Assembly: GCF_947489355.1 (NCBI RefSeq)
Contig: NZ_CANLDD010000014.1
Location: 28,790-92,789 of the forward strand
Source: an uncultured Microbulbifer sp.
GTDB taxonomy: Bacteria > Pseudomonadota > Gammaproteobacteria > Pseudomonadales > Cellvibrionaceae
Direction of reading: 5' to 3'
Length of the DNA stretch: 64,000 nucleotides
How positions within the stretch are numbered: position 1 is the first letter of the stretch; each line of letters begins with the position of its first letter. A program made the translations under genes and the position numbers. The notes under the pieces were generated by a model. That model was not told the DNA's origin, made no database searches, and was given only the letters and a program-made list of their open reading frames with translations. Shown piece after piece: positions 1 through 64,000 of the stretch.

Positions 1-234
1 GTGATTAACGCCGGTGGTATTATCGACGTTTATTACCAGCAGCGGGGCGACTATGACGCTGCAGAGGTGCGCGCCCACATTGAAGAAATCGGCAACACCA
101 TGCAAGAGGTGTTTGAGCGGGCGGATAACACCGGTGAAACCACGGCACATGTGGCTGACCGCATCGCCGAGGAGCGCTTTGGCCACCATTCTGTGCCGAG
201 CGCCGAGAACAAATCCGGTACAGTAGCGGCATAA
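1..234 (+). CDS. ldh: Leucine dehydrogenase family, C-terminal end (partial)
   Basis: This is the last 77 residues of a protein whose start lies before the window. The tail, with NAGGIIDVYYQ followed by IEEIGNTMQEVFERA and ADRIAEERF, matches the C-terminal helices of the Glu/Leu/Phe/Val dehydrogenase family, closest in wording to leucine dehydrogenase, which deaminates branched-chain amino acids with NAD. The catalytic lysine and Rossmann glycines are outside the window, so the exact substrate cannot be judged. A strong terminator follows 70 bp downstream, so this is the last gene of its transcript. Confidence 0.75.
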   Translation: MINAGGIIDVYYQQRGDYDAAEVRAHIEEIGNTMQEVFERADNTGETTAHVADRIAEERFGHHSVPSAENKSGTVAA

Positions 235-303
235 CAAAGGCACCGGCGGTTTCATACCGTGGGCGGCTGAGGTTCACCGCTTCTCTCTGTGTTGTATATA
301 TTT

Positions 304-327
304 GGGCACGTCTGTGCCCATTTTTTT
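304..327 (+). terminator. Rho-independent terminator after the dehydrogenase gene
   Basis: A 6-bp stem GGGCAC/GTGCCC with a 4-nt loop is followed by A and seven T residues. It ends transcription of the partial dehydrogenase gene and separates it from the M16 peptidase gene. Confidence 0.85.
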
Positions 328-432
328 GTCCAGGCAGGATCGTGGCCGAACTCTGAGTCGGCAGAAGGTTTTGTAGACAATGGCGGGTAAACAATTGCCC
401 TGATTCCGCTGCTATTGATTAGGAGTGACAAT

Positions 433-3249
433 ATGGACCTGCGTCCAGTGTTTATCAGTGTTCTTATCGCCACCATCGGTCTTGCCGGTTGTGGGAAATC
501 CACCAACGATAGGTCCCACGCGCTATCCGTGGATGAAGCGGCGGCGCCCCCTAGCAAGGCGGCCGCTTTTGGTAAAGCGGCCTATGTCCCGGCGCCGAAA
601 TTGGATATTCCCTACCATAGGGAAGTGCTGTCCAATGGTCTAACGGTGATCGTGCATGAGGACCACAAGGCCCCGGTTGTATCCACCAATATCTGGTACA
701 AGGTGGGCTCCAAGGATGAGCCGAAGGGGAAAACCGGGTTTGCACATCTGTTTGAGCACCTGATGTTTAACGGCAGCGAAAATCACCCAGGCGAGTACTT
801 TGAGCCCTTCCAGCGTTCCGGTGCCACGGATATGAATGGCACCACCAACAATGATCGCACCAATTATTTCGCCACGGTTCCCAAAGGTGCTCTGGATATG
901 GCGCTGTGGATGGAGTCGGACAGGATGGGCCACTTCAAGGGCGCGATCACCCAGGAAGTGTTGGATGAGCAGCGCGGTGTGGTAAAAAACGAGAAGCGAC
1001 AAGGTGAAAATGCCCCCTACGGTAAAGCCTTCGACATCATCGCCAAGAGTACCTTTCCCGCCTCCCACCCTTACTCCTGGACACCCATCGGCTCTATGGC
1101 AGATCTTGACAATGCCAGCCTGGAAGACGTGAAAACGTGGTTTGCGGATCACTACCAGCCGGCAAACGCCACCCTGGTGATTGCCGGCGACGTCACTGTT
1201 GATGAGGCTATGGCCAAGGCGCGCAAGTATTTTGGCGATATACCCAGTACGGGCGCGCAGCCGCGTATCAAACGCTGGGAATTGCCGGCTCAGGTCAAAA
1301 AACGCGAAGTGGTCTACGACCAGGTGCCACAAACCCGTATTTACAAGGTTTGGAATGTACCGGCGGTTGGCAGTGAAGAGGAGCACGCGCTCGAATTGAT
1401 GACATCATTGTTGGCAAATCGGAAGAATTCTCTGCTCTATCGCCGCCTGGTACGAGATGAGAAAGTCGCCACCAGCGTGAGCGCCTTCTACTACGGGCGT
1501 CAGCTGGCCGGGCAGCTCTTTATTATTGTGGATGTAAAACCCGGGCAGTCGGTCGATAAAGTCGAAAAACTGTTGAACAAGGAATTGCGTGCATTTGCAA
1601 AAAATGGCGTGAGTACAGAGGACCTGCGCCGGGTTAAGCAGGGGGAGTTTGCCGGCCTTGTAAAGGGTCTGGAAAAAACTGGCGGCTTTGGCGGCAAGAG
1701 CGATATCCTGGCCCGCTCTGAATTTTACTTTGACGATCCCGGTGCCCTGTTAAAGGGAATCGAGGAATACGCCCGGGTTTCCGCGCTCGAGGTACAGGAT
1801 GTGGCGCAGCAGTGGTTGAAGGCGGATGCTTACACCCTGATTATCGAGCCCCAAAAACAATATACTGCCGACAGTGAGGGTGCGGATCGCAGCCACTTAC
1901 CTGAGGTGGATAAAACGGTCGAACTGGAATTGCCGCAACAGCAGGCGTTCACCCTCAAAAACGGACTGAAGGTGGTTTTGGCCGAGCGCCATGACACACC
2001 GGTAGTGTTGATGAACCTGCAGTTTCGCAGTGGCGCGGCGGCGGACAACAGCAAACCCGGCCTGGCCTCTGTCGCTGCACAGATGCTGAGCGAGGGTGCT
2101 GGTGACTTGGATAGCCTGGCATTCAGTGCGCGGGCGGAAGAGCTGGGCGTGAATATCGGCGGGGGCAGCGGGCTGGATTACAACACCATCAGTATGAGTG
2201 CGCTCAAGTCGCAATTGGCCCCGTCTCTGGAGCTTTTTGCGCAAGTGGTGACCGAGCCGCAGTTCCCGGAATCCGATCTAGAGCGGGTCAAGTCCAATCG
2301 CCTGGATAGGATCGCTCAGGAAAAGGCCCAGCCGCGGGGGCTTGCCCTGCGGGAGCTGCCGCCACTGTTGTTTGGTGCTGGACACCCCTACAGTTCACCC
2401 TTGACCGGTTCTGGTACCCCAGAAGGAATCAGCTCCATTACCCGTGAAGACCTGGTGCAGTTCCAGAAAACCTGGGTCAGGCCGGACAATGCCACCCTTA
2501 CTGTTGTTGGCGATGTGACAGAAAAGGAGCTGGAACCCCTGCTGAATGGTACCCTGGGCGGCTGGAAAGCGCCCGAGGCAGAATTACCAGGTGTTGAGCT
2601 TGCAAAGGTGGCGCGCCCGAACAAAGCGCGGGTGTATCTGCTGGACCGCCCCGGCGCGCAGCAGAGCTACATCATGGCGGGGCTGGTCATGCCCCCCTGG
2701 CAACCCCAGGGCGCTGAGGCTTTCGATGCGATGACCAATACTATCGCGGGTAAGTTTACCTCCCGGGTCAATATGAACCTGCGCGAGGACAAACACTGGT
2801 CATACGGTGCCCGCGCAGTGTCTATGGATACGGAAGGCCAGCGCCCTTATATCCTGTTCGCGCCCGTGCAAACTGACAAAACGGCTCCCGCGATCAAGGA
2901 GCTTGTGAAAGAGTACCGGGACTACCTGGATAAACGCCCGATCACAGAGAAGGAGTTGGAAGACTATCGTAACGATGAGGTGCTCAAGCAGAGCGCACGC
3001 TTCCAGACCAAGGGGCAGTTGCTTTCCAGTATTAACTGGCAGCTAGAAAAAGGCCTGCCGGAAGACTATATTGCCGAGTATCCCCAGCGAGTTGCCGCCC
3101 TCAATCAGGAGCAGGTGGTGGCTGCCGCGAGGGAATTCCTCGCTCCAGAGCAGTTTACCTGGGTAATTGTGGGAGACCTCGACAAGATTCAAGGGGAAGT
3201 GGAAGCCCTGGACATCGGGCCTGTAGAGGTACTGCCCGCCAGGGATTGA
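433..3249 (+). CDS. M16 family zinc metallopeptidase, lipoprotein, two-domain
   Basis: A 938-residue periplasmic or membrane-anchored peptidase. The ATG at 433 is chosen over an upstream in-frame TTG (415) because AGGAGTG sits just before it and it begins a typical lipoprotein signal (hydrophobic stretch then LAGC near residue 19). The N-terminal half carries the inverted zinc motif HLFEH followed by the long-distance glutamate region (NEKRQG), as in pitrilysin or insulinase-like enzymes. The second half repeats the M16 fold (ERHDTPVVLMNLQFRSGAA) without a zinc motif, the usual catalytic plus inactive tandem. Such proteins degrade peptides in the envelope. It stands alone with a hairpin at its 3' end. 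Confidence 0.9.
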   Translation: MDLRPVFISVLIATIGLAGCGKSTNDRSHALSVDEAAAPPSKAAAFGKAAYVPAPKLDIPYHREVLSNGLTVIVHEDHKAPVVSTNIWYKVGSKDEPKGKTGFAHLFEHLMFNGSENHPGEYFEPFQRSGATDMNGTTNNDRTNYFATVPKGALDMALWMESDRMGHFKGAITQEVLDEQRGVVKNEKRQGENAPYGKAFDIIAKSTFPASHPYSWTPIGSMADLDNASLEDVKTWFADHYQPANATLVIAGDVTVDEAMAKARKYFGDIPSTGAQPRIKRWELPAQVKKREVVYDQVPQTRIYKVWNVPAVGSEEEHALELMTSLLANRKNSLLYRRLVRDEKVATSVSAFYYGRQLAGQLFIIVDVKPGQSVDKVEKLLNKELRAFAKNGVSTEDLRRVKQGEFAGLVKGLEKTGGFGGKSDILARSEFYFDDPGALLKGIEEYARVSALEVQDVAQQWLKADAYTLIIEPQKQYTADSEGADRSHLPEVDKTVELELPQQQAFTLKNGLKVVLAERHDTPVVLMNLQFRSGAAADNSKPGLASVAAQMLSEGAGDLDSLAFSARAEELGVNIGGGSGLDYNTISMSALKSQLAPSLELFAQVVTEPQFPESDLERVKSNRLDRIAQEKAQPRGLALRELPPLLFGAGHPYSSPLTGSGTPEGISSITREDLVQFQKTWVRPDNATLTVVGDVTEKELEPLLNGTLGGWKAPEAELPGVELAKVARPNKARVYLLDRPGAQQSYIMAGLVMPPWQPQGAEAFDAMTNTIAGKFTSRVNMNLREDKHWSYGARAVSMDTEGQRPYILFAPVQTDKTAPAIKELVKEYRDYLDKRPITEKELEDYRNDEVLKQSARFQTKGQLLSSINWQLEKGLPEDYIAEYPQRVAALNQEQVVAAAREFLAPEQFTWVIVGDLDKIQGEVEALDIGPVEVLPARD

Positions 3250-3260
3250 CACCCCGGAAG

Positions 3261-3297
3261 GGTCATCGCCCCTTCAGAATAGGTGGGGGCGATGACC
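3261..3297. terminator. Bidirectional hairpin between convergent genes
   Basis: A perfect 12-bp stem (GGTCATCGCCCC and its complement) with a 13-nt loop lies between the convergent M16 peptidase and GST genes. It has no long T run on either side, so it is a plausible but not classic terminator for both. Confidence 0.55.
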
Positions 3298-3364
3298 AAT
3301 TTGAATAGTTTTACACCCCCCCCCGCTTTTATTCCGCCATTTAGGTGTTAGTGCAAATCGACCC

Positions 3365-3976
3365 TCAGGCGTTGAAACTGGGGCGTTGTTTGAGCTGCTC
3401 GCGCCAGCGGATCAGATGAGGGTGCTTTTCGGCATCAGGGCGCAGGTTTTGCACCTTGCCGAAATCCAGACCACAAACCATACCGATGTCTGCTACAGAA
3501 AAATAATCACCCACCAGATACTCGTGGTCGGAAAGGTGGTCGTTCAAGACACCCATAAACTGCATTGCGTGCTTACCGGCATCCTCGCCGAACGCCGGGT
3601 AGACGTTCATACGGTCTTTAAAGAAACCCGAGACATGCTGGAAGCACATCCCGACGGTCAGCATCAGATTGAAGTCGGCGCGACGGCCCCACATCTCGAC
3701 CAGGGCTTTTTCCCTTGCATCCCGCCCAAACAAAGGGGGCTCCGGATGCAGCTCTTCAAAATAGCGTTGAATCGCCACTGACTCCGTGATGTGCGTGCCA
3801 TCGTCCAGCGCCAATACCGGCACCTTCGTATTGGCATTCATGCTGCGAAATTCCGGGGTGAGGTTTTCCCCCTTGGCAATATCCACCTGAGCGAAGGGTA
3901 TATCGAGGTCTTTTTCCGCCAGATACATGCGCACTCGACGGCAATTGGGTGCAACAGCATATTCGTAGATTTTCAT
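3365..3976 (-). CDS. Glutathione S-transferase family protein
   Basis: A 203-residue cytosolic protein of normal GST length. The start ATG at 3976 is preceded by GAGGAAG; a longer in-frame reading to 4084 would overlap the divergent amidohydrolase gene and lacks support. The N-terminal thioredoxin-like domain starts KIYEYAVAPNCRRVRMYLAE, with the conserved cis-Pro region TKVPVL and the glutathione-contacting ITESVAI (Glu-Ser). The all-alpha C-terminal domain contains YLVGDYFSVADIGM, the usual GST N-capping box. It conjugates glutathione to electrophiles or acts as a related thiol transferase; the substrate is unknown. It is divergent from the amidohydrolase gene. Confidence 0.88.
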   Translation of the reverse strand: MKIYEYAVAPNCRRVRMYLAEKDLDIPFAQVDIAKGENLTPEFRSMNANTKVPVLALDDGTHITESVAIQRYFEELHPEPPLFGRDAREKALVEMWGRRADFNLMLTVGMCFQHVSGFFKDRMNVYPAFGEDAGKHAMQFMGVLNDHLSDHEYLVGDYFSVADIGMVCGLDFGKVQNLRPDAEKHPHLIRWREQLKQRPSFNA

Positions 3977-4067
3977 TGGGGCTTCCTCTCGACTCACAGA
4001 TTGCGGTAAATTGTGCGCGTTCCAATAAGAACGATACGAATCTAAGTGAGACTTGCTGGGGACGACA

Positions 4068-5444
4068 ATGACAACAAATACCAAGTGGGGCTACCTCGCC
4101 AACCGCGCTGCCGTCGCGATAGTGTTTATCTGCATGGGATTGCCGAGCCTGCAGACTGAGGCGCAGATCCAAGCGCAGGGTACAGCCATTTACGCGGGGA
4201 AACTGTTTGACAGCAGTAGCGGAAAATTGTTGGAAAACCGCACTGTGCATATAGTGGATGGCCGGGTCGAGTCTGTGCAAAAAGGGTTTGCCAAGCGGGA
4301 CCGGGAGGCTCTGGTGGACCTGCGCGATTTTACCGTATTGCCCGGGCTGATGGATATGCACAGTCACCTCACCTATGAATTTGGTCCGCAAGCCTATATG
4401 GAGTCCTATACCTGGAATCCGGCGGATTTCACTTTGCGCGGGGTGGATGCCGCCAAGCGCACGCTGCTTGCGGGCTTTACTACTGTGCGTAATCTCGGTG
4501 ACCAGGATAATGTCACCGTGAGTCTGCGCAAAGCCATAGAGGCGGGCATCATTGAGGGGCCGCGGATTTATACCGCGGGCAAATCCATTGCGACCACCGG
4601 TGGCCATGCCGACCCCACCAATGGTCGCCGCTGGGATCTGATGGGTAATCCCGGCCCGGCAGAGGGTGTGATCAACGGACCGGCCAGCGCGCGACAGGCC
4701 GTTCGCCAGCGCTACAAGGAGGGGGCCGACCTGATTAAGATTACCGCTACCGGTGGTGTGTTGAGCGTGGCCAAAAGTGGACAGAATCCTCAGTTCATGG
4801 CGGATGAGCTGGAGGCAATTGTGGCCACCGCGCGGGATTACGGCTTTACTGTGGCGGTCCATGCCCATGGCAAAGAGGGGATGATGCGCGCGATTCGCGC
4901 CGGTGTGGACTCCATCGAACACGGCACCTATATGGATGAGGAAGTGATTAATCTGATGCGTCGCAACAATACTTGGTTTGTGCCGACACTGATGGCCGGG
5001 GAGTGGGTGACGGAAAAATCCGCCATTGAGGGATTTTTGCCGGACATTGTGCGCCCAAAAGCGGCCACCATCGGCCCTTTGATGCTGGAGACATTCTCCA
5101 GGGCATACAGGCGTGGTGTTAAAATTGCTTTTGGGACCGACACCGGGGTGACCCGCCACGGGGACAATGCGCAGGAATTTGTCCTGATGGTACAAGGGGG
5201 TATGACCCCTGCCGATGCGATTCGCTCAGCCACCTGGAATGCCGCGCAGCTACTGCAAGTCCAGGATGAACTGGGGAGTATCAGCGAGGGCAAGATGGCA
5301 GATATTATTGCAGTGGCGGGAAACCCGCTTGAGGATATTTCCGAATTGCAGCGGGTGCAGTTTGTGATGAAAGACGGCAGGATTTATAAAGAACCCAGCC
5401 AACCCGCCGCCGATATCTTTGTAGAGCCGGGAGCGCGCGGTTGA
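4068..5444 (+). CDS. Secreted amidohydrolase (imidazolonepropionase/prolidase-like)
   Basis: A 458-residue metal-dependent hydrolase. The ATG at 4068 starts a signal peptide (hydrophobic residues 14-27, cleavage near QTEAQ). The amidohydrolase-superfamily metal site is visible in order: MDMHSHL (HxH), the carbamylated-lysine region ADLIKITATGG, HAHG, IEHGT and the catalytic aspartate in FGTDTGV. The C-terminal beta segment is typical (EGKMADIIAVAGNPLEDI). Relatives hydrolyse cyclic amides or Xaa-Pro dipeptides in the periplasm; I cannot assign the substrate. It is divergent from the GST gene with about 90 bp between starts and convergent with the SIMPL gene. Confidence 0.88.
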   Translation: MTTNTKWGYLANRAAVAIVFICMGLPSLQTEAQIQAQGTAIYAGKLFDSSSGKLLENRTVHIVDGRVESVQKGFAKRDREALVDLRDFTVLPGLMDMHSHLTYEFGPQAYMESYTWNPADFTLRGVDAAKRTLLAGFTTVRNLGDQDNVTVSLRKAIEAGIIEGPRIYTAGKSIATTGGHADPTNGRRWDLMGNPGPAEGVINGPASARQAVRQRYKEGADLIKITATGGVLSVAKSGQNPQFMADELEAIVATARDYGFTVAVHAHGKEGMMRAIRAGVDSIEHGTYMDEEVINLMRRNNTWFVPTLMAGEWVTEKSAIEGFLPDIVRPKAATIGPLMLETFSRAYRRGVKIAFGTDTGVTRHGDNAQEFVLMVQGGMTPADAIRSATWNAAQLLQVQDELGSISEGKMADIIAVAGNPLEDISELQRVQFVMKDGRIYKEPSQPAADIFVEPGARG

Positions 5445-5548
5445 TGAGTCCGCAATGAAACCGAACTTATCCCCATTGCGCGCGGGGCATTGTTAATTGG
5501 AAGGTGAATCCTCGGGCACTGCGGGAGAGGATGCAGGGCCCAAAAAGA

Positions 5549-6265
5549 TCAGTCCTGTAACTCAAATACCAAGTTCAGGTTCACTGTTACCTTTATTTCC
5601 CCAGGGGCAACAGGAGTGGTCGCCTGGTCACTTTCGGCGGTCATCTGGTTGCGGCGAAGCATGACCGGGTGGGGCAGATCGCCGGTTCCATTTTCAGAAA
5701 TACTCACGATTCGGCGCACCTTCATGCCGAGAGCTTTTGCATAGATGGCCGCTCGTTCCTGGGCATCCAAAAGGGCTTTTTCACGGGCCTCCGCCTGAAC
5801 CGGTGCCGGCTCGCCGATCTCGAAGCTGGGGCCGTTCACCTGGTTGGCACCGGCGCTCGCCAGGTCGTCCAGCAGATTACCCAACTCGTCCAGCTTGCGC
5901 ACCTTGATGCTGACCGTGTTACGCGCAGTATAACCGGCGAGTTGTGGCTTTCGATTCTGTTGATACTGGTAGCGGGGCCATAGGCTGATGCCGCTGGTTT
6001 GGATGTCTTTTTTGGCGATACCGGCTTTTGTGATGGCCGCCATCAAGGATTCCATTTGCTCGGCGTTATCGCCCATGGCTTTTTTACTGTCCGCAGCCTC
6101 AGTGACCACACCCACGGAGATGCTTGCGATATCGGGCGCCTGGCTGACTTCACCACGCGCGGCGATAGTGACCAGAGTACCCCGCTCGGCAGGTGCGCTA
6201 CCGCTGCCGCAAGCGGTGACAAGCAGGGCAAGTAGTGTGACTGTGGAGATTTGTATTAACTTCAT
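5549..6265 (-). CDS. SIMPL domain (DUF541) lipoprotein
   Basis: A 238-residue envelope protein. It begins with a lipoprotein signal (LLALLVTACGSGS; lipidated Cys near residue 19) and continues with the SIMPL/DUF541 fold: RGEVSQAPDIASISVGV, then KAGIAKKDIQTSGISLWPRY and ALLDAQERAAIYAKALGMKV. These proteins are widespread periplasmic or outer-membrane proteins, some linked to oxidative-stress tolerance, without a settled biochemical role. Length and motif order are normal. It is monocistronic and convergent with the amidohydrolase gene. Confidence 0.9.
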   Translation of the reverse strand: MKLIQISTVTLLALLVTACGSGSAPAERGTLVTIAARGEVSQAPDIASISVGVVTEAADSKKAMGDNAEQMESLMAAITKAGIAKKDIQTSGISLWPRYQYQQNRKPQLAGYTARNTVSIKVRKLDELGNLLDDLASAGANQVNGPSFEIGEPAPVQAEAREKALLDAQERAAIYAKALGMKVRRIVSISENGTGDLPHPVMLRRNQMTAESDQATTPVAPGEIKVTVNLNLVFELQD

Positions 6266-6366
6266 GATTTTTCCTTATCAATCGCAATGGGTTGTGAGAA
6301 ACCCTGGAGTATTGGCGGGGGAGAATACAACCGCTATTTTCAAGAATAATATGTGAATTTATAGAG

Positions 6367-6831
6367 GTGCCCTCTAGGTTGTTTGCTCATTGGCTGATTC
6401 TCTCAAGAATGTTAGCCTCCGAGGAACCCAGGGTGATTCATACGGCCGATCTGAAAGGGATCTACACAGCAGCCACGGAAGCCGCCGCACACGCAGAGCT
6501 AGAGCGCTTCGGAGAGCGATGGGATGAGGCCTACCCGCAAATCAGTAAGTCTTGGGCGACGTACTGGCCGAACCTGATCACCTTGTTTGAGTATCCGCCG
6601 GAGATCCGAAAAGTGATCTATACGACCAATGCCGTTGAGTCACTGAATAGCGTTATACGGAAAGCAACCAGGCAACGCAAGGTGTTCCCCTCGGACGACT
6701 CTGCGATGAAAGTGGTGTACTTGGCGATGCTAGCCGCCGCGAAAAAATGGACGGTCCCGATCCACAACTGGAAGCCAGCACCGAACCGCTTTATGATCGA
6801 ATTCGGTGACCGCCTCACCGATTATCAATAA
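6367..6831 (+). pseudogene. IS256-family transposase, C-terminal fragment
   Basis: From about 6409 the reading matches the C-terminal third of IS256-family Mutator-type transposases: ADLKGIYTAATEAAAHAELE, then PPEIRKVIYTTNAVESLNS carrying the last catalytic glutamate, and KWTVPIHNWKPAPNRFMIEF. The N-terminal two thirds, with both catalytic aspartates, are missing, so it cannot be active. The first 14 codons (6367-6408) are not IS256-like and mark the deletion junction. The sequence just after the stop (GGTTACACAGAATTATTTACAC) resembles the usual IS256 right end, so the element ends near 6866. Confidence 0.9.
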
Positions 6832-6870
6832 GCAACTGGCAGGGACGGTTACACAGAATTATTTACACAC

Positions 6871-7026
6871 TCGGAGTGTGCTCAAGAGCACAACTTACCA
6901 CTGCTCACTAAAGACAAAGATTTTGTCGATTACTGGCACCGCTTCGGGCCACCGCCCAAGGTGATTCGTCTGGATATTGGCAACAATGTGCGAGTACGTT
7001 CCATTGAGACTTTGATGAAAACCAAT
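6871..7026 (+). pseudogene. DUF5615-type PIN-like toxin, internal/C-terminal fragment
   Basis: An open frame without a start, beginning right at the IS256 right end, reads AQEHNLPLLTKDKDFVDYW then FGPPPKVIRLDIGNN and SIETLMK. This matches the second half of DUF5615/PIN-like toxin proteins of toxin-antitoxin pairs (LLTKDKDF and PPKVI signatures). The N-terminal half was removed by the IS256 insertion or deletion, and the end abuts an unrelated integrase fragment on the other strand. No antitoxin partner is seen. Confidence 0.6.
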
Positions 7027-7094
7027 AAGTCCCCGTCGTCATACTTCTCCGGCGCCTTAATCCTTTCAATTTCTTTCGCGGTTAGCTTTCCCAT
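7023..7094 (-). pseudogene. P4-type integrase, N-terminal fragment
   Basis: Reading leftwards from ATG 7094, preceded by AGGAGGAG, gives MGKLTAKEIERIKAPEKYDD then GDLL, the characteristic start of tyrosine recombinases with a DUF4102 arm-binding domain. The homology stops after about 24 codons exactly where the toxin fragment of the other strand ends. It is the relic of an integrated island; no tRNA-like attachment site could be recognised next to it. Confidence 0.55.
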
Positions 7095-7293
7095 GCTCCT
7101 CCTATAGCTTTCCATTCCCCCCACTTGGCCCCCCACGTTATCGCGGATTCCCAAGGTAGACTTTGGATGATTTTGGAAGGAATATAACGCGCAGGCCCTG
7201 TTATTCCTAGAGCTGGGTGGAATCTATAGGGTTACATTGGAAGCCCTGTAGGCGGAAAATCATCCACCGCAAAGCGCTATAGACGTGACAACC

Positions 7294-8466
7294 TCAGCCA
7301 CTGAAAACCTGTCGATACGTCTCATTCTCATCGTGATAGATGGCAAAGCCCAGCCGCAGCAGTTGTTGGCGCCGATCGCACAGCACGTTGCGGGCTCTAA
7401 GTGCTTTGTGCAGTCGCTCCGCATTCTCCACACTGTGGCAGTCAAAGGTGAAGAAGTGTCCATGGCCCTGCTCAAGATCATGAAAAATCAGGTTCCCCCG
7501 GTTGAGCAGGGGATGGTTAGCGTTGTCCATGCTGTGAAGAAAGCGCCGCTGTGCAGCCAGGACATAACGGTGGATTTTCCCGACTGTAATGCCCTCGCGC
7601 CGGAACAAGTCGAAAATGGCCAGCCCTTTGTACAGGCAGGAGTAATCCATGGTCGCCCCGGCAAAACGCAGCCAGTTATTTCCATAGTTGACGCCTTCCG
7701 AGCGGTTTTGCAATTCTGCCATGTCCGCAAACCAGCCGGTGTTGACCGGACGTAGGGTGCAGGGAGCGGGAATAGTCATAAAGCAAAGGCCTTCACCGGC
7801 GCCGAGATATTTGTAGGAGCCGGCGATAAAGAACACCTTGTTGGCGACTCCGTGCAAGTTGACCGGGCGCGCGAAGAAGGCGTGGTAGCCGTCGATAACG
7901 AACTGGGTACCAGCGGGCCTGCCCTCGGCGATGCGCAATAAGTCCGGGAACACCACACCCGAATCGAAAAAGACCAGACTCGCATAGGCAAGCTGGTAGT
8001 CTGCTGTCTGTAACGCCCGCTCGAAGCGCTCGGCCAGTGTGGCGTAGGGGGCTTTTGGAATCCTGGTAACTTCTATGTTGGGCAGCTCTTCCAGTCGCTC
8101 CAATTGGCGCGTGAAACTGTAGAATTCGCCATCAGTGGTCAGTATACGCAAGGGCTGGTTTTGATCGAAGGCGCTGATCAAGCGGTAGACCAACTCGTGG
8201 GTATTGGGGGCAATGGCAATTTGATCGGCATCGGGCAACTGTAGGGTGCGCGCAACAGCGTTTTGCCAGGCGGGTATTTTTTTTCCGAAGATGGTGTCCC
8301 ACTTGTCATCGGCCAAGCGTGCCGCGTCGTGCCAGTATTCCTGTGCCGCATCGAGGGTGACATCCGGCCAGTAATGGTGGGAATGGCAGGCCATGTGCAG
8401 TATCGGCGGCGCGCAGATGTCGGATGGCTGTGAAAACTTGCGATAGAATTTTTTATACATTTGCAT
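7294..8466 (-). CDS. Aminotransferase class V, kynureninase-like PLP enzyme
   Basis: A 390-residue fold-type I PLP enzyme. The PLP lysine lies in FFIAGSYKYLGAGEG and the cofactor-ring aspartate region in TQFVIDGYHAFF; the N-terminal MACHSHHYWPDV resembles the substrate-entry segment of kynureninase-like proteins. Members remove or transfer groups on amino acids with PLP; the substrate is not clear. The start ATG at 8466 has no strong ribosome site, and an in-frame ATG two codons later is equally possible. It is divergent from the glyoxalase gene with 70 bp between the starts, so the two may share control. Confidence 0.82.
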   Translation of the reverse strand: MQMYKKFYRKFSQPSDICAPPILHMACHSHHYWPDVTLDAAQEYWHDAARLADDKWDTIFGKKIPAWQNAVARTLQLPDADQIAIAPNTHELVYRLISAFDQNQPLRILTTDGEFYSFTRQLERLEELPNIEVTRIPKAPYATLAERFERALQTADYQLAYASLVFFDSGVVFPDLLRIAEGRPAGTQFVIDGYHAFFARPVNLHGVANKVFFIAGSYKYLGAGEGLCFMTIPAPCTLRPVNTGWFADMAELQNRSEGVNYGNNWLRFAGATMDYSCLYKGLAIFDLFRREGITVGKIHRYVLAAQRRFLHSMDNANHPLLNRGNLIFHDLEQGHGHFFTFDCHSVENAERLHKALRARNVLCDRRQQLLRLGFAIYHDENETYRQVFSG

Positions 8467-8535
8467 TTGACGGTGTGAAGTTGAATCATCCCTTATATCG
8501 CAATTGTATATCCGGGCAAAACGAAGGAGTAGAGG

Positions 8536-8976
8536 GTGAACTACCTACATACAATGGTGCGCGTGTCAGATCTGGATGCGTCTTTGAAATTTTACTGTGA
8601 AATACTGGGTCTGCAGGTGGTGAGCCGCACGGATTATGACAAGGGCCGTTTTACGCTGGTGTTTTTGGCCGCGCCGGGGGATATGGAAGCCGCCTGCGAG
8701 AAAAGGGCGCCGGTACTTGAGCTGACTTACAACTGGGACCCCGAATCTTACCCCGGGGGGCGCAATTTTGGCCACCTGGCTTACGGTGTGGATGATATCT
8801 ACGGGGTGTGTCAGCGTCTGATGGAAGCGGGTGTGACCATTAATCGACCACCCCGCGATGGGTATATGGCATTTATCCGCTCACCGGACGGTATCTCTAT
8901 CGAACTCCTGCAAAACGGCGAACCACTCACACCCCAGGAGCCCTGGCAGTCGATGGAAAATACCGGCGAGTGGTAG
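8536..8976 (+). CDS. gloA: Lactoylglutathione lyase (glyoxalase I)
   Basis: A 146-residue VOC-fold enzyme that isomerises the glutathione hemithioacetal of methylglyoxal to lactoylglutathione in the cytosol. All four metal ligands can be seen: His in NYLHTMVRV, Glu in VLELTYNWD, His in NFGHLAYGV and Glu in ISIELLQ. The start is GTG at 8536, preceded by AAGGAG at good spacing. It is followed 28 bp later by the patatin gene and probably shares its transcript. Length is slightly above the usual 135 residues because of a short C-terminal tail. Confidence 0.92.
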   Translation: MNYLHTMVRVSDLDASLKFYCEILGLQVVSRTDYDKGRFTLVFLAAPGDMEAACEKRAPVLELTYNWDPESYPGGRNFGHLAYGVDDIYGVCQRLMEAGVTINRPPRDGYMAFIRSPDGISIELLQNGEPLTPQEPWQSMENTGEW

Positions 8977-9004
8977 CCTGGAGTGAAGTCTTTTTGAGCA
9001 GCAG

Positions 9005-10150
9005 GTGAAGTGTGGATCTGTGGAAAAGTACAAGAGAAGTTTTGTGAAGCGTACCCGTTGCATTTTGCTGGCCGGCGCTACGGCAGCTCGCCGCATTCGC
9101 CAGGAAGGTTTACACCAGAAGCAGTTCTCGACCCTGGTCGGTGCCTCCGGTGGCCCCAAATGGCTGGTGATCAGTCAGTTGGACCGGGTGTTGATGGGGG
9201 AGTTTTTCAAGGGGCGGCGTGAGCCAATAGTGACTCTGGGATCCTCCATTGGCAGTTTCCGCAACTTGTGTTACGCGATGCGGGACCCATTGGCGGCATT
9301 GGAGCGCCTGGAGCACGGGTATATCAACCAAAGTTACACTTCTTCAAAGCCGACACCCAGGGAAATTACTGCCACGGGGGAACGGGTTCTGCAAAGTGTA
9401 TTGGGCGAGCGCGGTGCCTGTGAGGTGGTGAAGAACCCGCTATGGCACAGCCATTTTGTCACCGTGCGGGGCCGGGGGCCCCTCGGGAGTGAAAAACGCG
9501 CCCTGCTGGCCCCGGCCCTCTTCGCTTCGGCTTTGGCTAACGCGGTGTCCCGACACAGTCTGAGCGCCTTTTGGGAGCGGGTGATATTCCACTCCGACGT
9601 CAGCGCGGCAGTGGAATTTGGCAACCTGAGCACGGTCAATGCGGCCTTGTCTGCCCGCAATGTCTGTGCCGCAGTACTTGCCAGCGGGTCTATTCCTCTG
9701 GTGATGGCGGGCGTACAAAACCCCGCCGGAGCACCGCAGGGCAACTACCGCGATGGTGGTATCACCGATTACCATTTCGATCTGCGTTTTCGCCACCCGC
9801 ACGGGTTGGTCCTCTATCCGCACTTTTTCCCCTATATGGTGCCGGGTTGGTTCGACAAGGGGCTCTCCTGGCGGCGTGTGCGCGGTGATGCGATGGCATC
9901 CACGCTGCTGGTTGCACCATCTCCCGCATTTGTGGCCGGGCTGCCCGGTGGCAGGATTCCGGATCGCAGCGATTTTTACAAGCTGAATCCCACAGAGCGC
10001 ATCAGGTACTGGAATCGGGTGGTGGATCTGAGCCGGGGGGTTGCCGATGATTTCCACAACATCTGGCAGAGCGGTCGGGTGGCGGATCACCTGATCGAGG
10101 TCGGTTGCGATGAGGCGCCCCATAAGCTGCAGCAGGTCAGGGCGGCGTGA
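9005..10150 (+). CDS. Patatin-like phospholipase family protein
   Basis: A protein of up to 381 residues with the patatin serine hydrolase layout: oxyanion-hole region LVGASGGPKWLV, nucleophile elbow LGSSIGSFR (G-x-S-x-G) and catalytic Asp in YRDGGITDYHFD (DGG). Such enzymes hydrolyse acyl esters of phospholipids; the true substrate is unknown. GTG 9005 gives the longest product; GTG 9044 (AAGAGAAG upstream, product starting KRTRCILLAG) is an equally good start. It lies between gloA and the GntR regulator gene, overlapping the latter's upstream region, so gloA, patatin and gntR may form one operon. Confidence 0.82.
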   Translation: MKCGSVEKYKRSFVKRTRCILLAGATAARRIRQEGLHQKQFSTLVGASGGPKWLVISQLDRVLMGEFFKGRREPIVTLGSSIGSFRNLCYAMRDPLAALERLEHGYINQSYTSSKPTPREITATGERVLQSVLGERGACEVVKNPLWHSHFVTVRGRGPLGSEKRALLAPALFASALANAVSRHSLSAFWERVIFHSDVSAAVEFGNLSTVNAALSARNVCAAVLASGSIPLVMAGVQNPAGAPQGNYRDGGITDYHFDLRFRHPHGLVLYPHFFPYMVPGWFDKGLSWRRVRGDAMASTLLVAPSPAFVAGLPGGRIPDRSDFYKLNPTERIRYWNRVVDLSRGVADDFHNIWQSGRVADHLIEVGCDEAPHKLQQVRAA

Positions 10151-10152
10151 CT

Positions 10153-10818
10153 ATGACGCGGGCATTTAACCCCACGCAGGAAGTGTTTCGCACCACCCAG
10201 GAGCGGGTCTATTTTCAGGTACGCGACGCGATTCTGCGCGGCAAATTTCTGCCCGGCCACGCAATCACTATTCGCGGGTTGGCGGCGGAACTGGATTGCA
10301 GCCCCATGCCTGTGCGGGAAGCGCTGAGACGCCTCACTTCCGAGCGGGCGTTGGAGGTATCGGATACCCGCCGCGTGACCGTTCCCACTATGACCCTGGA
10401 AAAGCTCGCAGAGATCTGTGCAGCCAGGGTGGTGTTGGAGTGCCAGGCTGCCGAGCAGGCCCTGCCTTTTGTGGATGAGGAAGCCCTGGAGGCTCTGTGC
10501 GAACTGGATACCCGAGTCAATATTGCACTGGAGGAAAAAGATATAGAGCAGTATGTGACGGCCAATCTCGATTTCCACTTTACGCTCTACCGCCTGGGGC
10601 GCCCTCATATCATCCTTTCTTTGATCGAGAGTCTGTGGCTGCAAACAGCCCCTCTGCAACATCTGGTGTTCCAGCGCTTCGGTGTACAGGAACTGCCCGA
10701 CCGCCACAAGGATCTCCTGATGGGGGTTGCCAGGGGGGATGTTGAGCAGGTGCGCAGGGCCATTCGCCAGGATATTGAGGAGGGACTCGGCTCTATCTCT
10801 GCGGAGGAATTGCTTTAG
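10153..10818 (+). CDS. GntR family transcriptional regulator (FadR/FCD type)
   Basis: A 221-residue regulator. The N-terminal winged helix-turn-helix runs from about residue 10 to 75 (VRDAILRGKFLPGHAITIRG, then SPMPVREALRRLTSE, the hallmark recognition helix). The C-terminal all-helical FCD ligand domain follows, with metal or effector residues in NLDFHFTLYRLG and HKDLLMGVARGD. ATG 10153 is taken as the start; a GTG two codons earlier overlaps the patatin stop. FCD regulators usually bind small organic acids. The next genes downstream are an aminotransferase and a glutamine-synthetase-like enzyme, the probable targets. Confidence 0.9.
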   Translation: MTRAFNPTQEVFRTTQERVYFQVRDAILRGKFLPGHAITIRGLAAELDCSPMPVREALRRLTSERALEVSDTRRVTVPTMTLEKLAEICAARVVLECQAAEQALPFVDEEALEALCELDTRVNIALEEKDIEQYVTANLDFHFTLYRLGRPHIILSLIESLWLQTAPLQHLVFQRFGVQELPDRHKDLLMGVARGDVEQVRRAIRQDIEEGLGSISAEELL

Positions 10819-11039
10819 CGAGCCTCGTATCCCACCCAGTCCCGGTGCGCCAGTGGCCCTCTTCAGTCACCTCGGGGGAGCGTTGCTCCGAAGTGCTGCA
10901 TCGCGGGCTGCTACCTGCTCTGACTGTTTGGTCAAATTTTGTTTAACCTCTGTAATAGTCCCATAAGAGCCCCGTTGACGTTTAGGCAGCGGGTGAAGGT
11001 TCGATAAATCTTGCACTTCTGTGAGCCTCGCCACTAAAA

Positions 11040-11049
11040 TGTGATCACA
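11040..11049. promoter_or_regulatory. Candidate operator palindrome TGTGATCACA
   Basis: A perfect 10-bp palindrome flanked by A/T-rich arms (AAA upstream and AAATTT downstream) lies 152 bp before the aminotransferase start and after the GntR gene. GntR-FCD and CRP-type proteins bind sites of this general kind. The assignment rests on position and symmetry only. Confidence 0.35.
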
Positions 11050-11200
11050 AAATTTAAGAGAAATGCGCTACCGGGTGGCGGCCTGTGTACAAGACCTATC
11101 CAGGTGGCTGACAGATGGCGGGATTACTCTTCATTCATTGGTGCGGGTCCATGATCTCACTCACTGGAGTGGATCTCGGCGCAAAAGACAGGAGCGGAAT

Positions 11201-12550
11201 ATGAACAAGACTGAGCTGCAACAACAGGATCGCAAACATCTGCTGCACCCTTTCACCGATTTCCACGACCTGGGTCGGCAGGGCACCCGGGTGATCACCC
11301 GTGCAGAGGGCGCCTATATTACCGATATCGATGGCCACCGCATGTTGGACGGCATGTCCGGTCTCTGGTGCTGTAATCTGGGCTACAGCCGCAGGGAAAT
11401 CAGTGATGCCATTTATGAGCAGCTGAACACCCTGCCGTTTTACAACAGCTTTTTCCAGTGCACCACCGCGCCCGCCATTGAACTGGCCGATGCCCTGGCG
11501 GAAGTGACTCCGGCGGCTATCAACAACGTGTTCTTTACCGGTTCGGGTTCCGAGGCGAATGACACCAATCTACGTATTATTCGCCGCTTTTGGGATCTAC
11601 AGGACAGGCCGGAGAAGCGCATTGTGATCTCCCGCAAGAATGGCTACCACGGTTCCACCATCGCCGGCGCCAGTCTCGGTGGCATGAGTGGTATGCACAA
11701 GCAGTTCCAGCCGCTGGACTACATCGAGCATGTACAGCAGCCCTATTGGTTCGCCGAGGGCGGCGATATGTCACCGGAAGAGTTTGGCATTTACGCCGCC
11801 CGGACCCTGGATGAAAAAATCCAGGAACTGGGCCCGGAGAATGTTGCGGCCTTTATTGCCGAACCGATCCAGGGGGCAGGTGGTGTGGTAATCCCGCCGG
11901 AGACCTATTGGCCTGAGGTGAGAAAGGTGTTGGGCCAGTACGATATTCTGCTGGTGATGGACGAGGTGATCTTTGGCTTTGGTCGCACCGGTGCGTGGTT
12001 CGGGGCTGACTACTATGGCATGAAACCGGACCTGATGACTTTTGCCAAGGCGGTGACCAATGGGTACTTTCCGTTGGGTGGTACTCTGGTAAATGACCGT
12101 GTCGCCGAGGTGATCAAAAGCAAAGGGGGGGAATTTACCCACGGCTACACCTACTCTGCGCACCCGGCAGCCTGTATGGCGGGCCTGGCGACCATCAACA
12201 TCCTGCGCAATGAGAAGATTATCGACACTGTACGTGATGTGACCGGTCCCTATTTGGCCAAGCGCTGGGCAGAGCTGGCGGATCATCCGATTGTGGGCGA
12301 GGCCCGCAGCCTGGGCATGGTTGGCGCCCTGGAGCTGGTAAAAGACAAGCCCAGTCGTGCCCGTTTCGATGAGGATTGCACGGCCGGTGCTATGTGTCGC
12401 GACCTCAGTATTAAAAATGGACTGGTGATGCGCGCCACCGGCGATACCATGATCATCGCCCCGCCGTTGATCATCACCACCGAGCAGGTGGATGAGCTGG
12501 TGGAAAAAGCATGGCGCGCTCTGGACGGCACTGCCGCGGCACTGGCGTAA
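11201..12550 (+). CDS. Class III omega-aminotransferase (putrescine/beta-alanine:pyruvate type)
   Basis: A 449-residue PLP enzyme. The ATG at 11201 follows ACAGGAG and begins the family's usual N-terminus (KHLLHPFTDFHDLGRQG); the longer frame upstream has no ribosome site. Diagnostic features: GMSGLWCCNLGY near the N-terminus, the PLP phosphate motif FTGSGSEANDTNLR, the cofactor Asp in VMDEVIFGFGRTG and the Schiff-base Lys in TFAKAVTNGYFPLGG. Close families move the terminal amino group of putrescine or similar diamines to pyruvate. The neighbouring gamma-glutamylpolyamine synthetase-like gene supports polyamine catabolism. Confidence 0.88.
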   Translation: MNKTELQQQDRKHLLHPFTDFHDLGRQGTRVITRAEGAYITDIDGHRMLDGMSGLWCCNLGYSRREISDAIYEQLNTLPFYNSFFQCTTAPAIELADALAEVTPAAINNVFFTGSGSEANDTNLRIIRRFWDLQDRPEKRIVISRKNGYHGSTIAGASLGGMSGMHKQFQPLDYIEHVQQPYWFAEGGDMSPEEFGIYAARTLDEKIQELGPENVAAFIAEPIQGAGGVVIPPETYWPEVRKVLGQYDILLVMDEVIFGFGRTGAWFGADYYGMKPDLMTFAKAVTNGYFPLGGTLVNDRVAEVIKSKGGEFTHGYTYSAHPAACMAGLATINILRNEKIIDTVRDVTGPYLAKRWAELADHPIVGEARSLGMVGALELVKDKPSRARFDEDCTAGAMCRDLSIKNGLVMRATGDTMIIAPPLIITTEQVDELVEKAWRALDGTAAALA

Positions 12551-12572
12551 ACTCGTCGTAGTGCCTCTTATG

Positions 12573-12627
12573 GCCGCCACCTCTGCCCGCCTCTAGCGGG
12601 CCGGGGTGGCGGCTCTAGACTGTTTTT
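12573..12627 (+). terminator. Strong hairpin terminator after the aminotransferase
   Basis: A 9-bp outer stem GCCGCCACC/GGTGGCGGC encloses a second inner stem GCCCGC/GCGGGC, followed by a short T run (TGTTTTTG). It lies between the aminotransferase and the glutamine-synthetase-like gene and may act as an attenuator, since the next gene starts only 30 bp later. Confidence 0.65.
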
Positions 12628-12657
12628 GTGGTTTGACAGGATTATCTCAGGCAACTT

Positions 12658-14043
12658 ATGTCTCAAGAAAAAAAATTCGCTGCTCGGCCGGACCTGCTGG
12701 CGCAATCACACCAATTCCTGGCAGAGCATGCGGACTTAAAGTGGATTGAAGGTTTTATATTCGACATCAACGGTGTGCCCCGGGGTAAATGGCTGCCCGC
12801 CGATTCGGCGCAGAAGCTGTTCAAGGGGGGCCTGCAAATGCCGCGCAGCGCCGTTAGTCTGGATATCTGGGGGCGAGATATCGAGGATAGCCCACTGGTG
12901 TTTGCCAGTGGCGACAGCGATGGCGTCTGTCTTCCGGTATCCCCAATCAGCCCGGCACCCTGGCACAGGGAGTTGACCGCTCAGCTGCATATGCAATTGC
13001 ACGAGGCGGATGGTTCCGCACTCTACGCCGATCCGCGCAGCCAGTTGCAACGGGTGCTGGACAGGTTGAAAAAGCTCGGATACAGCGCGGTTTGTGCCAC
13101 TGAGCTGGAGTTCTACCTGTTGCATGATGAGCTGGATCACCTGGCGCATCCGCGCCCCGTGTGTGATAACGATGCGGAACTGGTGCCCTCCACAGACGTA
13201 TACGATCTGTCGGAGCTGAACGCCCAGGGGCATTTCTTCGCCGATGTCCGTGCTGCCTGTGAAGAGCAGGGTATTCCAGCGGATTCAGTGCTGTCGGAAT
13301 GCGCTCCCGGTCAGTTTGAAATCAACCTGAATCACAGTGCCGATCCGCTCGCGGTTGCGGATCAAACCCTGCTGTTCAAACGTCTGTTAAAGGGTGTGGC
13401 GCGCAGTCACGGTTTGCGTGTCAGCACCATGGCAAAACCGTTTGGCAACCGGGCGGGGAATGGTATGCATGTGCATTTGAGCCTGGTTGACAGCGCTGGC
13501 AGGAATGTCTTCGACAATGGCAGTGAACAGGGCTCAGCGCTGCTGCACCAGGCGGTTGCGGGTATGCTGGCGAGCGCAAATGATGCGATGGCATTTTTCG
13601 CACCGCACAGCAATTCCTATCGCCGTTTCCAGGAGAGTTCCCACGCACCGCTGAACCTGTGCTGGGGCTACGATAACCGCACCACCACCCTGCGCATTCC
13701 AGCCAGCAGCCCGGAGGCCCGCCGCATTGAGCACCGTATCGCCGGTGCCGATGTGAATCCCTACCTGGTTCTGGCGGCGATTCTCACCGGTGTATGCCAT
13801 GGGCTGGAAAACCAATTGGAACCACCGGCTCCGGTTGAAGGGGATGCCTATCAGGTTGAGAGTGAGCAGCTGATCAATACCTGGGATGGCGCACTGCAGC
13901 GTTTTGAGCAGAGCGCCCTGTGGCGTGAGTATCTCGACCCGCGCTTTGTTGCGCTGTTCCTGTTGCTGAAGCGGCAGGAGCAGGCAGAAATTGGCGCACG
14001 GGTGACCGATGTGGAATATCAGAGCTACTTGTACCGCGTGTAA
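12658..14043 (+). CDS. puuA: Glutamine synthetase family, gamma-glutamylputrescine synthetase-like
   Basis: A 461-residue ligase of the GS fold that joins glutamate to an amine with ATP. The N-terminal beta-grasp segment reads FIFDINGVPRGKW, a form seen in PuuA-type rather than classical GlnA proteins. The catalytic domain has ATELEFYLL, CAPGQFEINLNHSADPL, GNGMHVHLSL and the ATP/glutamate loop RIEHRIAGADVNPYL. The classical adenylylation tyrosine region of GlnA is absent. With the adjacent omega-aminotransferase it fits a putrescine or related amine degradation path. No other Puu enzymes are seen nearby, so the pathway is incomplete here. Confidence 0.8.
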   Translation: MSQEKKFAARPDLLAQSHQFLAEHADLKWIEGFIFDINGVPRGKWLPADSAQKLFKGGLQMPRSAVSLDIWGRDIEDSPLVFASGDSDGVCLPVSPISPAPWHRELTAQLHMQLHEADGSALYADPRSQLQRVLDRLKKLGYSAVCATELEFYLLHDELDHLAHPRPVCDNDAELVPSTDVYDLSELNAQGHFFADVRAACEEQGIPADSVLSECAPGQFEINLNHSADPLAVADQTLLFKRLLKGVARSHGLRVSTMAKPFGNRAGNGMHVHLSLVDSAGRNVFDNGSEQGSALLHQAVAGMLASANDAMAFFAPHSNSYRRFQESSHAPLNLCWGYDNRTTTLRIPASSPEARRIEHRIAGADVNPYLVLAAILTGVCHGLENQLEPPAPVEGDAYQVESEQLINTWDGALQRFEQSALWREYLDPRFVALFLLLKRQEQAEIGARVTDVEYQSYLYRV

Positions 14044-14205
14044 GCTCAAGGCGTATTGCTATGCGTCACAGCGGTGATCAAGGCATCTTGACTAAACGGC
14101 TTTCACGACAGGGAGCGGCGGCGGATTGTGATCCTCTGCTATACCTAAATTTAAGTGCGTAATGCGCTTGCAACTCTCCTCCTGAAAGTGTGTTCAAAAA
14201 ACCTG

Positions 14206-14230
14206 GCCCGCTATTTGGCGGGCATTTTTT
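14206..14230 (+). terminator. Rho-independent terminator
   Basis: Stem GCCCGC/GCGGGC with a 6-nt loop is followed by A and six T residues, 160 bp after the puuA-like gene. The remaining intergenic sequence to 14632 shows no convincing gene. Confidence 0.8.
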
Positions 14231-14632
14231 ATTCTACCTGCGGGTATCATGGTGCTTGTGCATCCCAGCCCAATGGCAGGTTCGCGCGCTGGCGGAGCGG
14301 GTGGGGGTGAGGGAGAAACAGAGGTTATATGTAAGGTGAGAATCTTTGTATAACTATCTGTATTTATTAAATTTATGGGTGGGATATTTATAGATTCTTT
14401 GGCGCAGAGCCCACTGCCCCCTGCGCGTTTTTTCTGTCCTGAAGTCATGTTTTCTGGCCAGCATGGCCATTGGTGTGGACTGTTTCAGCCTAGCGGTCAT
14501 TTCCACCTCAGTGTATTCTTCCGCTTTAACTGCGCGGGCCCGACTCAACCGGCGTTCACAGGGATGCTGCATAAAAGACAGCGTTGATCGGTCGTTGCGT
14601 GTGGGTCCCCGAACAATGCGAATAGGGAATTT

Positions 14633-15976
14633 ATGACCGCCTTGGGTAAGTATGCGGACGGTCCTCTGGCCGGCAAGGCTCGGCCACTCAACATATGCCT
14701 TCTGGGTTATCGCAGCCATCCACACAGTGGCGGCCAGGGAATTTACCTGCGCTACCTGAGTAAGGCACTGGTGGATGCGGGGCATGTCGTGGATGTTATC
14801 TCGGGCCAACCTTATCCGCAGTTGGATGAAAGGGTAAGGTTGATCGAGATGCCCGGGCTCAACCTCTATGAGGCTGAGCACCCCATCCGGGCCCTCAAGG
14901 CGAAGCATCTGCTGTCCTGGACGGACTTCTTCGAATGGTTGAGCAAGCTCACCGGCGGGTTCGCAGAACCCTATACCTTTGGCCGCCGGGTGGTCAGGTA
15001 CCTGCGCAGATGTGGCCGTCACTACGACATAGTGCACGATAACCAGTCGCTTTGTTATGGCCTGCTGGAGATTGAAAAAAGCGGTTTGCCCGTTGTGGCC
15101 ACCATTCACCACCCCATCACACGTGACCGGCAACTGGCCCTGGATGCGGCGCCGGACTGGCGTTTCAGGTTATTGGTGCGCCGTTGGCATAGCTTTCTGA
15201 AGATGCAGACCAAGGTCGCGCGCAAACTACGTCACATCGTGACAGTGTCGCGCCAGTCGCAACGGGATATTGTCGAGCTGTTTGGTGTGGCACCCGAGCA
15301 GGTACAGCTGATTTACAATGGCATTGATACGGAGATATTCAAACCGGACCTGCAGGTGCAGCGCCGGCCGCTACGTATTATGACGACGGCGTCGGCAGAC
15401 CAGCCACTCAAGGGGCTGCGGGTGTTGTTGCTGGCCCTGGCCGAGTTGCGCAAACAGTTCACCGATGTGGAATTACTGGTGGTGGGCGCGATGCAGGCGG
15501 GCGGTGCCACCGAGCAACTGCTGCAAAGCCTGCAGTTGCGCGATTCGGTACAGTTTGTTTCCGGCATTTCCATTGAGGAGCTGGTGGATTACTACCGCAG
15601 TGCCACTGTCGTGGCCTGCCCGTCCCTCTACGAAGGGTTTGGTCTGCCTGCGGGAGAGGCGATGGCCTGTGGCACACCGGTGGTTTCGAGTGATGGCGGC
15701 GCGCTTCCGGAGGTGGTTGGAGATGCCGGCATCCTTGTGCCGGCCGGCGACAGCAAAGCGCTGGCGGAAGCCCTTGGCAGGGTGTTGTCCCGTGAAACCC
15801 TGCGGGTTGAACTGGGTGCACGGGGTAGGGCCCGGATTGAAAACAGCTTCTCCTGGAATCTGGCCGCAGAGAATCTGGTGGCGTATTACCGCGAAATCCT
15901 GGGTGAGCCCCCCGTGTCCCAGAACAGTGAGTGCGGTTTGGCGACGAACACTATCCGCGGTGTGGAGGCCGCTTGA
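14633..15976 (+). CDS. Glycosyltransferase family 4 (GT-B fold)
   Basis: A 447-residue transferase. The N-terminal Rossmann half begins NICLLGYRSHPHSGGQGIYL, with the acceptor-side Gly-rich loop typical of GT4. The C-terminal donor-binding half contains VSGISIEELVDYYRSATVVA and the retaining-enzyme signature SLYEGFGLPAGEAMACGTPV (E-x7-E), then EVVGDAGILVPAGD. It transfers a sugar from a nucleotide-sugar donor to a lipid or saccharide acceptor at the inner membrane. It opens a cluster: the methyltransferase gene starts inside its stop codon (TGATG), and the terpene-cyclase-like fold gene overlaps next. Confidence 0.88.
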   Translation: MTALGKYADGPLAGKARPLNICLLGYRSHPHSGGQGIYLRYLSKALVDAGHVVDVISGQPYPQLDERVRLIEMPGLNLYEAEHPIRALKAKHLLSWTDFFEWLSKLTGGFAEPYTFGRRVVRYLRRCGRHYDIVHDNQSLCYGLLEIEKSGLPVVATIHHPITRDRQLALDAAPDWRFRLLVRRWHSFLKMQTKVARKLRHIVTVSRQSQRDIVELFGVAPEQVQLIYNGIDTEIFKPDLQVQRRPLRIMTTASADQPLKGLRVLLLALAELRKQFTDVELLVVGAMQAGGATEQLLQSLQLRDSVQFVSGISIEELVDYYRSATVVACPSLYEGFGLPAGEAMACGTPVVSSDGGALPEVVGDAGILVPAGDSKALAEALGRVLSRETLRVELGARGRARIENSFSWNLAAENLVAYYREILGEPPVSQNSECGLATNTIRGVEAA

Positions 15977-16722
15977 TGATTACAGTGGCTCCGCAACACT
16001 TGAACCTCCGTCCCGGTCAGAAGGTGCTTGATCTCGGATGTGGAGAAGGGCGTCACTGCATCCACCTGATGATCACCGATGCGGTGGATGTTTATGGCAT
16101 CGACCTCTGCTTTGACGATGTGCGCACTGCCAGTGGGCGTGCTGAATCATTTAGCAGCCCCGAATACGCAAAAGGGCGCCTGTTATTCGGCGTTGCCAAC
16201 GGTCTGCAATTGCCTTTTGCAAACGCTTGCTTTGATGTGGTGATCTGCTCTGAGGTATTGGAGCATATCGGGGAATATCAGGCGCTTCTGGCGGAAATCG
16301 ATCGGGTGCTGAAACCCTCGGGTATTTTCGCCGCCACTGTACCGGCTTACTTCCCCGAATGGCTTTGCTGGCAGCTCAGCGATGCATACCACCAGGTGGA
16401 GGGGGGCCATATCCGTATTTTTCGTGAGCGTGAACTGCGCGAAAGTATTGAGGCCCTGGGACACCGCTATTTCGCTCGTCACAAAGCCCACGCCCTGCAC
16501 GCCCCTTACTGGTGGCTAAAGTGTCTGTTCTGGAACAAACCGGAATCCCGCCTGGTCGCCGCTTATCATCGGTTGCTGGTGTGGGATCTAATGAAACAGC
16601 CCGTGGCCACCCGCGTTGTGGAAAAACTGCTAAACCCGGTACTTGGCAAAAGCCTCGCACTCTATTTTGTCAAGGCCCACCGGGCCGTGCGGCAGTTGCC
16701 GGCAGGAGTAAAAAGCCCGTGA
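15976..16722 (+). CDS. Class I SAM-dependent methyltransferase
   Basis: A 248-residue methyltransferase. ATG 15976 overlaps the preceding stop (TGATG), favouring it over an ORF start 45 bp earlier. Motif I is KVLDLGCGEGRH, the acidic loop is YGIDLCFDDVRTA, and motif IV reads FDVVICSEVLEHIGEYQALL, the UbiE/Methyltransf_11 pattern. The C-terminal 90 residues form a helical, Trp- and His-rich extension that may bind a lipid or saccharide substrate. It is translationally coupled to the GT4 upstream and the next gene downstream. Confidence 0.87.
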   Translation: MITVAPQHLNLRPGQKVLDLGCGEGRHCIHLMITDAVDVYGIDLCFDDVRTASGRAESFSSPEYAKGRLLFGVANGLQLPFANACFDVVICSEVLEHIGEYQALLAEIDRVLKPSGIFAATVPAYFPEWLCWQLSDAYHQVEGGHIRIFRERELRESIEALGHRYFARHKAHALHAPYWWLKCLFWNKPESRLVAAYHRLLVWDLMKQPVATRVVEKLLNPVLGKSLALYFVKAHRAVRQLPAGVKSP

Positions 16723-17834
16723 GTGAGCTGGAGGCTTTTCCGCTTAACCCTGCAGGGTTATTCCCAAACGGCTTTGTGCAAGACAGCGCAGCCTATATCC
16801 TTTCCCAGCAGCAGCCCGACGGTGCTATTCCCTGGTTTAAGGGAGGCCACGCCGACCCCTGGGACCATGTAGAAGCGGCCATGGGACTGGCGATTGCCGG
16901 TGAGTTGGCCGCTGCAGAAAAAGCCTACCAGTGGCTGGCGGATACGCAGTTGGAGGACGGCAGCTGGTGGGCGGCCTACAAGGATGGCGCAATAGAAAAC
17001 CAAGAGCGCCGCGAGAGCAATTTTGTTGCCTATGTTGCCACCGGTATCTGGCATTACTACCTGATCAGCGGTGATAGGAAGTGCCTGCATCGTTTTTGGC
17101 GGATGGTGGAGCGTGCCATTGAGTTTGTGCTGGGCCTGCAAACCGAACACGGTGAAATCCATTGGGCGGTGGATACTGAGAGCAAACCCAAAGAGGATGC
17201 CCTGGTTACCGGTTGCTCTTCCATTTACAAGAGCCTTGAGTGCGCGATCAATATCGCCCACCGACTGGGGGTTTCGCGCGCGCATTGGGAGTCGGGCCGC
17301 TTTGCCCTGGGCAATGCCTTGCGCAACAGCCCCGAGCGCTTCGACCGCACCTGGGCTTCCAAGGCGCGCTTTTCCATGGATTGGTTTTACCCGGTGCTTT
17401 GCGGTGCTGTCTCCGGCGCGGCGGCCCGTGTGCGTCTGCAGCAGCGCTGGGAGGAGTTTGTGGTGGCCGGGTTGGGTTGCCACTGTGTCAATGACGAGCC
17501 CTGGGTGACAGTGGCCGAATCCTGTGAATTGGCCATGGCGCTACTGGCCACCGGGCAGCGCGCCCGCGCCGAAGTAATCTATCGGGGGCTGCACCGCTGG
17601 CAGGACAGTGACGGCGGTTACTGGACAGGGTATGTCTATCCCGATGATGCGGTTTGGCCGGAGGAGAAAACCACCTGGACGGTGGGGGCGATGCTGTTGG
17701 CTGCCGATGCACTTGCCGGTCTGACACCGGCGAGCGGGCTCTTTACCACTGTGTCCCTGTTGTCAGAGACGGCGCAAAATACCCAGGGTGTCCACTGTCT
17801 CGACCAGTTCGAACTGAGCGGAAGCCAGGGCTAG
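16719..17834 (+). CDS. Alpha/alpha-barrel protein (prenyltransferase/squalene-cyclase-like fold)
   Basis: A 371-residue protein. GTG 16719 is preferred: it follows CAGGAG and overlaps the methyltransferase stop, whereas the longer frame has no such support. It contains repeats of the QxxDGxW type seen in terpene cyclase/prenyltransferase barrels: ILSQQQPDGAIPWF, LADTQLEDGSWWAAY, LGLQTEHGEIHWA and HRWQDSDGGYWTGY. The DxDD motif of squalene-hopene cyclase is not seen, so cyclase chemistry is doubtful; a saccharide- or lipid-processing role with its GT4 and methyltransferase neighbours is an inference. Its last 72 bp overlap the convergent methyltransferase gene. Confidence 0.7.
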   Translation: MSELEAFPLNPAGLFPNGFVQDSAAYILSQQQPDGAIPWFKGGHADPWDHVEAAMGLAIAGELAAAEKAYQWLADTQLEDGSWWAAYKDGAIENQERRESNFVAYVATGIWHYYLISGDRKCLHRFWRMVERAIEFVLGLQTEHGEIHWAVDTESKPKEDALVTGCSSIYKSLECAINIAHRLGVSRAHWESGRFALGNALRNSPERFDRTWASKARFSMDWFYPVLCGAVSGAAARVRLQQRWEEFVVAGLGCHCVNDEPWVTVAESCELAMALLATGQRARAEVIYRGLHRWQDSDGGYWTGYVYPDDAVWPEEKTTWTVGAMLLAADALAGLTPASGLFTTVSLLSETAQNTQGVHCLDQFELSGSQG

Positions 17835-18380
17835 TTTATAAATATCGTAGGGTGCCTGCCCCCCATAGGCTGGGTCGGGGAAGATATCGTGGATGGCGAG
17901 GTAACCGCCCGGGACTATGTGGCGTGACCAGCAGCGGTAGTCGGTCATCGCCGCTTCCAGGGAGTGGCCACCGTCGATAAAGACGAGGCCCAGAGGGGTA
18001 TTCCAGCAGCGCGCCGCAACCGACGAAGGCGCCACAATGGGAACCACCCAATCGTCCAGTGCAGCGGTACGGATATTTGCGCGGAAGCTGCCAAAACTGT
18101 CCATCATTTGAATGTGATCGTCAAACAGCTCCGGATCATGGTATTCCTCTCCGCGTTGATGCTCTTCGGAGCCCCGGTGGTGATCCACGGCAAACAACAC
18201 GCTGTTGGTCAGTTTGCAGGCCGCGGCCAGATAAACGGTGGATTTACCGCAATAGCTACCGACCTCCAGGCAGGGGCCAAGGCCACTGGCCTCCGCGGCG
18301 AGATGATAGAGGGCCTCCCCTTCCTGGGCTGCGAGGAACCCCTTAATGGCTCGAGTATCAATGGATAGTCTAATGGTCAT
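17763..18380 (-). CDS. SAM-dependent methyltransferase (Methyltransf_24-like)
   Basis: A 205-residue class I methyltransferase of the macrocin O-methyltransferase/Methyltransf_24 kind: motif I LEVGSYCGKSTVYLA, acidic motif LFAVDHHRGSEEHQ, the metal or base-bearing LVFIDGGHSLEAAMTDYRCW and GGYLAIHDIFPDPAYGG. The start ATG 18380 lacks a clear ribosome site; an in-frame ATG lies 60 bp upstream (18440). It runs against the rest of the cluster and overlaps the convergent gene by 72 bp at the 3' end. A role in O-methylating a sugar or secondary metabolite is possible. Confidence 0.8.
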   Translation of the reverse strand: MTIRLSIDTRAIKGFLAAQEGEALYHLAAEASGLGPCLEVGSYCGKSTVYLAAACKLTNSVLFAVDHHRGSEEHQRGEEYHDPELFDDHIQMMDSFGSFRANIRTAALDDWVVPIVAPSSVAARCWNTPLGLVFIDGGHSLEAAMTDYRCWSRHIVPGGYLAIHDIFPDPAYGGQAPYDIYKLALASAQFELVETVDTLGILRRL

Positions 18381-18495
18381 GGAGAAAGGCTTTCTATTTG
18401 TTGTGGTCCGAACACTAAACCCCGGCATCCGCAAAAGCAATTGCGATTTGCTTTGCTGGTGCTGACCTCAAATGGACGAAACCTGAATTTAAACG

Positions 18496-19218
18496 ATGCG
18501 CAAAGATCACAGACCCTATTGGCTAAAGCGCTTGCAGCTGCGCTGGCGCACGTGGCGTACCGAGCGTTACCTGCTTCCGCAGTTCGATGCTGTGGGGGTT
18601 GAGCCGGAGGTCATGGACCCTGCCTCGGTACAGGTATTTGGTGCAAATATTCGCTTGGGTCACTACCCCCATTTAATTTCCAATGCGGAAAAATGCATAC
18701 GCTTCACCACTTTTGGCCACAGGGGGCGCGAGGCATTCATTACCATTGGAAACTATGTACTGATTTCTCCCGGAGTGCGGATCTCCGCGGCGCACTCCAT
18801 AGAAATTGGCGATGCCTGCATGCTCGCTGCCAACGTGTATATCTCTGATTCCGACTGGCATGGTATTTACAATCGCACGCGGCCTTTTCGCTGCACAGCG
18901 CCGGTGCGGCTGGGCAATAATGTCTGGATCGGCGATAGTGCGACCATTTGCAAAGGGGTTAGCATCGGCGATCATTCTGTGGTGGGTGCCGGTAGCATTG
19001 TCACGCGGGATGTGCCGGCGAATATGGTGGTCGCCGGCAATCCGGCGAAGCCGGTGAAAACCATCGATCCCAAACGGCGGATGATCACCCGCGAGGCCCT
19101 GTTTACCGACGCTTTCCGCCAAACCCATAACCTGGAGGAACTGGATAAAATGCTGTTGCAGGGCAACAGCCTGCGCGGCTGGTTGCGCGCGTTGTTTTTC
19201 CCTCGGCGTGGTGATTGA
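18496..19218 (+). CDS. Left-handed beta-helix acyltransferase (hexapeptide, Maa/WbbJ-type)
   Basis: A 240-residue transferase. After a basic N-terminal helix come hexapeptide turns: ITIGNYVLISPGVRISAAHS, IEIGDACMLAANVYISDSDW, VRLGNNVWIGDSATICKGVS and IGDHSVVGAGSIVTRDVPAN, ending in VVAGNPAKPVKTI. The H in the WHGIY loop matches the catalytic histidine position of the trimeric acetyltransferases (LacA/Maa/CapG), which move an acetyl group from acetyl-CoA to a sugar hydroxyl. It probably O-acetylates the glycan made by the neighbouring GT4. Its 3' end overlaps the upstream region of the kinase gene. Confidence 0.87.
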   Translation: MRKDHRPYWLKRLQLRWRTWRTERYLLPQFDAVGVEPEVMDPASVQVFGANIRLGHYPHLISNAEKCIRFTTFGHRGREAFITIGNYVLISPGVRISAAHSIEIGDACMLAANVYISDSDWHGIYNRTRPFRCTAPVRLGNNVWIGDSATICKGVSIGDHSVVGAGSIVTRDVPANMVVAGNPAKPVKTIDPKRRMITREALFTDAFRQTHNLEELDKMLLQGNSLRGWLRALFFPRRGD

Positions 19219-19246
19219 ATGGTTTTTTGCTCCAAGATGTGAACTG

Positions 19247-19759
19247 ATGAAGAAAAGAAAAAGTATTGTGCTCATTGGGATGCCCGGTGCCGGGAAAAGC
19301 ACTCTGGGCGTTTTGCTGGCCAAAGAGATGGCTCTGGATTTTGTCGACACCGATGTGTTGATTCAGGCCCGTAAAGGCAAAACCCTGCAACAGATTATCG
19401 CGGAGAGTGGCTATCTGAACTTGAGGAGGATTGAGGGGGAAATTATTGCCAGTGCCCATTTGCCCAGGCATGTGATCGCAACCGGCGGTAGCGCTGTGTA
19501 CAGCGATGCGGGTATGGCAAACCTGCGTAGCCTCGGTGCGGTCGTGTTTCTGGAGTGCTCGGCAGAAGCGCTGCGCCGCCGTATTCACAATTACGAAAGC
19601 CGCGGTATCGCCAAGGCACCGGGGCAAACCTTTGAAGCGTTATTTTTAGAGCGCCAGGCGCTTTACAGGCAATATGCGGATATGACGGTACGCTGTGACG
19701 GTTTGACCATGCAGGAAGTGCTGGAGCAGCTGATAGAGGCGCTAAAGGCGCGGGGTTAA
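19247..19759 (+). CDS. Shikimate kinase-like P-loop kinase
   Basis: A 170-residue nucleoside-kinase-fold protein. The ATG at 19247 is chosen as the beginning of the conserved core (KKRKSIVLIG). The P-loop is GMPGAGKST, followed by VDTD in the shikimate-binding position and LRRIEGE (cf. FRxxE). The third substrate loop reads TGGSAV where AroK enzymes carry GGG. Size fits shikimate kinase, but the changed glycine loop and the location in a glycan cluster next to an acetyltransferase gene suggest a paralogue with an altered substrate. A terminator follows between it and the convergent Lrp gene. Confidence 0.7.
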   Translation: MKKRKSIVLIGMPGAGKSTLGVLLAKEMALDFVDTDVLIQARKGKTLQQIIAESGYLNLRRIEGEIIASAHLPRHVIATGGSAVYSDAGMANLRSLGAVVFLECSAEALRRRIHNYESRGIAKAPGQTFEALFLERQALYRQYADMTVRCDGLTMQEVLEQLIEALKARG

Positions 19760-19817
19760 AACACCTGGGATACCCCCGGTCAATCGGGGTTGTCAGCCAT
19801 TGGAGAGCAGCGCTGAT

Positions 19818-19844
19818 AGCCCCGGAACAGTGGGGCTCTCTTTT
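19818..19844. terminator. Rho-independent terminator between convergent genes
   Basis: Stem AGCCCC/GGGGCT with an 8-nt loop, followed by CTCTTTT, lies between the kinase gene and the convergent Lrp gene. It should stop the plus-strand transcript. Confidence 0.65.
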
Positions 19845-19864
19845 GAACCCCTTGCCTGCCTTGT

Positions 19865-20335
19865 TTATAGAGGCAGTTGCGTGGTGTATTTCACCTGTTT
19901 CAAGGCAAAGGTGGAATTGACCGAAGCCACATTGGGCAGGTGGACCAGCGAGCGCTTTAAAAGCTGCTCATAATGCTCTACGCTGTCGACGACTACGCGC
20001 AGCACATAGTCCTTGTCCCCACTGGTCGAGTAGCATTCAACCACTTCTTGAACGTCCTGTACTGCCGATTCGAAACTGTTCAGGGATTCTTCGTCGTGGT
20101 TGTGAATCGTGATATAACAGTATACTGTGACCCCTAGGTCTAGCTTGCGGGGGTCCAGCAGGGTAACACGGCCGCGGATAATGCCTTCTGCCTCGAGCCT
20201 TTTAATGCGCCGCCAGCAGGGGGTGTGGGAGAGACCGACCTTGTCGCCGAGTTCCGCCATGGAATAATCGGCGTTTTCCTGCAGTGCACGCAGAATCTTG
20301 CGGTCGAAGTCATCCATGTCTGTCAAGCGCTTCAT
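19865..20335 (-). CDS. Lrp/AsnC family transcriptional regulator
   Basis: A 156-residue regulator. The N-terminal helix-turn-helix reads DRKILRALQENADYSMAEL then VGLSHTPCWRRIKRLEAEGI, the standard Lrp/AsnC pattern. The C-terminal RAM domain contains VYCYITIHNHDEESLNSFES and the effector-loop-like YSTSGDKDYVLRVVV. It senses an amino acid and controls nearby genes. It is divergently oriented to the large indolepyruvate oxidoreductase gene with 275 bp between the starts, which suggests control of that gene and of itself. Confidence 0.92.
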   Translation of the reverse strand: MKRLTDMDDFDRKILRALQENADYSMAELGDKVGLSHTPCWRRIKRLEAEGIIRGRVTLLDPRKLDLGVTVYCYITIHNHDEESLNSFESAVQDVQEVVECYSTSGDKDYVLRVVVDSVEHYEQLLKRSLVHLPNVASVNSTFALKQVKYTTQLPL

Positions 20336-20610
20336 AAAGACTCCTATCCTATAAATATTTTTATAATCGAAATTTTCATCATAAATTTACGCACATTTGT
20401 GTAAATAAAGCAATGCCCTGTTGCGCCTAACGAACTAGTATGGCCCGACCAGCTTGTCTCGGGACGGGTGCTGTTGCTGATTGCCCGCCCGCGGATGCTG
20501 GTGTGGACCACAATGGCGATATTTGTTTGCCGACTAGAGGCAATTCAAAAAATAATGACTCATAGCCCAAAACGGGTTTTACACAGAGTGAATGAGCGGA
20601 AATTAGGTGT

Positions 20611-23600
20611 ATGACTGATAAAGAGACCCGTTCCCAGTGCGCGGAGCTTACCCAGGCAAGAAAACAGATCTCCCTGGAAGACCGCTATACCCTCCTCGAG
20701 GGCCGTGTGCTGCTCTCCGGGATACAGGCGCTGGTGCGCCTGCCGATTGACCAGATGCGCATGGATCAATCCCGCGGCCTCGACACTGCCACTTTTATTT
20801 CCGGTTATCGCGGCTCTCCACTGGGGGGCTACGATCTACAACTGTCTCGAGCCAAAAAACTGCTGGAGCAGCACAATATCCGTTTCCAGCCCGGCGTCAA
20901 TGAGGAACTGGCGGCGACCGCTGTGTGGGGGTCCCAGCAGGTGGGCCTGTTCGAGGGTGCCGAGGTGGATGGCGTTTGCGGCATCTGGTACGGCAAGACC
21001 CCGGGGGTGGACCGCTCTTGCGATGCCTTCCGTCATGCCAATGCAGCGGGCTCCTCTCCCAAAGGGGGCGCCCTGATCGTGTCCGGTGATGACCACGGCT
21101 GCAAGTCCTCATCCTATCCCGGTCAGTCGGAATTCGCCTTTGTGGATATGCATATCCCGGTACTGAATCCCGCCACTGTACAAGAAGTGCTGGATTACGG
21201 CCACTACGGGCTGGAGCTGTCCCGCTTTAGCGGCTGCTGGGTGGCAATGATTACCCTGGCGGAAAATATGGACAGTGCCGCCACGGTGGAAGTGGACCCG
21301 CGGCGCGTAGCGTTCATCTATCCGGAGATCGAGCGCCCCGATGGCGGCTTGAACATCCGCAAGCAGGACAACCCCCTCGCGCAAGAGGAGCGCCTGTGGC
21401 GTTACAAACGACCGGCAGCCCTCGCATTTGCCCGCGCTAATCACTTAAACCGGGTGGTGTTGGAGAATCCCGAGGCCACGCTGGGTATTGTCACCACAGG
21501 CAAGGCCCACCTGGACCTGATGCAGGCCTTTGAGGATATGGGCATCGATGAGAAGAGGGCCCGCCAGATCGGAATCCGGATTCTCAAGGTGGGCATGACC
21601 TACCCCCTGGATGTACCCGGTATCCAGGCATTTGCCCGCGGCCTGGATACGCTGCTGGTGCTGGAGGAGAAGCGCAGCCTGATGGAAGTGCAGCTGAAAG
21701 AGGAGCTGTACAACGTACACCAGAAAGATCCCCACTTTCCGCGTATTCTGGGCAAGGTGGACGAACATGATCGACCGCTGATGCCGGCTTACGGAGAGCT
21801 GTCGCCGGCTATTATTGCCCAGGTGCTGGGTGCTGTGCTGGGTGCTGACAGGCTGGGTGAAGGCGGCAAACACCGCTTGATGCGCCTCAGTGCCTTGGCC
21901 CAACGTATCTCCCGGCAGGCGGGTTCCAGTGTTTCGCGCCTGCCCATGTTCTGTGCCGGTTGCCCCCATAACCGTTCCACCAAAGTGCCGGAGGGCAGCC
22001 GTGCCCTTGCCGGTATCGGTTGCCACTATATGGCCCAGTGGCTGGATCGTGAGACCTATACCTTTACCCAGATGGGTGCCGAGGGTGTCAACTGGGTGGG
22101 GCAGGCACCATTCACTCGCGAAAAACACGTGTTTGTGAATCTCGGTGATGGCACCTATTTCCATTCCGGCATTCTGGCGATTCGCGCCGCTGTCGCCGCC
22201 GGGGTCAATATCACCTACAAAATCCTGTTTAACGACGCTGTAGCAATGACCGGTGGCCAGCCCCACGACGGCGAGCTGTCACCGGATATGATCTGCCGAC
22301 AGGTACTGGCGGAGGGGGTGCAGAAGGTTGTACTGGTGATGGATAACCCCCAGAAATATCGTGGTGTCCTGTCCTTTCCCGCCGAGGTTGAGATACGCCA
22401 CCGCGATCACCTGCCAGCGGTAATGGAAACACTGCGGGAACTTGAGGGCTGTTCCATCATCATTTATGACCAGACCTGTGCCACCGAATTGCGTCGCAAG
22501 CGCAAGCGCGGCCTGTTGCCTCAGGCCGAGGGTCGTCCATTTATCAACGAACTAGTCTGTGAGGGCTGTGGCGACTGTGTGCAGCAGTCCAGCTGTATAG
22601 CCGTGGAGAAAGTCTCCACTGCACTGGGTGACAAGCGCCGGGTCAATCAGACCGGTTGCAACCAGGATCTGTCTTGCATCAATGGTTTCTGTCCGTCGTT
22701 TGTCACTGTGAAAGGGGGGCGCCTGGCCAAAAATGCCGGAGTGGGGGATCGGCTCTGCACCGAAGCGGAGAAACTCCCTGCGCCACAGCAGCCCACACTG
22801 GAGGTTCCCTACAATTTCCTGGTGACAGGTGTGGGTGGTACCGGTGTAGTGACAATCGGTGCACTGCTGGCAATGGCGGCCCATATCGAAGGGACGGCTT
22901 GCAGTACACTGGACCAGACCGGCCTGGCGCAAAAGGGCGGTGCGGTTTACTCCCACATACGCTTTGCCGCGCGGCCGCAAGCGCTGCAAGCGGTGCGTAT
23001 CTCCGACGGCCGTGCCGATGCATTGATGGCCTGCGACCTGATAGCCGCGGGTAACCTGGCCGCCTGTCTAAGCAAGCTGGACGAAACCCGCAGCCGCGCC
23101 GTGGTGAACACCCATTTGAGTCCGACTGCTGCGAGTGTATTGGGGCGGGAAGAGGTGCATTCGCCCCAGGCGATTCTGGATACCCTGAGCAGCGCAGTCA
23201 GTGCGCTGGATTCCGTTGCAGCGCACCGGCTCACCAAATCCGCACTTGGCGATACGCTTGCCGCCAATATCTTTATGTTGGGTTTTGCCTGGCAAAAAGG
23301 GTTATTACCGCTTTCCCAGGCATCGCTACAGCAGGCCATCAAGTTGAACGGTGTTGTTGTGGAAGGCAACTTGCAAGGTTTTGCAGCAGGCCGGCTTGCC
23401 GCTGCAAACCCCCGGGCTCTGGAAGGGCTTCTCGCCAGTGAGCAAGCGCCAGTGGCATTTCCGCAAGGGCTGCAAGAACTGGTTGCCCACCGGGTTGAAC
23501 ATCTCACTGGCTACCAGAATCCGAAACTGGCGAAGCGCTATCAGAACCTGGTAGACCAAGTGAGCGCCGCAGAAGCCCTCATCTTGCCCAAAAGCCAGGC

Positions 23601-24168
23601 ACTTGCGGAAGTGGTTGCTCGCAACTATGCCAAGCTGCTGGCCTATAAAGACGAGTATGAGGTTGCACGACTGTATACCGACGACCGTTTTATCCAGTCA
23701 CTGCAGGAGAATTTTAGCGGGGACTTTAATCTGGAGTTCAACCTGGCCCCGCCACTTTTGGCCCCCTTTGACAAAGTGCTGAGACGGCCTCGCAAGATGA
23801 AATTTGGCGGTTGGATGTTTAAAGCCTTTGCCGTTTTGGCCAAACTGAAATGCCTGCGCGGCACAACCCTGGATGTGTTTGGATATACTGCCGAGCGCAG
23901 GGAGGAGCGGGCCCTGATCGCCGACTATGAGCAGCTGGTTAACAAGGTCGTGCGTGAGCTAAGCGGCCAGAACCACAGTGCAGCCCTTGAATTGCTGGGC
24001 TACCCGGATGTGATCCGCGGTTATGGCCCGGTAAAAGAGGCTGCTGTGCAGGATGCGCAGCAACGGCGCGCCATGGCGCTCAACCGGTTTGAAAGCCCCG
24101 AGGGTGATAACGACCTGGCGGCCGAGGTGGCAGTATTCGATCCCGCCAGAGCGCAGCAAGCGGGGTAG
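20611..24168 (+). CDS. Indolepyruvate ferredoxin oxidoreductase family, fused alpha-gamma subunits
   Basis: A 1185-residue cytosolic 2-oxoacid oxidoreductase in which the IorA and IorB-like parts are fused. Order: pyrimidine-binding domain with FISGYRGSPLGGYDLQLSRA, TPP domain with the Cys-rich FCAGCPHN and GCHYMAQW plus ALGxGDG-like VNLGDGTYFHSG, an Fe-S region CEGCGDCVQQSSC, and a C-terminal gamma domain starting FLVTGVGGTGVVTIGALLAM. It oxidatively decarboxylates aryl or branched 2-oxoacids to acyl-CoA with ferredoxin. The four-cysteine region is shorter than a bacterial 2[4Fe-4S] domain, as in proteobacterial aerobic versions. The neighbouring Lrp gene suggests amino-acid control. Confidence 0.9.
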   Translation: MTDKETRSQCAELTQARKQISLEDRYTLLEGRVLLSGIQALVRLPIDQMRMDQSRGLDTATFISGYRGSPLGGYDLQLSRAKKLLEQHNIRFQPGVNEELAATAVWGSQQVGLFEGAEVDGVCGIWYGKTPGVDRSCDAFRHANAAGSSPKGGALIVSGDDHGCKSSSYPGQSEFAFVDMHIPVLNPATVQEVLDYGHYGLELSRFSGCWVAMITLAENMDSAATVEVDPRRVAFIYPEIERPDGGLNIRKQDNPLAQEERLWRYKRPAALAFARANHLNRVVLENPEATLGIVTTGKAHLDLMQAFEDMGIDEKRARQIGIRILKVGMTYPLDVPGIQAFARGLDTLLVLEEKRSLMEVQLKEELYNVHQKDPHFPRILGKVDEHDRPLMPAYGELSPAIIAQVLGAVLGADRLGEGGKHRLMRLSALAQRISRQAGSSVSRLPMFCAGCPHNRSTKVPEGSRALAGIGCHYMAQWLDRETYTFTQMGAEGVNWVGQAPFTREKHVFVNLGDGTYFHSGILAIRAAVAAGVNITYKILFNDAVAMTGGQPHDGELSPDMICRQVLAEGVQKVVLVMDNPQKYRGVLSFPAEVEIRHRDHLPAVMETLRELEGCSIIIYDQTCATELRRKRKRGLLPQAEGRPFINELVCEGCGDCVQQSSCIAVEKVSTALGDKRRVNQTGCNQDLSCINGFCPSFVTVKGGRLAKNAGVGDRLCTEAEKLPAPQQPTLEVPYNFLVTGVGGTGVVTIGALLAMAAHIEGTACSTLDQTGLAQKGGAVYSHIRFAARPQALQAVRISDGRADALMACDLIAAGNLAACLSKLDETRSRAVVNTHLSPTAASVLGREEVHSPQAILDTLSSAVSALDSVAAHRLTKSALGDTLAANIFMLGFAWQKGLLPLSQASLQQAIKLNGVVVEGNLQGFAAGRLAAANPRALEGLLASEQAPVAFPQGLQELVAHRVEHLTGYQNPKLAKRYQNLVDQVSAAEALILPKSQALAEVVARNYAKLLAYKDEYEVARLYTDDRFIQSLQENFSGDFNLEFNLAPPLLAPFDKVLRRPRKMKFGGWMFKAFAVLAKLKCLRGTTLDVFGYTAERREERALIADYEQLVNKVVRELSGQNHSAALELLGYPDVIRGYGPVKEAAVQDAQQRRAMALNRFESPEGDNDLAAEVAVFDPARAQQAG

Positions 24169-24326
24169 GCCATGTGCATCAGGGGTTTGGCACTGGCGGT
24201 TATTTGCCGCGCCGGTATATCGGTGTTACCCCTGTTGCAGCCGGTGAAATTGCGCGCTCTCCCTGTTGTCCTGGCACAGCGCCTTCAGATACAGAGTCCG
24301 GCAAGCCGATAGCTATTCAATGATCG

Positions 24327-25217
24327 TCAGAGTTGTTCCAGCTTGTATCCTGCCTGTTCAAGCAGTCGGATCACGCCCTTTTCACCCACCAAGTGGCCCG
24401 CTCCCAGGATCACAAATAGAGAGGGGTAGTTGGGCGCGTTAGTCGCGATCCAGGCTGTCATCTTTTCGTTGCGTTGGAAAAACAAAGCGTCGAACAACGG
24501 TTTGTAGTCCGGGTTTTCTTCAAGTCCCTGCAGAACAATCAGGCGGTTGAGGGCGTCGATATCGCCGGTTTTCCAGGCACGGGTGATTTGCGGCAGTAAA
24601 GAGGAGATATCCTCCAGTTGCTCCAGGGTCCGCTGGAGCAGCAATGCTGGATTCTCCAGGCTGTTGAGCAGCTCGACTTGTTGCAGTACCCCTTCGAGTT
24701 CCAATACCGCCTTGCCGTCCTGTTTGGCTTTTTTGAGAAAGTGCCTGTCGATGCCCCATTCGGGTTTCAGGCCGTGGGCATGCATTTCAATCATGCCCAT
24801 GGAAGCCATGGCAATGGCGGGGCGCTGGCGAATAAACAGGGCTTCGGGCATGTTGTGTTTGCGTATCCAGCCCTGCAGCTGTTGGTACAGTTCCGGGGGC
24901 AGATCATCGCGCAGGCTCCGATCACCCTGGTAAACCGACGCCATCATGATTTTCTGCTGCAGCAGCATATCGCTCTCGGCAGCGGTGATATCGGCCTCAA
25001 CGGCAATGGTATCGCTGTTTGAATAGGCTTCTTCTATCTGAGCGCGCAGGGGGTAGAAATCCTCAGTCGCCAGATGAATGGAGCCGAGCAGATAGACAGT
25101 TTTGTTCTCTCTGGTAGCCTTCCAGAAGACGCCTTTGTCTGCCTCAGCTGCCGACACAAGCCCGGCAAACAGGAGGAGAGCAGCAGCAATCGAATGGGCT
25201 AGATAGCGATGAAACAT
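24327..25217 (-). CDS. TraB/GumN family protein
   Basis: A 296-residue secreted or periplasmic protein with a signal peptide (residues 1-23, hydrophobic, ending VSAAEA). The two conserved GxxH motifs of the TraB/Tiki fold are present: LLGSIHLATEDFYPL near the N-terminus and VILGAGHLVGEKGVIRLLEQ near the C-terminus, with a conserved Glu in IAVEADI. The fold is that of a putative metalloprotease related to animal Tiki proteins; bacterial substrates are unknown. It is a single gene, convergent with the oxidoreductase gene and 160 bp from it. Confidence 0.88.
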   Translation of the reverse strand: MFHRYLAHSIAAALLLFAGLVSAAEADKGVFWKATRENKTVYLLGSIHLATEDFYPLRAQIEEAYSNSDTIAVEADITAAESDMLLQQKIMMASVYQGDRSLRDDLPPELYQQLQGWIRKHNMPEALFIRQRPAIAMASMGMIEMHAHGLKPEWGIDRHFLKKAKQDGKAVLELEGVLQQVELLNSLENPALLLQRTLEQLEDISSLLPQITRAWKTGDIDALNRLIVLQGLEENPDYKPLFDALFFQRNEKMTAWIATNAPNYPSLFVILGAGHLVGEKGVIRLLEQAGYKLEQL

Positions 25218-25364
25218 GTCATTTTCCTGATCTTATCTAAGTCAACACATGTTAGCACTCTGCCTTCACGCTTTATACTGCGGCCGATGAGGTCTCTATC
25301 GGGGGGAATGGTGTTGCAGGTTTTGAAGGGATTGGTTCTTTCGCGGGATCATCTGAGAGATGTA

Positions 25365-25949
25365 TTAAAAGTTAAAGTGCCCGTTTAGTGAGGCAAAATC
25401 AAACCCGGGGTTGGGATTATTGGTATAAGCATTAGAAAAATGGCTGTAACGCAGAGACAAGGTGTGGCCACTGGAAAAGCGATACCCCAATGCAAAGTGT
25501 AAGGCGAAATTGAGCTTTGTACTGAGTTGGATATCACCAAAATTCCTGCGACTCAGGTAGGAGGCGCCAACACCGGCTTCAGCAAAAGTGCCGCTGGGCT
25601 CATTGCGTGGATACCAGCGTAGCACCGGCTTGATTTCAACAATATTCTGTTGTTGGTTTTCGTTGTGGTGTGCCAGGCGCAGGTAGGAGTAACTTCCCTG
25701 TCCCCACCATTGCCAAAGATTGCTTGCATTGCCGGATGAGGCAAAGAGATAGGAATAATTCACGCCCGCCATTTCCGCAGCGGAAATGGAATTTCTCTGT
25801 AGCAGAGCCTTTCCCAGCCCCTTGCCGGCACTGACAATCAACTCCTGCTCAGCAAAAACAGTTGGGGAGATGGAAAACCCGCAAGTGGCGAGAAGTATAC
25901 AATTGATCACTCCGGTGCAATGCGCACTTACGGCCATAGATTTACACAT
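25365..25949 (-). CDS. pagL: Lipid A 3-O-deacylase (PagL family)
   Basis: An outer-membrane beta-barrel protein of about 194 residues. A signal peptide ends near TVFAEQ, followed by alternating strands. The family's catalytic region is clear at the C-terminus: LSLRYSHFSNAYTNNPNPGF (His-Ser pair plus NPG), then the aromatic C-terminal strand LNGHFNF ending in Phe for BAM insertion. PagL removes the 3-linked acyl chain of lipid A. The start is uncertain: GTG 25970, ATG 25949 and ATG 25937 are in frame; 25949 gives a balanced signal peptide. Confidence 0.85.
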   Translation of the reverse strand: MCKSMAVSAHCTGVINCILLATCGFSISPTVFAEQELIVSAGKGLGKALLQRNSISAAEMAGVNYSYLFASSGNASNLWQWWGQGSYSYLRLAHHNENQQQNIVEIKPVLRWYPRNEPSGTFAEAGVGASYLSRRNFGDIQLSTKLNFALHFALGYRFSSGHTLSLRYSHFSNAYTNNPNPGFDFASLNGHFNF

Positions 25950-26113
25950 AACCTCAGGTAGGTAACTCACTGCTTAAAGGTCGTATTTAAGACTAGTAGG
26001 AATGCTGTTGGTGGCAAGAGTGTTGACCCTGGCGGAGTGATCCCCCAAAGTGCCGGGTAAGTACACGACAGGGGGGAACCCATGCCAGCGGCGGGTCGGT
26101 TGCGGGCACTGTA

Positions 26114-27253
26114 TTATCGCCACTGTCGTTTCAGTTGGCGGAGGGCATCCGAGTGGAGTTGACGGGCGCGCTCCTGGCTGAGGCCGAGCTGTTCGCCTAT
26201 CACACGAAAAGAGCAGTCTCTGTCAGAGGCGAGCCCGTAACGCAGATTTAATACGGTGCGCTGTCGCGCCGGCAGGCGCTCGACCGCTTCGCGCAACCGC
26301 TCTGCCAGTTCCTGATTGGTGACCAGCGCATCGGTGTTGTACAGCTCGTCGGCGGGCGCATAGTCGAGCCGGGTACTGCTTTGATCATCCGCGACAGGGT
26401 CGTCGAGTGAACCGGTGGGGCCGGGCAATTTCAGCAGGCTCTGGATGCGTTCCAGGTCCAATCCCGTATGCCCTGCAAGGTTCTCATCCGAGGCCGGCAG
26501 ACCCTGCGCGCGCACTTCGCCAATGGCCCGATATATGCTCCGAAGGTCGTCCTGGACATTGGCAGGCTGGCGCACCAGATCCTCGTTGCGGCGCAGAGCC
26601 AGCTGGATTTCCTGCTGTATCCACCAGTAGGCATAGGTTGAGAAGCGATAGCCCATTTGGGGTTTAAAGCGCTCTATGGCTTTCATTAACCCCACATTGC
26701 CCTCCTGAATCAGATCGATAAAGGGCACAGCCGGATTGCGAAACCGCTTGGCAATGGCAATGACCAGGCGCAGGTTGCACTGGATCAGTTTTTTGCGCTG
26801 TTTTTGGAAGCGCTGCAGTAAGCCGGTCAGCCGACTGCGGTCCCGCGGGAGAAGATGCCCCAGTGTCAGAAGTTCCTGGGCATGGCCTATGATCAGGCCG
26901 TGATCATAGGCCCCGGTGCTGCCTCTCTGCTCAACGCCCTCGCTGCGCAGCTGCACCGCTTGTTTGCCATAGTGTTGTAACAGGGCGATTAATCGGTCCT
27001 CCAAATCCCGCAGCAGGCAGGTGGTACTGTGCTCTTCCTCGGGAGTGAGTAAGTCGAGCCGGTACAGGTGTTTGAGATAGCTTTGCATTGGGGTGCTGCC
27101 ACTCTCAGTGAGCGGCTCCCCTGATGCGGGGATCTCTCCGATATCCGGTCCAGGCTCTGCATGGCCACAGGCACCTGTGCCGGAATCGGATAGGGCTTCG
27201 TCTGTATCCTTCAGCCAATCTTCATCCCTTGAGTAAAACTTTTCTCGGGACAA
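26114..27253 (-). CDS. Sigma-70 family RNA polymerase sigma factor, divergent group 2 type
   Basis: A 379-residue sigma factor starting at TTG 27253 behind TAGG; an ATG start is not available nearby. Region 1.2 is PMQSYLKHLYRLDLLTPEEE, region 2 is CNLRLVIAIAKRFRNPAVPF plus IDLIQEGNVGLMKAIERF and YRFSTYAYWWIQQEIQLALR, region 4 ends in FRVIGEQLGLSQERARQLHS. Between 1.2 and 2.1 lies an unusual insertion of about 80 residues, and region 3 is weakly conserved. This differs from canonical RpoS or RpoH, so I do not assign a name. It probably directs a stress or stationary-phase regulon. Confidence 0.85.
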   Translation of the reverse strand: MSREKFYSRDEDWLKDTDEALSDSGTGACGHAEPGPDIGEIPASGEPLTESGSTPMQSYLKHLYRLDLLTPEEEHSTTCLLRDLEDRLIALLQHYGKQAVQLRSEGVEQRGSTGAYDHGLIIGHAQELLTLGHLLPRDRSRLTGLLQRFQKQRKKLIQCNLRLVIAIAKRFRNPAVPFIDLIQEGNVGLMKAIERFKPQMGYRFSTYAYWWIQQEIQLALRRNEDLVRQPANVQDDLRSIYRAIGEVRAQGLPASDENLAGHTGLDLERIQSLLKLPGPTGSLDDPVADDQSSTRLDYAPADELYNTDALVTNQELAERLREAVERLPARQRTVLNLRYGLASDRDCSFRVIGEQLGLSQERARQLHSDALRQLKRQWR

Positions 27254-27408
27254 GTACCTAAACTCTCTGTACGTAGTGTGTGAACGCTGTAAGCGGTTGG
27301 GGCCAGACGCAGTTTGGCGCCAAATTCACTTTAACTATAGTTGAACGTTGAAAAAAGCGCCTATTTTGATGTGGACTCTTGGGTCTTTTTTCTAAAGGCG
27401 AAGACTAG

Positions 27409-27791
27409 GAGCTGTTCCCGCTTGAATGTAGCCATATTGATTTATAAGAGCAAGTTCGCGTTATTTAGGTTCTATCACAACGATGAAACGAGCTTGCAAT
27501 GTCCCGATTAATGCTCAGCGATGAGCACTGGTCGAAGCTGTGGAGAATTCTGCGGCAACTGGCCATCTCTAACAAGGGGGATCTCCGTATGACCGTTGAG
27601 GGCATGTTCAATCGAATGCGTACAGGTTGTCCATGGAGAGATCTACCGAAGGGCTTCGGATGTTGGAGTGAGATGTGCTAGCGCTTCAATGCCTGGTCAG
27701 CGTTAGGTAAGTGGCAGAAAGTATTTCAAGCGCTGGTGATAACTATGGCTTGTGCCTTCCTATGGCTACCTATGTGAAACAGGAACAGCCC
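27409..27791 (+). mobile_element. Miniature IS5-family element with CTAG target duplication
   Basis: A 383-bp element bounded by imperfect inverted repeats (GAGCTGTTCCCG at the left, CAGGAACAGCCC at the right), flanked on both sides by CTAG (27405-27408 and 27792-27795), the YTAR-type duplication of IS5-family insertion. Only the first about 60 codons of the transposase remain inside. It is an internally deleted, MITE-like derivative. A second copy of the same left end is at 44873. Confidence 0.8.
27499..27681 (+). pseudogene. IS5-family transposase N-terminal fragment
   Basis: Sixty codons begin MSRLMLSDEHWSKLWRILRQ and continue TVEGMFNRMRTGCPWRDLPK, the DUF4096 N-terminal domain of IS5-family transposases. 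A stop interrupts at 27681, after which the frame continues RFNAWSALGKWQKVFQAL before the element ends. The catalytic DDE domain is gone. Confidence 0.9.
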
Positions 27792-27795
27792 CTAG

Positions 27796-28571
27796 GACTA
27801 GTGGCAGGGGAGTATATAAAGGATGTACGGCGGAGATTATTTTTTAGGATTTTGCACAGCTAATTAGCTGTTTGCTCTCCTTCCGCAAACGAAGCATTCT
27901 TATTTCTGTGTGTTCAGCGCAGTGTAGTCGCGAAAAGCCACATTTTCATGCTCTTGGAGTTCTTTCAACCGGCAACTTGGTATGCTGATATTTACTTCGA
28001 GTGCCTGGCTTGAGGATATTCATGCCTCATGGAAGAGTTCGGCTTGTATATTGATGATTAGATCGTATACAATTAAAGGTTTGGTTGTCCCAATAGGATT
28101 TTAGACCTTGTTATTTTCTTAGTAACACTAATCCAAATACTCTGAGTGGTTGTCCGGTCTTGGTAAAGGGTAGTAGTGAATCTGTTCGTATCATGAGCCC
28201 GCAAGTCATTGTAAGCCCCTGCGCCTTCTGTGATAAGTACGGCTATGAGGTGGAGGCTGGGCCTGGGCATGTTTATCAAACCCATTAAAGTTGCATCGCT
28301 TAAATCTTGCACTCCTTCTTGAGCAAAATTTTATGAAACATGCTGATAAAATCTGCATTTGTCAAGTGAATTAAAGTGATTTAATAGGGTGCGGGGAAGG
28401 ACTTCAATATCAGCACGGATCCTGCCTTAATCCAAATTCACCATGGCGGGGGGGTTGAAAAGTCCGGGAGCAGTGGCAGAATGCTGCGTTTTTGTGCAAG
28501 TGTTCGGCGTGTCAAGCAGTTACTCTCACGCGCGGCAAATTACAGTTTTTCAAAAACAGAGTAGGTCAACA
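27796..28571. other. Long AT-rich intergenic region before the polysaccharide locus
   Basis: About 775 bp with no convincing gene. A minus-strand frame at 28073-28312 (79 codons) has no recognisable domain, and I do not call it. The region presumably holds the promoter of the polysaccharide operon. I looked for the JUMPstart/ops signature and did not find it. Confidence 0.5.
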
Positions 28572-29723
28572 GTGATTCAAACTAATTATCCAGGCCGAGC
28601 ACCAGAGGATGACGAAATCGACCTGGTTGCGCTGGTACAGGGCTTGTGGGCTCAAAAATGGCTGATAGCGTCAGTAACCCTTGTGATTACTCTGGGATCT
28701 GCGCTTTATGTATTTTTGAGTAAGCCGGTTTACGAAGCACGTATTGCTGTATTGCCACCAGCGCTCAGGGATATTGCTGGTTTCAACGTAGCGCGAAGCG
28801 AGAAGAGTGGGCTCCTGCCTTTCACTGTCGATGAAGTATTCGCAGAGTTTACTGGCAACCTACAATCTGAAGAAAGCCGCCGTCAATTTTTCAGGGATGT
28901 TTATTTACCGTCTCTCGATAACGAGCAGCGTTTGAAATCTCAGGGCGTGCTTTACAAGGAATTTCAGGAAAATGTACTGAGGATCCTGGAGCCGACCAAG
29001 AGCCAATCAGCCTACATTATTGCTGTCGAGCATATTGACCCGGTACAGGCGGCAGAGTGGGTTAATCTTTATTTGGATCAGGTAACCCGTCAATCCTTGA
29101 TTGACGTAGTGAACAATACTCAGCGTGAAATGGAGGTGAGAAGTAGGCAGTTCCAGCAAGAACTCAAGATCATGAGGGAGTTTGCAAAGATTCGCAAAAA
29201 AGATCAACTTGTTAAACTCAGGGAGGCATTGACTGTGGCAGAAGCAGTGGGGCTGGTGGGCCCCCATATGACAGTGGGGCTCGCGAGCCCCACTGTGGTA
29301 GTGGAGCTGCCGAGTCCAGAGGGCAGTAGCAGTCGAATCGCACAGCAGGCTTCCGCTTTCAGAAAAAATGACTTGATGTATTTGCGTGGAACGAAAGCAT
29401 TGCTTGCTGAGATTGAAGCTTTAGAGAGCCGAACCTCAGAAGACCCGTTTATACCTTCGCTACGTAGTCTGGAAGAACAATACAGCTTTCTAAATAACAT
29501 ACATTTCCCCCCAAAAAATCTTGCCATTGCCCGCCCAGATGGCATTGTAGAAACGCCAGATGCACCCATTAAACCTCGAAAGGTATTGGTTCTGGCGCTA
29601 GGAGCATTTCTTGGTAGTTTGCTTGGCATTTTTATCGCATTGATTCGACTAATGTTCTGTAAGCATTCCGCTACAGCCCAGGCGATTCCAGCTTCAGTGA
29701 GCCAACCCATGGGAGCAAACTAA
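28572..29723 (+). CDS. wzz: Polysaccharide chain-length determinant (Wzz family)
   Basis: A 383-residue inner-membrane protein. GTG 28572 is preferred because the sequence from there (IQTNYPGRAPEDDEIDLVAL) is the usual Wzz start; the longer frame to 28443 is not family-like. Topology: transmembrane helix WLIASVTLVITLGSALYVFL, a periplasmic coiled region with KPVYEARIAVLPP, and a second helix VLVLALGAFLGSLLGIFIAL with the Pro-rich APIKPRK just before it. It sets the length of Wzy-made polymers. It is the first gene of the surface-polysaccharide locus and is separated from the rest by an IS630 insertion. Confidence 0.9.
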   Translation: MIQTNYPGRAPEDDEIDLVALVQGLWAQKWLIASVTLVITLGSALYVFLSKPVYEARIAVLPPALRDIAGFNVARSEKSGLLPFTVDEVFAEFTGNLQSEESRRQFFRDVYLPSLDNEQRLKSQGVLYKEFQENVLRILEPTKSQSAYIIAVEHIDPVQAAEWVNLYLDQVTRQSLIDVVNNTQREMEVRSRQFQQELKIMREFAKIRKKDQLVKLREALTVAEAVGLVGPHMTVGLASPTVVVELPSPEGSSSRIAQQASAFRKNDLMYLRGTKALLAEIEALESRTSEDPFIPSLRSLEEQYSFLNNIHFPPKNLAIARPDGIVETPDAPIKPRKVLVLALGAFLGSLLGIFIALIRLMFCKHSATAQAIPASVSQPMGAN

Positions 29724-29784
29724 AATCCTTGTTGCTATTCATATTCTTGAATTTTATTGAAATAGTATCCTTGACCAATTTGTG

Positions 29785-30803
29785 TTATTAACCCGGTGTC
29801 TATGTAGTTTTGTATAATGCCCGAATGGATATTATTGATACAAGAAAATTACCCGCTTCCGCCCAGAAAGAAAAATGTCGAACTGCTGTGAATCCTTGGA
29901 AGAAATCAGAGTCTATAGCGAAAATTACGCGGACGCTGGATATTTCCAGCCGAGCAGTACAAAACTGGATCAATGCCTATAAAGAAGGTAGCTTCAAGGC
30001 ATTGACCGCTATGGGGTGCGGCCGCCCCAAAGGCATAAGCCGTAGTTTAACGCCAGAGCAAGAAGTAAAACTTCAAAAACAGATCGCGGACAAACAGTCA
30101 GATCAGCTGAAGCTTGACTACGTGCTGTGGACACGCAAGGCGGTCAGGGAGTTGATAGAGAGTGAATACGTTATAAAAATGTCGATTCGTACCGTCGGTG
30201 ATTATCTGAAATGCTGGGGCTTTACACCGCAGAAACCCGCCAAGCGGACCTATGAGCAAAACTCTAAAGCCGTAAAAAAATGGCTGGAAGAAGACTATCC
30301 AGAGGTCGAACAGCGTGCGAAGCTGGAAGATGCAGAAATTTACTGGGGAGATGAAGCAGTAATTCGCAGAGATTGCCAGCATGAGCTTGGCTATGCACCA
30401 AAAGAAAAAACGCCGATTGTGAGATTGAACGCCAAACGTGCTTCACTCAATTTTCTCAAGCAATTGATCACGACGTCAGGCCGGAAGGTTTATCTCACTC
30501 TGGGCAACCTAAGGGTCATCATGCATGAGTCGTTAAAGCATGGCTGACAGAACACGAGGATGAAATAGAAATATTTTATTTACCAGAATATTCACCTGAA
30601 TTGGACCCGGATGAATATTTGAATTGCGACTTCAAAGGAGGCGCTTACAGCGGTGTGCCACCACGATCCAAGGAGAAGCTGAAAGGCAAGGTACTTTCCA
30701 CATAAGAATGTTACAAAAGATGCCCGCGTGTGTAGCATCCTGCTTCAAGCACCGCTCGATTAAATATGTAATCAAATGAACTGTTTTCCCACCGGGTTAA
30801 TAA
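29785..30803 (+). mobile_element. IS630-family element, full ends, inactive
   Basis: A 1019-bp element with a perfect 14-bp terminal inverted repeat (TTATTAACCCGGTG at 29785-29798 and its complement at 30790-30803). It contains one transposase pseudogene. It is inserted between the wzz and wzx genes. Confidence 0.8.
29825..30705 (+). pseudogene. IS630-family transposase, frameshifted with internal deletion
   Basis: Frame 1 (29825-30547) gives the N-terminal helix-turn-helix (ITRTLDISSRAVQNWINAYK) and the first DDE part (EIYWGDEAVIRRDCQHELGY). After KRASLN the text jumps directly to FLKQLITTSGRKVYL, so roughly 30 codons that relatives carry are missing. Near 30530 the frame shifts; the C-terminus continues in another frame as WLTEHEDEIEIFYLPEYSPE then LDPDEYLNCDFK. 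The transposase is not functional. Confidence 0.88.
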
Positions 30804-30852
30804 TGTTTCTAAATGTAGGGGTTATGAATGGAATCGTTCATAAAGATAAGAG

Positions 30853-32151
30853 TTGAGTAGGTTTTATTCAGTAAAAATTGTTTCTTTACTTTGGTTCGGG
30901 TCAGTTTTAGGTGCTGCTTGTGCATTCTTAACTCAAGTACTTCTGGCTAGGGGGCTTGGCCCTGCAGGGTTGGGATCCTTTGTGTCCGCGCTTGGGATTG
31001 TAACGATGCTGGCACCTTTGGCCAGCTTTGGTATGGGAGGTTTCTGGCTAAAAGTGTTTGGGCAGGAAGGTTGGCGGGCGATACGCTGGGTGCGCAGCTC
31101 ATTTAAGTACACGTTGGCGACCACATTTTTGGTGCTTACAGCTTCGCTAACCTGGGCCTTGCTTGGGCCGAATGACGCATCCACCCGAGATTTGCTAGTG
31201 GTACTTTCTACGTTTTTATTGGGGCAGGTTGCGATAGAGCTTGTCAGTGCTAAGCTGCAACTGGAAGAGCGTTATCTCGCCTTGACATTATGGCAATTCC
31301 TGCCGCATCTCCTGCGTCTGCTGCTGGTATCTATGTTGGTCTTGGTGATGGCTAATGTGATGACGCCATGGAGTGTTGCCTTTGCCTATGCGTTAATTTC
31401 ACTTGGTATATTTATTCTTGGAACGTTTTATATTCGGCGTTTGTACTGTGGCCAGTTGAATCTTAAAGGACATGGAGAGCTAAGCGCAAGTAACAACCAG
31501 CCAACCTTACCTACCAGCATACGGCAAGTAGCAGCCCAGTCTTGGCCGTTTGGCCTAGCCGGTGTTTTTTACTTAATTTATTTTCAAAGTGACATCATCC
31601 TACTCAAGTATATTGATGGGGATAAGTCGGCGGGAATTTACAATTCTGCTTTTGCGATTATGGCTGCTGTTTATTTGCTGCCTAGCGTTATTTATCAAAA
31701 GTTTCTACTGCCTAAAATACATCGCTGGGCACACTGTGACCGAGATAGATTTTATCAAGTCTATAGAGCCGGAAACTGGATGATGCTCAAATTAGGGCTT
31801 TTGTCAATGCTGGCCATCTGGCTCCTAGCATCTTGGGGAGTGCAGTTCTTTTTTGGTGACAGTTACATAGGGGCCGTATTACCTTTAAGTATCCTTTCAT
31901 TGGGAGTACCAATACGCTTTGTTGCAATAAATGTGGGATCTTCTTTAGTAACTCAGGAACATATGAGGAGAAAGGTATGGTTTATGGCTGTTACGGCATT
32001 TTTAAATGTCGCTCTCAATATTATTTTCATACCGAAATATGGAATGAGTGGCGCAGCTGTTGCTACCGTTATCAGTGATATTTTATTACTGTTTTTATAT
32101 TTATATTCTGCGAATTACCACGTTTTTACAAAAAGGGAAGTGGTGTGTTAG
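30853..32151 (+). CDS. wzx: Polysaccharide flippase (Wzx-like, MOP superfamily)
   Basis: A 432-residue integral membrane protein with about 12 hydrophobic segments, starting at TTG 30853. It opens with SRFYSVKIVSLLWFGSVLGA and continues LLARGLGPAGLGSFVSALGI, the usual first two helices of Wzx/RfbX flippases, and ends with paired helices around ALNIIFIPKYGMSGAAVATV. Such proteins flip lipid-linked oligosaccharide units to the periplasmic face. It overlaps the next gene by 7 bp, showing co-translation. Confidence 0.88.
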   Translation: MSRFYSVKIVSLLWFGSVLGAACAFLTQVLLARGLGPAGLGSFVSALGIVTMLAPLASFGMGGFWLKVFGQEGWRAIRWVRSSFKYTLATTFLVLTASLTWALLGPNDASTRDLLVVLSTFLLGQVAIELVSAKLQLEERYLALTLWQFLPHLLRLLLVSMLVLVMANVMTPWSVAFAYALISLGIFILGTFYIRRLYCGQLNLKGHGELSASNNQPTLPTSIRQVAAQSWPFGLAGVFYLIYFQSDIILLKYIDGDKSAGIYNSAFAIMAAVYLLPSVIYQKFLLPKIHRWAHCDRDRFYQVYRAGNWMMLKLGLLSMLAIWLLASWGVQFFFGDSYIGAVLPLSILSLGVPIRFVAINVGSSLVTQEHMRRKVWFMAVTAFLNVALNIIFIPKYGMSGAAVATVISDILLLFLYLYSANYHVFTKREVVC

Positions 32152-33539
32152 ACAATATAGGTGCAACATCAAATATAGAGAAAGTTATTTCAGGTGGTTA
32201 TTGTATAGGTTGCGGGGCTTGTGCGGTACAAGACGGAAGCATTAACATTCAGGAGAATGCTATCGGGCTACCACAGGCCAGATTGATGCATGACTCTAAA
32301 CATGGCAATGTTTGTCCTTTTGGGAGTGTGGTTTCAGAAGATGAAATTGCCAAGTCGCTTTATGAGGTTGGCGGCCATTATGATAAAAGAGTTGGGTTCT
32401 ATGTTAATAACTATGTGGGTTTTGTGGCGGAATCCCAATATAGGAAAAAAGCAAGCTCTGGTGGAGTGATTTCTTGGGTATTGGCTGAACTGTTTCAAAA
32501 AGGTGAAATAGATGGTGTTATCCATGTGGCGGAGGGGCGTGATTCTATTTTTGAATATCAAGTATCTGAGTCACTTGGTGAGATCATAAAAAGATCTAAA
32601 TCACGATACTATCCGGTACATTTTAATAGTGTGTTAAAGAAGGTGCTTGGTAACGGAAAAAAATATGTATTTGTGGGTGTGCCGTGCTTTGTTAAATCTA
32701 TCAGATTGTTGTCAGCTAACAATAAAGATGTAGCTGAGAGCATAAAGTATTGTATAGCAATATTTTGTGGACACTTGAAAACTAAGGCTTTTGCTGAAAT
32801 GATTGCTATGCAGCAGGGCATTTCACCTGATGCTATAGCTTCAGTTGATTTTAGAGTGAAAAATCTAAAAAAGCCAGCAAACAAATACAGTAGCCAAGTA
32901 TTCTTTAAGAATAATGTTGGAGAAATAGAGGCATTGCCGCCTGTTTCAACTCAGAAGCTATACGGACTTGATTGGGGATTGGGTTATTTCAAGCCGAAGG
33001 CTTGTGATTGGTGTGATGATATTGCTGGTGAGACAGCGGATTTATCCTGTGGAGATGCTTGGTTGCCTGAAACTGTAAAAGACCCGCTTGGTACTAATAT
33101 CGTAATCGTTAGGAATAGGATAATTGATAATATTCTTAAGGAGGGGGTCGACAGAGGCTCCCTAGTGTTGAGGGTAGTATCTGTTGATAAAGTTTATGAG
33201 TCACAAGCTGGAAACTATCGTCATCGTCGAGAAGGGTTGTCAGTACGACTCAAGGATGCGGAAACCCAAGGCGCTTGGACGCCCATGAAAAGAGTAAAGG
33301 TTGCCGAACATGAAGAAGTAGAAGCTAGGAGGAAAAAAATTTATAGACTAAGAGAGAAGATTTCTCGTCGTTCTCATTTTGCTTTTAAAAAATCGAAGAC
33401 GAAAAGTAATTTCATCTTGTTCATGGTTAGAATGTTGCCTTTCGAGCTATATTATTATTTTTTAAATAAAAGACTATTTAGGGGAGCTGTAAAGCTTCTT
33501 TATCAATATGCTCAGTATTTAATACGAAGGATTAAATAA
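32145..33539 (+). CDS. Coenzyme F420 hydrogenase/dehydrogenase beta-subunit-like protein (polysaccharide locus type)
   Basis: A 464-residue protein with the FrhB N- and C-terminal domains: VISGGYCIGCGACA at the N-terminus (ferredoxin-like cysteines), VFVGVPCFVKSIRLL in the middle, CIAIFCGHLKTKAF, and ACDWCDDIAGETADLSCGDA near the C-terminus, all normal Fe-S and flavin-binding landmarks. In exopolysaccharide loci such proteins regularly accompany pyruvyl transferases, as here, with an unclear redox role. GTG 32145 overlaps the flippase stop and follows AAGGGAAG. The last 70 residues are basic. Confidence 0.85.
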   Translation: MLDNIGATSNIEKVISGGYCIGCGACAVQDGSINIQENAIGLPQARLMHDSKHGNVCPFGSVVSEDEIAKSLYEVGGHYDKRVGFYVNNYVGFVAESQYRKKASSGGVISWVLAELFQKGEIDGVIHVAEGRDSIFEYQVSESLGEIIKRSKSRYYPVHFNSVLKKVLGNGKKYVFVGVPCFVKSIRLLSANNKDVAESIKYCIAIFCGHLKTKAFAEMIAMQQGISPDAIASVDFRVKNLKKPANKYSSQVFFKNNVGEIEALPPVSTQKLYGLDWGLGYFKPKACDWCDDIAGETADLSCGDAWLPETVKDPLGTNIVIVRNRIIDNILKEGVDRGSLVLRVVSVDKVYESQAGNYRHRREGLSVRLKDAETQGAWTPMKRVKVAEHEEVEARRKKIYRLREKISRRSHFAFKKSKTKSNFILFMVRMLPFELYYYFLNKRLFRGAVKLLYQYAQYLIRRIK

Positions 33540-34762
33540 TGCGGTTTTATCTTACAGGTCAGCGAACTTTTGGCAACCGTGGTTGTGAGGCCATTGTTCG
33601 CAGCACGGTGTTAATACTCAATCAAACGTTTGGTAAAATTGAAGTGCTAGTTCCGTCTGAAGATATTGTTCGTGATAAGCGGCAATGGCCTGAGTCTGGT
33701 CAGCAAGGTGTTCGGTTTGTTGATGCCTATTTGCCCGCTTACAACAGACTTTGGGTGCATTTGCAGCGCCTTCCCTTTGCTGCTTTGAAGCGGGCTGGCT
33801 GGCCATTCCCTTTCCCCAAAAAGCTGCGAGAGGAAGTGGGAAGTTGCGATGCTGTTTTGTCAGTCGGTGGTGATAACTATTCATTGGATTATCGTATGCC
33901 TTCACTGTTGATGGGGATGGATCGTCTCGCTATGGAGTTGGGTAAGCCGGTATTTATTTGGGGGGCATCAGTTGGTCCTTTTGAAGCTGAGCCGTATTTT
34001 TTACCTGCTATTCACGACCATCTGGCTAAAATTAAAATGATCGCCGCCAGGGAAAGCCTTACTTATAACTATCTTACGAAAACGCTAGGTTTAAATAATG
34101 TTATCCAGATGGCCGATCCTGCCTTTACATTAAAAAAGGAATCCGTCGATACCACTTCGTTTTGGCCGCAAGTAGGAAGTAAAGGCGTTGTTGGCCTTAA
34201 CATTAGCCCACTGATTGAACGGTTTAAAAAAGGCTCTCAAGATCTTAGGGCTGAGACTATAAAATTTATTCATGAAGTTGTGGCCAGAGGCTTTGGTGTG
34301 TTATTGGTGCCGCACGTTATTCCGCTGGATGGCGCTGAACAGAATAATGATTTCTTTTATATGGCCGATATGATGACTGAGTTAAAGATGTATGGTGACT
34401 CTGTAACTCTCATGCCAGAATACTTCAACGCTTCGCAGATCAAACAAGTTATCAGTCAGTTGCATTACTTTATTGGCGCACGAACACACGCCACGATTGC
34501 TGCATTGTCTAGTAGTGTTCCAACGCTGTCAATTGCTTACAGTGTCAAGGCTAAAGGTATCAACAAGGACTTGCTAGGAGACATGCCGGTAGTATTGTCG
34601 ACACCAGAGCTAACATCTGCCTCTCTGATGACAGGTTTTGATTACTTGGTAGAAAATGAAACGCAAATTAAGATCTGTCTTGAGAGGGAACTTCCGACAT
34701 GGCGCGAACAGGTGGGGTTGGCTGCAAGCGAGATAAAAGCAGGAATGGAAATCTATGAGTGA
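33539..34762 (+). CDS. Polysaccharide pyruvyl transferase family protein
   Basis: A 407-residue protein of the CsaB/WcaK family that adds a pyruvate ketal to sugars of surface polymers. Landmarks are the N-terminal TGQRTFGNRGCEAIVRSTV (Gly-Asn-Arg-Gly loop), CDAVLSVGGDNYSLDY, FIWGASVGPFEAE, and the C-terminal IGARTHATIAALSSSVPTLS (His near the active site). The ATG lies inside the stop of the previous gene (TAATG), and its own end overlaps the GT2 start by 8 bp. Confidence 0.88.
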   Translation: MRFYLTGQRTFGNRGCEAIVRSTVLILNQTFGKIEVLVPSEDIVRDKRQWPESGQQGVRFVDAYLPAYNRLWVHLQRLPFAALKRAGWPFPFPKKLREEVGSCDAVLSVGGDNYSLDYRMPSLLMGMDRLAMELGKPVFIWGASVGPFEAEPYFLPAIHDHLAKIKMIAARESLTYNYLTKTLGLNNVIQMADPAFTLKKESVDTTSFWPQVGSKGVVGLNISPLIERFKKGSQDLRAETIKFIHEVVARGFGVLLVPHVIPLDGAEQNNDFFYMADMMTELKMYGDSVTLMPEYFNASQIKQVISQLHYFIGARTHATIAALSSSVPTLSIAYSVKAKGINKDLLGDMPVVLSTPELTSASLMTGFDYLVENETQIKICLERELPTWREQVGLAASEIKAGMEIYE

Positions 34763-35708
34763 GCAAGCACGCAACAATAAAAGATTTTCTGTTGTTATTC
34801 CGCTTTACAATAAAGAAAAGCATATAGTATCCACTCTTCATAGTGTTTTGAAGCAATCTCTAAGTGAATTTGAAGTTGTCGTTATAAATGATGGCTCTAC
34901 TGATTCCAGTCTTCAGAAGGCTAAATCGGTATTGGATCAAAGAATAAAAATTATTAATCAAAAAAACCAAGGTGTGTCTGCTGCGCGTAATAAGGGAATT
35001 GAAGAGGCCTTAGGAGACTATATCGCCTTCCTAGATGCTGACGATCATTGGTATCCATGGCATTTAGAAGAATTGAATTATTTGATTGATACTTACCCTG
35101 GAAATGGAGTTTACAGCGTTTCCCACGAGATTTTACGGGATGGAATAAAATACTGTCCATCGCAAATCTATTCCTCTAGTTTTACCGGGGTGGTGGAGGA
35201 TTTTTTTGATGCGTTTTCTAAAAGTTTAGCACTTGTCAATAGTACTACAGCTTGTTTGCCACGTAATCTATTGATCAATATGGGGGGGTTTCCAGAAGGA
35301 ATCAAGAAAGGCGAAGATGTTTATGTCTGGCTTAAAGCCATAATTAAAAAACGTTTAGTCTATAGTGCTAGGGTTTGTGCATATTATAATAAAGATGCAC
35401 AATGTAGAAGTAATTGTAATAGCCGTGATGGTGAGATTCCCTATTATCTCATATGGTTGGATGAACTTATTTCATCAGGTACTCTTGATAGAGTTCATGT
35501 GAGGAGCGCGTATAAGTTCCTACAGATAGGAGTGTTTTTTAATGCAGCGGGATTCCGTTTGGATAAAAATAAGCTTGCATATGAGAATATAACACAGTTG
35601 ATGATTTGTAAATCTTTAAAATTAAAGGCTATGTTGGCTGCTCTTCAGCTGGTACCTAGGCAATTGCTTAAGGTGGCACAACGATATAGGTATGCTCGAA
35701 TTTATTGA
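34755..35708 (+). CDS. Glycosyltransferase family 2 (GT-A fold)
   Basis: A 317-residue inverting glycosyltransferase. Signature order: FSVVIPLYNKEKHIVSTLHS, VVINDGSTDSS (nucleotide-binding Asp), GVSAARNKGIEEALGDYIAF and the metal-binding LDADDHWYP. The C-terminal part carries KKGEDVYVWLKAI, where the ED pair is the likely base. It adds one sugar of the repeat unit from a nucleotide-sugar donor on the cytoplasmic side of the membrane. It is part of the overlapping wzx-frhB-pyruvyl transferase-GT2 gene string. Confidence 0.92.
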   Translation: MSEQARNNKRFSVVIPLYNKEKHIVSTLHSVLKQSLSEFEVVVINDGSTDSSLQKAKSVLDQRIKIINQKNQGVSAARNKGIEEALGDYIAFLDADDHWYPWHLEELNYLIDTYPGNGVYSVSHEILRDGIKYCPSQIYSSSFTGVVEDFFDAFSKSLALVNSTTACLPRNLLINMGGFPEGIKKGEDVYVWLKAIIKKRLVYSARVCAYYNKDAQCRSNCNSRDGEIPYYLIWLDELISSGTLDRVHVRSAYKFLQIGVFFNAAGFRLDKNKLAYENITQLMICKSLKLKAMLAALQLVPRQLLKVAQRYRYARIY

Positions 35709-35800
35709 AGAGGGTCACCCCTAAGAAAGTGATTATCCAGTGAGTATAGACGTGAATGCCCCAGGTTACGGGATGCCGAAATTTAGTTTTTAGGTATTTT

Positions 35801-36805
35801 ATGTATTCTTTAAGAAACATAATTTTAGTGTATGCATTGTGTGTTTTTTTTCTTGCGCTTTCTGTTGTGGTGGGGGGAAGAGATGTGTCTGTGGGGGCTG
35901 ATACAGAGAACTATACATATTTCTTCAATAATATTAAGTCGACATTATACTCAACTCGGTTTGAATTATTGTTTAAGTATTTAGCGTACGGGGTTGGGCT
36001 GCTTACAAATAATGCTAAAATATTTTTTGTAGTTATTTTTTTACTATTTAATTTCACTTATTTTTATTTTTACTTATGCATATCTGATGAGCGGCAGAGG
36101 ATTGTGGGTTTATTTATATTGACCGGATTGATGCTCTCTTCGAGTTGGTATGTTGCAGCTACAATAAATGGTTTGAGGCAAGGATTGTCTTTGCCTGTTT
36201 TGTATCTTTCTCTGTTTTTCTTTTCGAAAAGAAAATTCTTAACTTCAGTCCTGTTTTTTATAACATCGCTTGGGTTCCATAAAACGAGTGTATTGGTTTC
36301 ACCATTTTTTTTCTTAATTTTTATACCCTCATGGTTGGTTTTGTTTTCTTTTATTGTGTGTTCTCTTTTTTATTTGTTCGGCATAACTGAAATATTGGTT
36401 AGTATGGTATCTGACCTCCTATCAATAAGCCTTTATGAGGATATAACTAATTATGCATCTGGATCAAGCAACTGGTTTGGACTTCAATATAAATTTTATT
36501 TGTATACGGTTTTTTGGGGGGTGGGGTTTTACATCCTGAGAAAATATGTTAAGGAGCCATGTTTTAAAACTTATATGACCTTATGGAAGTTCTACTGCAT
36601 TTTAATGATGCCATATTTTTTCTTTGGATTTGCTGCTTATTCAAATAGATATGCATTTATTGGGTGGTTGTTTTTACCAATAATTCAAGCGTTTTTTATT
36701 GCTTCAAGCAAGATAGGTAAAAAAATTAAACTTATGCTTGGGTTGGTATTTTTGGTTTTTGGACTTTTTTCTTATTCTCATTTTATTCTTGGTGTTTGGT
36801 ATTAA
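35801..36805 (+). CDS. EpsG/Wzy-like polysaccharide polymerase
   Basis: A 334-residue, very hydrophobic protein with about ten membrane segments. ATG 35801 (AGG upstream) begins MYSLRNIILVYAL directly at the first helix, better than the 35756 frame. The early motif GGRDVSVGADTENYTYFFNN, followed by LLTNNAKIFFVVIFLLF and NGLRQGLSLPVLYLSLFFF (the xxRQxxA/S loop), is typical of EpsG/Wzy polymerases that join repeat units in the periplasm. It is the most AT-rich gene of the locus, suggesting acquisition by transfer. Confidence 0.78.
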   Translation: MYSLRNIILVYALCVFFLALSVVVGGRDVSVGADTENYTYFFNNIKSTLYSTRFELLFKYLAYGVGLLTNNAKIFFVVIFLLFNFTYFYFYLCISDERQRIVGLFILTGLMLSSSWYVAATINGLRQGLSLPVLYLSLFFFSKRKFLTSVLFFITSLGFHKTSVLVSPFFFLIFIPSWLVLFSFIVCSLFYLFGITEILVSMVSDLLSISLYEDITNYASGSSNWFGLQYKFYLYTVFWGVGFYILRKYVKEPCFKTYMTLWKFYCILMMPYFFFGFAAYSNRYAFIGWLFLPIIQAFFIASSKIGKKIKLMLGLVFLVFGLFSYSHFILGVWY

Positions 36806-37136
36806 ACAATTTCTAGCCCAAAAGGGAAGCCCCGGATTTTACCGGGGAGGCACACACAGTATGACGAATCCGGAAGTTTTATAGCCACTTTAATGTGTGA
36901 GCCGCCAAGCAACACGCAAAGGGGTCATCATGAGACAAGTGGGCGGTTTACTAATTAGTGCACAAGTATCCAGGCGCGGGTACAATTTCCCAGAATTTTC
37001 CAAAGGTTCAGGTCTATCTTATATCACAGCTTAGCCAAAATCATGTCTGGATACTTTTGACATGGTTAATAAGTCACACGAAATGGGAGTGCACTAATTG
37101 GTGTATAAGTAGCCAAATCTTGTTAGAATACGCTGC
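36806..37136. other. Non-coding stretch with duplicated IS-end-like sequences
   Basis: No gene is seen. CTAATTAGTGCACAAGTATCC (36950s) and CTAATTGGTGTATAAGTAGCC (37090s) are near-identical direct repeats about 145 bp apart. The second lies directly before the IS630-type transposase relic, so both look like left ends of that element. A short CCCCGG/CCGGGG hairpin follows the wzy-like gene at 36830-36847. Confidence 0.5.
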
Positions 37137-38112
37137 ATGAGCGAACTGGATGGTAGAAAACTTGACCATGCAGCTCTTGAAGAGGTTTAGTACAACGCGT
37201 TGAGGCCAGTGAGGGTCCGGAAGTGGTTTTTTCTGCGCTGGATTTATCAAGGTCGTGAATCTATGATTGGTTAACGAAATATCCTGAAGGCGGTATTGAT
37301 GCCCTAAAATCCAAGCCGCTATAAGGGTTACCCTCGAAAATTAACGGGGCCCCAGACCGATAAGATTTATAAGACTTACCACTAAGAATCCCACTCAGCC
37401 GTGCTTTGAATTCACGCTGTGGGCTCGCGCAATGATCAGAGGTGTGATCCGTAATGAGTTTGGGGTCAAACTAAGCGATGTATCAGTTGGTCGTTTGTTG
37501 CGCAAAATGTGGCTGTCGCTACAAAAATCATTTTGCTGTGCTTGCCAAAGAGACAATGAAAAGATTGAAGCTTGTCTGGAAATAGGGTATCCGGAGATCA
37601 GGAAATTAGCCAAAAATGAAGGGGCAACCATCTATTTTTGTGATGAAATCAGTGTTCGTTCCGATTATCACAGTGGTGCCACTTGGGCACCAGTAGGAAA
37701 AGCACTGATAATTGAGTCGACTGGTGCGAGATTTGAACTAAATCTTGTATTGGCAATGAGCTCCAAGGGACAAATTCGGTTTATGACGATTGAAAAGAAA
37801 ATGAATGCCGAAAAGTTCATAGAGTTTCTTGAGCGGCTGTTTTACAGCGCAGATACGCCGATCTTTCTCATTCTTGATGGGTATACTGTTCATAAATCTA
37901 GACTTGTCAATGAATTTTCTCAGGAAACTAGAGGGCTGCTGCGTTTTTTTATTCTGCCGCCGCACTCACCGAATCTAAATTCGGATGAGTGAGTATGGAA
38001 TTGGTTGAAGCGTTACAGGCTTGGGGGAATAATGGTAGCTGACCCTGATCAGTTTAAATGGATGATCAAAAGGTTTATGTGTCAATTACAAAAGATGCCA
38101 AAAATTATTTAA
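37137..38112 (+). pseudogene. IS630-family transposase, heavily decayed
   Basis: It starts MSELDGRKLDHAALEEV and then hits a stop. Several stops and shifts follow before an intact stretch at 37432-37992 with the DDE core (KNEGATIYFCDEISVRSDYH, then IFLILDGYTVHKSRLVNEF and FILPPHSPNLNSDE), another stop, and a tail WNWLKRYR. It belongs to a different IS630 subgroup from the element at 29785 (DGRKLDH start). It is not functional. Confidence 0.85.
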
Positions 38113-38242
38113 GGATTTTTTCGAGATGAAAATTTGAGATATATTAACATTTAATTTATTTGCGTCTGATTACTCATGATCTTATTAGTAAGTACCATAT
38201 AGTTTTATTCCAAAGTGTCGTAGAAAGATACTTTTTGGGCAG

Positions 38243-38572
38243 GCACGCAGAGAGTTACCCGCGGTATTTCATCAGTTGGTCCGGCAAAGGAGGGCCTGAT
38301 TGAGGGGGTACGTAGTGCTGCATAATGTCTATATGATGAAATCGATTCCGCCCAAATATACTGCCTCTTAGGTGGTGGGATATATCAAAGGGCAAAGTGT
38401 TATTTGCAGCGCAAGGATCTACTTTGGCCGACCTGGAAATTATGTAGGGCAACATTTCTGGGTGAGAGGTTACTTTACGCCCACCGTTGGTCAGGATGAG
38501 AAGGTGATCAGGGAGTATATTCGTCATCAGGAGAAGGAAAACCGACAAGTAGAGGAGCTGAGCTTAATATGA
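38243..38572 (+). pseudogene. IS200/IS605-family TnpA relic
   Basis: One continuous frame interrupted by two stops gives ARRELPAVFHQLVRQRRA, then MKSIPPKYTAS, VVGYIKGQSVICSARIYFGR, NYVGQHFWVRGYFTPTVGQD and EKVIREYIRHQEKENRQVEE, the tail of a Y1 HUH transposase. The His-hydrophobic-His metal motif that should precede the IPPKY segment reads HNVY, so the catalytic site is lost. It lies between the IS630 relic and a GT4 gene. Confidence 0.88.
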
Positions 38573-38650
38573 AGATATAGGCAGCCTCCTTTGGGAGCTC
38601 AAGGAGCGATAGTTCCGTACAGACCGCTATGAGCGGTTCACGATTAAAGA

Positions 38651-38676
38651 CACCGGCCTTGTCGGTGGATATTTCC
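38651..38676 (+). repeat. IS200/IS605 right-end hairpin
   Basis: CACCGGCCTTGTCGGTG followed by GATATTTCC forms the subterminal imperfect hairpin and tail typical of IS200/IS605 right ends. It lies 80 bp after the TnpA relic and marks the likely end of that element. Confidence 0.6.
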
Positions 38677-38728
38677 TTGATCTTTGAAGAGATGAGGTGT
38701 AACAATTCGTCGCGCGTGAGTAATATAG

Positions 38729-38917
38729 GCTATACATCAAGTCAACTTAGTCGCACGCAAATACTACGACAAATGCCAAAAGGACTGTTGCAAGAAATTT
38801 TCTAAAGATATGAAATTTCTGACCTCATGGCATTTTCTGAAGGAGAAAAATCAAGCCCTTGTATCTGAAGGCGTTGTCTGGGATTGCTATACAATCAATC
38901 CTGATGAGTGTTTATAA
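38729..38917 (+). pseudogene. Unidentified C-terminal coding remnant
   Basis: An open frame of about 62 codons without a start, reading KYYDKCQKDCCKKFSKDMKF and ending EGVVWDCYTINPDECL, directly before the GT4 gene. The composition is protein-like, but I do not recognise the family. It is probably the tail of a locus gene cut off by the IS200 insertion. Confidence 0.3.
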
Positions 38918-38929
38918 AAGAGGTCACCC

Positions 38930-40054
38930 TTGAAAATTGTTTTAATAGGGACAGCTGCTGGAAGTATGATCGGATTCCGTGCTCATTTGATCAAATCCCT
39001 TGTTGCGAAAGGGCATCATGTTTTTGCCTTCGCTTTAGACTATACAAAAGAAACTAAACTGATAATGAAAAAGTTTGGTGCTAAACCGGTTGATTATGTT
39101 TTTAATCGCACGGGCCTTAATCCTTTTGATGATTTAAGGAATATGTTTAAATTGGCAGTACAGCTTAAAGAGATTAAGCCTCACTTGGTGTTCAGCTATT
39201 TTTCTAAACCGGTTATTTTCGGCACTTTTGCAGCAGCACTGGCTGGGGTGGATCGACGAGTAGCAATGTTGGAGGGGTTGGGATTTGTTTTTACCGACCA
39301 ACCGGAAGGAATACCAAAAAAGACTCAAATACTGCGTAAAATTCAAGTGTTTCTCTACAGATTAAGTTTCTTATTACTGGAAAATATTATTTTCCTAAAT
39401 TTAGATGACCCAAAAGATTTAATTACAAAACACAGTATTAAAGTGAAAAATGTTGACGTGTTGGGTGGGATCGGGCTTGATCTTTCTCTATATCCTTACG
39501 TGAAGCCAGATCCAAAGAAAATTGCCTTCTTGTTCGTTGGTCGATTATTAAAAGAAAAAGGAATTAATGAGTTTATTGCTGCAGCAAGAATGGTCAAGCA
39601 GCAATATCCAGACGTTACCTTTACTGTGCTGGGGGGCTTGGATGAAGATAATCCGGGTGGGCTTAAATCCGCCGAGCTAAACCGGTTAACTGAATGTGGC
39701 GTGATCGATTATCTTGGATATGTCACCAATGTGGCTGAGCGTATGGCGGAGTGTAGCGTATTTGTACTTCCATCTTTCCGTGAAGGGGTGCCGCGGAGTA
39801 CGCAAGAAGCCATGGCTATTGGCCGTCCGGTGATTACAACTGACGTGCCTGGCTGCAGGGAAACGGTAATAGATGGTGTTAATGGCTTCATGGTGCCTCC
39901 TTGGCAACCAAAATGTTTGGCGAATAAAATGACCTACTTTATAGAGCATCCCGAGCAAATAGCGATAATGGGACTGGAAAGCTATAAGTTTGCTCAGGAA
40001 AAATTTGATGCTGAGATTGTTAATCGAAAGTTAATTAACATGTTAGACTTGTGA
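38930..40054 (+). CDS. Glycosyltransferase family 4
   Basis: A 374-residue GT-B retaining glycosyltransferase starting at TTG 38930 behind AAGAGG. The N-terminal half begins KIVLIGTAAGSMIGFRAHLI and the linker contains EGLGFVFTDQPEGIPKK, which is found in transferases that act on undecaprenyl-linked sugars (PglA/WbaZ-like group). The donor half has FLFVGRLLKEKGINEFIAAA and the E-x7-E region PSFREGVPRSTQEAMAIGRP. It probably adds the second sugar to the lipid carrier primed by the WecA-like enzyme downstream. Confidence 0.9.
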   Translation: MKIVLIGTAAGSMIGFRAHLIKSLVAKGHHVFAFALDYTKETKLIMKKFGAKPVDYVFNRTGLNPFDDLRNMFKLAVQLKEIKPHLVFSYFSKPVIFGTFAAALAGVDRRVAMLEGLGFVFTDQPEGIPKKTQILRKIQVFLYRLSFLLLENIIFLNLDDPKDLITKHSIKVKNVDVLGGIGLDLSLYPYVKPDPKKIAFLFVGRLLKEKGINEFIAAARMVKQQYPDVTFTVLGGLDEDNPGGLKSAELNRLTECGVIDYLGYVTNVAERMAECSVFVLPSFREGVPRSTQEAMAIGRPVITTDVPGCRETVIDGVNGFMVPPWQPKCLANKMTYFIEHPEQIAIMGLESYKFAQEKFDAEIVNRKLINMLDL

Positions 40055-40502
40055 ATTTTACCTATTATTTATTTGATTTCACGAGATAGTAAACGGTTGA
40101 TATTTTTAAGGGCGCGGGTATAAAAAGTGAGTTTTTCCGGTTGAGAATGAAGCACTCATATTACATCTGAGCTGGACTTACCCTTCGGTTTTAGTGTAAA
40201 TAATCACTTTTTGGAAAAGAAGAATTTTGTAGATATAGTATAATGAGCATGGGTATTAAAAAATAATTAAATGAAAAGAATCGCTTATGAAACGCGAGAG
40301 CAGCCTGCTAGTATGATGTGTATAGAGGGAGATTTATTCCTGTGAACCAAAAGCTCCAAGGAGGCTACAATTAGGGATTCGATGAAGAAAATTCGCGTTA
40401 AGTTTTTTTAATGCCATATGATATTCAAACCAAAAATTTGCGAAAGGGCATTGTTATCTGGTTATATATAAAATTGTAAAAGAGCGAGGTCAAGAGTGGA
40501 CG
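40055..40502. other. AT-rich intergenic region, no gene seen
   Basis: About 450 bp, low in GC, with no convincing frame or repeat on either strand. It may hold a promoter for the epimerase-WecA-WbpM genes downstream. Confidence 0.5.
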
Positions 40503-41450
40503 ATGAGTAAGGTTTTAGTTAGTGGAGCTAATGGGTTCATCGGGAAAGCTTTAAGCCGATATTTAATTGATCAATCTTATGAAGTGCGTGGCTTAGTACG
40601 TACATTGGGCAAATGCAAATTAGGTATCGATTATGTATCGCTAGATCTTGAGCGGTCTGATGACTTAAGTGCTGCATGTTGCGGGGTTGACTGTATCGTA
40701 CATTTGGCTGGAAGAGCTCACGTTCTTAATGAGTGCGATGCAAACCCACTACAATCCTTTCGAGAAGCAAACTGTGAAGCTAGTCTACGGCTAGCTCGGC
40801 AAGCCGTGGCGTCTGATACACGACGTTTTATTTATATCAGCTCTATCGGTGTGAACGGTGTGGAGACCTCCATAAAACCCTTTGATGAGCAATGTAAATC
40901 AAATCCCCACTCGGATTATGCAGTTTCGAAATCCGAGGCTGAGATCAAGCTTAATCGACTTTTAACAAACACAAAGACTGAGTTGGTTATCATTCGCCCG
41001 CCGCTAGTCTATGGAGTTAACGCCCCTGGCAATTTTGCCCGCCTGATTAAGCTTGTAGCTTCAGGTGTGCCATTGCCACTAGGCCGAATTAATAATCGCC
41101 GAAGTATCGTATCGCTTGATAATTTAGTCAGTTTTATTGCTCAATGTGTTGAGCATCCGGCAGCTGCTGGTCAACTTTTTCTTTTATCGGATGGTCAAGA
41201 CGTCTCGACAACGGAAATAGTGCAAGCACTTGCGCGTGGCGTTAACAGTAAGGCGCTGATGCTGCCGGTGCCTGATGTTTTATTGAAGTTTAGTGCTAAA
41301 TTGCTTAAAAAAGAAAATCTTTATATACAGCTGTATCGCTCTTTGCAGATAGACTCGTCGAAAGCACGTAAGCTTCTGGGCTGGCAACCAAATCAAAAAA
41401 CGATTGAAGTGTTAGAGGAGGTTGGCCGGTTGTATGCAAGTCAGCGCTGA
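40503..41450 (+). CDS. NAD-dependent sugar epimerase/dehydratase (WbpV/GalE-like SDR)
   Basis: A 315-residue extended SDR. The NAD site is VSGANGFIGKAL, followed by VHLAGRAHV and the catalytic Tyr-Lys pair in YAVSKSEAEI with the Ser in FIYISSIGVNG. The wording VHLAGRAHVLNE is typical of the UDP-GlcNAc/QuiNAc 4-epimerase or 4-reductase relatives (WbpV) that sit beside WbpL-type initiating transferases and WbpM, as here. It makes or reduces the 4-keto sugar that primes the O-unit. Confidence 0.88.
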   Translation: MSKVLVSGANGFIGKALSRYLIDQSYEVRGLVRTLGKCKLGIDYVSLDLERSDDLSAACCGVDCIVHLAGRAHVLNECDANPLQSFREANCEASLRLARQAVASDTRRFIYISSIGVNGVETSIKPFDEQCKSNPHSDYAVSKSEAEIKLNRLLTNTKTELVIIRPPLVYGVNAPGNFARLIKLVASGVPLPLGRINNRRSIVSLDNLVSFIAQCVEHPAAAGQLFLLSDGQDVSTTEIVQALARGVNSKALMLPVPDVLLKFSAKLLKKENLYIQLYRSLQIDSSKARKLLGWQPNQKTIEVLEEVGRLYASQR

Positions 41451-41651
41451 GAGTTTACCAGTTTTCTCTGAGCTTGCTACCGAACTTTAACAGGGGGCAG
41501 GGCTTAGATAATTTTAATATATTGGAGGCAAAGTTAAGGGCGAGCTTTTACAATATCATTATCTTTCTATCTATGGATAAATATTTAAGGTTGGATTTGT
41601 GGAGACACTACTTTACATATTGGCGAATCATTTCTGGGAACAACAGTACTC

Positions 41652-42677
41652 ATGACTATCTACTGGTTGCTGGTGGCTGTAGCCTGCGTATCATTTTGTA
41701 TGACTGGTGTCTTGCGTCGCTACGCTTTAGTTCGCAGCCTGATGGATATTCCGAATGCACGCAGCTCACACTTGATACCGACGCCGCGCGGTGGCGGGTT
41801 GGCCATCGCACTGGTCTTCCTGATGGCGTTGCCGGTTTTGGTCTTATCCAATATGTTGCCGTGGAACATGATGTGGGCACTGTTGGGGGCTGGTGCCGGT
41901 GTGGCTGCGATTGGCTTTCTGGATGACCACGGTCATATACCGGCGCGTTGGCGGTTGTTTGGGCACTTTGCCTCGGCCATTTGGGCACTGTTCTGGTTAG
42001 GCGGGCTGCCGCCGTTGCATTTGTTTGGTATGAGCCTAGATCTTGGTTGGCTTGGCTATGTGCTGGCTGCAGTCTATCTGGTGTGGTTGTTGAACCTCTA
42101 TAACTTTATGGATGGCATTGATGGTATTGCTAGTGTAGAGGCCATTTGTGTGTGTTTAGGTGGGGCGCTATTGTACATGATGCTGGACCATAAAGGCTCG
42201 CCACAACCTAGTCTGTGGGTCGTGCCGATACTGTTGGTAGCTGCGGTGGGGGGATTTTTATTTTGGAACTTTCCTCCGGCGCGGATTTTTATGGGTGATG
42301 CTGGCAGTGGCTTTCTAGGAGTTACATTAGGTATTTTGTCCTTACAGGCGGCCTGGGTGGCACCACAATTGTTGTGGAGCTGGTTGATTCTGCTCGGGAT
42401 TTTTATTTTGGATGCTTCATGGACGTTGATTCGTCGCTTTTTGCGTGGAGATAGGGTGTATGAGGCTCATCGAAGCCACGCTTACCAGTACGCCTCGCGT
42501 TGGTTTGGCAAGCACTTGCCAGTGACCTTGGCGGTCTTGGGAATCAATTTATTTTGGCTGTTTCCAATTGCGTTGTGGGTTGGTCTTGGAGAGCTCGAGG
42601 GTCTAGTGGGTTTGCTGGTTGCTTATCTTCCGTTGGTGGTACTGGCGGTGAAGCTCAAAGCCGGGGGGCTGGAGTAG
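41652..42677 (+). CDS. Undecaprenyl-phosphate glycosyl-1-phosphate transferase (WecA/WbpL/MraY family)
   Basis: A 341-residue membrane protein with about ten helices. ATG 41652 starts TIYWLLVAVACVSFCMTGVL. The family motifs are present: SSHLIPTPRGGGLAIALVF at the first cytoplasmic loop, FLDDHGHIPARWRLFGHF (Asp-Asp), NLYNFMDGIDGIASVEAICV and FMGDAGSGFLGVTLG, ending with the His-rich HRSHAYQYASR. It starts repeat-unit assembly by moving a HexNAc-1-phosphate to undecaprenyl phosphate. The order epimerase, WbpL-like, WbpM-like matches Pseudomonas-type O-antigen loci. Confidence 0.92.
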   Translation: MTIYWLLVAVACVSFCMTGVLRRYALVRSLMDIPNARSSHLIPTPRGGGLAIALVFLMALPVLVLSNMLPWNMMWALLGAGAGVAAIGFLDDHGHIPARWRLFGHFASAIWALFWLGGLPPLHLFGMSLDLGWLGYVLAAVYLVWLLNLYNFMDGIDGIASVEAICVCLGGALLYMMLDHKGSPQPSLWVVPILLVAAVGGFLFWNFPPARIFMGDAGSGFLGVTLGILSLQAAWVAPQLLWSWLILLGIFILDASWTLIRRFLRGDRVYEAHRSHAYQYASRWFGKHLPVTLAVLGINLFWLFPIALWVGLGELEGLVGLLVAYLPLVVLAVKLKAGGLE

Positions 42678-42868
42678 GGGTTAATTTGGTAAGGGCTGTA
42701 TTTTTGCATTCCCAGTTAACGACAATCATTTCCTGTAAAACGATTTCATCTTGCGTGACAAGTCATTAGGATATGAGTTTGAAAACACAATTGATTCTCA
42801 GTATGGATAGGCAGGATTAGACGCTGGTTTGATAATGAATGTGCTGAGTTGGAGCGGGAGAAAGAGTT

Positions 42869-44872
42869 ATGGATAGGCTACGGAACTGGTTACTAGGATT
42901 ATCGCGTCGCAATAAGCGCCTATTGCAAGTGATGACCGATATGCTGTTGGTGTGGTTGGCATTGTGGCTGGCGTTTGTGATTCGTTTGGGGGTGGACAAA
43001 CCGGTTAATCCCTTCGCCGCACATGCCTGGTTGTTCATTATCGCGCCAATAGTCGCGATACCTATATTCTTCAAGTTTGGCATGTATCGGGCCGTGATGC
43101 GCTATTTTGGCAAGGATGCGTTTATCAGTATCTTTAAAGCGGTAACGCTTTCAGCCTTGGTGTTGGCCTTGGTTGTCTATTGGTACCGCGAACCCCCTGC
43201 CACGGTACCGCGCTCGCTAGTATTCATCTACTGCTGGTTGAGTTTGATAATGATCGGCGGCCTGCGCCTGGCCATGCGGCAGTACTTCATAGGCGATTGG
43301 TATGTGGCGAGCCAGCAAGTACCATTTATCAACCGAGTAAGCCATTTACCGAAGGTGGCTATTTACGGTGCCGGGGCGGCAGGCAGCCAACTGGTGGCAG
43401 CATTGCGTATAGATCGAGTGATGTTGCCGGTGGCTTTCATTGATGATGATGCCGGCATTGTTAATCGGGTGATCGCAGGTTTGCGGGTTTTCAAACCCAA
43501 ACATATCCAAACCATGATCGATCAAACCGGCGCTCAGGAGATACTGTTGGCGATTCCATCTGCCTCCCGCGCGCGCCGACGTGAGATACTCGAGCTGCTT
43601 GAGTGTTTTCCCTTGCATGTGCGTAGCGTACCGGGGTTCATGGATCTAGCCAGTGGCCGAGTGAAGGTTGAGGATATTCAGGAAGTGGATGTCGCCGACC
43701 TGCTTGGGCGCGATGCTGTCCCACCGCAGAAGGCTCTTTTCGAACGCTGCATACTTGGCCAAGTGGTAATGGTGACTGGCGCCGGAGGTTCAATCGGATC
43801 GGAGTTGTGTCGGCAGATCATAGCATCTGGCCCAACCACACTGCTTTTGTTTGAGCACGGCGAATTTAATCTTTACTGCATCCATGCCGAGTTGGAGCAG
43901 CGGATTCGGAATGAGTCCTTGCCAGTGCGACTGATGCCAACCCTCGGTTCCATCCGCAATCCGGGACGTCTGCTGGATCTAATGCGCTCCTGGAAAGTGA
44001 ACACAGTCTATCATGCAGCGGCGTATAAACATGTACCGTTGGTCGAGCACAATATCGCCGAGGGTGTGATGAACAATGTGTTTGGTTCTCTGCATACCGC
44101 ACAGGCTGCGGTGAAGGCAGGGGTCGAGCATTTTGTATTGATTTCCACTGACAAGGCGGTACGCCCGACCAATGTGATGGGTAGTACCAAGCGTCTTGCA
44201 GAGATGGCGCTACAAGCTCTAAGTCAAGAGTCAGCTCCTGCGCTATTCAGGGGTGACGAGACTGTAAACCAAGTAAACAATACTCGTTTCACCATGGTTC
44301 GATTTGGCAATGTACTGGGTTCGTCGGGTTCGGTGATTCCATGCTTTCACGATCAAATCAAGCGCGGTGGTCCGGTAACTGTAACGCACCCAAATATCAC
44401 CAGATACTTTATGACGATTCCTGAGGCTGCACAACTGGTTATTCAAGCTGGTGCGATGGGGCAAGGCGGCGATGTGTTTGTGCTTGATATGGGTAGACCA
44501 GTGAAAATTGCCGAGCTGGCGGAGAAGATGATTCACCTCAGCGGTTGCACTGTGCGTTCGGAGAAGGATCCCCATGGCGACATTGCTATTGAATTCACGG
44601 GCCTGCGTCCTGGTGAGAAGCTCTATGAGGAGTTACTGATTGGTAACAACGTCAGTCCGACCGGTCACCCAATGATTATGCGTGCCACTGAGGAGTACTT
44701 GCCTTGGGAAACATTTAAAGTCGTTATGGCCCAGCTATTTAATGCAGTAGAGAGTAATGATTACGAGCGTGTACGCCAGCTGCTGCGGGAAACGGTGAGT
44801 GGCTACACCCCGGAAGGTGAAGTGGTTGATTGGATACACCAGAGGCGACCTATAGAATCTGAATTGGCCTAG
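42869..44872 (+). CDS. wbpM: UDP-HexNAc 4,6-dehydratase (WbpM/FlaA1/CapD family)
   Basis: A 667-residue two-part membrane enzyme. Four N-terminal helices (WLFIIAPIVAIPIFFKFGMY and others) precede a first Rossmann domain (KVAIYGAGAAGSQLVAAL) and the catalytic SDR domain with VMVTGAGGSIGSELCRQIIA, FVLISTDKAVRPTNVMGSTK. The latter has Met in place of the usual Tyr of the YxxxK motif, as known for WbpM. It makes the 4-keto-6-deoxy sugar precursor. Its TAG stop is part of a CTAG into which an IS5 element has inserted, so the insertion left the protein intact. Confidence 0.93.
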   Translation: MDRLRNWLLGLSRRNKRLLQVMTDMLLVWLALWLAFVIRLGVDKPVNPFAAHAWLFIIAPIVAIPIFFKFGMYRAVMRYFGKDAFISIFKAVTLSALVLALVVYWYREPPATVPRSLVFIYCWLSLIMIGGLRLAMRQYFIGDWYVASQQVPFINRVSHLPKVAIYGAGAAGSQLVAALRIDRVMLPVAFIDDDAGIVNRVIAGLRVFKPKHIQTMIDQTGAQEILLAIPSASRARRREILELLECFPLHVRSVPGFMDLASGRVKVEDIQEVDVADLLGRDAVPPQKALFERCILGQVVMVTGAGGSIGSELCRQIIASGPTTLLLFEHGEFNLYCIHAELEQRIRNESLPVRLMPTLGSIRNPGRLLDLMRSWKVNTVYHAAAYKHVPLVEHNIAEGVMNNVFGSLHTAQAAVKAGVEHFVLISTDKAVRPTNVMGSTKRLAEMALQALSQESAPALFRGDETVNQVNNTRFTMVRFGNVLGSSGSVIPCFHDQIKRGGPVTVTHPNITRYFMTIPEAAQLVIQAGAMGQGGDVFVLDMGRPVKIAELAEKMIHLSGCTVRSEKDPHGDIAIEFTGLRPGEKLYEELLIGNNVSPTGHPMIMRATEEYLPWETFKVVMAQLFNAVESNDYERVRQLLRETVSGYTPEGEVVDWIHQRRPIESELA

Positions 44873-45006
44873 GGACTGTCCCTGACTGGATGTATCCTAT
44901 TGATTTATAAGAAAAAACTCTCATTGTTGAGGTTCTAACACAACAACAAAACAAGCTTGCAATGCCTTGATTGATGCTCAGCGAGGAGCACTGGTCGAAG
45001 CTGTGG
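44873..45006 (+). mobile_element. IS5-family element copy B, left part
   Basis: The sequence is homologous to the left end of the miniature IS5 at 27409 (shared ATTGATTTATAAGA, GAGGTTCTAACACAACAA, ACAAGCTTGCAATG and GAGCACTGGTCGAAGCTGTG). It starts right after CTAG (44869-44872), whose TAG is the wbpM stop. It is interrupted at about 45006 by an IS3-family element; its continuation appears at 46912 (AGAATTTCTTATTGGGCTG). Confidence 0.8.
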
Positions 45007-45172
45007 TGTAATGGTCAAGTGATTTAGGCCACCGTCTTTTGAGTTTTCCAGTAGGCCTGCTCTACCACATTGGGAGTTATAACCAATTCTTATGTTTGAA
45101 GGTTTGAAAAAAAGCAGCGTATCTGGTTGATTTGTTGTTGCCAAACTGTCAGCCAGCCAAGAGTGCGCCGCT

Positions 45173-46036
45173 ATGGACAAGAATACCGTTGTTGAGTTTA
45201 CAGATCGACAGGAGACAGCTGACCCACTGACAAAACTACTACGCCGGGGCGCACGAGAGCTGCTTCAGAAGGCAGTGGAGGCAGAGCTGTTGACCTTCAT
45301 GGAAGAGTTTCAAGGCCGCCGCCTGGACGACGGTCGTGCGGCTGTAGTCCGCAATGGCTTCCTGCCGGAGCGCGAGGTTCAGACTGGGATCGATCCGGTG
45401 AAGGTTAGGGTACCGAAGGTTCGGAGTAAGGACGGCGAGCCGGTAACCTTCCGCTCAGCTTTGGTGCCGCCATACGTACGCAAGGCCCGCTCGCTGGAGG
45501 CGGCACTACCGTGGTTATACCTGAAGGGAGTTTCAACTGGTGAGATGGAGGAGGCCCTGCCGATACTGGTTGGCCCGGAAGCGAAGGGCCTATCACCCAG
45601 CACGGTGGTTCGCCTGAAGGGGCGGTGGAAGAATGAATACAATACCTGGCGAACCAAGCGACTTGATAAAGATCGCTGGGTGTACATCTGGGCAGACGGC
45701 ATATACAGCGGCCTGCGCTCGGAAGTAAGCAAGCTCTGCGCGCTGGTTGTCATTGGCGTAAACGAGCGTGGAGAAAAGCATTTTCTGGCAATTGAAGACG
45801 GGGAGCGCGAATCGACGCTGAGCCGGAAAGGTGTGCAGGGAAGGGTGAAGGAGTACAGCATGAACGCCCCAGGGCTGGCGATTGGCGATTGGCGATTGGC
45901 GATGGTGCGATGGTGCGATGGTGCTATGGGGTTCTGGGAGGGGCTGGAAGAGACCTACCCGAAGACGCGCCAGCAGCTAATCCGTGATCGAGTGTTTCGC
46001 CGAGGCAAGGCATGTATTGTATTAGTTCAGACTTGA
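45173..46036 (+). pseudogene. IS256-family transposase, C-terminally truncated, with tandem-repeat expansion
   Basis: The first about 275 codons of a Mutator-type transposase: NTVVEFTDRQETADPLTKLL, VVRNGFLPEREVQTG, PWLYLKGVSTGEMEEALPIL, WADGIYSGLRSEVSKLCALV. The second catalytic Asp region, normally IGDGAMGFWEGLEE, is split by an in-frame insertion of about 10 codons produced by tandem copies of GGCGATT and GATGGTGC (45880-45930). After the YPKTRQQ segment the homology ends and about 15 foreign codons follow, because the IS481-type right end abuts it. It is inactive. Confidence 0.85.
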
Positions 46037-46345
46037 TCTGACAGTTACCGGTTTTTCTGACGGTGGTTTGTCAGGTCAGGTTCAGTGCACGAACTTTTCC
46101 ATCCAGATCTTTTTGCCATCTTCAAGCGTTTGTACAAGCGTACGGCCACAGCACTTCTTGCCTTGGTGGGTTCGTTCATTATTGTAATAATTGAGCCATT
46201 CGTCTAGATCCATCTGTAGCTCCTCCAACGAGCCATAAATCTTGCGTCGTAGTGACGGCTGATAAAATTCCTGCAGAATAGTCTTGTGAAATCACTCACA
46301 GATACCATTCGTTTGTGGGTGCCGGGCTTTTGCGTTATCATTTTT
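46014..46345 (-). pseudogene. IS481-type transposase C-terminal remnant
   Basis: Reading leftwards: KARHPQTNGICE, stop, FHKTILQEFYQPSLRRKIYG, SLEELQMDLDEWLNYYNNER and THQGKKCCGRTLVQTLEDGK, ending KIWMEKFVH. This is the end of an rve-type integrase core as in IS481-like elements. One internal stop breaks it, and the rest of the gene is missing. The element end (TCAGATCAAGTCTGAACTAA in this orientation) lies at about 46014-46040. Confidence 0.75.
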
Positions 46346-46584
46346 GCAGCGCTGCGAGCGCCAGCAGAGCCGTTACTGGCTTCATACGCTTCGATAATCT
46401 GATCCAGCAGCTTCTCCTCTGTCTCGCAGGGCCTTCTGTCCCGGCCACGCCAAGCCCGGTAGCTACTACGATGCACTCCAAATGCCTGGCACAAATGCTG
46501 CACCGTATAGCTCTCTTCCAGTCGCTCGATCATCGAAAATTGATCAGGGGGTCCGACATGAAGAGAGCGATAGCCTTTTTTAAT
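46346..46584 (-). pseudogene. IS3-family OrfB, N-terminal fragment
   Basis: From the OrfA frameshift region the -1 frame reads RSLHVGPPDQFSMIERLEES then YTVQHLCQAFGVHRSSYRAW, the start of an IS3 OrfB. It breaks off near 46346 at the junction with the IS481-type remnant, so the DDE core is lost. Confidence 0.8.
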
Positions 46585-46838
46585 ATCTCTTTCTCTTCCT
46601 CCGCCCGCCGCAGCTTGCGCTTCAGTTCTTGAATCTCGCGCTGTTCCGGCGTTAGTGTCTCGCCTTTTTGTGGTGCCTTTCCTGATCGCTCGGCTCGAAG
46701 TCGACGCACCCAATGCTCCATGGTAGAATTACCAACTCCCATGGCCTCGCAGGCCGCTTTCACGGTGTAGCCCTGCTCAACCACAAGTTGTGCTGCCTCC
46801 AGACGGAACTCCGGGCTGAAATTTTTCTTCTTGGTCAT
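46530..46838 (-). CDS. IS3-family transposase OrfA
   Basis: A 102-residue OrfA starting at ATG 46838 (TKKKNFSPEFRLEAAQLVVE), with a helix-turn-helix (YTVKAACEAMGVGNSTMEHW) and a C-terminal leucine-zipper-like coiled coil (QREIQELKRKLRRAEEEKEI). Its end overlaps the OrfB reading frame in -1, where programmed frameshifting normally makes the OrfAB transposase. OrfA itself is intact, but no functional OrfB remains. Confidence 0.88.
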   Translation of the reverse strand: MTKKKNFSPEFRLEAAQLVVEQGYTVKAACEAMGVGNSTMEHWVRRLRAERSGKAPQKGETLTPEQREIQELKRKLRRAEEEKEILKKAIALFMSDPLINFR

Positions 46839-46911
46839 CATATCCACCTGACTATCTCTGTGAGTGATCATACACTCAAAATCAAGTGGCCAAATTTGCT
46901 ATGCCACTACA

Positions 46912-47003
46912 GAATTTCTTATTGGGCTGTTTTTAACACCGGTAATGATAAGACTCTCCGCCGATTTGTATCTGAAGTAGTGAAAAATTCAGGCTAAGGA
47001 GTT
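46912..47003 (+). mobile_element. IS5 copy B, continuation after the IS3 insertion
   Basis: AGAATTTCTTATTGGGCTG resumes where copy A has AGAATTCTGCGGCAACTG. In translation the pattern RISYWAVFNTGND parallels RILRQLAISNKGD of copy A. It fades out near 47000. Confidence 0.45.
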
Positions 47004-47004
47004 G

Positions 47005-47169
47005 CCGCAAATTTTTCTCTGCCACGATCCGGTGGACTTTCGCAAGCAAACTGTTGAGCTGGCCATGATTGTCGAGCGGGAGCACGATTCTTTCGGCGGC
47101 GGTCTCTCTGCTTTTACCAATCGCCAGCGCAACAAAGGAAGATGCAAAATCCGGGATAGGTTGATTTAA
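47005..47169 (+). pseudogene. IS66-family TnpB (Orf2) remnant
   Basis: A 54-codon open frame without a start reads QIFLCHDPVDFRKQTVELAM then IVEREHDSFGGGLSAFTNRQ RNKG, the N-terminal signature of IS66 Orf2 (PVDFRK, AFTNRxRxK). The rest is lost. No IS66 transposase gene is nearby. Confidence 0.65.
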
Positions 47170-47269
47170 GGGTACTTACCTTGCCGTGACCAATTGCCCC
47201 CGGAATGGCCAAATGGTTTTTGCATCCGCTGTCTTACCCTCGTGAGTTAATCTGAGGAAATGGCAGAAG

Positions 47270-47831
47270 TTATCGTGATCTCAGAGTTGAAACTCCAACT
47301 CGTCATTCGAAAAATTGTATAGGCTTTGTAGCACCAAAGTCTTGAGCATCGTCAGGCTTTCTAACAGCATTGCTCTTACGCTTCTTTGTGCGAACTTTGT
47401 TCAAGGTGATACGAAAGTCTCCTCAATCAACCAGTCGGTTTAGCTTGATAAAAGATCGCGCTCATTCAGCTTGTGATAACAAACTTTGAGATAAAAAAAC
47501 TTGTTTGCATTACGATATGACCTTGGTTTGTATTTGGATGTCGGTTTTCTAAAAAATGAGCAATTACTAAAGGTGTCATGAATGACTTTCTTGCAGTGTT
47601 GCGTTCTTTTGCGCAGGCTTTGTGCAAATTAGTACGAAAGTCTTCCCAATCAATCAGTTTATTTAATTTAGGGAAAAATATAATTGACTTTTTCTTTTGA
47701 AAACTTAACATTGGGGGTGCGTTACCTTCGGATAATTTGAATTGTTGGCGAAATAATATGAAATTGGAAAGTGGACGTACTTGATGAGCTAGAAGCTCCT
47801 CTTTCTTTAGCTGAGGGCAGAGGCATTGCAT
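47270..47831 (-). pseudogene. Two tandem remnants of an IS5-like transposase N-terminus
   Basis: On the minus strand, the frame at 47466-47831 contains IIFFPKLNKLIDWEDFRTNL then HKACAKERNTARKS. A second copy just beyond it (about 47340-47460) reads RSFIKLNRLVD, stop, GDFRITLNKVRTKKRKSNA. Both match the first part of an IS5-related transposase (KLNKLIDW-DFR-LNK). They look like a local duplication or two insertions of the same element. Confidence 0.5.
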
Positions 47832-48058
47832 CGGTCAGTCTTTGGGGTAGGCATTGCCATTACCTGACGAAAGCAGCTCACAAAAGCATAAATAGGCATC
47901 TGAATAGTTTCTAGACTGTATGAGTAAAATTAACTGTCGATAGCAAGCTAATGTATGGTTTTTGGCTCAATCGGTCTTTTTTTTACGATTTGTCTTGGTC
48001 TGAGAAAAATACTCAGCTGATCAGATTCCCCATAGGGTTCACTATTTTAGGTATATTT
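47832..48058. other. Intergenic region before the decayed precursor gene
   Basis: AT-rich, no gene seen. It may hold the old promoter of the decayed precursor gene at 48059. Confidence 0.4.
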
Positions 48059-48171
48059 ATAAATATTGATTTAACAGTTTAGAGAATATTGAAGCACCTC
48101 TATCCAATGAATACCGGGTAGGCTTCTTAGGTGCTGCTGCAATTGGAATGCGGGTGATTGCAATTACATAA
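48059..48171 (+). pseudogene. Decayed RiPP precursor peptide paralogue
   Basis: Read from the DNA. The frame starting at 48062 gives NIDLTV; after a one-base loss at about 48079 the next frame gives LENIEAPLSNEYRVG then FLGAAAIGMRVIAIT and a TAA stop (48169-48171). This parallels the intact precursor at 63787-63915: NLDLSLEMLE/EAP leader and a Gly/Ala/Ile core ending AIT. TTAGG lies at the position of the ribosome site, but the start codon position reads ATA. With both the start and the frame damaged it should be inactive, unless the frameshift is a sequencing error. Confidence 0.7.
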
Positions 48172-48635
48172 TCCTAATGCTTCGGACTGTTTTGAAGGTT
48201 AGAGGCCTGAATTTACAAGGTTTGGGTCACGGGGGTCGAGCTAATCGTATGTCTAGGTGAATACGAAGTAGGAAAAGTATCTCTTTACTTGCCCACTTTC
48301 GTGGAAAGTCGAACGCTCGTACAGAAGAGCTGTCCGAGGTGTCGAGTTCCTATTGCTACGTAAATTATTAGCCCAATAATTTATGTAATAATAGGGATGG
48401 CTGAACTGCGTGTTATTCCTTAATCCTGAGAAATGCGCTAATTTTGACTTTCCAGAAAGTTAAAGTTGAAACAGTGTGGGCGGTTGATTTTTTGAGGATC
48501 TTTGCTGCAATTTAATATTTAGGGTGCTTGAATTTCTGATTTTTTTATTCTGTGGCAGAAGCTTTGGTGGCTTGAGTTGCTATTTCAACTGAGGAATTTA
48601 GGTTTAACTGTCATGTTTGTAGTGGATAGCTAAAA
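48172..48635. other. Upstream region of the RiPP operon
   Basis: About 460 bp with no gene recognised. It contains a small AAATTATT/AATAATTT hairpin near 48360-48380 and presumably the operon promoter. No clear -35/-10 pair was assigned. Confidence 0.45.
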
Positions 48636-50654
48636 ATGTTTAAGTCTGTTGGTCTTTTTCGATTGAGATTAGTTGGGCGACATGTAGAGGGGGCAAGTTA
48701 CGACTTGGATGATGCCCGTTTGGCAAGCGCCCTAGAAGGAGTCGGCTTGGCCGCCAAGCTCTACAGGGGGCGCCCCGAGGGGCGGGTGCGAGACATTGCC
48801 AGACAACTTATACGTATGCGCACAGATATCTTGTTGATGTGGGTGGCTTTGGATTCTTTAATGCCGGCATTGCGTTTGTGTGAGGCACTCTTGGCATTCC
48901 GCCCGAATATCCGTATTTACTGGTGGGGAGAGGATACCGACAGCTCCGAGGTCAAAGAGCACGCTAGGAATATTGCGACCCTTATTCCGGCTCCAGTGCC
49001 AGAGCAGGTGCTGCCCATGTTACAGGAACTTGGCTTCCTTTCGACTGAGCGTAAGCTACCGGCAGTTTTACCCTCCCCATACATGTCGGGTGTTGTTCCC
49101 TCCGCCGAGGAGGCCATTCGGCTAGGCCTGACGGCTGATGTCCCGGCTGATGTCCTTAACAACGAAGTTACTTGGCTAAGAAACGCCAGGCTAGACAAGC
49201 AGTCCACAATCCCGGTCGATGCCAAAATCTGCTCCGCCGAATCATTGCATAACTTGATACAGGTACTTTCCGGGCTGCCTTGTAGCTATATCCTTCAGGT
49301 TGATATCCAGGCGTTGGTAGGTATCGGGGAAGACCAGCTGCCTGCCGAAGGCTTGAGCAAAATCCGGGTGTCTGGTGAAGAAGGGCAAGTGCCGGATCGG
49401 ATACAAAAAAAAGCCAACAAACTCGGTATCACAATTGAATTTTTTGAGTCCAAGGAAGAGCTTAGCCAGAAAGCGATGCGCTATGCCAACAATGGCATTT
49501 TTGCCTTGCATACCGGGGTTTATACAGATTTGAATCAGATGCCTGGGATTTATCATATCGAAGTCCCGCTGCACATGGACATGCAGAAAAGGCAAGCCGC
49601 CTATCAGTGGGCGGGGGCTAACATGGCGCTACGCAGCGCGGCGGTTGTCTTTGGTGATACAGATCTGGCGCTTGAACACATAACAAATCTGCAGCCGCCA
49701 GTATGCCAAGAGACCAGCGGATGGCCAAAGCATACTTATGCGTTATCCCTAGGTGAAAATGGTGATGCCAATGCAATATTCGACGGTAACCCAGCAAATA
49801 GCAAACAGCTTCGCTACGTTCCCTACCGTGAATTTGACTTCGCTGATACCGTCGAGGGTTGCAGCACAGTTGTGACAATGAAGACTGCCGAGGATGTCGC
49901 TGCATTCGAGCGGAATCTAGCGCAATTCCATAGTAAGGGTGAAATCACTCTGGCCCATCCCAACAGGCCAGTGTCGATCGAGAACAGCTGCCGCTGGCTT
50001 CGCTATGGCAATTGCCGGGTGTCCTTGCTACGCCGCTTGTCAGTGGGCGAAGACATGAATATCAAGGCATGCAGGGACGCGGGTACGATAGGCACAACAC
50101 AGGATACCTACGACCAGCTTATTACCAAGGTCAAGCAGCAACAGCAAATCGAGGAAGTTCAGCGTAACTGTACTTCTTGCCCGGTCAGGGACGACTGTAG
50201 CCACTGCATCCACCTTCCAAATGCATGGGCCGGTCGCTACTGCGAGATACGCAAAACCTATGGAAAAACTGCCCAGTTTTTTGAAATGGCGGCCTTCCCT
50301 TACTTGATAGCTCACTTGCTACACAACAATAGTGACCCGATTGTGGCAAAGGTGTCCGATGAGGGGTTGCCCTCACGGCATTACAAAGGTGAAGTCGGTG
50401 AGACTCGGCAAGGAGCTAGACCTACGCTGGTGACAGTGCTCGACCAACATTTTTCCTGGTGGCGTGGTAGCCGCAAGATAATTAGGCTGAGCGAGCCGCT
50501 GATGACGATGACCGAAGCGTGGTGGAACGGTGCCTCAGAACAACAAATAGCGCAGGAGTTGAGCGCCAAGTTCGGAGTGGACTCGAAGATAGCGCAGGAA
50601 AGCCTATCCAAGGGGCTGGAAAAACTGCGCAGTGAAGGGGTGACACATGGATAA
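48636..50654 (+). CDS. RiPP maturation protein: B12-binding-like fold, SPASM-like cysteines, PqqD-like C-terminus
   Basis: A 672-residue protein without a family I can name. Residues 1-130 look like a Rossmann domain similar to the N-terminal domain of B12-dependent radical SAM proteins (RMRTDILLMWVALDSLMPAL, FRPNIRIYWWGEDTD). The middle part shows no CxxxCxxC radical-SAM motif. Eight cysteines then cluster (452, 460, 479, 512, 515, 521, 524, 536), including NCTSCPVRDDCSHC, in SPASM-like spacing for auxiliary Fe-S clusters. The last 80 residues (EPLMTMTEAWWNGASEQQIA, SKGLEKLRSEGV) resemble a PqqD/RRE winged helix that binds leader peptides. I infer the precursor-recognition scaffold of the pathway. 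It overlaps the methyltransferase gene by 8 bp. Confidence 0.55.
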   Translation: MFKSVGLFRLRLVGRHVEGASYDLDDARLASALEGVGLAAKLYRGRPEGRVRDIARQLIRMRTDILLMWVALDSLMPALRLCEALLAFRPNIRIYWWGEDTDSSEVKEHARNIATLIPAPVPEQVLPMLQELGFLSTERKLPAVLPSPYMSGVVPSAEEAIRLGLTADVPADVLNNEVTWLRNARLDKQSTIPVDAKICSAESLHNLIQVLSGLPCSYILQVDIQALVGIGEDQLPAEGLSKIRVSGEEGQVPDRIQKKANKLGITIEFFESKEELSQKAMRYANNGIFALHTGVYTDLNQMPGIYHIEVPLHMDMQKRQAAYQWAGANMALRSAAVVFGDTDLALEHITNLQPPVCQETSGWPKHTYALSLGENGDANAIFDGNPANSKQLRYVPYREFDFADTVEGCSTVVTMKTAEDVAAFERNLAQFHSKGEITLAHPNRPVSIENSCRWLRYGNCRVSLLRRLSVGEDMNIKACRDAGTIGTTQDTYDQLITKVKQQQQIEEVQRNCTSCPVRDDCSHCIHLPNAWAGRYCEIRKTYGKTAQFFEMAAFPYLIAHLLHNNSDPIVAKVSDEGLPSRHYKGEVGETRQGARPTLVTVLDQHFSWWRGSRKIIRLSEPLMTMTEAWWNGASEQQIAQELSAKFGVDSKIAQESLSKGLEKLRSEGVTHG

Positions 50655-51474
50655 CCGCTGTCTCCCTCCTGCCGATCCTTATCAACCACATTTTCACGGT
50701 TTTTTCCGCAAGCTTCGGGAGCTGGATATCTTTGATGATACTCCGGGCTGCGAAGACATGTATGGCGCCGAACATGCGGCATTTTATGACCTGTTTGCGG
50801 CTGACTATGTCGGTGACATACCGTTGTTCGAGCGCTACTTACCTTCTGCCGGAGGGGCACGGGTTTTAGACCTGGGATGTGGCTCGGGACGGATAGGTTT
50901 TCCGTTGGCCAACAAGGGGCACTTTGTTGACGGTCTTGAGCTTTCTCAAGGCATGCTGCAGTTGGCCGAGAGGCGCCTGCACAAGGAACCTGCCGATGTG
51001 CAATCAAGGCTGCGCTTCATCCAGAAAGACATGAGCGATTTCGACTTAGGGAGCCAGTACGACCTAATCGTCATTGGGGCAACAAGTATTAGCCTGTTGT
51101 TGCTGCCGGAGCAACGTCAAAATTTACTGGAATGTGCGTATTACCACCTCAAGCCCGGCAGTCATCTTATTTTTGACATTCTTAACCATAGCAAGAATAC
51201 CTGGCATAGCGATGTCTGGTCGAAGGAGACTGATGATGGCATGGAAGTCGCGATAGTTTCCCAGGAATTCTATCCTGAGCGGGGTGTTTTTACCTTCAAC
51301 ATGCTGCGGGAGTCCATAGATTGGGATGGGAATACCAGGCGAACTCTGGGAACCAGCACTAAGGCTATGCTGATGCAGGATGAGATTCTGACCGCTTTGC
51401 ATACCGCCAATCTGAAAGTGGTCGAGCAATTCGAGCACCTAGAAAGTCAGTTTTTTGTTGCTACAAAGAAGTGA
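50647..51474 (+). CDS. SAM-dependent methyltransferase (candidate peptide N-methyltransferase)
   Basis: A 275-residue class I methyltransferase starting at ATG 50647 behind AAGGGG. Motif I is VLDLGCGSGRIGFPL (residues 73-87), motif II VDGLELSQGMLQLAE, motif IV YDLIVIGATSISLLLLPEQR, and post-I HLKPGSHLIFDIL. The N-terminal 55 residues (GFFRKLRELDIFDDTPGCED) are specific. In daptide pathways a methyltransferase dimethylates the new C-terminal amine made by the aminotransferase; its position between the scaffold gene and the M50 protease/aminotransferase genes makes that role plausible here. It overlaps both neighbours (8 bp and 4 bp). Confidence 0.75.
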   Translation: MDNRCLPPADPYQPHFHGFFRKLRELDIFDDTPGCEDMYGAEHAAFYDLFAADYVGDIPLFERYLPSAGGARVLDLGCGSGRIGFPLANKGHFVDGLELSQGMLQLAERRLHKEPADVQSRLRFIQKDMSDFDLGSQYDLIVIGATSISLLLLPEQRQNLLECAYYHLKPGSHLIFDILNHSKNTWHSDVWSKETDDGMEVAIVSQEFYPERGVFTFNMLRESIDWDGNTRRTLGTSTKAMLMQDEILTALHTANLKVVEQFEHLESQFFVATKK

Positions 51475-52697
51475 GGAAAATAACCATTTCATCAAGTAAA
51501 CCAAAAGTTAAACAGGGCGTTATTATCGAGCCCGCTGCGGGTGAGCACCGTATTGTCCACGATCCAGAAAACCGAGGCTATTTTAGGTTGGGGATACGCG
51601 AGGCTGATTTCTTGGGGACCCTCGACGGCAACGCCTCCAGGGAGGCACTTGCCAAGCGGACGGCATTCTCCACGCAGCAGGTGGAATTCATGCTGAGCTG
51701 GCTTGCAGACCGGGGACTACTGGAAGGAAGTCAACCTAAGGCAGCCACAACGCAAAGCAAGTCCGGCTTGCCAAAGTTGCTGTCATTCCTGTTCAGCTCG
51801 GAGAGCTGGCGGTGGCATTTGGTAAATCCGGACAAGTTTTTGGATCGCAACATAGGTGCTGTCCATGCTGTGTTTTCCAAGGCAGCATTGCTAAGCCACT
51901 TGCTCATATTCCTCGCCCCTGCCATCTACTTCCTTTGGTCGCCCAAAGACGTGCTGGATACTTTCAGCCATATCGACATTGAGCTGTCATGGAAGCAAGG
52001 GCTAATCGTCTACCTTGCCATACTATTGACGATAGCCCTACACGAATTTGCCCATGCTATTACCTGCAAGCACTTTGGTGGCAAGGTGGAAAAAATAGCG
52101 GTCAAGCTTCTGTACTTACAGCCTGTAGTCTACTGCGATGTCAGTGACAGCTGGCGGTTCAGAGAAACCAGGGAGAAAATCGCCGTCGCTGCAGCCGGTA
52201 TTTTCCTGCAGCTCGAGATATCCGCTATTGCCTTTGTGCTTTTTGTTGCAACTGGTTGGGTGGCACTTTATTTCTATATGGTCTTCAACCTGATAATTGC
52301 CCTGCTCAACTTATTCCCGCTCATTAAATTGGATGGCTACTGGATAATGGTTCACGCAATGGATGAGCCAAACCTGATGCAAAAAGGGTTGCAGGCCGTC
52401 GATCGGCAGGTGCGAAAGCTATTGCGTGTGCCTGTACCCGATAATACGCTTATCGCCTCGGATAGTAACAACTACTGGAAAATTTTGATCTTCGGCCTTG
52501 GGCATTGCCTGGCTGTCCCCTGCTTCTGGATACTGGGCTTGTCGGCAATCTACCGTTATGTGTCGAAGATCAACGAGCAAGTCGCCTTGGTATTGCTCTC
52601 TGCTTTTGCATTGCTGCTTCTCTATAAGGCGTTCAGGTCGCTTTTGGATTACATCATTTCTTTGGATATTATAAACAAAATAAAAGGAACGTTATGA
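51471..52697 (+). CDS. M50 family membrane metalloprotease with PqqD-like N-terminal domain
   Basis: A 408-residue integral membrane protein starting at GTG 51471 (overlaps the previous stop). Residues 20-95 form a PqqD-like winged helix (HDPENRGYFRLGIREADFLG, TLDGNASREALAKR). Then come membrane segments with the zinc motif LHEFAHAITCKHFGG (HExxH, His191-His195) and the third ligand in LIKLDGYWIMVHAMDEPN (Asp288). This is the site-2-protease layout seen in RiPP clusters including daptides, where the protease is thought to cut or process the leader at the membrane. Its start and end both overlap neighbouring genes, indicating strict co-translation. Confidence 0.85.
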   Translation: MRKITISSSKPKVKQGVIIEPAAGEHRIVHDPENRGYFRLGIREADFLGTLDGNASREALAKRTAFSTQQVEFMLSWLADRGLLEGSQPKAATTQSKSGLPKLLSFLFSSESWRWHLVNPDKFLDRNIGAVHAVFSKAALLSHLLIFLAPAIYFLWSPKDVLDTFSHIDIELSWKQGLIVYLAILLTIALHEFAHAITCKHFGGKVEKIAVKLLYLQPVVYCDVSDSWRFRETREKIAVAAAGIFLQLEISAIAFVLFVATGWVALYFYMVFNLIIALLNLFPLIKLDGYWIMVHAMDEPNLMQKGLQAVDRQVRKLLRVPVPDNTLIASDSNNYWKILIFGLGHCLAVPCFWILGLSAIYRYVSKINEQVALVLLSAFALLLLYKAFRSLLDYIISLDIINKIKGTL

Positions 52698-53941
52698 GTG
52701 CGCTCTGGTACCCATATGCCTGCCCCAATACCGAGCCTTCATTGAAGCTGGTACGTGGTGACGGTGTCTACGTAGTCGACAGTCAAGGTCGCGAGTATAT
52801 TAATGGGGCGGGAGGTCTGTGGAACATCACTCTCGGGCTCAACAATCGTGAGCTTGCTTCACGCATGACCGCGCAACTGGAACTAATGGCCTACGGTACC
52901 CTGTTTAACTCTAGCCACCCCCCTGCGCAGCAACTCGCAGAAAGGCTGGTGGAGCTAAGCAACGGTTTGATGGAGAAAGTTTACCTTTCTACGACGGGCT
53001 CTTCTGCAGTCGAAGTGGCGATACGGGCGGCCAAGCTGTCACAGCGAGCAAGGGGTAACGACGAAAAAAAAGAGGTGATCAGTTTCGATAAATCTTACCA
53101 TGGCTGCTCTCTGATGAATCTTTCAGCCAGTGGCCTGAAACATGCCGACCTGATGCGCTGGGAAGATATCCTGCCCGGTTTCCACCTGATACCATCCCCT
53201 GACGAAGAGGGGCGTTCCCTAGATGCATTGTCCACCCTGCTCGAAGCCAGGAGGGAGCACATCGCCTGTTTGGTTATGGAGCCTATATTGGGCTCGGCCG
53301 GTCTTCTGGTGCCCTCAAAGCAATATTGCGAGCAACTTGGCAATCTGTGTAAAGAGCATGAGGTGCTCTTGATTGCTGATGAGGTGGCTACCGGAGGCGG
53401 CCGCTGCGGCGCTATGTTCGCTTCTGGTCTCCTGGGCTTGGAGCCAGATATCATCACACTATCCAAAGCACTGAACTCCGGCTATTACCCACTCGGAGCC
53501 ACCTTGTTCAAGCGCCATGTCGTGGAGCCTATCGAGAAGGCAGGAGCACCGCTTCTTTATGGTTCCACCCAAGATGGCAACCCTGTAGCCTGTGCAGCCG
53601 CCCTAGCTACCCTCGACTACCTCGAAAGCCACGATTTGTACAACCGGGCAGTCAGCCTTGGTGGGATGATCCGACGCGAGCTTGAGGGCTTACTGGGAAG
53701 CTCGGCCGTCAAGGAGATACGGGGTTTGGGAATTATGCTCGGTATCGAACTGGCACACCAGAACGGCACCCCTTTTACCCTTAAGGAAGTTATAGCCGTC
53801 CGAGCGCAATGCCAAGAAGAGGGCCTGCTGGTATATCACTATGATTCTGGCCTGAGCTTGTTTCCCCCGATGACCCTTTCCGACGAGGAAGCAGAAAACC
53901 TGCTGGATATCCTCAAGTCGGTCCTATGCAGGGTTTTGTGA
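52694..53941 (+). CDS. Class III PLP-dependent aminotransferase (candidate peptide C-terminal aminotransferase)
   Basis: A 415-residue enzyme starting at ATG 52694 behind AAGGAA. Features: INGAGGLWNITLGLNN, phosphate site LSTTGSSAVEVAIRAAKL, cofactor Asp229 in LLIADEVATGGGRCG and Schiff-base Lys258 in ITLSKALNSGYYPLGATL. Class III omega-aminotransferases aminate ketones, and in daptide biosynthesis one converts the ketone left by oxidative decarboxylation of the C-terminal Thr into an amine. The same job is inferred here from the neighbouring dehydrogenase, methyltransferase and the Thr-ending precursor. It is distinct from the putrescine-type aminotransferase at 11201. Confidence 0.85.
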   Translation: MSALWYPYACPNTEPSLKLVRGDGVYVVDSQGREYINGAGGLWNITLGLNNRELASRMTAQLELMAYGTLFNSSHPPAQQLAERLVELSNGLMEKVYLSTTGSSAVEVAIRAAKLSQRARGNDEKKEVISFDKSYHGCSLMNLSASGLKHADLMRWEDILPGFHLIPSPDEEGRSLDALSTLLEARREHIACLVMEPILGSAGLLVPSKQYCEQLGNLCKEHEVLLIADEVATGGGRCGAMFASGLLGLEPDIITLSKALNSGYYPLGATLFKRHVVEPIEKAGAPLLYGSTQDGNPVACAAALATLDYLESHDLYNRAVSLGGMIRRELEGLLGSSAVKEIRGLGIMLGIELAHQNGTPFTLKEVIAVRAQCQEEGLLVYHYDSGLSLFPPMTLSDEEAENLLDILKSVLCRVL

Positions 53942-53989
53942 TGAGGCCCCATGGTTTTTGCGTTGAAGCTGCCGAGAGGATGGGTTGAA

Positions 53990-54640
53990 ATGAGCAATAT
54001 TATCCGCGTTTTATGGCAACCCAACAGAACGCTGTCCCGCTTCGCGTGCGGTGAGATTTCGGTTATCCCCTTATTTGTTCTGGTGCTGCTGGTCGACCTT
54101 ATGGTAGCTATCTCACTCATGCCATACATGAAGGAATCCATCTCCCGGGCGGTCACAGATAGCGGCCAGGGGGCAATGGGTTACGAGTCAATCGTCCTCA
54201 GTATTTCAGTCATTACCGCGACTGTAACGCCAATCCTGATCTTAGCGTTTGTTGCAATTTTAATGCTGTTGCTGGTGATGATTTTCGATGGCAAGACTTC
54301 TTACAGCTCGATATTCGGCATGTTGTTGGCGGCCTCCATTCCAGCGCTCATCGCCAGGGCTGGCAGGGGGGGGGCTTATGTTGCTAGGCTGACCGATAAC
54401 CCCAGTCAAGGGGTGACTAGCCTCGGGTACTATGTACCGGAATTTGGTGATGGGCACTGGAATCAGTTGTTAAACGGTGTCGATATCCTTGACCTGTGGA
54501 CATTTGTCCTTGTTGTGTTTGGGTTGCATGTCGTCACTGACCTGAAACGGGCGCCCTCTTACGGTATTGCCCTTTTTATTTGGGGAGGGCTGCAACTAGT
54601 TTACTTCCGCGCCCTTATGTTGACGGAGGCTCCCCTATGA
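53990..54640 (+). CDS. YIP1-family-like membrane protein
   Basis: A 216-residue protein with about five membrane helices. ATG 53990 (GAGAGGA upstream) begins SNIIRVLWQPNRTLSRFACG, the conserved start of YIP1-domain proteins (about one Pro-Asn or basic patch, then helices). Hydrophobic segments: IPLFVLVLLVDLMVAISLMP, ATVTPILILAFVAILMLLLV and DLWTFVLVVFGLHVV. The function is unknown; a second similar protein is encoded at 57688, so both may help the exporters or confer self-protection. Its stop overlaps the dehydrogenase start (ATGA). Confidence 0.7.
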   Translation: MSNIIRVLWQPNRTLSRFACGEISVIPLFVLVLLVDLMVAISLMPYMKESISRAVTDSGQGAMGYESIVLSISVITATVTPILILAFVAILMLLLVMIFDGKTSYSSIFGMLLAASIPALIARAGRGGAYVARLTDNPSQGVTSLGYYVPEFGDGHWNQLLNGVDILDLWTFVLVVFGLHVVTDLKRAPSYGIALFIWGGLQLVYFRALMLTEAPL

Positions 54641-55407
54641 GCCAGCCGATTTTTTCACTTCAAGGCATGGTGCTACTGATCACCGGCGGCGGTTCGGGAA
54701 TTGGCCGTGCCACGGCCAAAGCGATGGCTGCAAGCGGGGCAAAGGTTGCCTTGACTGAGTTGCCGGGGAGGGGGCGTTTGGCCGAGGAAGTCGTGGCTGA
54801 GATAGCTCAAGGAGGTGGTGAGGCGCTGGCTTTGTCGATGGACGTAAGAGATACCTTGACCATAGACAACGTCGTCGACCAGGTTATCGAACACTTTGGC
54901 CGCCTGGATGTATTGGTTAACAATGCCGGCACTCAGATCTTGAAGCCCGCCCTTGAGCTGGAAGAACATGAGTTTGACGAGGTGATGGCCGTAAACCTGA
55001 AAGGTGCCTTTATGTGTGCCCAGGCCGCTGGTCGTTTCATGGTAGAAGAAGGTCGGGGATGCATCATCAATGTCGCCTCCCAGCATGGCGTCGTGGGCAA
55101 CAAATTGCGGGCAGCGTATTGTGCTAGCAAAGGCGGGCTGGTCAACTTGACGCGTGCCCTAGCAGTGGAGTGGGCCAAGTACGGCATACGGGTCAATGCC
55201 GTTAGTCCTACCTTTGTCAGCAATGAGAGTAATCAACAGATTTTCGACTCCCTTGAGTTTCAGGAGGATTTACAGCGCAATCTGCCGCTTGGCCGTGGGG
55301 CCCACCCCGAGGAAATCGCCGTTGGCATTGTCTATCTGGCGTCCGCCAGTGCCAACATGGTAACCGGGCACAATCTAATAATTGACGGAGGATGGACAGC
55401 CCGGTAA
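54637..55407 (+). CDS. Short-chain dehydrogenase/reductase (candidate peptide C-terminal oxidase)
   Basis: A 256-residue classical SDR. Cofactor site ITGGGSGIGRATAKA (residues 15-29), NNAG, catalytic Ser148 in INVASQHG and Tyr161/Lys165 in AAYCASKGG, and the C-terminal GHNLIIDGGWTAR. Members oxidise alcohols with NAD(P). Oxidation of the Thr beta-hydroxyl would give a beta-keto acid that loses CO2, the same chemistry as threonine dehydrogenase. I infer that it supplies the ketone for the aminotransferase, the step done by an iron alcohol-dehydrogenase-like enzyme in known daptides. It is coupled to the preceding gene through ATGA. Confidence 0.85.
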   Translation: MSQPIFSLQGMVLLITGGGSGIGRATAKAMAASGAKVALTELPGRGRLAEEVVAEIAQGGGEALALSMDVRDTLTIDNVVDQVIEHFGRLDVLVNNAGTQILKPALELEEHEFDEVMAVNLKGAFMCAQAAGRFMVEEGRGCIINVASQHGVVGNKLRAAYCASKGGLVNLTRALAVEWAKYGIRVNAVSPTFVSNESNQQIFDSLEFQEDLQRNLPLGRGAHPEEIAVGIVYLASASANMVTGHNLIIDGGWTAR

Positions 55408-55437
55408 AGAAATTTTTTATCGGTTAGGAGGGTACAT

Positions 55438-56331
55438 ATGAAGCTAGAGCTAACAAGCATCACCAAGCGATTCGGGCGGGTAACTGCTGTCGACGATATT
55501 AGCCTGCAGGTGCACGCCGGGGATGTCTTTGGGTTTATGGGATCCAACGGCGCGGGTAAAACCACTATGATCCGAATGATCTTGAACATCCTACAGCCTG
55601 ACAGTGGCGTGATTTGCTGGAAAGGTCAGAATGTGCACCTAGTGGATAGGAGTTGCTTCGGCTACCTTCCTGAAGAGCGGGGCTTGTACCCCAAAATGCC
55701 AGTGATGGATCAGCTCCTTTATTTGACCCAGTTGCATGGCAATCATCGCCCGAAAGATGCCAAGAAACACATCGAGCAATGGTTGCAGCGCCTGGATCTG
55801 GTAGCACACAAGAGAACTCCAGTAGAGAAACTATCCAAGGGCAACCAGCAAAAAGTCCAGTTTATCGCGGCGGTGGCCCACCGCCCTGAACTGGTGATAC
55901 TTGACGAGCCCTTTTCCGGTCTCGACCCCGTCAATGTACAAGTCCTGCAGCAGAGCCTTTCGTATTTGTCCGAACAGGGAACGACACTGATATTTTCTTC
56001 CCACCGCCTTGAGCAGGTGGAGCACCTTTGCAACAGGGTGGCACTTATCCACCGCGCCCGTATCGCCCTGCAGGGGAGCATTCAGGAAGCCAAGCAATGG
56101 GCTGGGGTGAAAACTGTCAGGTTAGCAACTCCGAATCCACTGGATTTTGTCGAGTCGTTGCCCGGAGCCAGTATTCAAGATCGTGTCGGGGAAATGACCG
56201 AATTGCAGATACAGAAGGGGCTCAATCCTCAGGACATCCTGCGAATGGCATTACAGCAAGGGCAGGTTATGCACTTCGAAGTTTGCGAACTGAGCTTGGA
56301 AGACGTTTATTTGAAAGTGGTTGGGGAGTAA
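55438..56331 (+). CDS. ABC transporter ATP-binding protein (NatA-like)
   Basis: A 297-residue ATPase with a strong AGGAGGG ribosome site. Walker A GSNGAGKTT, signature VEKLSKGNQQKVQFIAAVAH, Walker B LVILDEPFSGLDPV, H-loop IFSSHRLEQVEHL; the C-terminal 75 residues form the extra domain common in NatA/DUF4162-type ATPases. With the adjacent ABC-2 permease it forms an export system for the peptide product or self-immunity. The gap to the permease gene is 4 bp. Confidence 0.92.
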   Translation: MKLELTSITKRFGRVTAVDDISLQVHAGDVFGFMGSNGAGKTTMIRMILNILQPDSGVICWKGQNVHLVDRSCFGYLPEERGLYPKMPVMDQLLYLTQLHGNHRPKDAKKHIEQWLQRLDLVAHKRTPVEKLSKGNQQKVQFIAAVAHRPELVILDEPFSGLDPVNVQVLQQSLSYLSEQGTTLIFSSHRLEQVEHLCNRVALIHRARIALQGSIQEAKQWAGVKTVRLATPNPLDFVESLPGASIQDRVGEMTELQIQKGLNPQDILRMALQQGQVMHFEVCELSLEDVYLKVVGE

Positions 56332-56335
56332 AGCT

Positions 56336-57613
56336 ATGAATAAAGTGTTTACCATCGCGTGGAGGGAATACCGTGTCAGGGTGACCTCGCCTCTCTATGT
56401 CGCCCTGACCTTGGTCATGGTCGCCCTGTTGGTCGGCGTCCCGATACTCGTCTCTATGGTGGTGGCCTCAGATGCCCTGGAGCCTGTAGATCTTTATGTT
56501 GTTGACAAGGGGGGCTGGGTGTCCTCCCAGTTGCAGGAGCAAAGAAACTCTGCTAAGGCAGACCAGGTGCCGCTATTAAACTTACGCCTTCGAGAAGCTA
56601 GCCCAGTGCGTTTTGAGACCTTGTTAAAGCAAGCCGAAGTTGGCGAGATAGCAGGGATATTGTTGCTGGAAGGTCAAGGGGCTGAAGATTTCAGTGCGAC
56701 GTTTTTCAGCAGTAGTGCCGTCAGCTTGGCACAGTTGAAGGCCGAGCTACAGCAACCTCTGAACCAGGTTGTGCGCAGAGCGGCATTGGCCGAACACAAT
56801 TTAGAACCTGCAGCATTACAGCAGTTTCTGTCTCCCCTACAAGTACATTATACCCACCTTGGGAGAAGTGATGGGGCTGAGAAAAGCAACGGACTTGTAT
56901 TTATCGCCGGTGTTTTTAATCTGTTAATGTATTCAGCCATCTTACTTTATGCCAGTATGACGTTCCAGGGGGTGTTGGAAGAAAAGAGTTCTAGGGTCAT
57001 GGAAGTTATGGTCGCTGCGGTGAAGCCCGTCTATCTCATCACTGGCAAGATCATCGGGATTGGTTGTGTCGGCCTAACTCAAATGGCCATCTGGGTGCTG
57101 CCCTATGCGGTGCTAATCAGCCTGCCGTTGGGGCAGGTGACCGATGCCCTCAACAGCCTAGAGTGGTATGTTTTTGCCTTAATGTTCACCTATTTTTTGC
57201 TGGGTTATTTCCTTTATAGCTCTATTTATGCCGCAGTAGCCTCGACTATCAGCCGAATCGAGGACAGCCAGGCTGTCATGGCTCCGCTTACTATTACCGT
57301 GCTGTTAGGCTATATGGTCGCGCTGTTTGCTTTCTTTAACCCTGAAGGAGATATGGCCACAGCGGCTTCAATTTTCCCGTTGTTTTCACCAACAGTTATG
57401 TTGATGCGTTTGATCTTGGGTGATCCGCCGACTTGGCAGATTGCACTTTCTTTGCTGTTCTTGTTGATAGCAACCTTGTTGGTGGTATGGGCCTCCGGGT
57501 GGATCTATGGTAAGGGAGTGCTGCGCTACGGCGCTCGTCTGAGGTTGCGGAGTCTGCTCGCGAGTAGCGAGGGAAACGCCGCTGACGGTAAGCAAGTCAG
57601 GATTGAAAGCTAG
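56336..57613 (+). CDS. ABC-2 type permease (NatB-like)
   Basis: A 425-residue membrane protein starting at ATG 56336 (MNKVFTIAWREYRVRVTSPL, the usual ABC-2 start). One N-terminal helix (VALTLVMVALLVGVPILVSM), a periplasmic domain of about 150 residues, then several helices including LVFIAGVFNLLMYSAILLYA with the family segment FQGVLEEKSSRVMEVMVAAV, and IWVLPYAVLISLPLGQ. It pairs with the ATPase just upstream. Substrates of NatAB-like systems include antimicrobial peptides and sodium; a role in peptide export or resistance is inferred. Confidence 0.9.
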   Translation: MNKVFTIAWREYRVRVTSPLYVALTLVMVALLVGVPILVSMVVASDALEPVDLYVVDKGGWVSSQLQEQRNSAKADQVPLLNLRLREASPVRFETLLKQAEVGEIAGILLLEGQGAEDFSATFFSSSAVSLAQLKAELQQPLNQVVRRAALAEHNLEPAALQQFLSPLQVHYTHLGRSDGAEKSNGLVFIAGVFNLLMYSAILLYASMTFQGVLEEKSSRVMEVMVAAVKPVYLITGKIIGIGCVGLTQMAIWVLPYAVLISLPLGQVTDALNSLEWYVFALMFTYFLLGYFLYSSIYAAVASTISRIEDSQAVMAPLTITVLLGYMVALFAFFNPEGDMATAASIFPLFSPTVMLMRLILGDPPTWQIALSLLFLLIATLLVVWASGWIYGKGVLRYGARLRLRSLLASSEGNAADGKQVRIES

Positions 57614-57687
57614 TTTGCGACATAAGGGCATGGAGCTGATTGTACGCAGGGTGGCGCCGGTCAAAAAAATAAGTAGTGGAAAATAAA

Positions 57688-58422
57688 ATGGAACAGACAC
57701 TTGCCGCACAAAAAGACTTGGCCAAATCACCGACCAAGTTCCAGGCAATTTCAGACATATTCCTAGAACCTAGAAAAGCCCTGGTAGCCGTAAGAGAGAA
57801 CCCTTCCTGGTTCGCCCTGCCATTGGCACTGAATCTGGCAGCGTTCATTGGGTTCACTTTCTGGTATTACACAACTGTCAATGTAGAATGGCTCATCGAC
57901 CACATGCTTGCTCAGCAAGGTGAAATGAGTTCTGAGCAGGCAGAGGCAACACGTCGTTACCTGCAGCCTTCGTTTTTAATGAATAGCGGTATCGTATTTG
58001 GTGGCCTGACAATCCTTTTCTTCAATGCTCTGTTTGCCTTGTACTATCATTTGCTGGCCAAGCTCGGGGGAGAGAACACGCTAGGTATCGGCAACTGGTT
58101 CGCGTTTTCTGTCTGGACGAGTTTCCCGGCAATTATTAACACACTGGGAATGTTCTTTGTCTATTGGCTAGACGGCACTCACCAAATCGACATCAATGAC
58201 TTATTGTTTACCTCTTTTAATAATCTTTTATTCCATTTCCCGTTCGATCATGCGTGGTATTCGTTCATGAATAGCATCCAGTTGACGACGTTTTGGTCGA
58301 TAGGTATGGCGGCATACGGGTATACGCTGTGGACAGGCAGTAAGCTAGGCTGGGGGTGTATCGTTGCTTGCTTCCCCTATACTTTGATCTTCGGGATATG
58401 GGCACTGATCCTGGCGACTTAG
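57688..58422 (+). CDS. YIP1 family membrane protein
   Basis: A 244-residue protein with about five helices. ATG 57688 is used (GGAA seven bases before it); an in-frame GTG at 57676 is also possible. After KSPTKFQAISDIFLEPRKAL it has WFALPLALNLAAFIGFTFWY and GGLTILFFNALFALYYHLLA, matching YIP1-domain proteins better than the first one at 53990. The loop with NTLGIGNWFAFSVWTSFPAI is conserved in the family. Function is unknown. The location between the NatB-like permease and the adaptor suggests a link to export or immunity. Confidence 0.8.
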   Translation: MEQTLAAQKDLAKSPTKFQAISDIFLEPRKALVAVRENPSWFALPLALNLAAFIGFTFWYYTTVNVEWLIDHMLAQQGEMSSEQAEATRRYLQPSFLMNSGIVFGGLTILFFNALFALYYHLLAKLGGENTLGIGNWFAFSVWTSFPAIINTLGMFFVYWLDGTHQIDINDLLFTSFNNLLFHFPFDHAWYSFMNSIQLTTFWSIGMAAYGYTLWTGSKLGWGCIVACFPYTLIFGIWALILAT

Positions 58423-58444
58423 ATAATATGGCTGGGGCAATAAT

Positions 58445-59653
58445 ATGAACCGAAAACTCACTCTTGGTATCGCATTGGTTACTTTATTCGTCCTGCTCGG
58501 CACCCAGGCAGGGCTAACCAGGCGACAGGCCGGCATGGAAATGGATATAAAGAGATCAGTACTGACTAGCATTCGGAGCACGATCCTCGCGTCCGGCAAG
58601 CTGGCGTACAAGGAGCAAGTAGAACTTCGCTCGGAGGTTCTGGGTAGGGTTGTCGAAGTGTCCGTCGAGGAGTCTCAGCACGTATCGAAGGGGGATATCG
58701 TACTGCGTATCAACCCGACTCGATACATGAAGGAGGTTGAGCAATATCAAGCGGCGGTGACCCAGAGGAAAATAGCAGTACAGCGGCAGAAGCTGGTTGT
58801 CGAGCAGTTACAGCGGAAGTTGGAGAGGCGGCAGGACCTTTTCAAGCGCAATTTGGTAGGCGAAGAGGCTTACGATGGCATCTTGATGGATCTTAAGTTC
58901 TCGCAGCTTGACTTGCTGGATAAGAAAGCGGCTCTAGTGCAAATGCAAGCGCAGTTAGAGCAGGCAAAGGAAAACCTCGAAAAGACAGTCATACGTGCAC
59001 CTATAAAGGGTATCGTTATCCAAGTCGACGTGAAGGTAGGCGAGTCAGTTATTTCCAGTGCAGCCAATATTCCGGGTTCTGTGCTGATGAGTATCGCCGA
59101 CCCTTCGGAGGTGCTAACCGAGGTTCATGTCGACGAGGCGGATATCGGCAAGATCGCGCTCGGCCAGGAAGCCGATATTTATGTCGTGGCTTTCCCAAAC
59201 AAGCCGTTCCGGGGCAAGGTTAAGTCTATCGCCACAACGGCGACTTCTTGGGAGCGGAAGCAAGGCCTCGGTTTCACTGTCAAGATCCTGCTGGACGACC
59301 TTGAAAGGCGGCTGCTGCGCCCGGGAATTGGTTGCCGGGCTGAAATTTACTATACGTCGAGCGAGGAAACCTTGACTGTACCGATTGGCGCGGTAATGTT
59401 CGACGACGAGAAGCCGGATGGGCAAGCCAGAGGGGAGTCCTCGGAGCTGCTTGGATATATCTTTGTCGACCGTAATGGTATTGCGGAAAAACGGGTAGTG
59501 GTATTAGGCATCTCCAATGATACAGAACAGGAAATCATCGACGGGCTGGAACCTAGGGAGCGTGTTATCGTTGGTCCCTACCGCCACCTCAGACACCTAA
59601 AAGATGGCGAATCTATCCTTCAGCGCGAAGTTAAAACATTGGCCAAGTCATGA
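58445..59653 (+). CDS. Periplasmic adaptor protein (HlyD/MacA family)
   Basis: A 402-residue adaptor with one N-terminal membrane anchor (LTLGIALVTLFVLLGTQAGL). The biotinyl-lipoyl half motifs VELRSEVLGRVVEVSVEESQ and IRAPIKGIVIQVDVKVGESV flank a long coiled coil (residues 90-180, Gln/Lys-rich), as in MacA-like partners. The beta-barrel part holds GQEADIYVVAFPNKPFRGKV. It bridges the MacB-type ATPase/permease encoded downstream to an outer-membrane channel; no TolC-like gene is in the window. It overlaps the next gene (ATGA). Confidence 0.9.
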   Translation: MNRKLTLGIALVTLFVLLGTQAGLTRRQAGMEMDIKRSVLTSIRSTILASGKLAYKEQVELRSEVLGRVVEVSVEESQHVSKGDIVLRINPTRYMKEVEQYQAAVTQRKIAVQRQKLVVEQLQRKLERRQDLFKRNLVGEEAYDGILMDLKFSQLDLLDKKAALVQMQAQLEQAKENLEKTVIRAPIKGIVIQVDVKVGESVISSAANIPGSVLMSIADPSEVLTEVHVDEADIGKIALGQEADIYVVAFPNKPFRGKVKSIATTATSWERKQGLGFTVKILLDDLERRLLRPGIGCRAEIYYTSSEETLTVPIGAVMFDDEKPDGQARGESSELLGYIFVDRNGIAEKRVVVLGISNDTEQEIIDGLEPRERVIVGPYRHLRHLKDGESILQREVKTLAKS

Positions 59654-60375
59654 GCAATACGCTGATCCAGTTCCGTGCTATCACCAAGCAATACCATATG
59701 GGCGACACCCTTGTGCACGCCCTTGCCGGGGTTGATCTGGATATCCTGCGGAACGACTATGTAGCGGTCACCGGCCCTTCTGGGTCGGGTAAGTCGACCT
59801 TGATGAACCTCCTGGGGTGCCTGGATCAACCGACATCGGGGGAGTATTTCCTGTCGGGAAAATTGGTATCGGCTCGCTCCGGCCATGAATTGGCGGTAAT
59901 CAGGAATCGTAAAATTGGCTTTGTGTTTCAGACCTTCAACCTGCTGTCCCGGCATACGGCCCTACAAAATGTTATGCAGCCTTTGGTATATAGGCAGGTC
60001 AAGCTACCCCAGCGACGAGCCATGGCCGAAAAGGCGTTAGAGCGGGTTGGGCTTGGCGGTCGCATGGAGCATTTACCGAACCAAATGTCTGGCGGTCAGC
60101 GACAACGGGTAGCAATTGCACGTGCCCTTGTGGGTAGCCCTTCCCTATTAATTGCTGACGAACCGACAGGCAATCTGGATTCTATTACAACCCAGGAAAT
60201 CATGGGCTTGTTTGCACAGTTGCACAGTGAGGGGAATACCATAGTTATGGTAACCCACGAACTTGAGATAGCGGCGTGCTGTCAACGTACTATACGTCTG
60301 GAGGACGGCAAGGTCATAGCCGACGACCGCCAAGCGCAAGCCGGCTGGGAAATGGGGTTATGTTGTTTAGGCTGA
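59650..60375 (+). CDS. ABC transporter ATP-binding protein (MacB/LolD-like)
   Basis: A 241-residue ATPase of the MacB/LolD group: Walker A VTGPSGSGKSTLMNLLG, Q-loop GFVFQTFNLLSRHTALQNV, signature HLPNQMSGGQRQRVAIARAL, Walker B LLIADEPTGNLDS and H-loop IVMVTHELEIA. It powers the FtsX/MacB-type permease that overlaps it by 16 bp. Together with the adaptor it makes a split MacAB system able to move peptides from the periplasm out of the cell. Confidence 0.93.
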   Translation: MSNTLIQFRAITKQYHMGDTLVHALAGVDLDILRNDYVAVTGPSGSGKSTLMNLLGCLDQPTSGEYFLSGKLVSARSGHELAVIRNRKIGFVFQTFNLLSRHTALQNVMQPLVYRQVKLPQRRAMAEKALERVGLGGRMEHLPNQMSGGQRQRVAIARALVGSPSLLIADEPTGNLDSITTQEIMGLFAQLHSEGNTIVMVTHELEIAACCQRTIRLEDGKVIADDRQAQAGWEMGLCCLG

Positions 60376-61595
60376 GGGAGAGCCTGAGGGCGGCGCTACA
60401 TGCAATACTGAACCAAGGCTTCCGTAGTTTCTTGACGGTGCTGAGTATCGTTATCAGTGTGGCATCCGTCATTACTATTATTGCCTTGATGCAGGGTTTC
60501 GGCGTCCAGCTGTCTGAGCAGTTCAAGGGGTTGGGTACCAATACCCTGACGATCACTCCCTATACGCCGTTCAAAGAGGCGTTGCAAGGGAAAAAGTCGC
60601 GGCTTACCCATGACGACATGATCCAAATCCAACACCGTGTCGACGGTATCAGCCACGCCACCCCGTTGCTCAACATCTCTGCGTTTTTTCAGGGCAAGGT
60701 GCGTTATAAGGCGAGCAACACGCTAACCCAGATTTATGGAACCACCCGCAACTATGAGTCGCTCTATGAGAGCTACCCTCAATATGGGCGTTTCTTTACG
60801 CCGACTGACGATAGGAGCCGGCGGCAAATTTGTGTGATTGGGGCAAAGGTCAGGGACGACCTGGAGCTTCCGGAGAACCCTGTCGGCGAATTTCTGCAAA
60901 TTGGTAGCCAATGGTTCAAGATTGTCGGCGTCATGGAGGAGCGTGGCGAGCTGTTGGGGTTCAATCAGGATGACTATGTTCTGCTGCCATACCGCACGGC
61001 GAGGAGTGCAACAGGTGGGGCTCTTGAAGCCAGCATTGACAGTATCGTGCTAAAAGTAGATGACCTCAACCAATTGCCCTTGGTCAAAGAGCGAGTGCGC
61101 AGAGTACTGCGGATACATCATGGCCTACGAGCCGAGGTCGATGATGACTTTAAGGTTAGCACAGCGGAACAGCTTATGGATTCGGTGTCCTCTATTACCG
61201 ACATGCTAACTATGGTGCTAGGGGGGATTGTTTCTATCTCGCTGTTGGTGGGAGGAATAGGTATTATGAATATCATGCTAGTCTCGGTCGTCGAGCGCAC
61301 TAAGGAAATAGGGATCTGTAAATCTCTTGGGGCGAAGCGCAGCGATATCCTGTTGCAATTCTTGTTGGAGGGGTTCCTGCTGAGCTTCCTGGGGGGGGTA
61401 TTGGGGGTCGCTTTGGGCTTTGGTCTGGCCGAGCTGGTTATTCTGATTGTGCCGGTACTTTCTTCGGTGTCGATCCCATTGTGGGCGGTTTTGCTCTCTG
61501 TCTGGTTTTCAGGTGTGATTGGCATTGTATTTGGCATTATCCCTGCGTCAAAAGCGGCGAATCTAGACCCGATAGAGGCCTTACGCTATGAATAA
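60360..61595 (+). CDS. FtsX/MacB-type ABC permease
   Basis: A 411-residue permease. ATG 60360 lies inside the ATPase gene and begins LFRLRESLRAALHAILNQGF then RSFLTVLSIVISVASVITII, the first cytoplasmic helix and membrane segment of MacB-like permeases; a longer in-frame start at 60276 is not family-like. A periplasmic domain of about 220 residues follows, then the FtsX core (GGIVSISLLVGGIGIMNIML, VSVVERTKEIGICKSLGAKR) and two more helices, ending GIIPASKAANLDPIEALRYE. It is the export channel of the MacAB-like system. Confidence 0.93.
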   Translation: MLFRLRESLRAALHAILNQGFRSFLTVLSIVISVASVITIIALMQGFGVQLSEQFKGLGTNTLTITPYTPFKEALQGKKSRLTHDDMIQIQHRVDGISHATPLLNISAFFQGKVRYKASNTLTQIYGTTRNYESLYESYPQYGRFFTPTDDRSRRQICVIGAKVRDDLELPENPVGEFLQIGSQWFKIVGVMEERGELLGFNQDDYVLLPYRTARSATGGALEASIDSIVLKVDDLNQLPLVKERVRRVLRIHHGLRAEVDDDFKVSTAEQLMDSVSSITDMLTMVLGGIVSISLLVGGIGIMNIMLVSVVERTKEIGICKSLGAKRSDILLQFLLEGFLLSFLGGVLGVALGFGLAELVILIVPVLSSVSIPLWAVLLSVWFSGVIGIVFGIIPASKAANLDPIEALRYE

Positions 61596-61614
61596 CACTA
61601 CTGAATTTCTTCTG

Positions 61615-61642
61615 GGCAGAATATTCTCTGCCCTTACCTTTT
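61615..61642 (+). terminator. Hairpin between the exporter genes and ycaO
   Basis: Stem GGGCAGA/TCTGCCC with a 5-nt loop, followed by TTACCTTTTTA, lies in the 165-bp gap before the YcaO gene. It suggests that the exporter operon ends here, at least partly. A 20-codon frame (61678-61740, MFDIDTFQAASLNLVDQLPI) in the same gap has AAGGGG before it, but I do not call it a gene. Confidence 0.5.
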
Positions 61643-61760
61643 TACCCCGGCAAAAGGTGTCCCAAGGGGCCATTCACATGTTTGATATAGATACATTCCA
61701 AGCAGCAAGTTTGAATCTTGTAGATCAACTCCCTATTTAACAAAGCTTTGCGGTTAGTTT

Positions 61761-63062
61761 ATGAATTCGACATTAGAAATAGACCGACATGCAGAACGGC
61801 ATGAGCTGCCCGAGTTGCAAGTGGCAAACGGACACCGTGTCTGCAGCCTGAATACCTCTGTGCGAGAGGTTTCCGCTGAACAGACACTGGCCAAAATTGA
61901 GCCAATATTGGCAGATTTCGGAGTGAGTTCTGTAATCAACATCAGTCTACCTGATGTGGATGCCTGTCCGGTCTACCAGGTCACCCGGGCCGACATGCGC
62001 TCTGACTACTTCAATGCTGGGAAAGGGTTTACCCCTGTAGAGTCCAAAGTCTCCGGCCTGATGGAAGCTATTGAGGTGCAGTGTTTCGAGCGTGCCGATC
62101 CCATGCTGCTGGTGCCCAGATATCCGTTACCCGAGCACTTAAGTCAGTGGTCTCTCGTGTCTGCCGAGCAATTGGTAAACCCTAGGGGACAGTTCCATTG
62201 TGCTGCGCGGGAAAGGCAGGGCGGCCCCTTGGTCAAGGGACACAACTTGAACAAGCAGGAGAGTATTCTGCTCCCGGCCGAGGCGCTATTCCTGGAAGCC
62301 GACGGGATAGTCTACAAGAGTGCATCCCCCAATGGTATCGCCAGCGGTAACTCGGTGGACGAGGCCTCCTGCCATGCCCTATGTGAAATGCTGGAACGCC
62401 ATGCTCTGAACAAGTTTTTCCTCTCCGGTGGGCGCCAAGCAATAGAGCGGGTCCGGCCTCCGGGGGATGCATCGCGGCTCCATCTTTGTCTAGACCAGCT
62501 AGCGGATAAGAATATAAATGCCGAGTTCATACTGATCTCCACTGAGGCAGATGTGGCTGTTTTTATTTGTTTCCTAGATGTGCCGATGGCTGGCGGTAGG
62601 CGCGGAGCCGTGCAAGGTTACGGTGCCCACCATGCCCCCCTGATTGCTATGCACCGTGCCCTGGCGGAGGCGATACAAATCCTGGCACTTTGTCCTGTAT
62701 CTGGTAACCACGACGGCGGCCATGACGGCGAGCATGTGGTGATAACCAGCAAACAGGCCGCCATGTTGGAACCCCATATGATTGCCAAGCAGCGCCATCA
62801 TGATCACCTGATGCTGCAAAATTTGAGGAGCCAGCTACCCTTGGTGGAATTCGAGTACATGGCCCTGTTCGACTTAGCCGACGAGCAAGGGGAAGAACAA
62901 CTGGGTAATGAGTCGTTCCACACTAATCTGGACAAGCTGCTGGTCGGCCTCAGGGTGATGGGTATAGAAAATGTTTACTCGGCGGTCATCAGTCCGGAGT
63001 CGCTGCCTGTCGTGGTGGTCAAGTGTTTTTGCCCTGGGCTAACATGTATCGATGGTTTGTAA
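61761..63062 (+). CDS. YcaO-domain protein
   Basis: A 433-residue member of the YcaO family, ATP-dependent enzymes that activate peptide backbone amides (cyclodehydration, thioamidation, amidine formation). ATP/Mg-binding landmarks: ESKVSGLMEAIEVQCFER (residues 94-111), GNSVDEASCHALCEMLERHA (196-215) with the paired glutamates, and MHRALAEAIQILAL. A Pro-rich C-terminus, typical of azoline-forming enzymes, is absent; it ends in GLTCIDGL after a CFCPGL segment. No E1-like/Ocin-ThiF or TfuA partner is present in the window. It follows the operon after a hairpin and probably also acts on the precursor. Confidence 0.9.
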   Translation: MNSTLEIDRHAERHELPELQVANGHRVCSLNTSVREVSAEQTLAKIEPILADFGVSSVINISLPDVDACPVYQVTRADMRSDYFNAGKGFTPVESKVSGLMEAIEVQCFERADPMLLVPRYPLPEHLSQWSLVSAEQLVNPRGQFHCAARERQGGPLVKGHNLNKQESILLPAEALFLEADGIVYKSASPNGIASGNSVDEASCHALCEMLERHALNKFFLSGGRQAIERVRPPGDASRLHLCLDQLADKNINAEFILISTEADVAVFICFLDVPMAGGRRGAVQGYGAHHAPLIAMHRALAEAIQILALCPVSGNHDGGHDGEHVVITSKQAAMLEPHMIAKQRHHDHLMLQNLRSQLPLVEFEYMALFDLADEQGEEQLGNESFHTNLDKLLVGLRVMGIENVYSAVISPESLPVVVVKCFCPGLTCIDGL

Positions 63063-63112
63063 TAGGAAATATGCAAGCCGTACGACGAGCAGGACAAACG
63101 GGTCTATATTGA

Positions 63113-63352
63113 TCAATTTCCCAGCTGATACTTAACGATTTCTTTCCATTGCAGGATATTAGGCGCTTGACTGTACTTCTTGTGAAAGAAACTATCACCT
63201 ACAAGGGCACCTCTATAAATCCACATAAAACTGCAAAATTCAGTGCCCTCGTTGTTTCCTTTTTTATCGACCATAATTTTATTGAAGGTCGTAAAAAACC
63301 GATATTTGATGGAATTAGAGCTATTTCGATCTATTATGAGGAAGCTCCCTCC
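63113..63352 (-). other. Unassigned coding remnant
   Basis: A minus-strand frame reads FFTTFNKIMVDKKGNNEGTE then FCSFMWIYRGALVGDSFFHK and QWKEIVKYQLGN before its stop at 63113. It looks protein-like, but I do not recognise it, and its only in-frame start (63376) lies inside the IS5 relic. It is most likely the tail of a gene cut off by that element. Confidence 0.3.
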
Positions 63353-63359
63353 TGATTCT

Positions 63360-63745
63360 TCATACAGCGGGCGCACGTCGGCTCTGCAAGCTTAGAAATC
63401 GATGCATGTTGTATACCAAATTCATCATGCCAACCTTAACCGCAGCGCGCAAAATCTCAATAGTCCGCACGAGCATATCGCTCTGCTCATTTTCTATTGA
63501 CCCAAATACGTGCCTGACTCTAACTCGCGAATTTCGACGGTTCTCTACCGTGTCTCACTTGCTGAGAGACTTACCCCGGCTCCCTTTCTTATGCACATGG
63601 CTGCGGTATCCCATCGTATCAGTGTGAGCTCGCTTTCTTCGCTGTAGTAAGCGCTGTCTGCCTAAACATCCTTGGAAGTGTTGTCACTCAGTAGTTCATG
63701 GAACACTTGGGAATCATGTACTTCGGCAGTCAGTTTAAAAGCTAT
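63360..63745 (-). pseudogene. IS5-family transposase C-terminal relic
   Basis: Reading leftwards: KLTAEVHDSQVFHELLSDNT then SKDV, stop, ADSAYYSEESELTL; after a frameshift MGYRSHVHKKGSRGKSLSK, stop, RVRHVFGSIENEQSDMLVRT, IEILRAAVKVGMMNLVYNMH. This is the second half of an IS5-type transposase DDE domain, with the final catalytic Glu in VFGSIENE, but two stops and a shift break it. It lies directly downstream of the precursor's terminator. Confidence 0.85.
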
Positions 63746-63772
63746 CAAACAGTTAACGTATGTTTGATAGCT
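63736..63772 (-). terminator. Rho-independent terminator of the precursor gene
   Basis: A perfect 12-bp stem (AGCTATCAAACA/TGTTTGATAGCT) with a 9-nt loop at 63740-63772. Read on the minus strand it ends in TTTTAAA. It starts 15 bp after the precursor stop, giving the peptide its own short transcript. Confidence 0.85.
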
Positions 63773-63786
63773 ATCACCTTTTAGGT

Positions 63787-63915
63787 TTAAGTAATCGCAA
63801 CGCCGATAGCCAGACCTACAGCAAAACCAGTTGCAGCGGCAATTACTTTATCAGCATCTACCGGTGCCTCTTGGCATTCAAGCATTTCTAAACTTAAATC
63901 TAAATTTGTGTTCAT
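63787..63915 (-). CDS. RiPP precursor peptide, daptide-like, C-terminal Thr
   Basis: A 42-residue peptide found by reading the DNA. ATG 63915 is chosen because AGGA lies seven bases before it; an ATG two codons upstream (63921) touches that site. Leader: NTNLDLSLEMLECQEAPVDA, acidic with the LE-LE pattern and a Glu-Ala-Pro near residue 17, plus one Cys14. Core: roughly DKVIAAATGFAVG then LAIGVAIT, hydrophobic, Gly/Ala/Val/Ile-rich, likely helical and membrane-active, ending in Thr42. It has no Ser or Cys in the core and only Thr29 and Thr42, so classical azole or lanthionine formation is unlikely. The C-terminal Thr is the expected substrate for dehydrogenase, aminotransferase and methyltransferase. 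Confidence 0.8.
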   Translation of the reverse strand: MNTNLDLSLEMLECQEAPVDADKVIAAATGFAVGLAIGVAIT

Positions 63916-63962
63916 TTTCATATCCTAGATTCAACTTGTAAGTGCATATCTCAATGGAGCTA

Positions 63963-64000
63963 GAAAAAGCGGCCAGTTGCCCGTAGACTTCTCGCTTTTT
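63963..64000. terminator. Symmetrical hairpin at the window edge
   Basis: AAAAAGCG (63964-63971) pairs with CGCTTTTT (63993-64000) around a 21-nt loop, giving T runs on both strands. It may end a transcript coming from beyond the window (perhaps a further precursor or cluster gene) before the precursor promoter. The partner arm runs to the last base, so the context is cut off. Confidence 0.4.

Follow-up and report, generated by a model that had tools for sequence, protein, structure and literature searches.

A probable daptide-type RiPP cluster in a lineage of Pseudomonadota, with a DapB that resembles a cobalamin-type radical-SAM/SPASM protein

Does a gammaproteobacterium carry an enzyme set of the kind with which daptides exchange the acidic end of a peptide for a basic amine? 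The question is raised by the window, the whole 64,000-nucleotide stretch of DNA analyzed here from an uncultured Microbulbifer sp., whose end is also the end of contig C14 and in which a preliminary description had placed a daptide-like locus at 48059..63915. A 16S search of the assembly gave no match. The genes were found in place, but the compact operon begins at 48636 rather than 48059; among the ORFs listed from 48059 to 48635, a single one, of 43 aa and with just its end in this interval, exceeds 30 aa, and none resembles the daptide system. Between 48636 and 63062 the plus strand encodes, in order, dapB, dapM, dapP, dapD, a Yip1-like protein, a short-chain dehydrogenase (SDR), transporters and a YcaO. 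As previously described, the enzyme genes overlap tightly: dapB and dapM share 8 bp (50647-50654), dapM and dapP 4 bp (51471-51474), and dapP and dapD 4 bp (52694-52697), while the Yip1 and SDR genes have an ATGA overlap if the latter begins at 54637. Pfam and NCBIfam matches identified the methyltransferase, M50 protease, class III aminotransferase, SDR, ABC proteins, YcaO, HlyD adaptor, and MacB-type ATPase and permease. The inclusion rule given for the class in PMC10036551 is a DapB (RRE protein) plus a PF00465 or PF13561 oxidoreductase. Here, one operon encodes a DapB RRE and a PF13561 SDR, and the class trio of class III aminotransferase, SAM methyltransferase and M50 protease is present in full.

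The profile search that had been proposed as a check returned daptide models as the best NCBIfam matches of DapM (50647..51474, +), a SAM methyltransferase with a predicted role in N-methylation, DapP (51471..52697, +), an M50 intramembrane protease predicted to remove the leader, and DapD (52694..53941, +), a class III aminotransferase predicted to turn a ketone into an amine. All three fall below the NCBI cut-offs, with 161 bits against 175 for NF041820 (daptide_MTase), 234.9 against 300 for NF041824 (daptide_HExxH) and 324.8 against 450 for NF041821 (daptide_amino), where bioA is the next model at 293.8 bits. The Bacillota control L044 exceeds the cut-offs of NF041820, NF041821 and NF041824 (259, 532 and 448 bits, respectively), and the DapP of Patulibacter is likewise under that of NF041824 (274.9 of 300). 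A PqqD-like domain had been assigned to the M50 protein. The protease was confirmed, but Pfam found no PqqD in DapP, whose N-terminal part is covered only by the NCBI daptide metalloprotease model; a PqqD-like leader-binding domain occurs instead in DapB, which was absent from the earlier gene list. DapP residues H191, E192, H195 and D288 are invariant in 35/35 aligned sequences. DapP also worked as a seed for finding relatives (149 found, 120 listed, 34 placed in alignment A2). Of the 204 DapP-seeded loci that were confirmed, 80 were kept; when searched for four partner genes at E 1e-8, 21 had at least two, 5 had one and 54 had none. Precursor and tree work drew on 12 of those 21.

The gene after dapD encodes a Yip1/YknW-like membrane protein (53951..54640, +; NF052650 YknW_fam, 76 bits, cut-off 110) for which transport or immunity is a guess, and which has homologs at the equivalent place in L041, L042 and L043. 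The SDR gene, dapC (54637..55407, +; PF13561, 225 bits; frame open from 54580, ATG at 54637), encodes the predicted oxidative decarboxylase of the C-terminal Thr. It is followed by a DrrA-like ABC transporter ATPase (55438..56331, +; Pfam, NCBIfam) with homologs in Bacillota daptide loci, an ABC-2 type permease (56321..57613, +; PF12698, 160 bits), a second Yip1/YknW-like protein (57676..58422, +; NF052650, 30.5 bits, cut-off 110), a HlyD/MacA-like periplasmic adaptor (58445..59653, +; PF16576, PF13437; TIGR01730, 153 bits, cut-off 94.9), a MacB-type ABC ATPase (59650..60375, +; PF00005; best models MacB and LolD, both under cut-offs) and a MacB-type permease (60360..61595, +; PF12704, PF02687; frame open from 60276, ATG at 60360). 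MacAB pumps are completed by TolC; the adaptor and MacB-type parts are in the operon, and no TolC gene was seen within it. The last gene encodes a dapY-like YcaO of 433 aa (61761..63062, +; PF02624, 144 bits).

The small hydrophobic Thr-ending peptide gene was also where it had been reported: dapA (63787..63921, minus strand) encodes a 44-aa precursor with the leader ...LEMLECQEAP and the predicted core VDADKVIAAATGFAVGLAIGVAIT. Its sole NCBIfam matches at E<=0.1, in a scan that omitted the first codon, are two daptide precursor models, both weak and under cut-off (0.0085 and 0.014). Contig C98 of the same genome carries four further precursor relatives, all ending in Thr, and the genome's precursors combine L(E/D)xQEAP with a final Thr in 5/5 cases. 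A hairpin-forming element without assigned strand (63740..63774; pattern search, RNA fold z-score -3.7) lies after the precursor gene. A pattern search of the genome (G000; <=3 mismatches) found two further copies after two C98 precursors and no others; C98 is linked to the window by shared precursors and hairpins only. Thr endings among leader-motif ORFs are more than chance: across 18 stretches (the window, C98 and relatives, 3 of them with no motif match), 59 of 60 small ORFs with the motif end in Thr, compared to 168 of 2071 small ORFs overall, in a count that left the last residue free, used a motif written after the precursors had been viewed, and included homologous relatives, so that the 60 are not independent events.

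These genes suggest the following route. Each precursor that ends in Thr would be bound at its leader by DapB, which would hand the precursor's tail to the SDR. Going by the reconstituted actinobacterial pathway, the SDR would oxidatively decarboxylate the terminal Thr to aminoacetone (-46 Da). On the same analogy, the aminotransferase would yield diaminopropane (-45 Da) and the methyltransferase the dimethylamine Dmp (-17 Da), and the M50 protease would release the peptide. The predicted product chemistry is conversion of a C-terminal Thr to an amine. Less surely, the YcaO would close the monomethylated amine onto the preceding amide to form dimethylimidazoline, Diz (-49 Da; -48.97). The DrrA-type and MacAB-type transporters may serve in peptide export or producer protection.

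The YcaO had been presented as an addition to the daptide enzyme set. It is indeed present (PF02624), but it is not new as such, since PMC12338566 describes YcaO-made C-terminal imidazolines in Actinomycetota daptides. Like TfDapY and SaDapY, which form C-terminal dimethylimidazoline, the window's YcaO is encoded with dapBCDMP; those two have PxPxP (PMC12338566), whereas ours ends in ...CPGLTCIDGL. The motif is missing from the last 40 residues of all 25 members of its group (the protein and 24 further close relatives), which says little alone because 0/45 more distant YcaOs have it either. In a quick tree (SH-aLRT only; short P0140, P0146 and P0147 excluded) the window's YcaO did not group with two Streptomyces plasmid daptide YcaOs, which stand at the end of a very long branch and are not the Tf and Sa proteins themselves; an imidazoline is therefore not a necessary product. 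Among NCBIfam models, the protein scores highest with the McrA thioamidation family (94.8 bits, vs. 70.1 for SagD), the opposite preference to that of the Streptomyces daptide YcaO in L156 (128.6 for SagD vs. 54), and its best PDB match is MJ1094 (E 7.5e-14). It may thus make another change, whether a thioamide in the backbone or, at another place in the core, an azoline or amidine, and leave dimethylated Dmp at the C-terminus. We regard this as a substantial possibility but not the favored one. TfuA-assisted thioamidation was rejected because the genome has no TfuA gene, and the predicted cores contain no Cys. Moreover, the YcaO group co-occurs with DapP relatives, and the pathway would offer a free amine beside a backbone amide as substrate. 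Among the 80 DapP-type loci, the only YcaO match is that of Massilia.

The helper DapB has been described as "functionally unannotated", and "SPASM" does not occur in the main texts of PMC10036551 and PMC12338566. In the window, dapB (48636..50654, +) encodes 672 aa comprising an N-terminal B12-binding-like Rossmann domain, a barrel-like middle, a SPASM-like block of eight cysteines (C452-C536) and a C-terminal RRE (about 590-672); neither Pfam nor NCBIfam gave a family for it at E<=0.001. In the structural model, the Rossmann and barrel arrangement is like that of the cobalamin-dependent radical SAM enzymes TokK, OxsB and CysS over 221-256 aligned residues. No Foldseek match reaches E 0.001, residues 1-137 alone score equally with CheY-like and cobalamin chains, and the Pfam B12-binding family is matched by only 2 of 12 DapBs (best 0.043). 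Unlike TokK, OxsB and CysS, DapB has an added SPASM-like block and RRE and lacks CxxxCxxC (0/12 DapBs). The eight cysteines are invariant in 12/12; in the window they are C452, C460, C479 and C512-x2-C515-x5-C521-x2-C524-x11-C536, as compared to a SPASM definition of Cx2-4Cx5Cx2-3Cx14-18C plus remote cysteines (PMC5682303), so the last gap is short. The SPASM model matched 5/11 DapB halves (best 0.0053), the window's own not among them, and Pfam matches of the DapBs included no SPASM family. When the Cys block was modeled together with the RRE, the structural matches were to RREs and not to any SPASM structure, which is no evidence against SPASM as AlphaFold places no clusters. Streptomyces MpaB, about half as long, aligns with the SPASM-RRE half of DapB and has no invariant cysteine in four sequences. 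NF041823 (MpaB RRE protein, cut-off 150) scored 382 bits with the L154 MpaB and 30 with the L044 DapB, but matched neither the window's DapB at E<=0.001 nor its C-terminal half at E<=1. DapB-seeded searches of genome and viral contigs (two aligned DapBs) and of plasmids confirmed no relatives, and the protein database gave one beyond the window's own (P0002); these negatives are weak because L041 holds a 40% relative.

DapB thus looks like a cobalamin-type radical-SAM/SPASM protein in which CxxxCxxC is missing. To judge by fold, motifs and profiles, the likely origin of this leader-binding protein is a radical-SAM enzyme whose catalytic motif has disappeared, presumably a cobalamin-dependent radical-SAM/SPASM peptide enzyme whose SAM-cluster cysteines were lost and which would now serve as a scaffold. 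The invariance of the eight cysteines implies that they are still under selection, and the cobalamin-type domain is retained, as would be expected if DapB still had a cobalamin and/or Fe-S redox role in decarboxylation. We consider such a role unlikely given that CxxxCxxC is missing throughout, that MpaB, with no invariant cysteine, and MpaC are enough for the ketone in E. coli, and that TfDapBC is active with NAD+ and no metal added (PMC10036551, PMC12338566). Taking scaffold and YcaO together, we judge evenly balanced the joint reading in which DapB/MpaB is a dead, reused cobalamin/SPASM/RRE enzyme that would have lost first its SAM cluster (Pseudomonadota and Bacillota, eight SPASM-like cysteines kept) and then, in the actinobacterial MpaB, the front half together with the cysteines, and would now feed peptide tails to an NAD-dependent dehydrogenase, and in which a second, unrelated YcaO lineage would have been recruited to the Gram-negative daptide C-terminus.

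The neighborhood survey suggested in the preliminary description found the window's gene order, along with Thr-ending peptides, in Massilia, Sphingomonas and Duganella; homologous loci without Thr-ending precursors, which were to count against the idea, were not what the three fuller Pseudomonadota loci showed. In micrococcin/thiocillin, oxidative decarboxylation is performed by a homolog of Bacillota DapC (PMC10036551), and a pathway ending at a C-terminal ketone or alcohol, with the aminotransferase acting elsewhere, is conceivable but very improbable here, where dapD and dapM are part of the run of overlapping genes, keep their order in the three other genera and both match daptide models best. 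DapD forms a 100/100 clade with the aminotransferases of the other four Pseudomonadota loci. A grouping of aminotransferase and dehydrogenase with primary-metabolism enzymes had also been named as refuting; DapD is weakly tied (62/81) to the daptide aminotransferases of Bacillota and Actinobacteria, whereas the SDR falls in a single clade with Bacillota daptide dehydrogenases (95/90, starred; eight loci, 44-47% identity), apart from 21 other SDRs, of which its own genome supplied 14. The top plasmid match of the SDR, from Priestia, was rejected as a daptide member, its neighbors being dehydrogenase and sugar-type genes. Although SDRs and class III aminotransferases are common, and this DapP occurs in just one of 293 near genomes, the window's own, the reading that primary-metabolism enzymes came together by chance next to a small ORF unrelated to them was rejected on the conserved gene order, the precursors and the SDR tree.

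The Bacillota daptide loci (Paenibacillus, Saccharibacillus, Ruminiclostridium; PMC10036551) are like the window in further respects, with a long DapB (747-838 aa in seven) that has the same eight cysteines and an RRE-type end, a DapP that lacks the C-terminal extension found in Streptomyces MpaP, Thr-ending precursors and, in most, a DrrA-type ABC pair. They differ in gene order, in DapM, DapD and DapP (26-37% identical) and in YcaO, with no match at E 1e-8 in 17 Bacillota loci having at least two partner genes. Actinomycetota daptides (mpa, tfDap and saDap, PMC10036551 and PMC12338566; four Streptomyces plasmid clusters) follow the same logic, with a YcaO in some clusters and a similar leader motif, ELExMEAP. 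Their oxidase is an Fe-ADH family protein (PF00465; PMC10036551, PMC12338566), so the different oxidase family claimed for the window holds against them, but it is not new, SDR-type oxidases being reported from Bacillota daptides (PMC10036551). The best matches to daptide models, the SDR clade and the Thr-ending precursors of other genera support the original idea, and the locus is very probably a cluster for daptide-type RiPPs belonging to a Pseudomonadota lineage, with the proposed DapB-SDR-aminotransferase-methyltransferase-protease route.

The mapping of daptides has centered on Actinomycetota and Bacillota, and the 2023 count included a single cluster from Pseudomonadota (PMC10036551). 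New here are a Pseudomonadota lineage outside the NCBI cut-offs, a YcaO that stands apart from two Streptomyces daptide YcaOs in the tree, and the likeness of DapB to a cobalamin-type radical-SAM/SPASM protein. The lineage (Massilia, Duganella, Sphingomonas and the present genome) would represent a third enzyme set for C-terminal amination, in which an SDR replaces the actinobacterial ADH. Its separate YcaO raises the question of whether C-terminal ring closure evolved twice or a new modification is made here, and the likely origin of DapB would account for the helper's existence and make its role testable (clusters, cobalamin, cysteines). If these readings hold, a known peptide class gains a third branch, and an unexplained helper protein a likely origin.

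The daptide-type locus comprises thirteen plus-strand genes between 48636 and 63062, several of which overlap by 4-8 bp. The first half consists of dapB (RRE-bearing, predicted leader-binding protein), dapM (methyltransferase), dapP (M50 protease), dapD (class III aminotransferase), a Yip1/YknW-like membrane protein (53951-54640) and a short-chain dehydrogenase (SDR; DapC). It is followed by a DrrA-like ABC ATPase, an ABC-2 permease, a second Yip1/YknW-like protein (57676-58422), an HlyD/MacA-like adaptor, the ATPase and the permease of a MacB-type transporter and, last, a YcaO. In Bacillus subtilis, YknW is part of a system guarding against a secreted toxin and, by analogy, the two Yip1/YknW-like proteins may therefore be immunity proteins.

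The precursor gene, at 63787-63921 on the minus strand, encodes a peptide of 44 aa whose leader closes with LEMLECQEAP and whose hydrophobic tail terminates in AIT. Four more precursor ORFs, all ending in AIT and two of them identical, were found on a second small contig of the same genome (C98; 5,856 bases). The identical peptides are encoded by genes at C98:5272-5406 and 5526-5660, in a 254-base tandem unit. A 35-base hairpin-forming element occurs 3′ of three of the five precursor genes (window 63740-63774; C98:5421-5455 and 5675-5709), and a pattern search allowing up to 3 mismatches detected no further copy in the 4.79-Mb genome. The window corresponds to bases 28790-92789 of contig C14 and stops at the end of that contig in this 264-contig assembly; the repeats may account for the assembly break at this point, and we infer that C14 and C98 are adjacent in the genome. 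When small ORFs from 18 stretches were filtered by leader motif, with no requirement on the last residue, 59 of 60 ended in Thr, versus 168 of 2071 small ORFs overall. The sole exception, from Massilia sp. ST3 (L041:4281-4439, plus strand), lies directly 5′ of a YcaO gene; it carries the leader motif (KVEELETMAAP) together with a hydrophobic segment, and its lysine-rich tail lacks a terminal Thr. It is possibly a leader decoy, a regulator or another kind of precursor.

The preliminary description had proposed a daptide-like system on the basis of much of this gene set and a Thr-ending peptide. Daptide models were the best NCBIfam matches for DapM, DapP and DapD alike, but all three scored under the curated cut-offs (161/175, 234.9/300 and 324.8/450 bits, respectively). 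The only NCBIfam matches of the four distinct precursors were likewise daptide precursor models, weak (E 0.0003-0.02) and below cut-off. The locus is therefore daptide-like and beyond the reach of present curated models. All three enzyme cut-offs were passed by a Paenibacillus solani (Bacillota) locus; a Streptomyces DapP scored above its cut-off and that of the actinobacterium Patulibacter below.

A protein database search with DapP listed 44 proteins of 364-408 aa, the window's own included, with scores between 232 and 908 bits; the next listed match of that size reached 166 bits. Named organisms included Colwellia and Massilia. When 84,980 genomes were scanned with two patterns, 204 loci were confirmed, of which 80 were kept. 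At least two of DapB, DapM, DapD and SDR (E 1e-8) were present in 21 of these, 17 from Bacillota and four from Pseudomonadota, the latter in Massilia ST3, Sphingomonas kyeonggiensis, Duganella Leaf126 and, as an incomplete locus, a MAG; 54 had none. Gene order and Thr-ending peptides recur together: Massilia, Sphingomonas and Duganella share the B-M-P-D-Yip1-SDR order with the window and have four, four and two Thr-ending precursors, respectively. In Paenibacillus xylaniclasticus (L052:9935-12986, plus strand) a DapP-like M50 protease adjoins a MacB-type ABC gene; DapB, DapM, DapD and SDR were not matched in that stretch, which is perhaps a different RiPP system.

Phylogenetic analysis of 34 SDRs placed the 13 daptide SDRs in a single clade (95/90) with Pseudomonadota (100/99) and Bacillota (99/97) branches, outside which fell 14 SDRs from the window's own genome and 7 plasmid SDRs. 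Grouping with unrelated primary-metabolism enzymes, which would have argued against a daptide system, is thus not seen for the SDR. The aminotransferase may likewise fall with its daptide counterparts: among 23 sequences the five from Pseudomonadota formed a 100/100 clade, but the union of all daptide aminotransferases reached only 62/81.

Among the 293 nearest genomes, its own included, DapP of this type was found only in the window's own (906 bits); the next-best match scored 96 bits, within a 724-aa frame. The cluster was likely acquired horizontally. Transposase genes occur near both cluster ends, 1.8-3.5 kb upstream of dapB (Mutator-type, 45173-46036, plus strand, matching its 379-position profile over positions 15-251 only; HTH_Tnp_1-type, 46530-46871, minus strand) and on C98 (DDE_Tnp_1, C98:2447-3415, minus strand). 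A region judged by eye to encode surface polysaccharide functions (chain-length regulator, flippase, pyruvyl- and glycosyltransferases, epimerase/dehydratase) spans 28443-44872 and contains transposase pieces at 29810-30547 (HTH_33) and 37432-37992 (DDE_3).

In the proposed pathway, DapB would bind the leader, the SDR would oxidize the Thr alcohol with loss of CO2 to give a ketone, DapD would aminate the ketone and DapM would methylate the amine. YcaO may then close a ring, after which DapP would cleave behind the EAP motif and the transporters would export the peptide. The chemical steps are assigned by analogy with those demonstrated for actinobacterial homologues or analogues (PMC10036551, PMC12338566). 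Product masses were calculated for the four distinct cores. For the window's core, released behind EAP, the predicted [M+H]+ values are 2243.27 without modification, 2197.26 for the ketone, which would react with aminooxy reagents, 2198.29 for the primary amine, 2226.32 for Dmp and 2194.30 for the dimethylimidazoline; thioamidation, an O-to-S exchange, would add about 16 Da.

Together with its 24 closest relatives (232-423 bits; next, 86 bits), the YcaO makes up a compact group, and 7 of the 24 lie on a contig equal in size to one carrying a DapP relative, versus none of 45 more distant YcaOs. Actinobacterial DapY proteins carry PxPxP and were shown to close the monomethylated amine to a dimethylimidazoline (PMC12338566). 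PxPxP was absent near the C-terminal end of all 25 group members and of the 45 distant YcaOs; the group ends in -GL in 21 of 25 (otherwise -GI, -NL or -DL), with a conserved VVK(C/T/V/A/S)F segment lying a few residues earlier. One of two YcaOs from Streptomyces daptide plasmid clusters has the PxPxP end, and both lie on a very long branch apart from the window group, in a tree whose actinobacterial daptide YcaOs were these two. Therefore, either ring closure comes from two YcaO lineages or the YcaO has another activity here. The best-scoring model was McrA thioamidation for the window YcaO, as opposed to SagD for the one Streptomyces daptide YcaO scanned. Since no TfuA gene was found in the window's genome and the pathway would yield a free amine, we favor ring closure, at about an even chance.

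Taken as a whole, the locus is a genuine daptide-type cluster that is well conserved and belongs to a Pseudomonadota type, of which a single cluster was counted in 2023 (PMC10036551). The expected chemistry is mostly known already; what specialists would not have expected are the proposed origin of DapB, as a reused radical-SAM/SPASM-type protein, and the putative second YcaO lineage.
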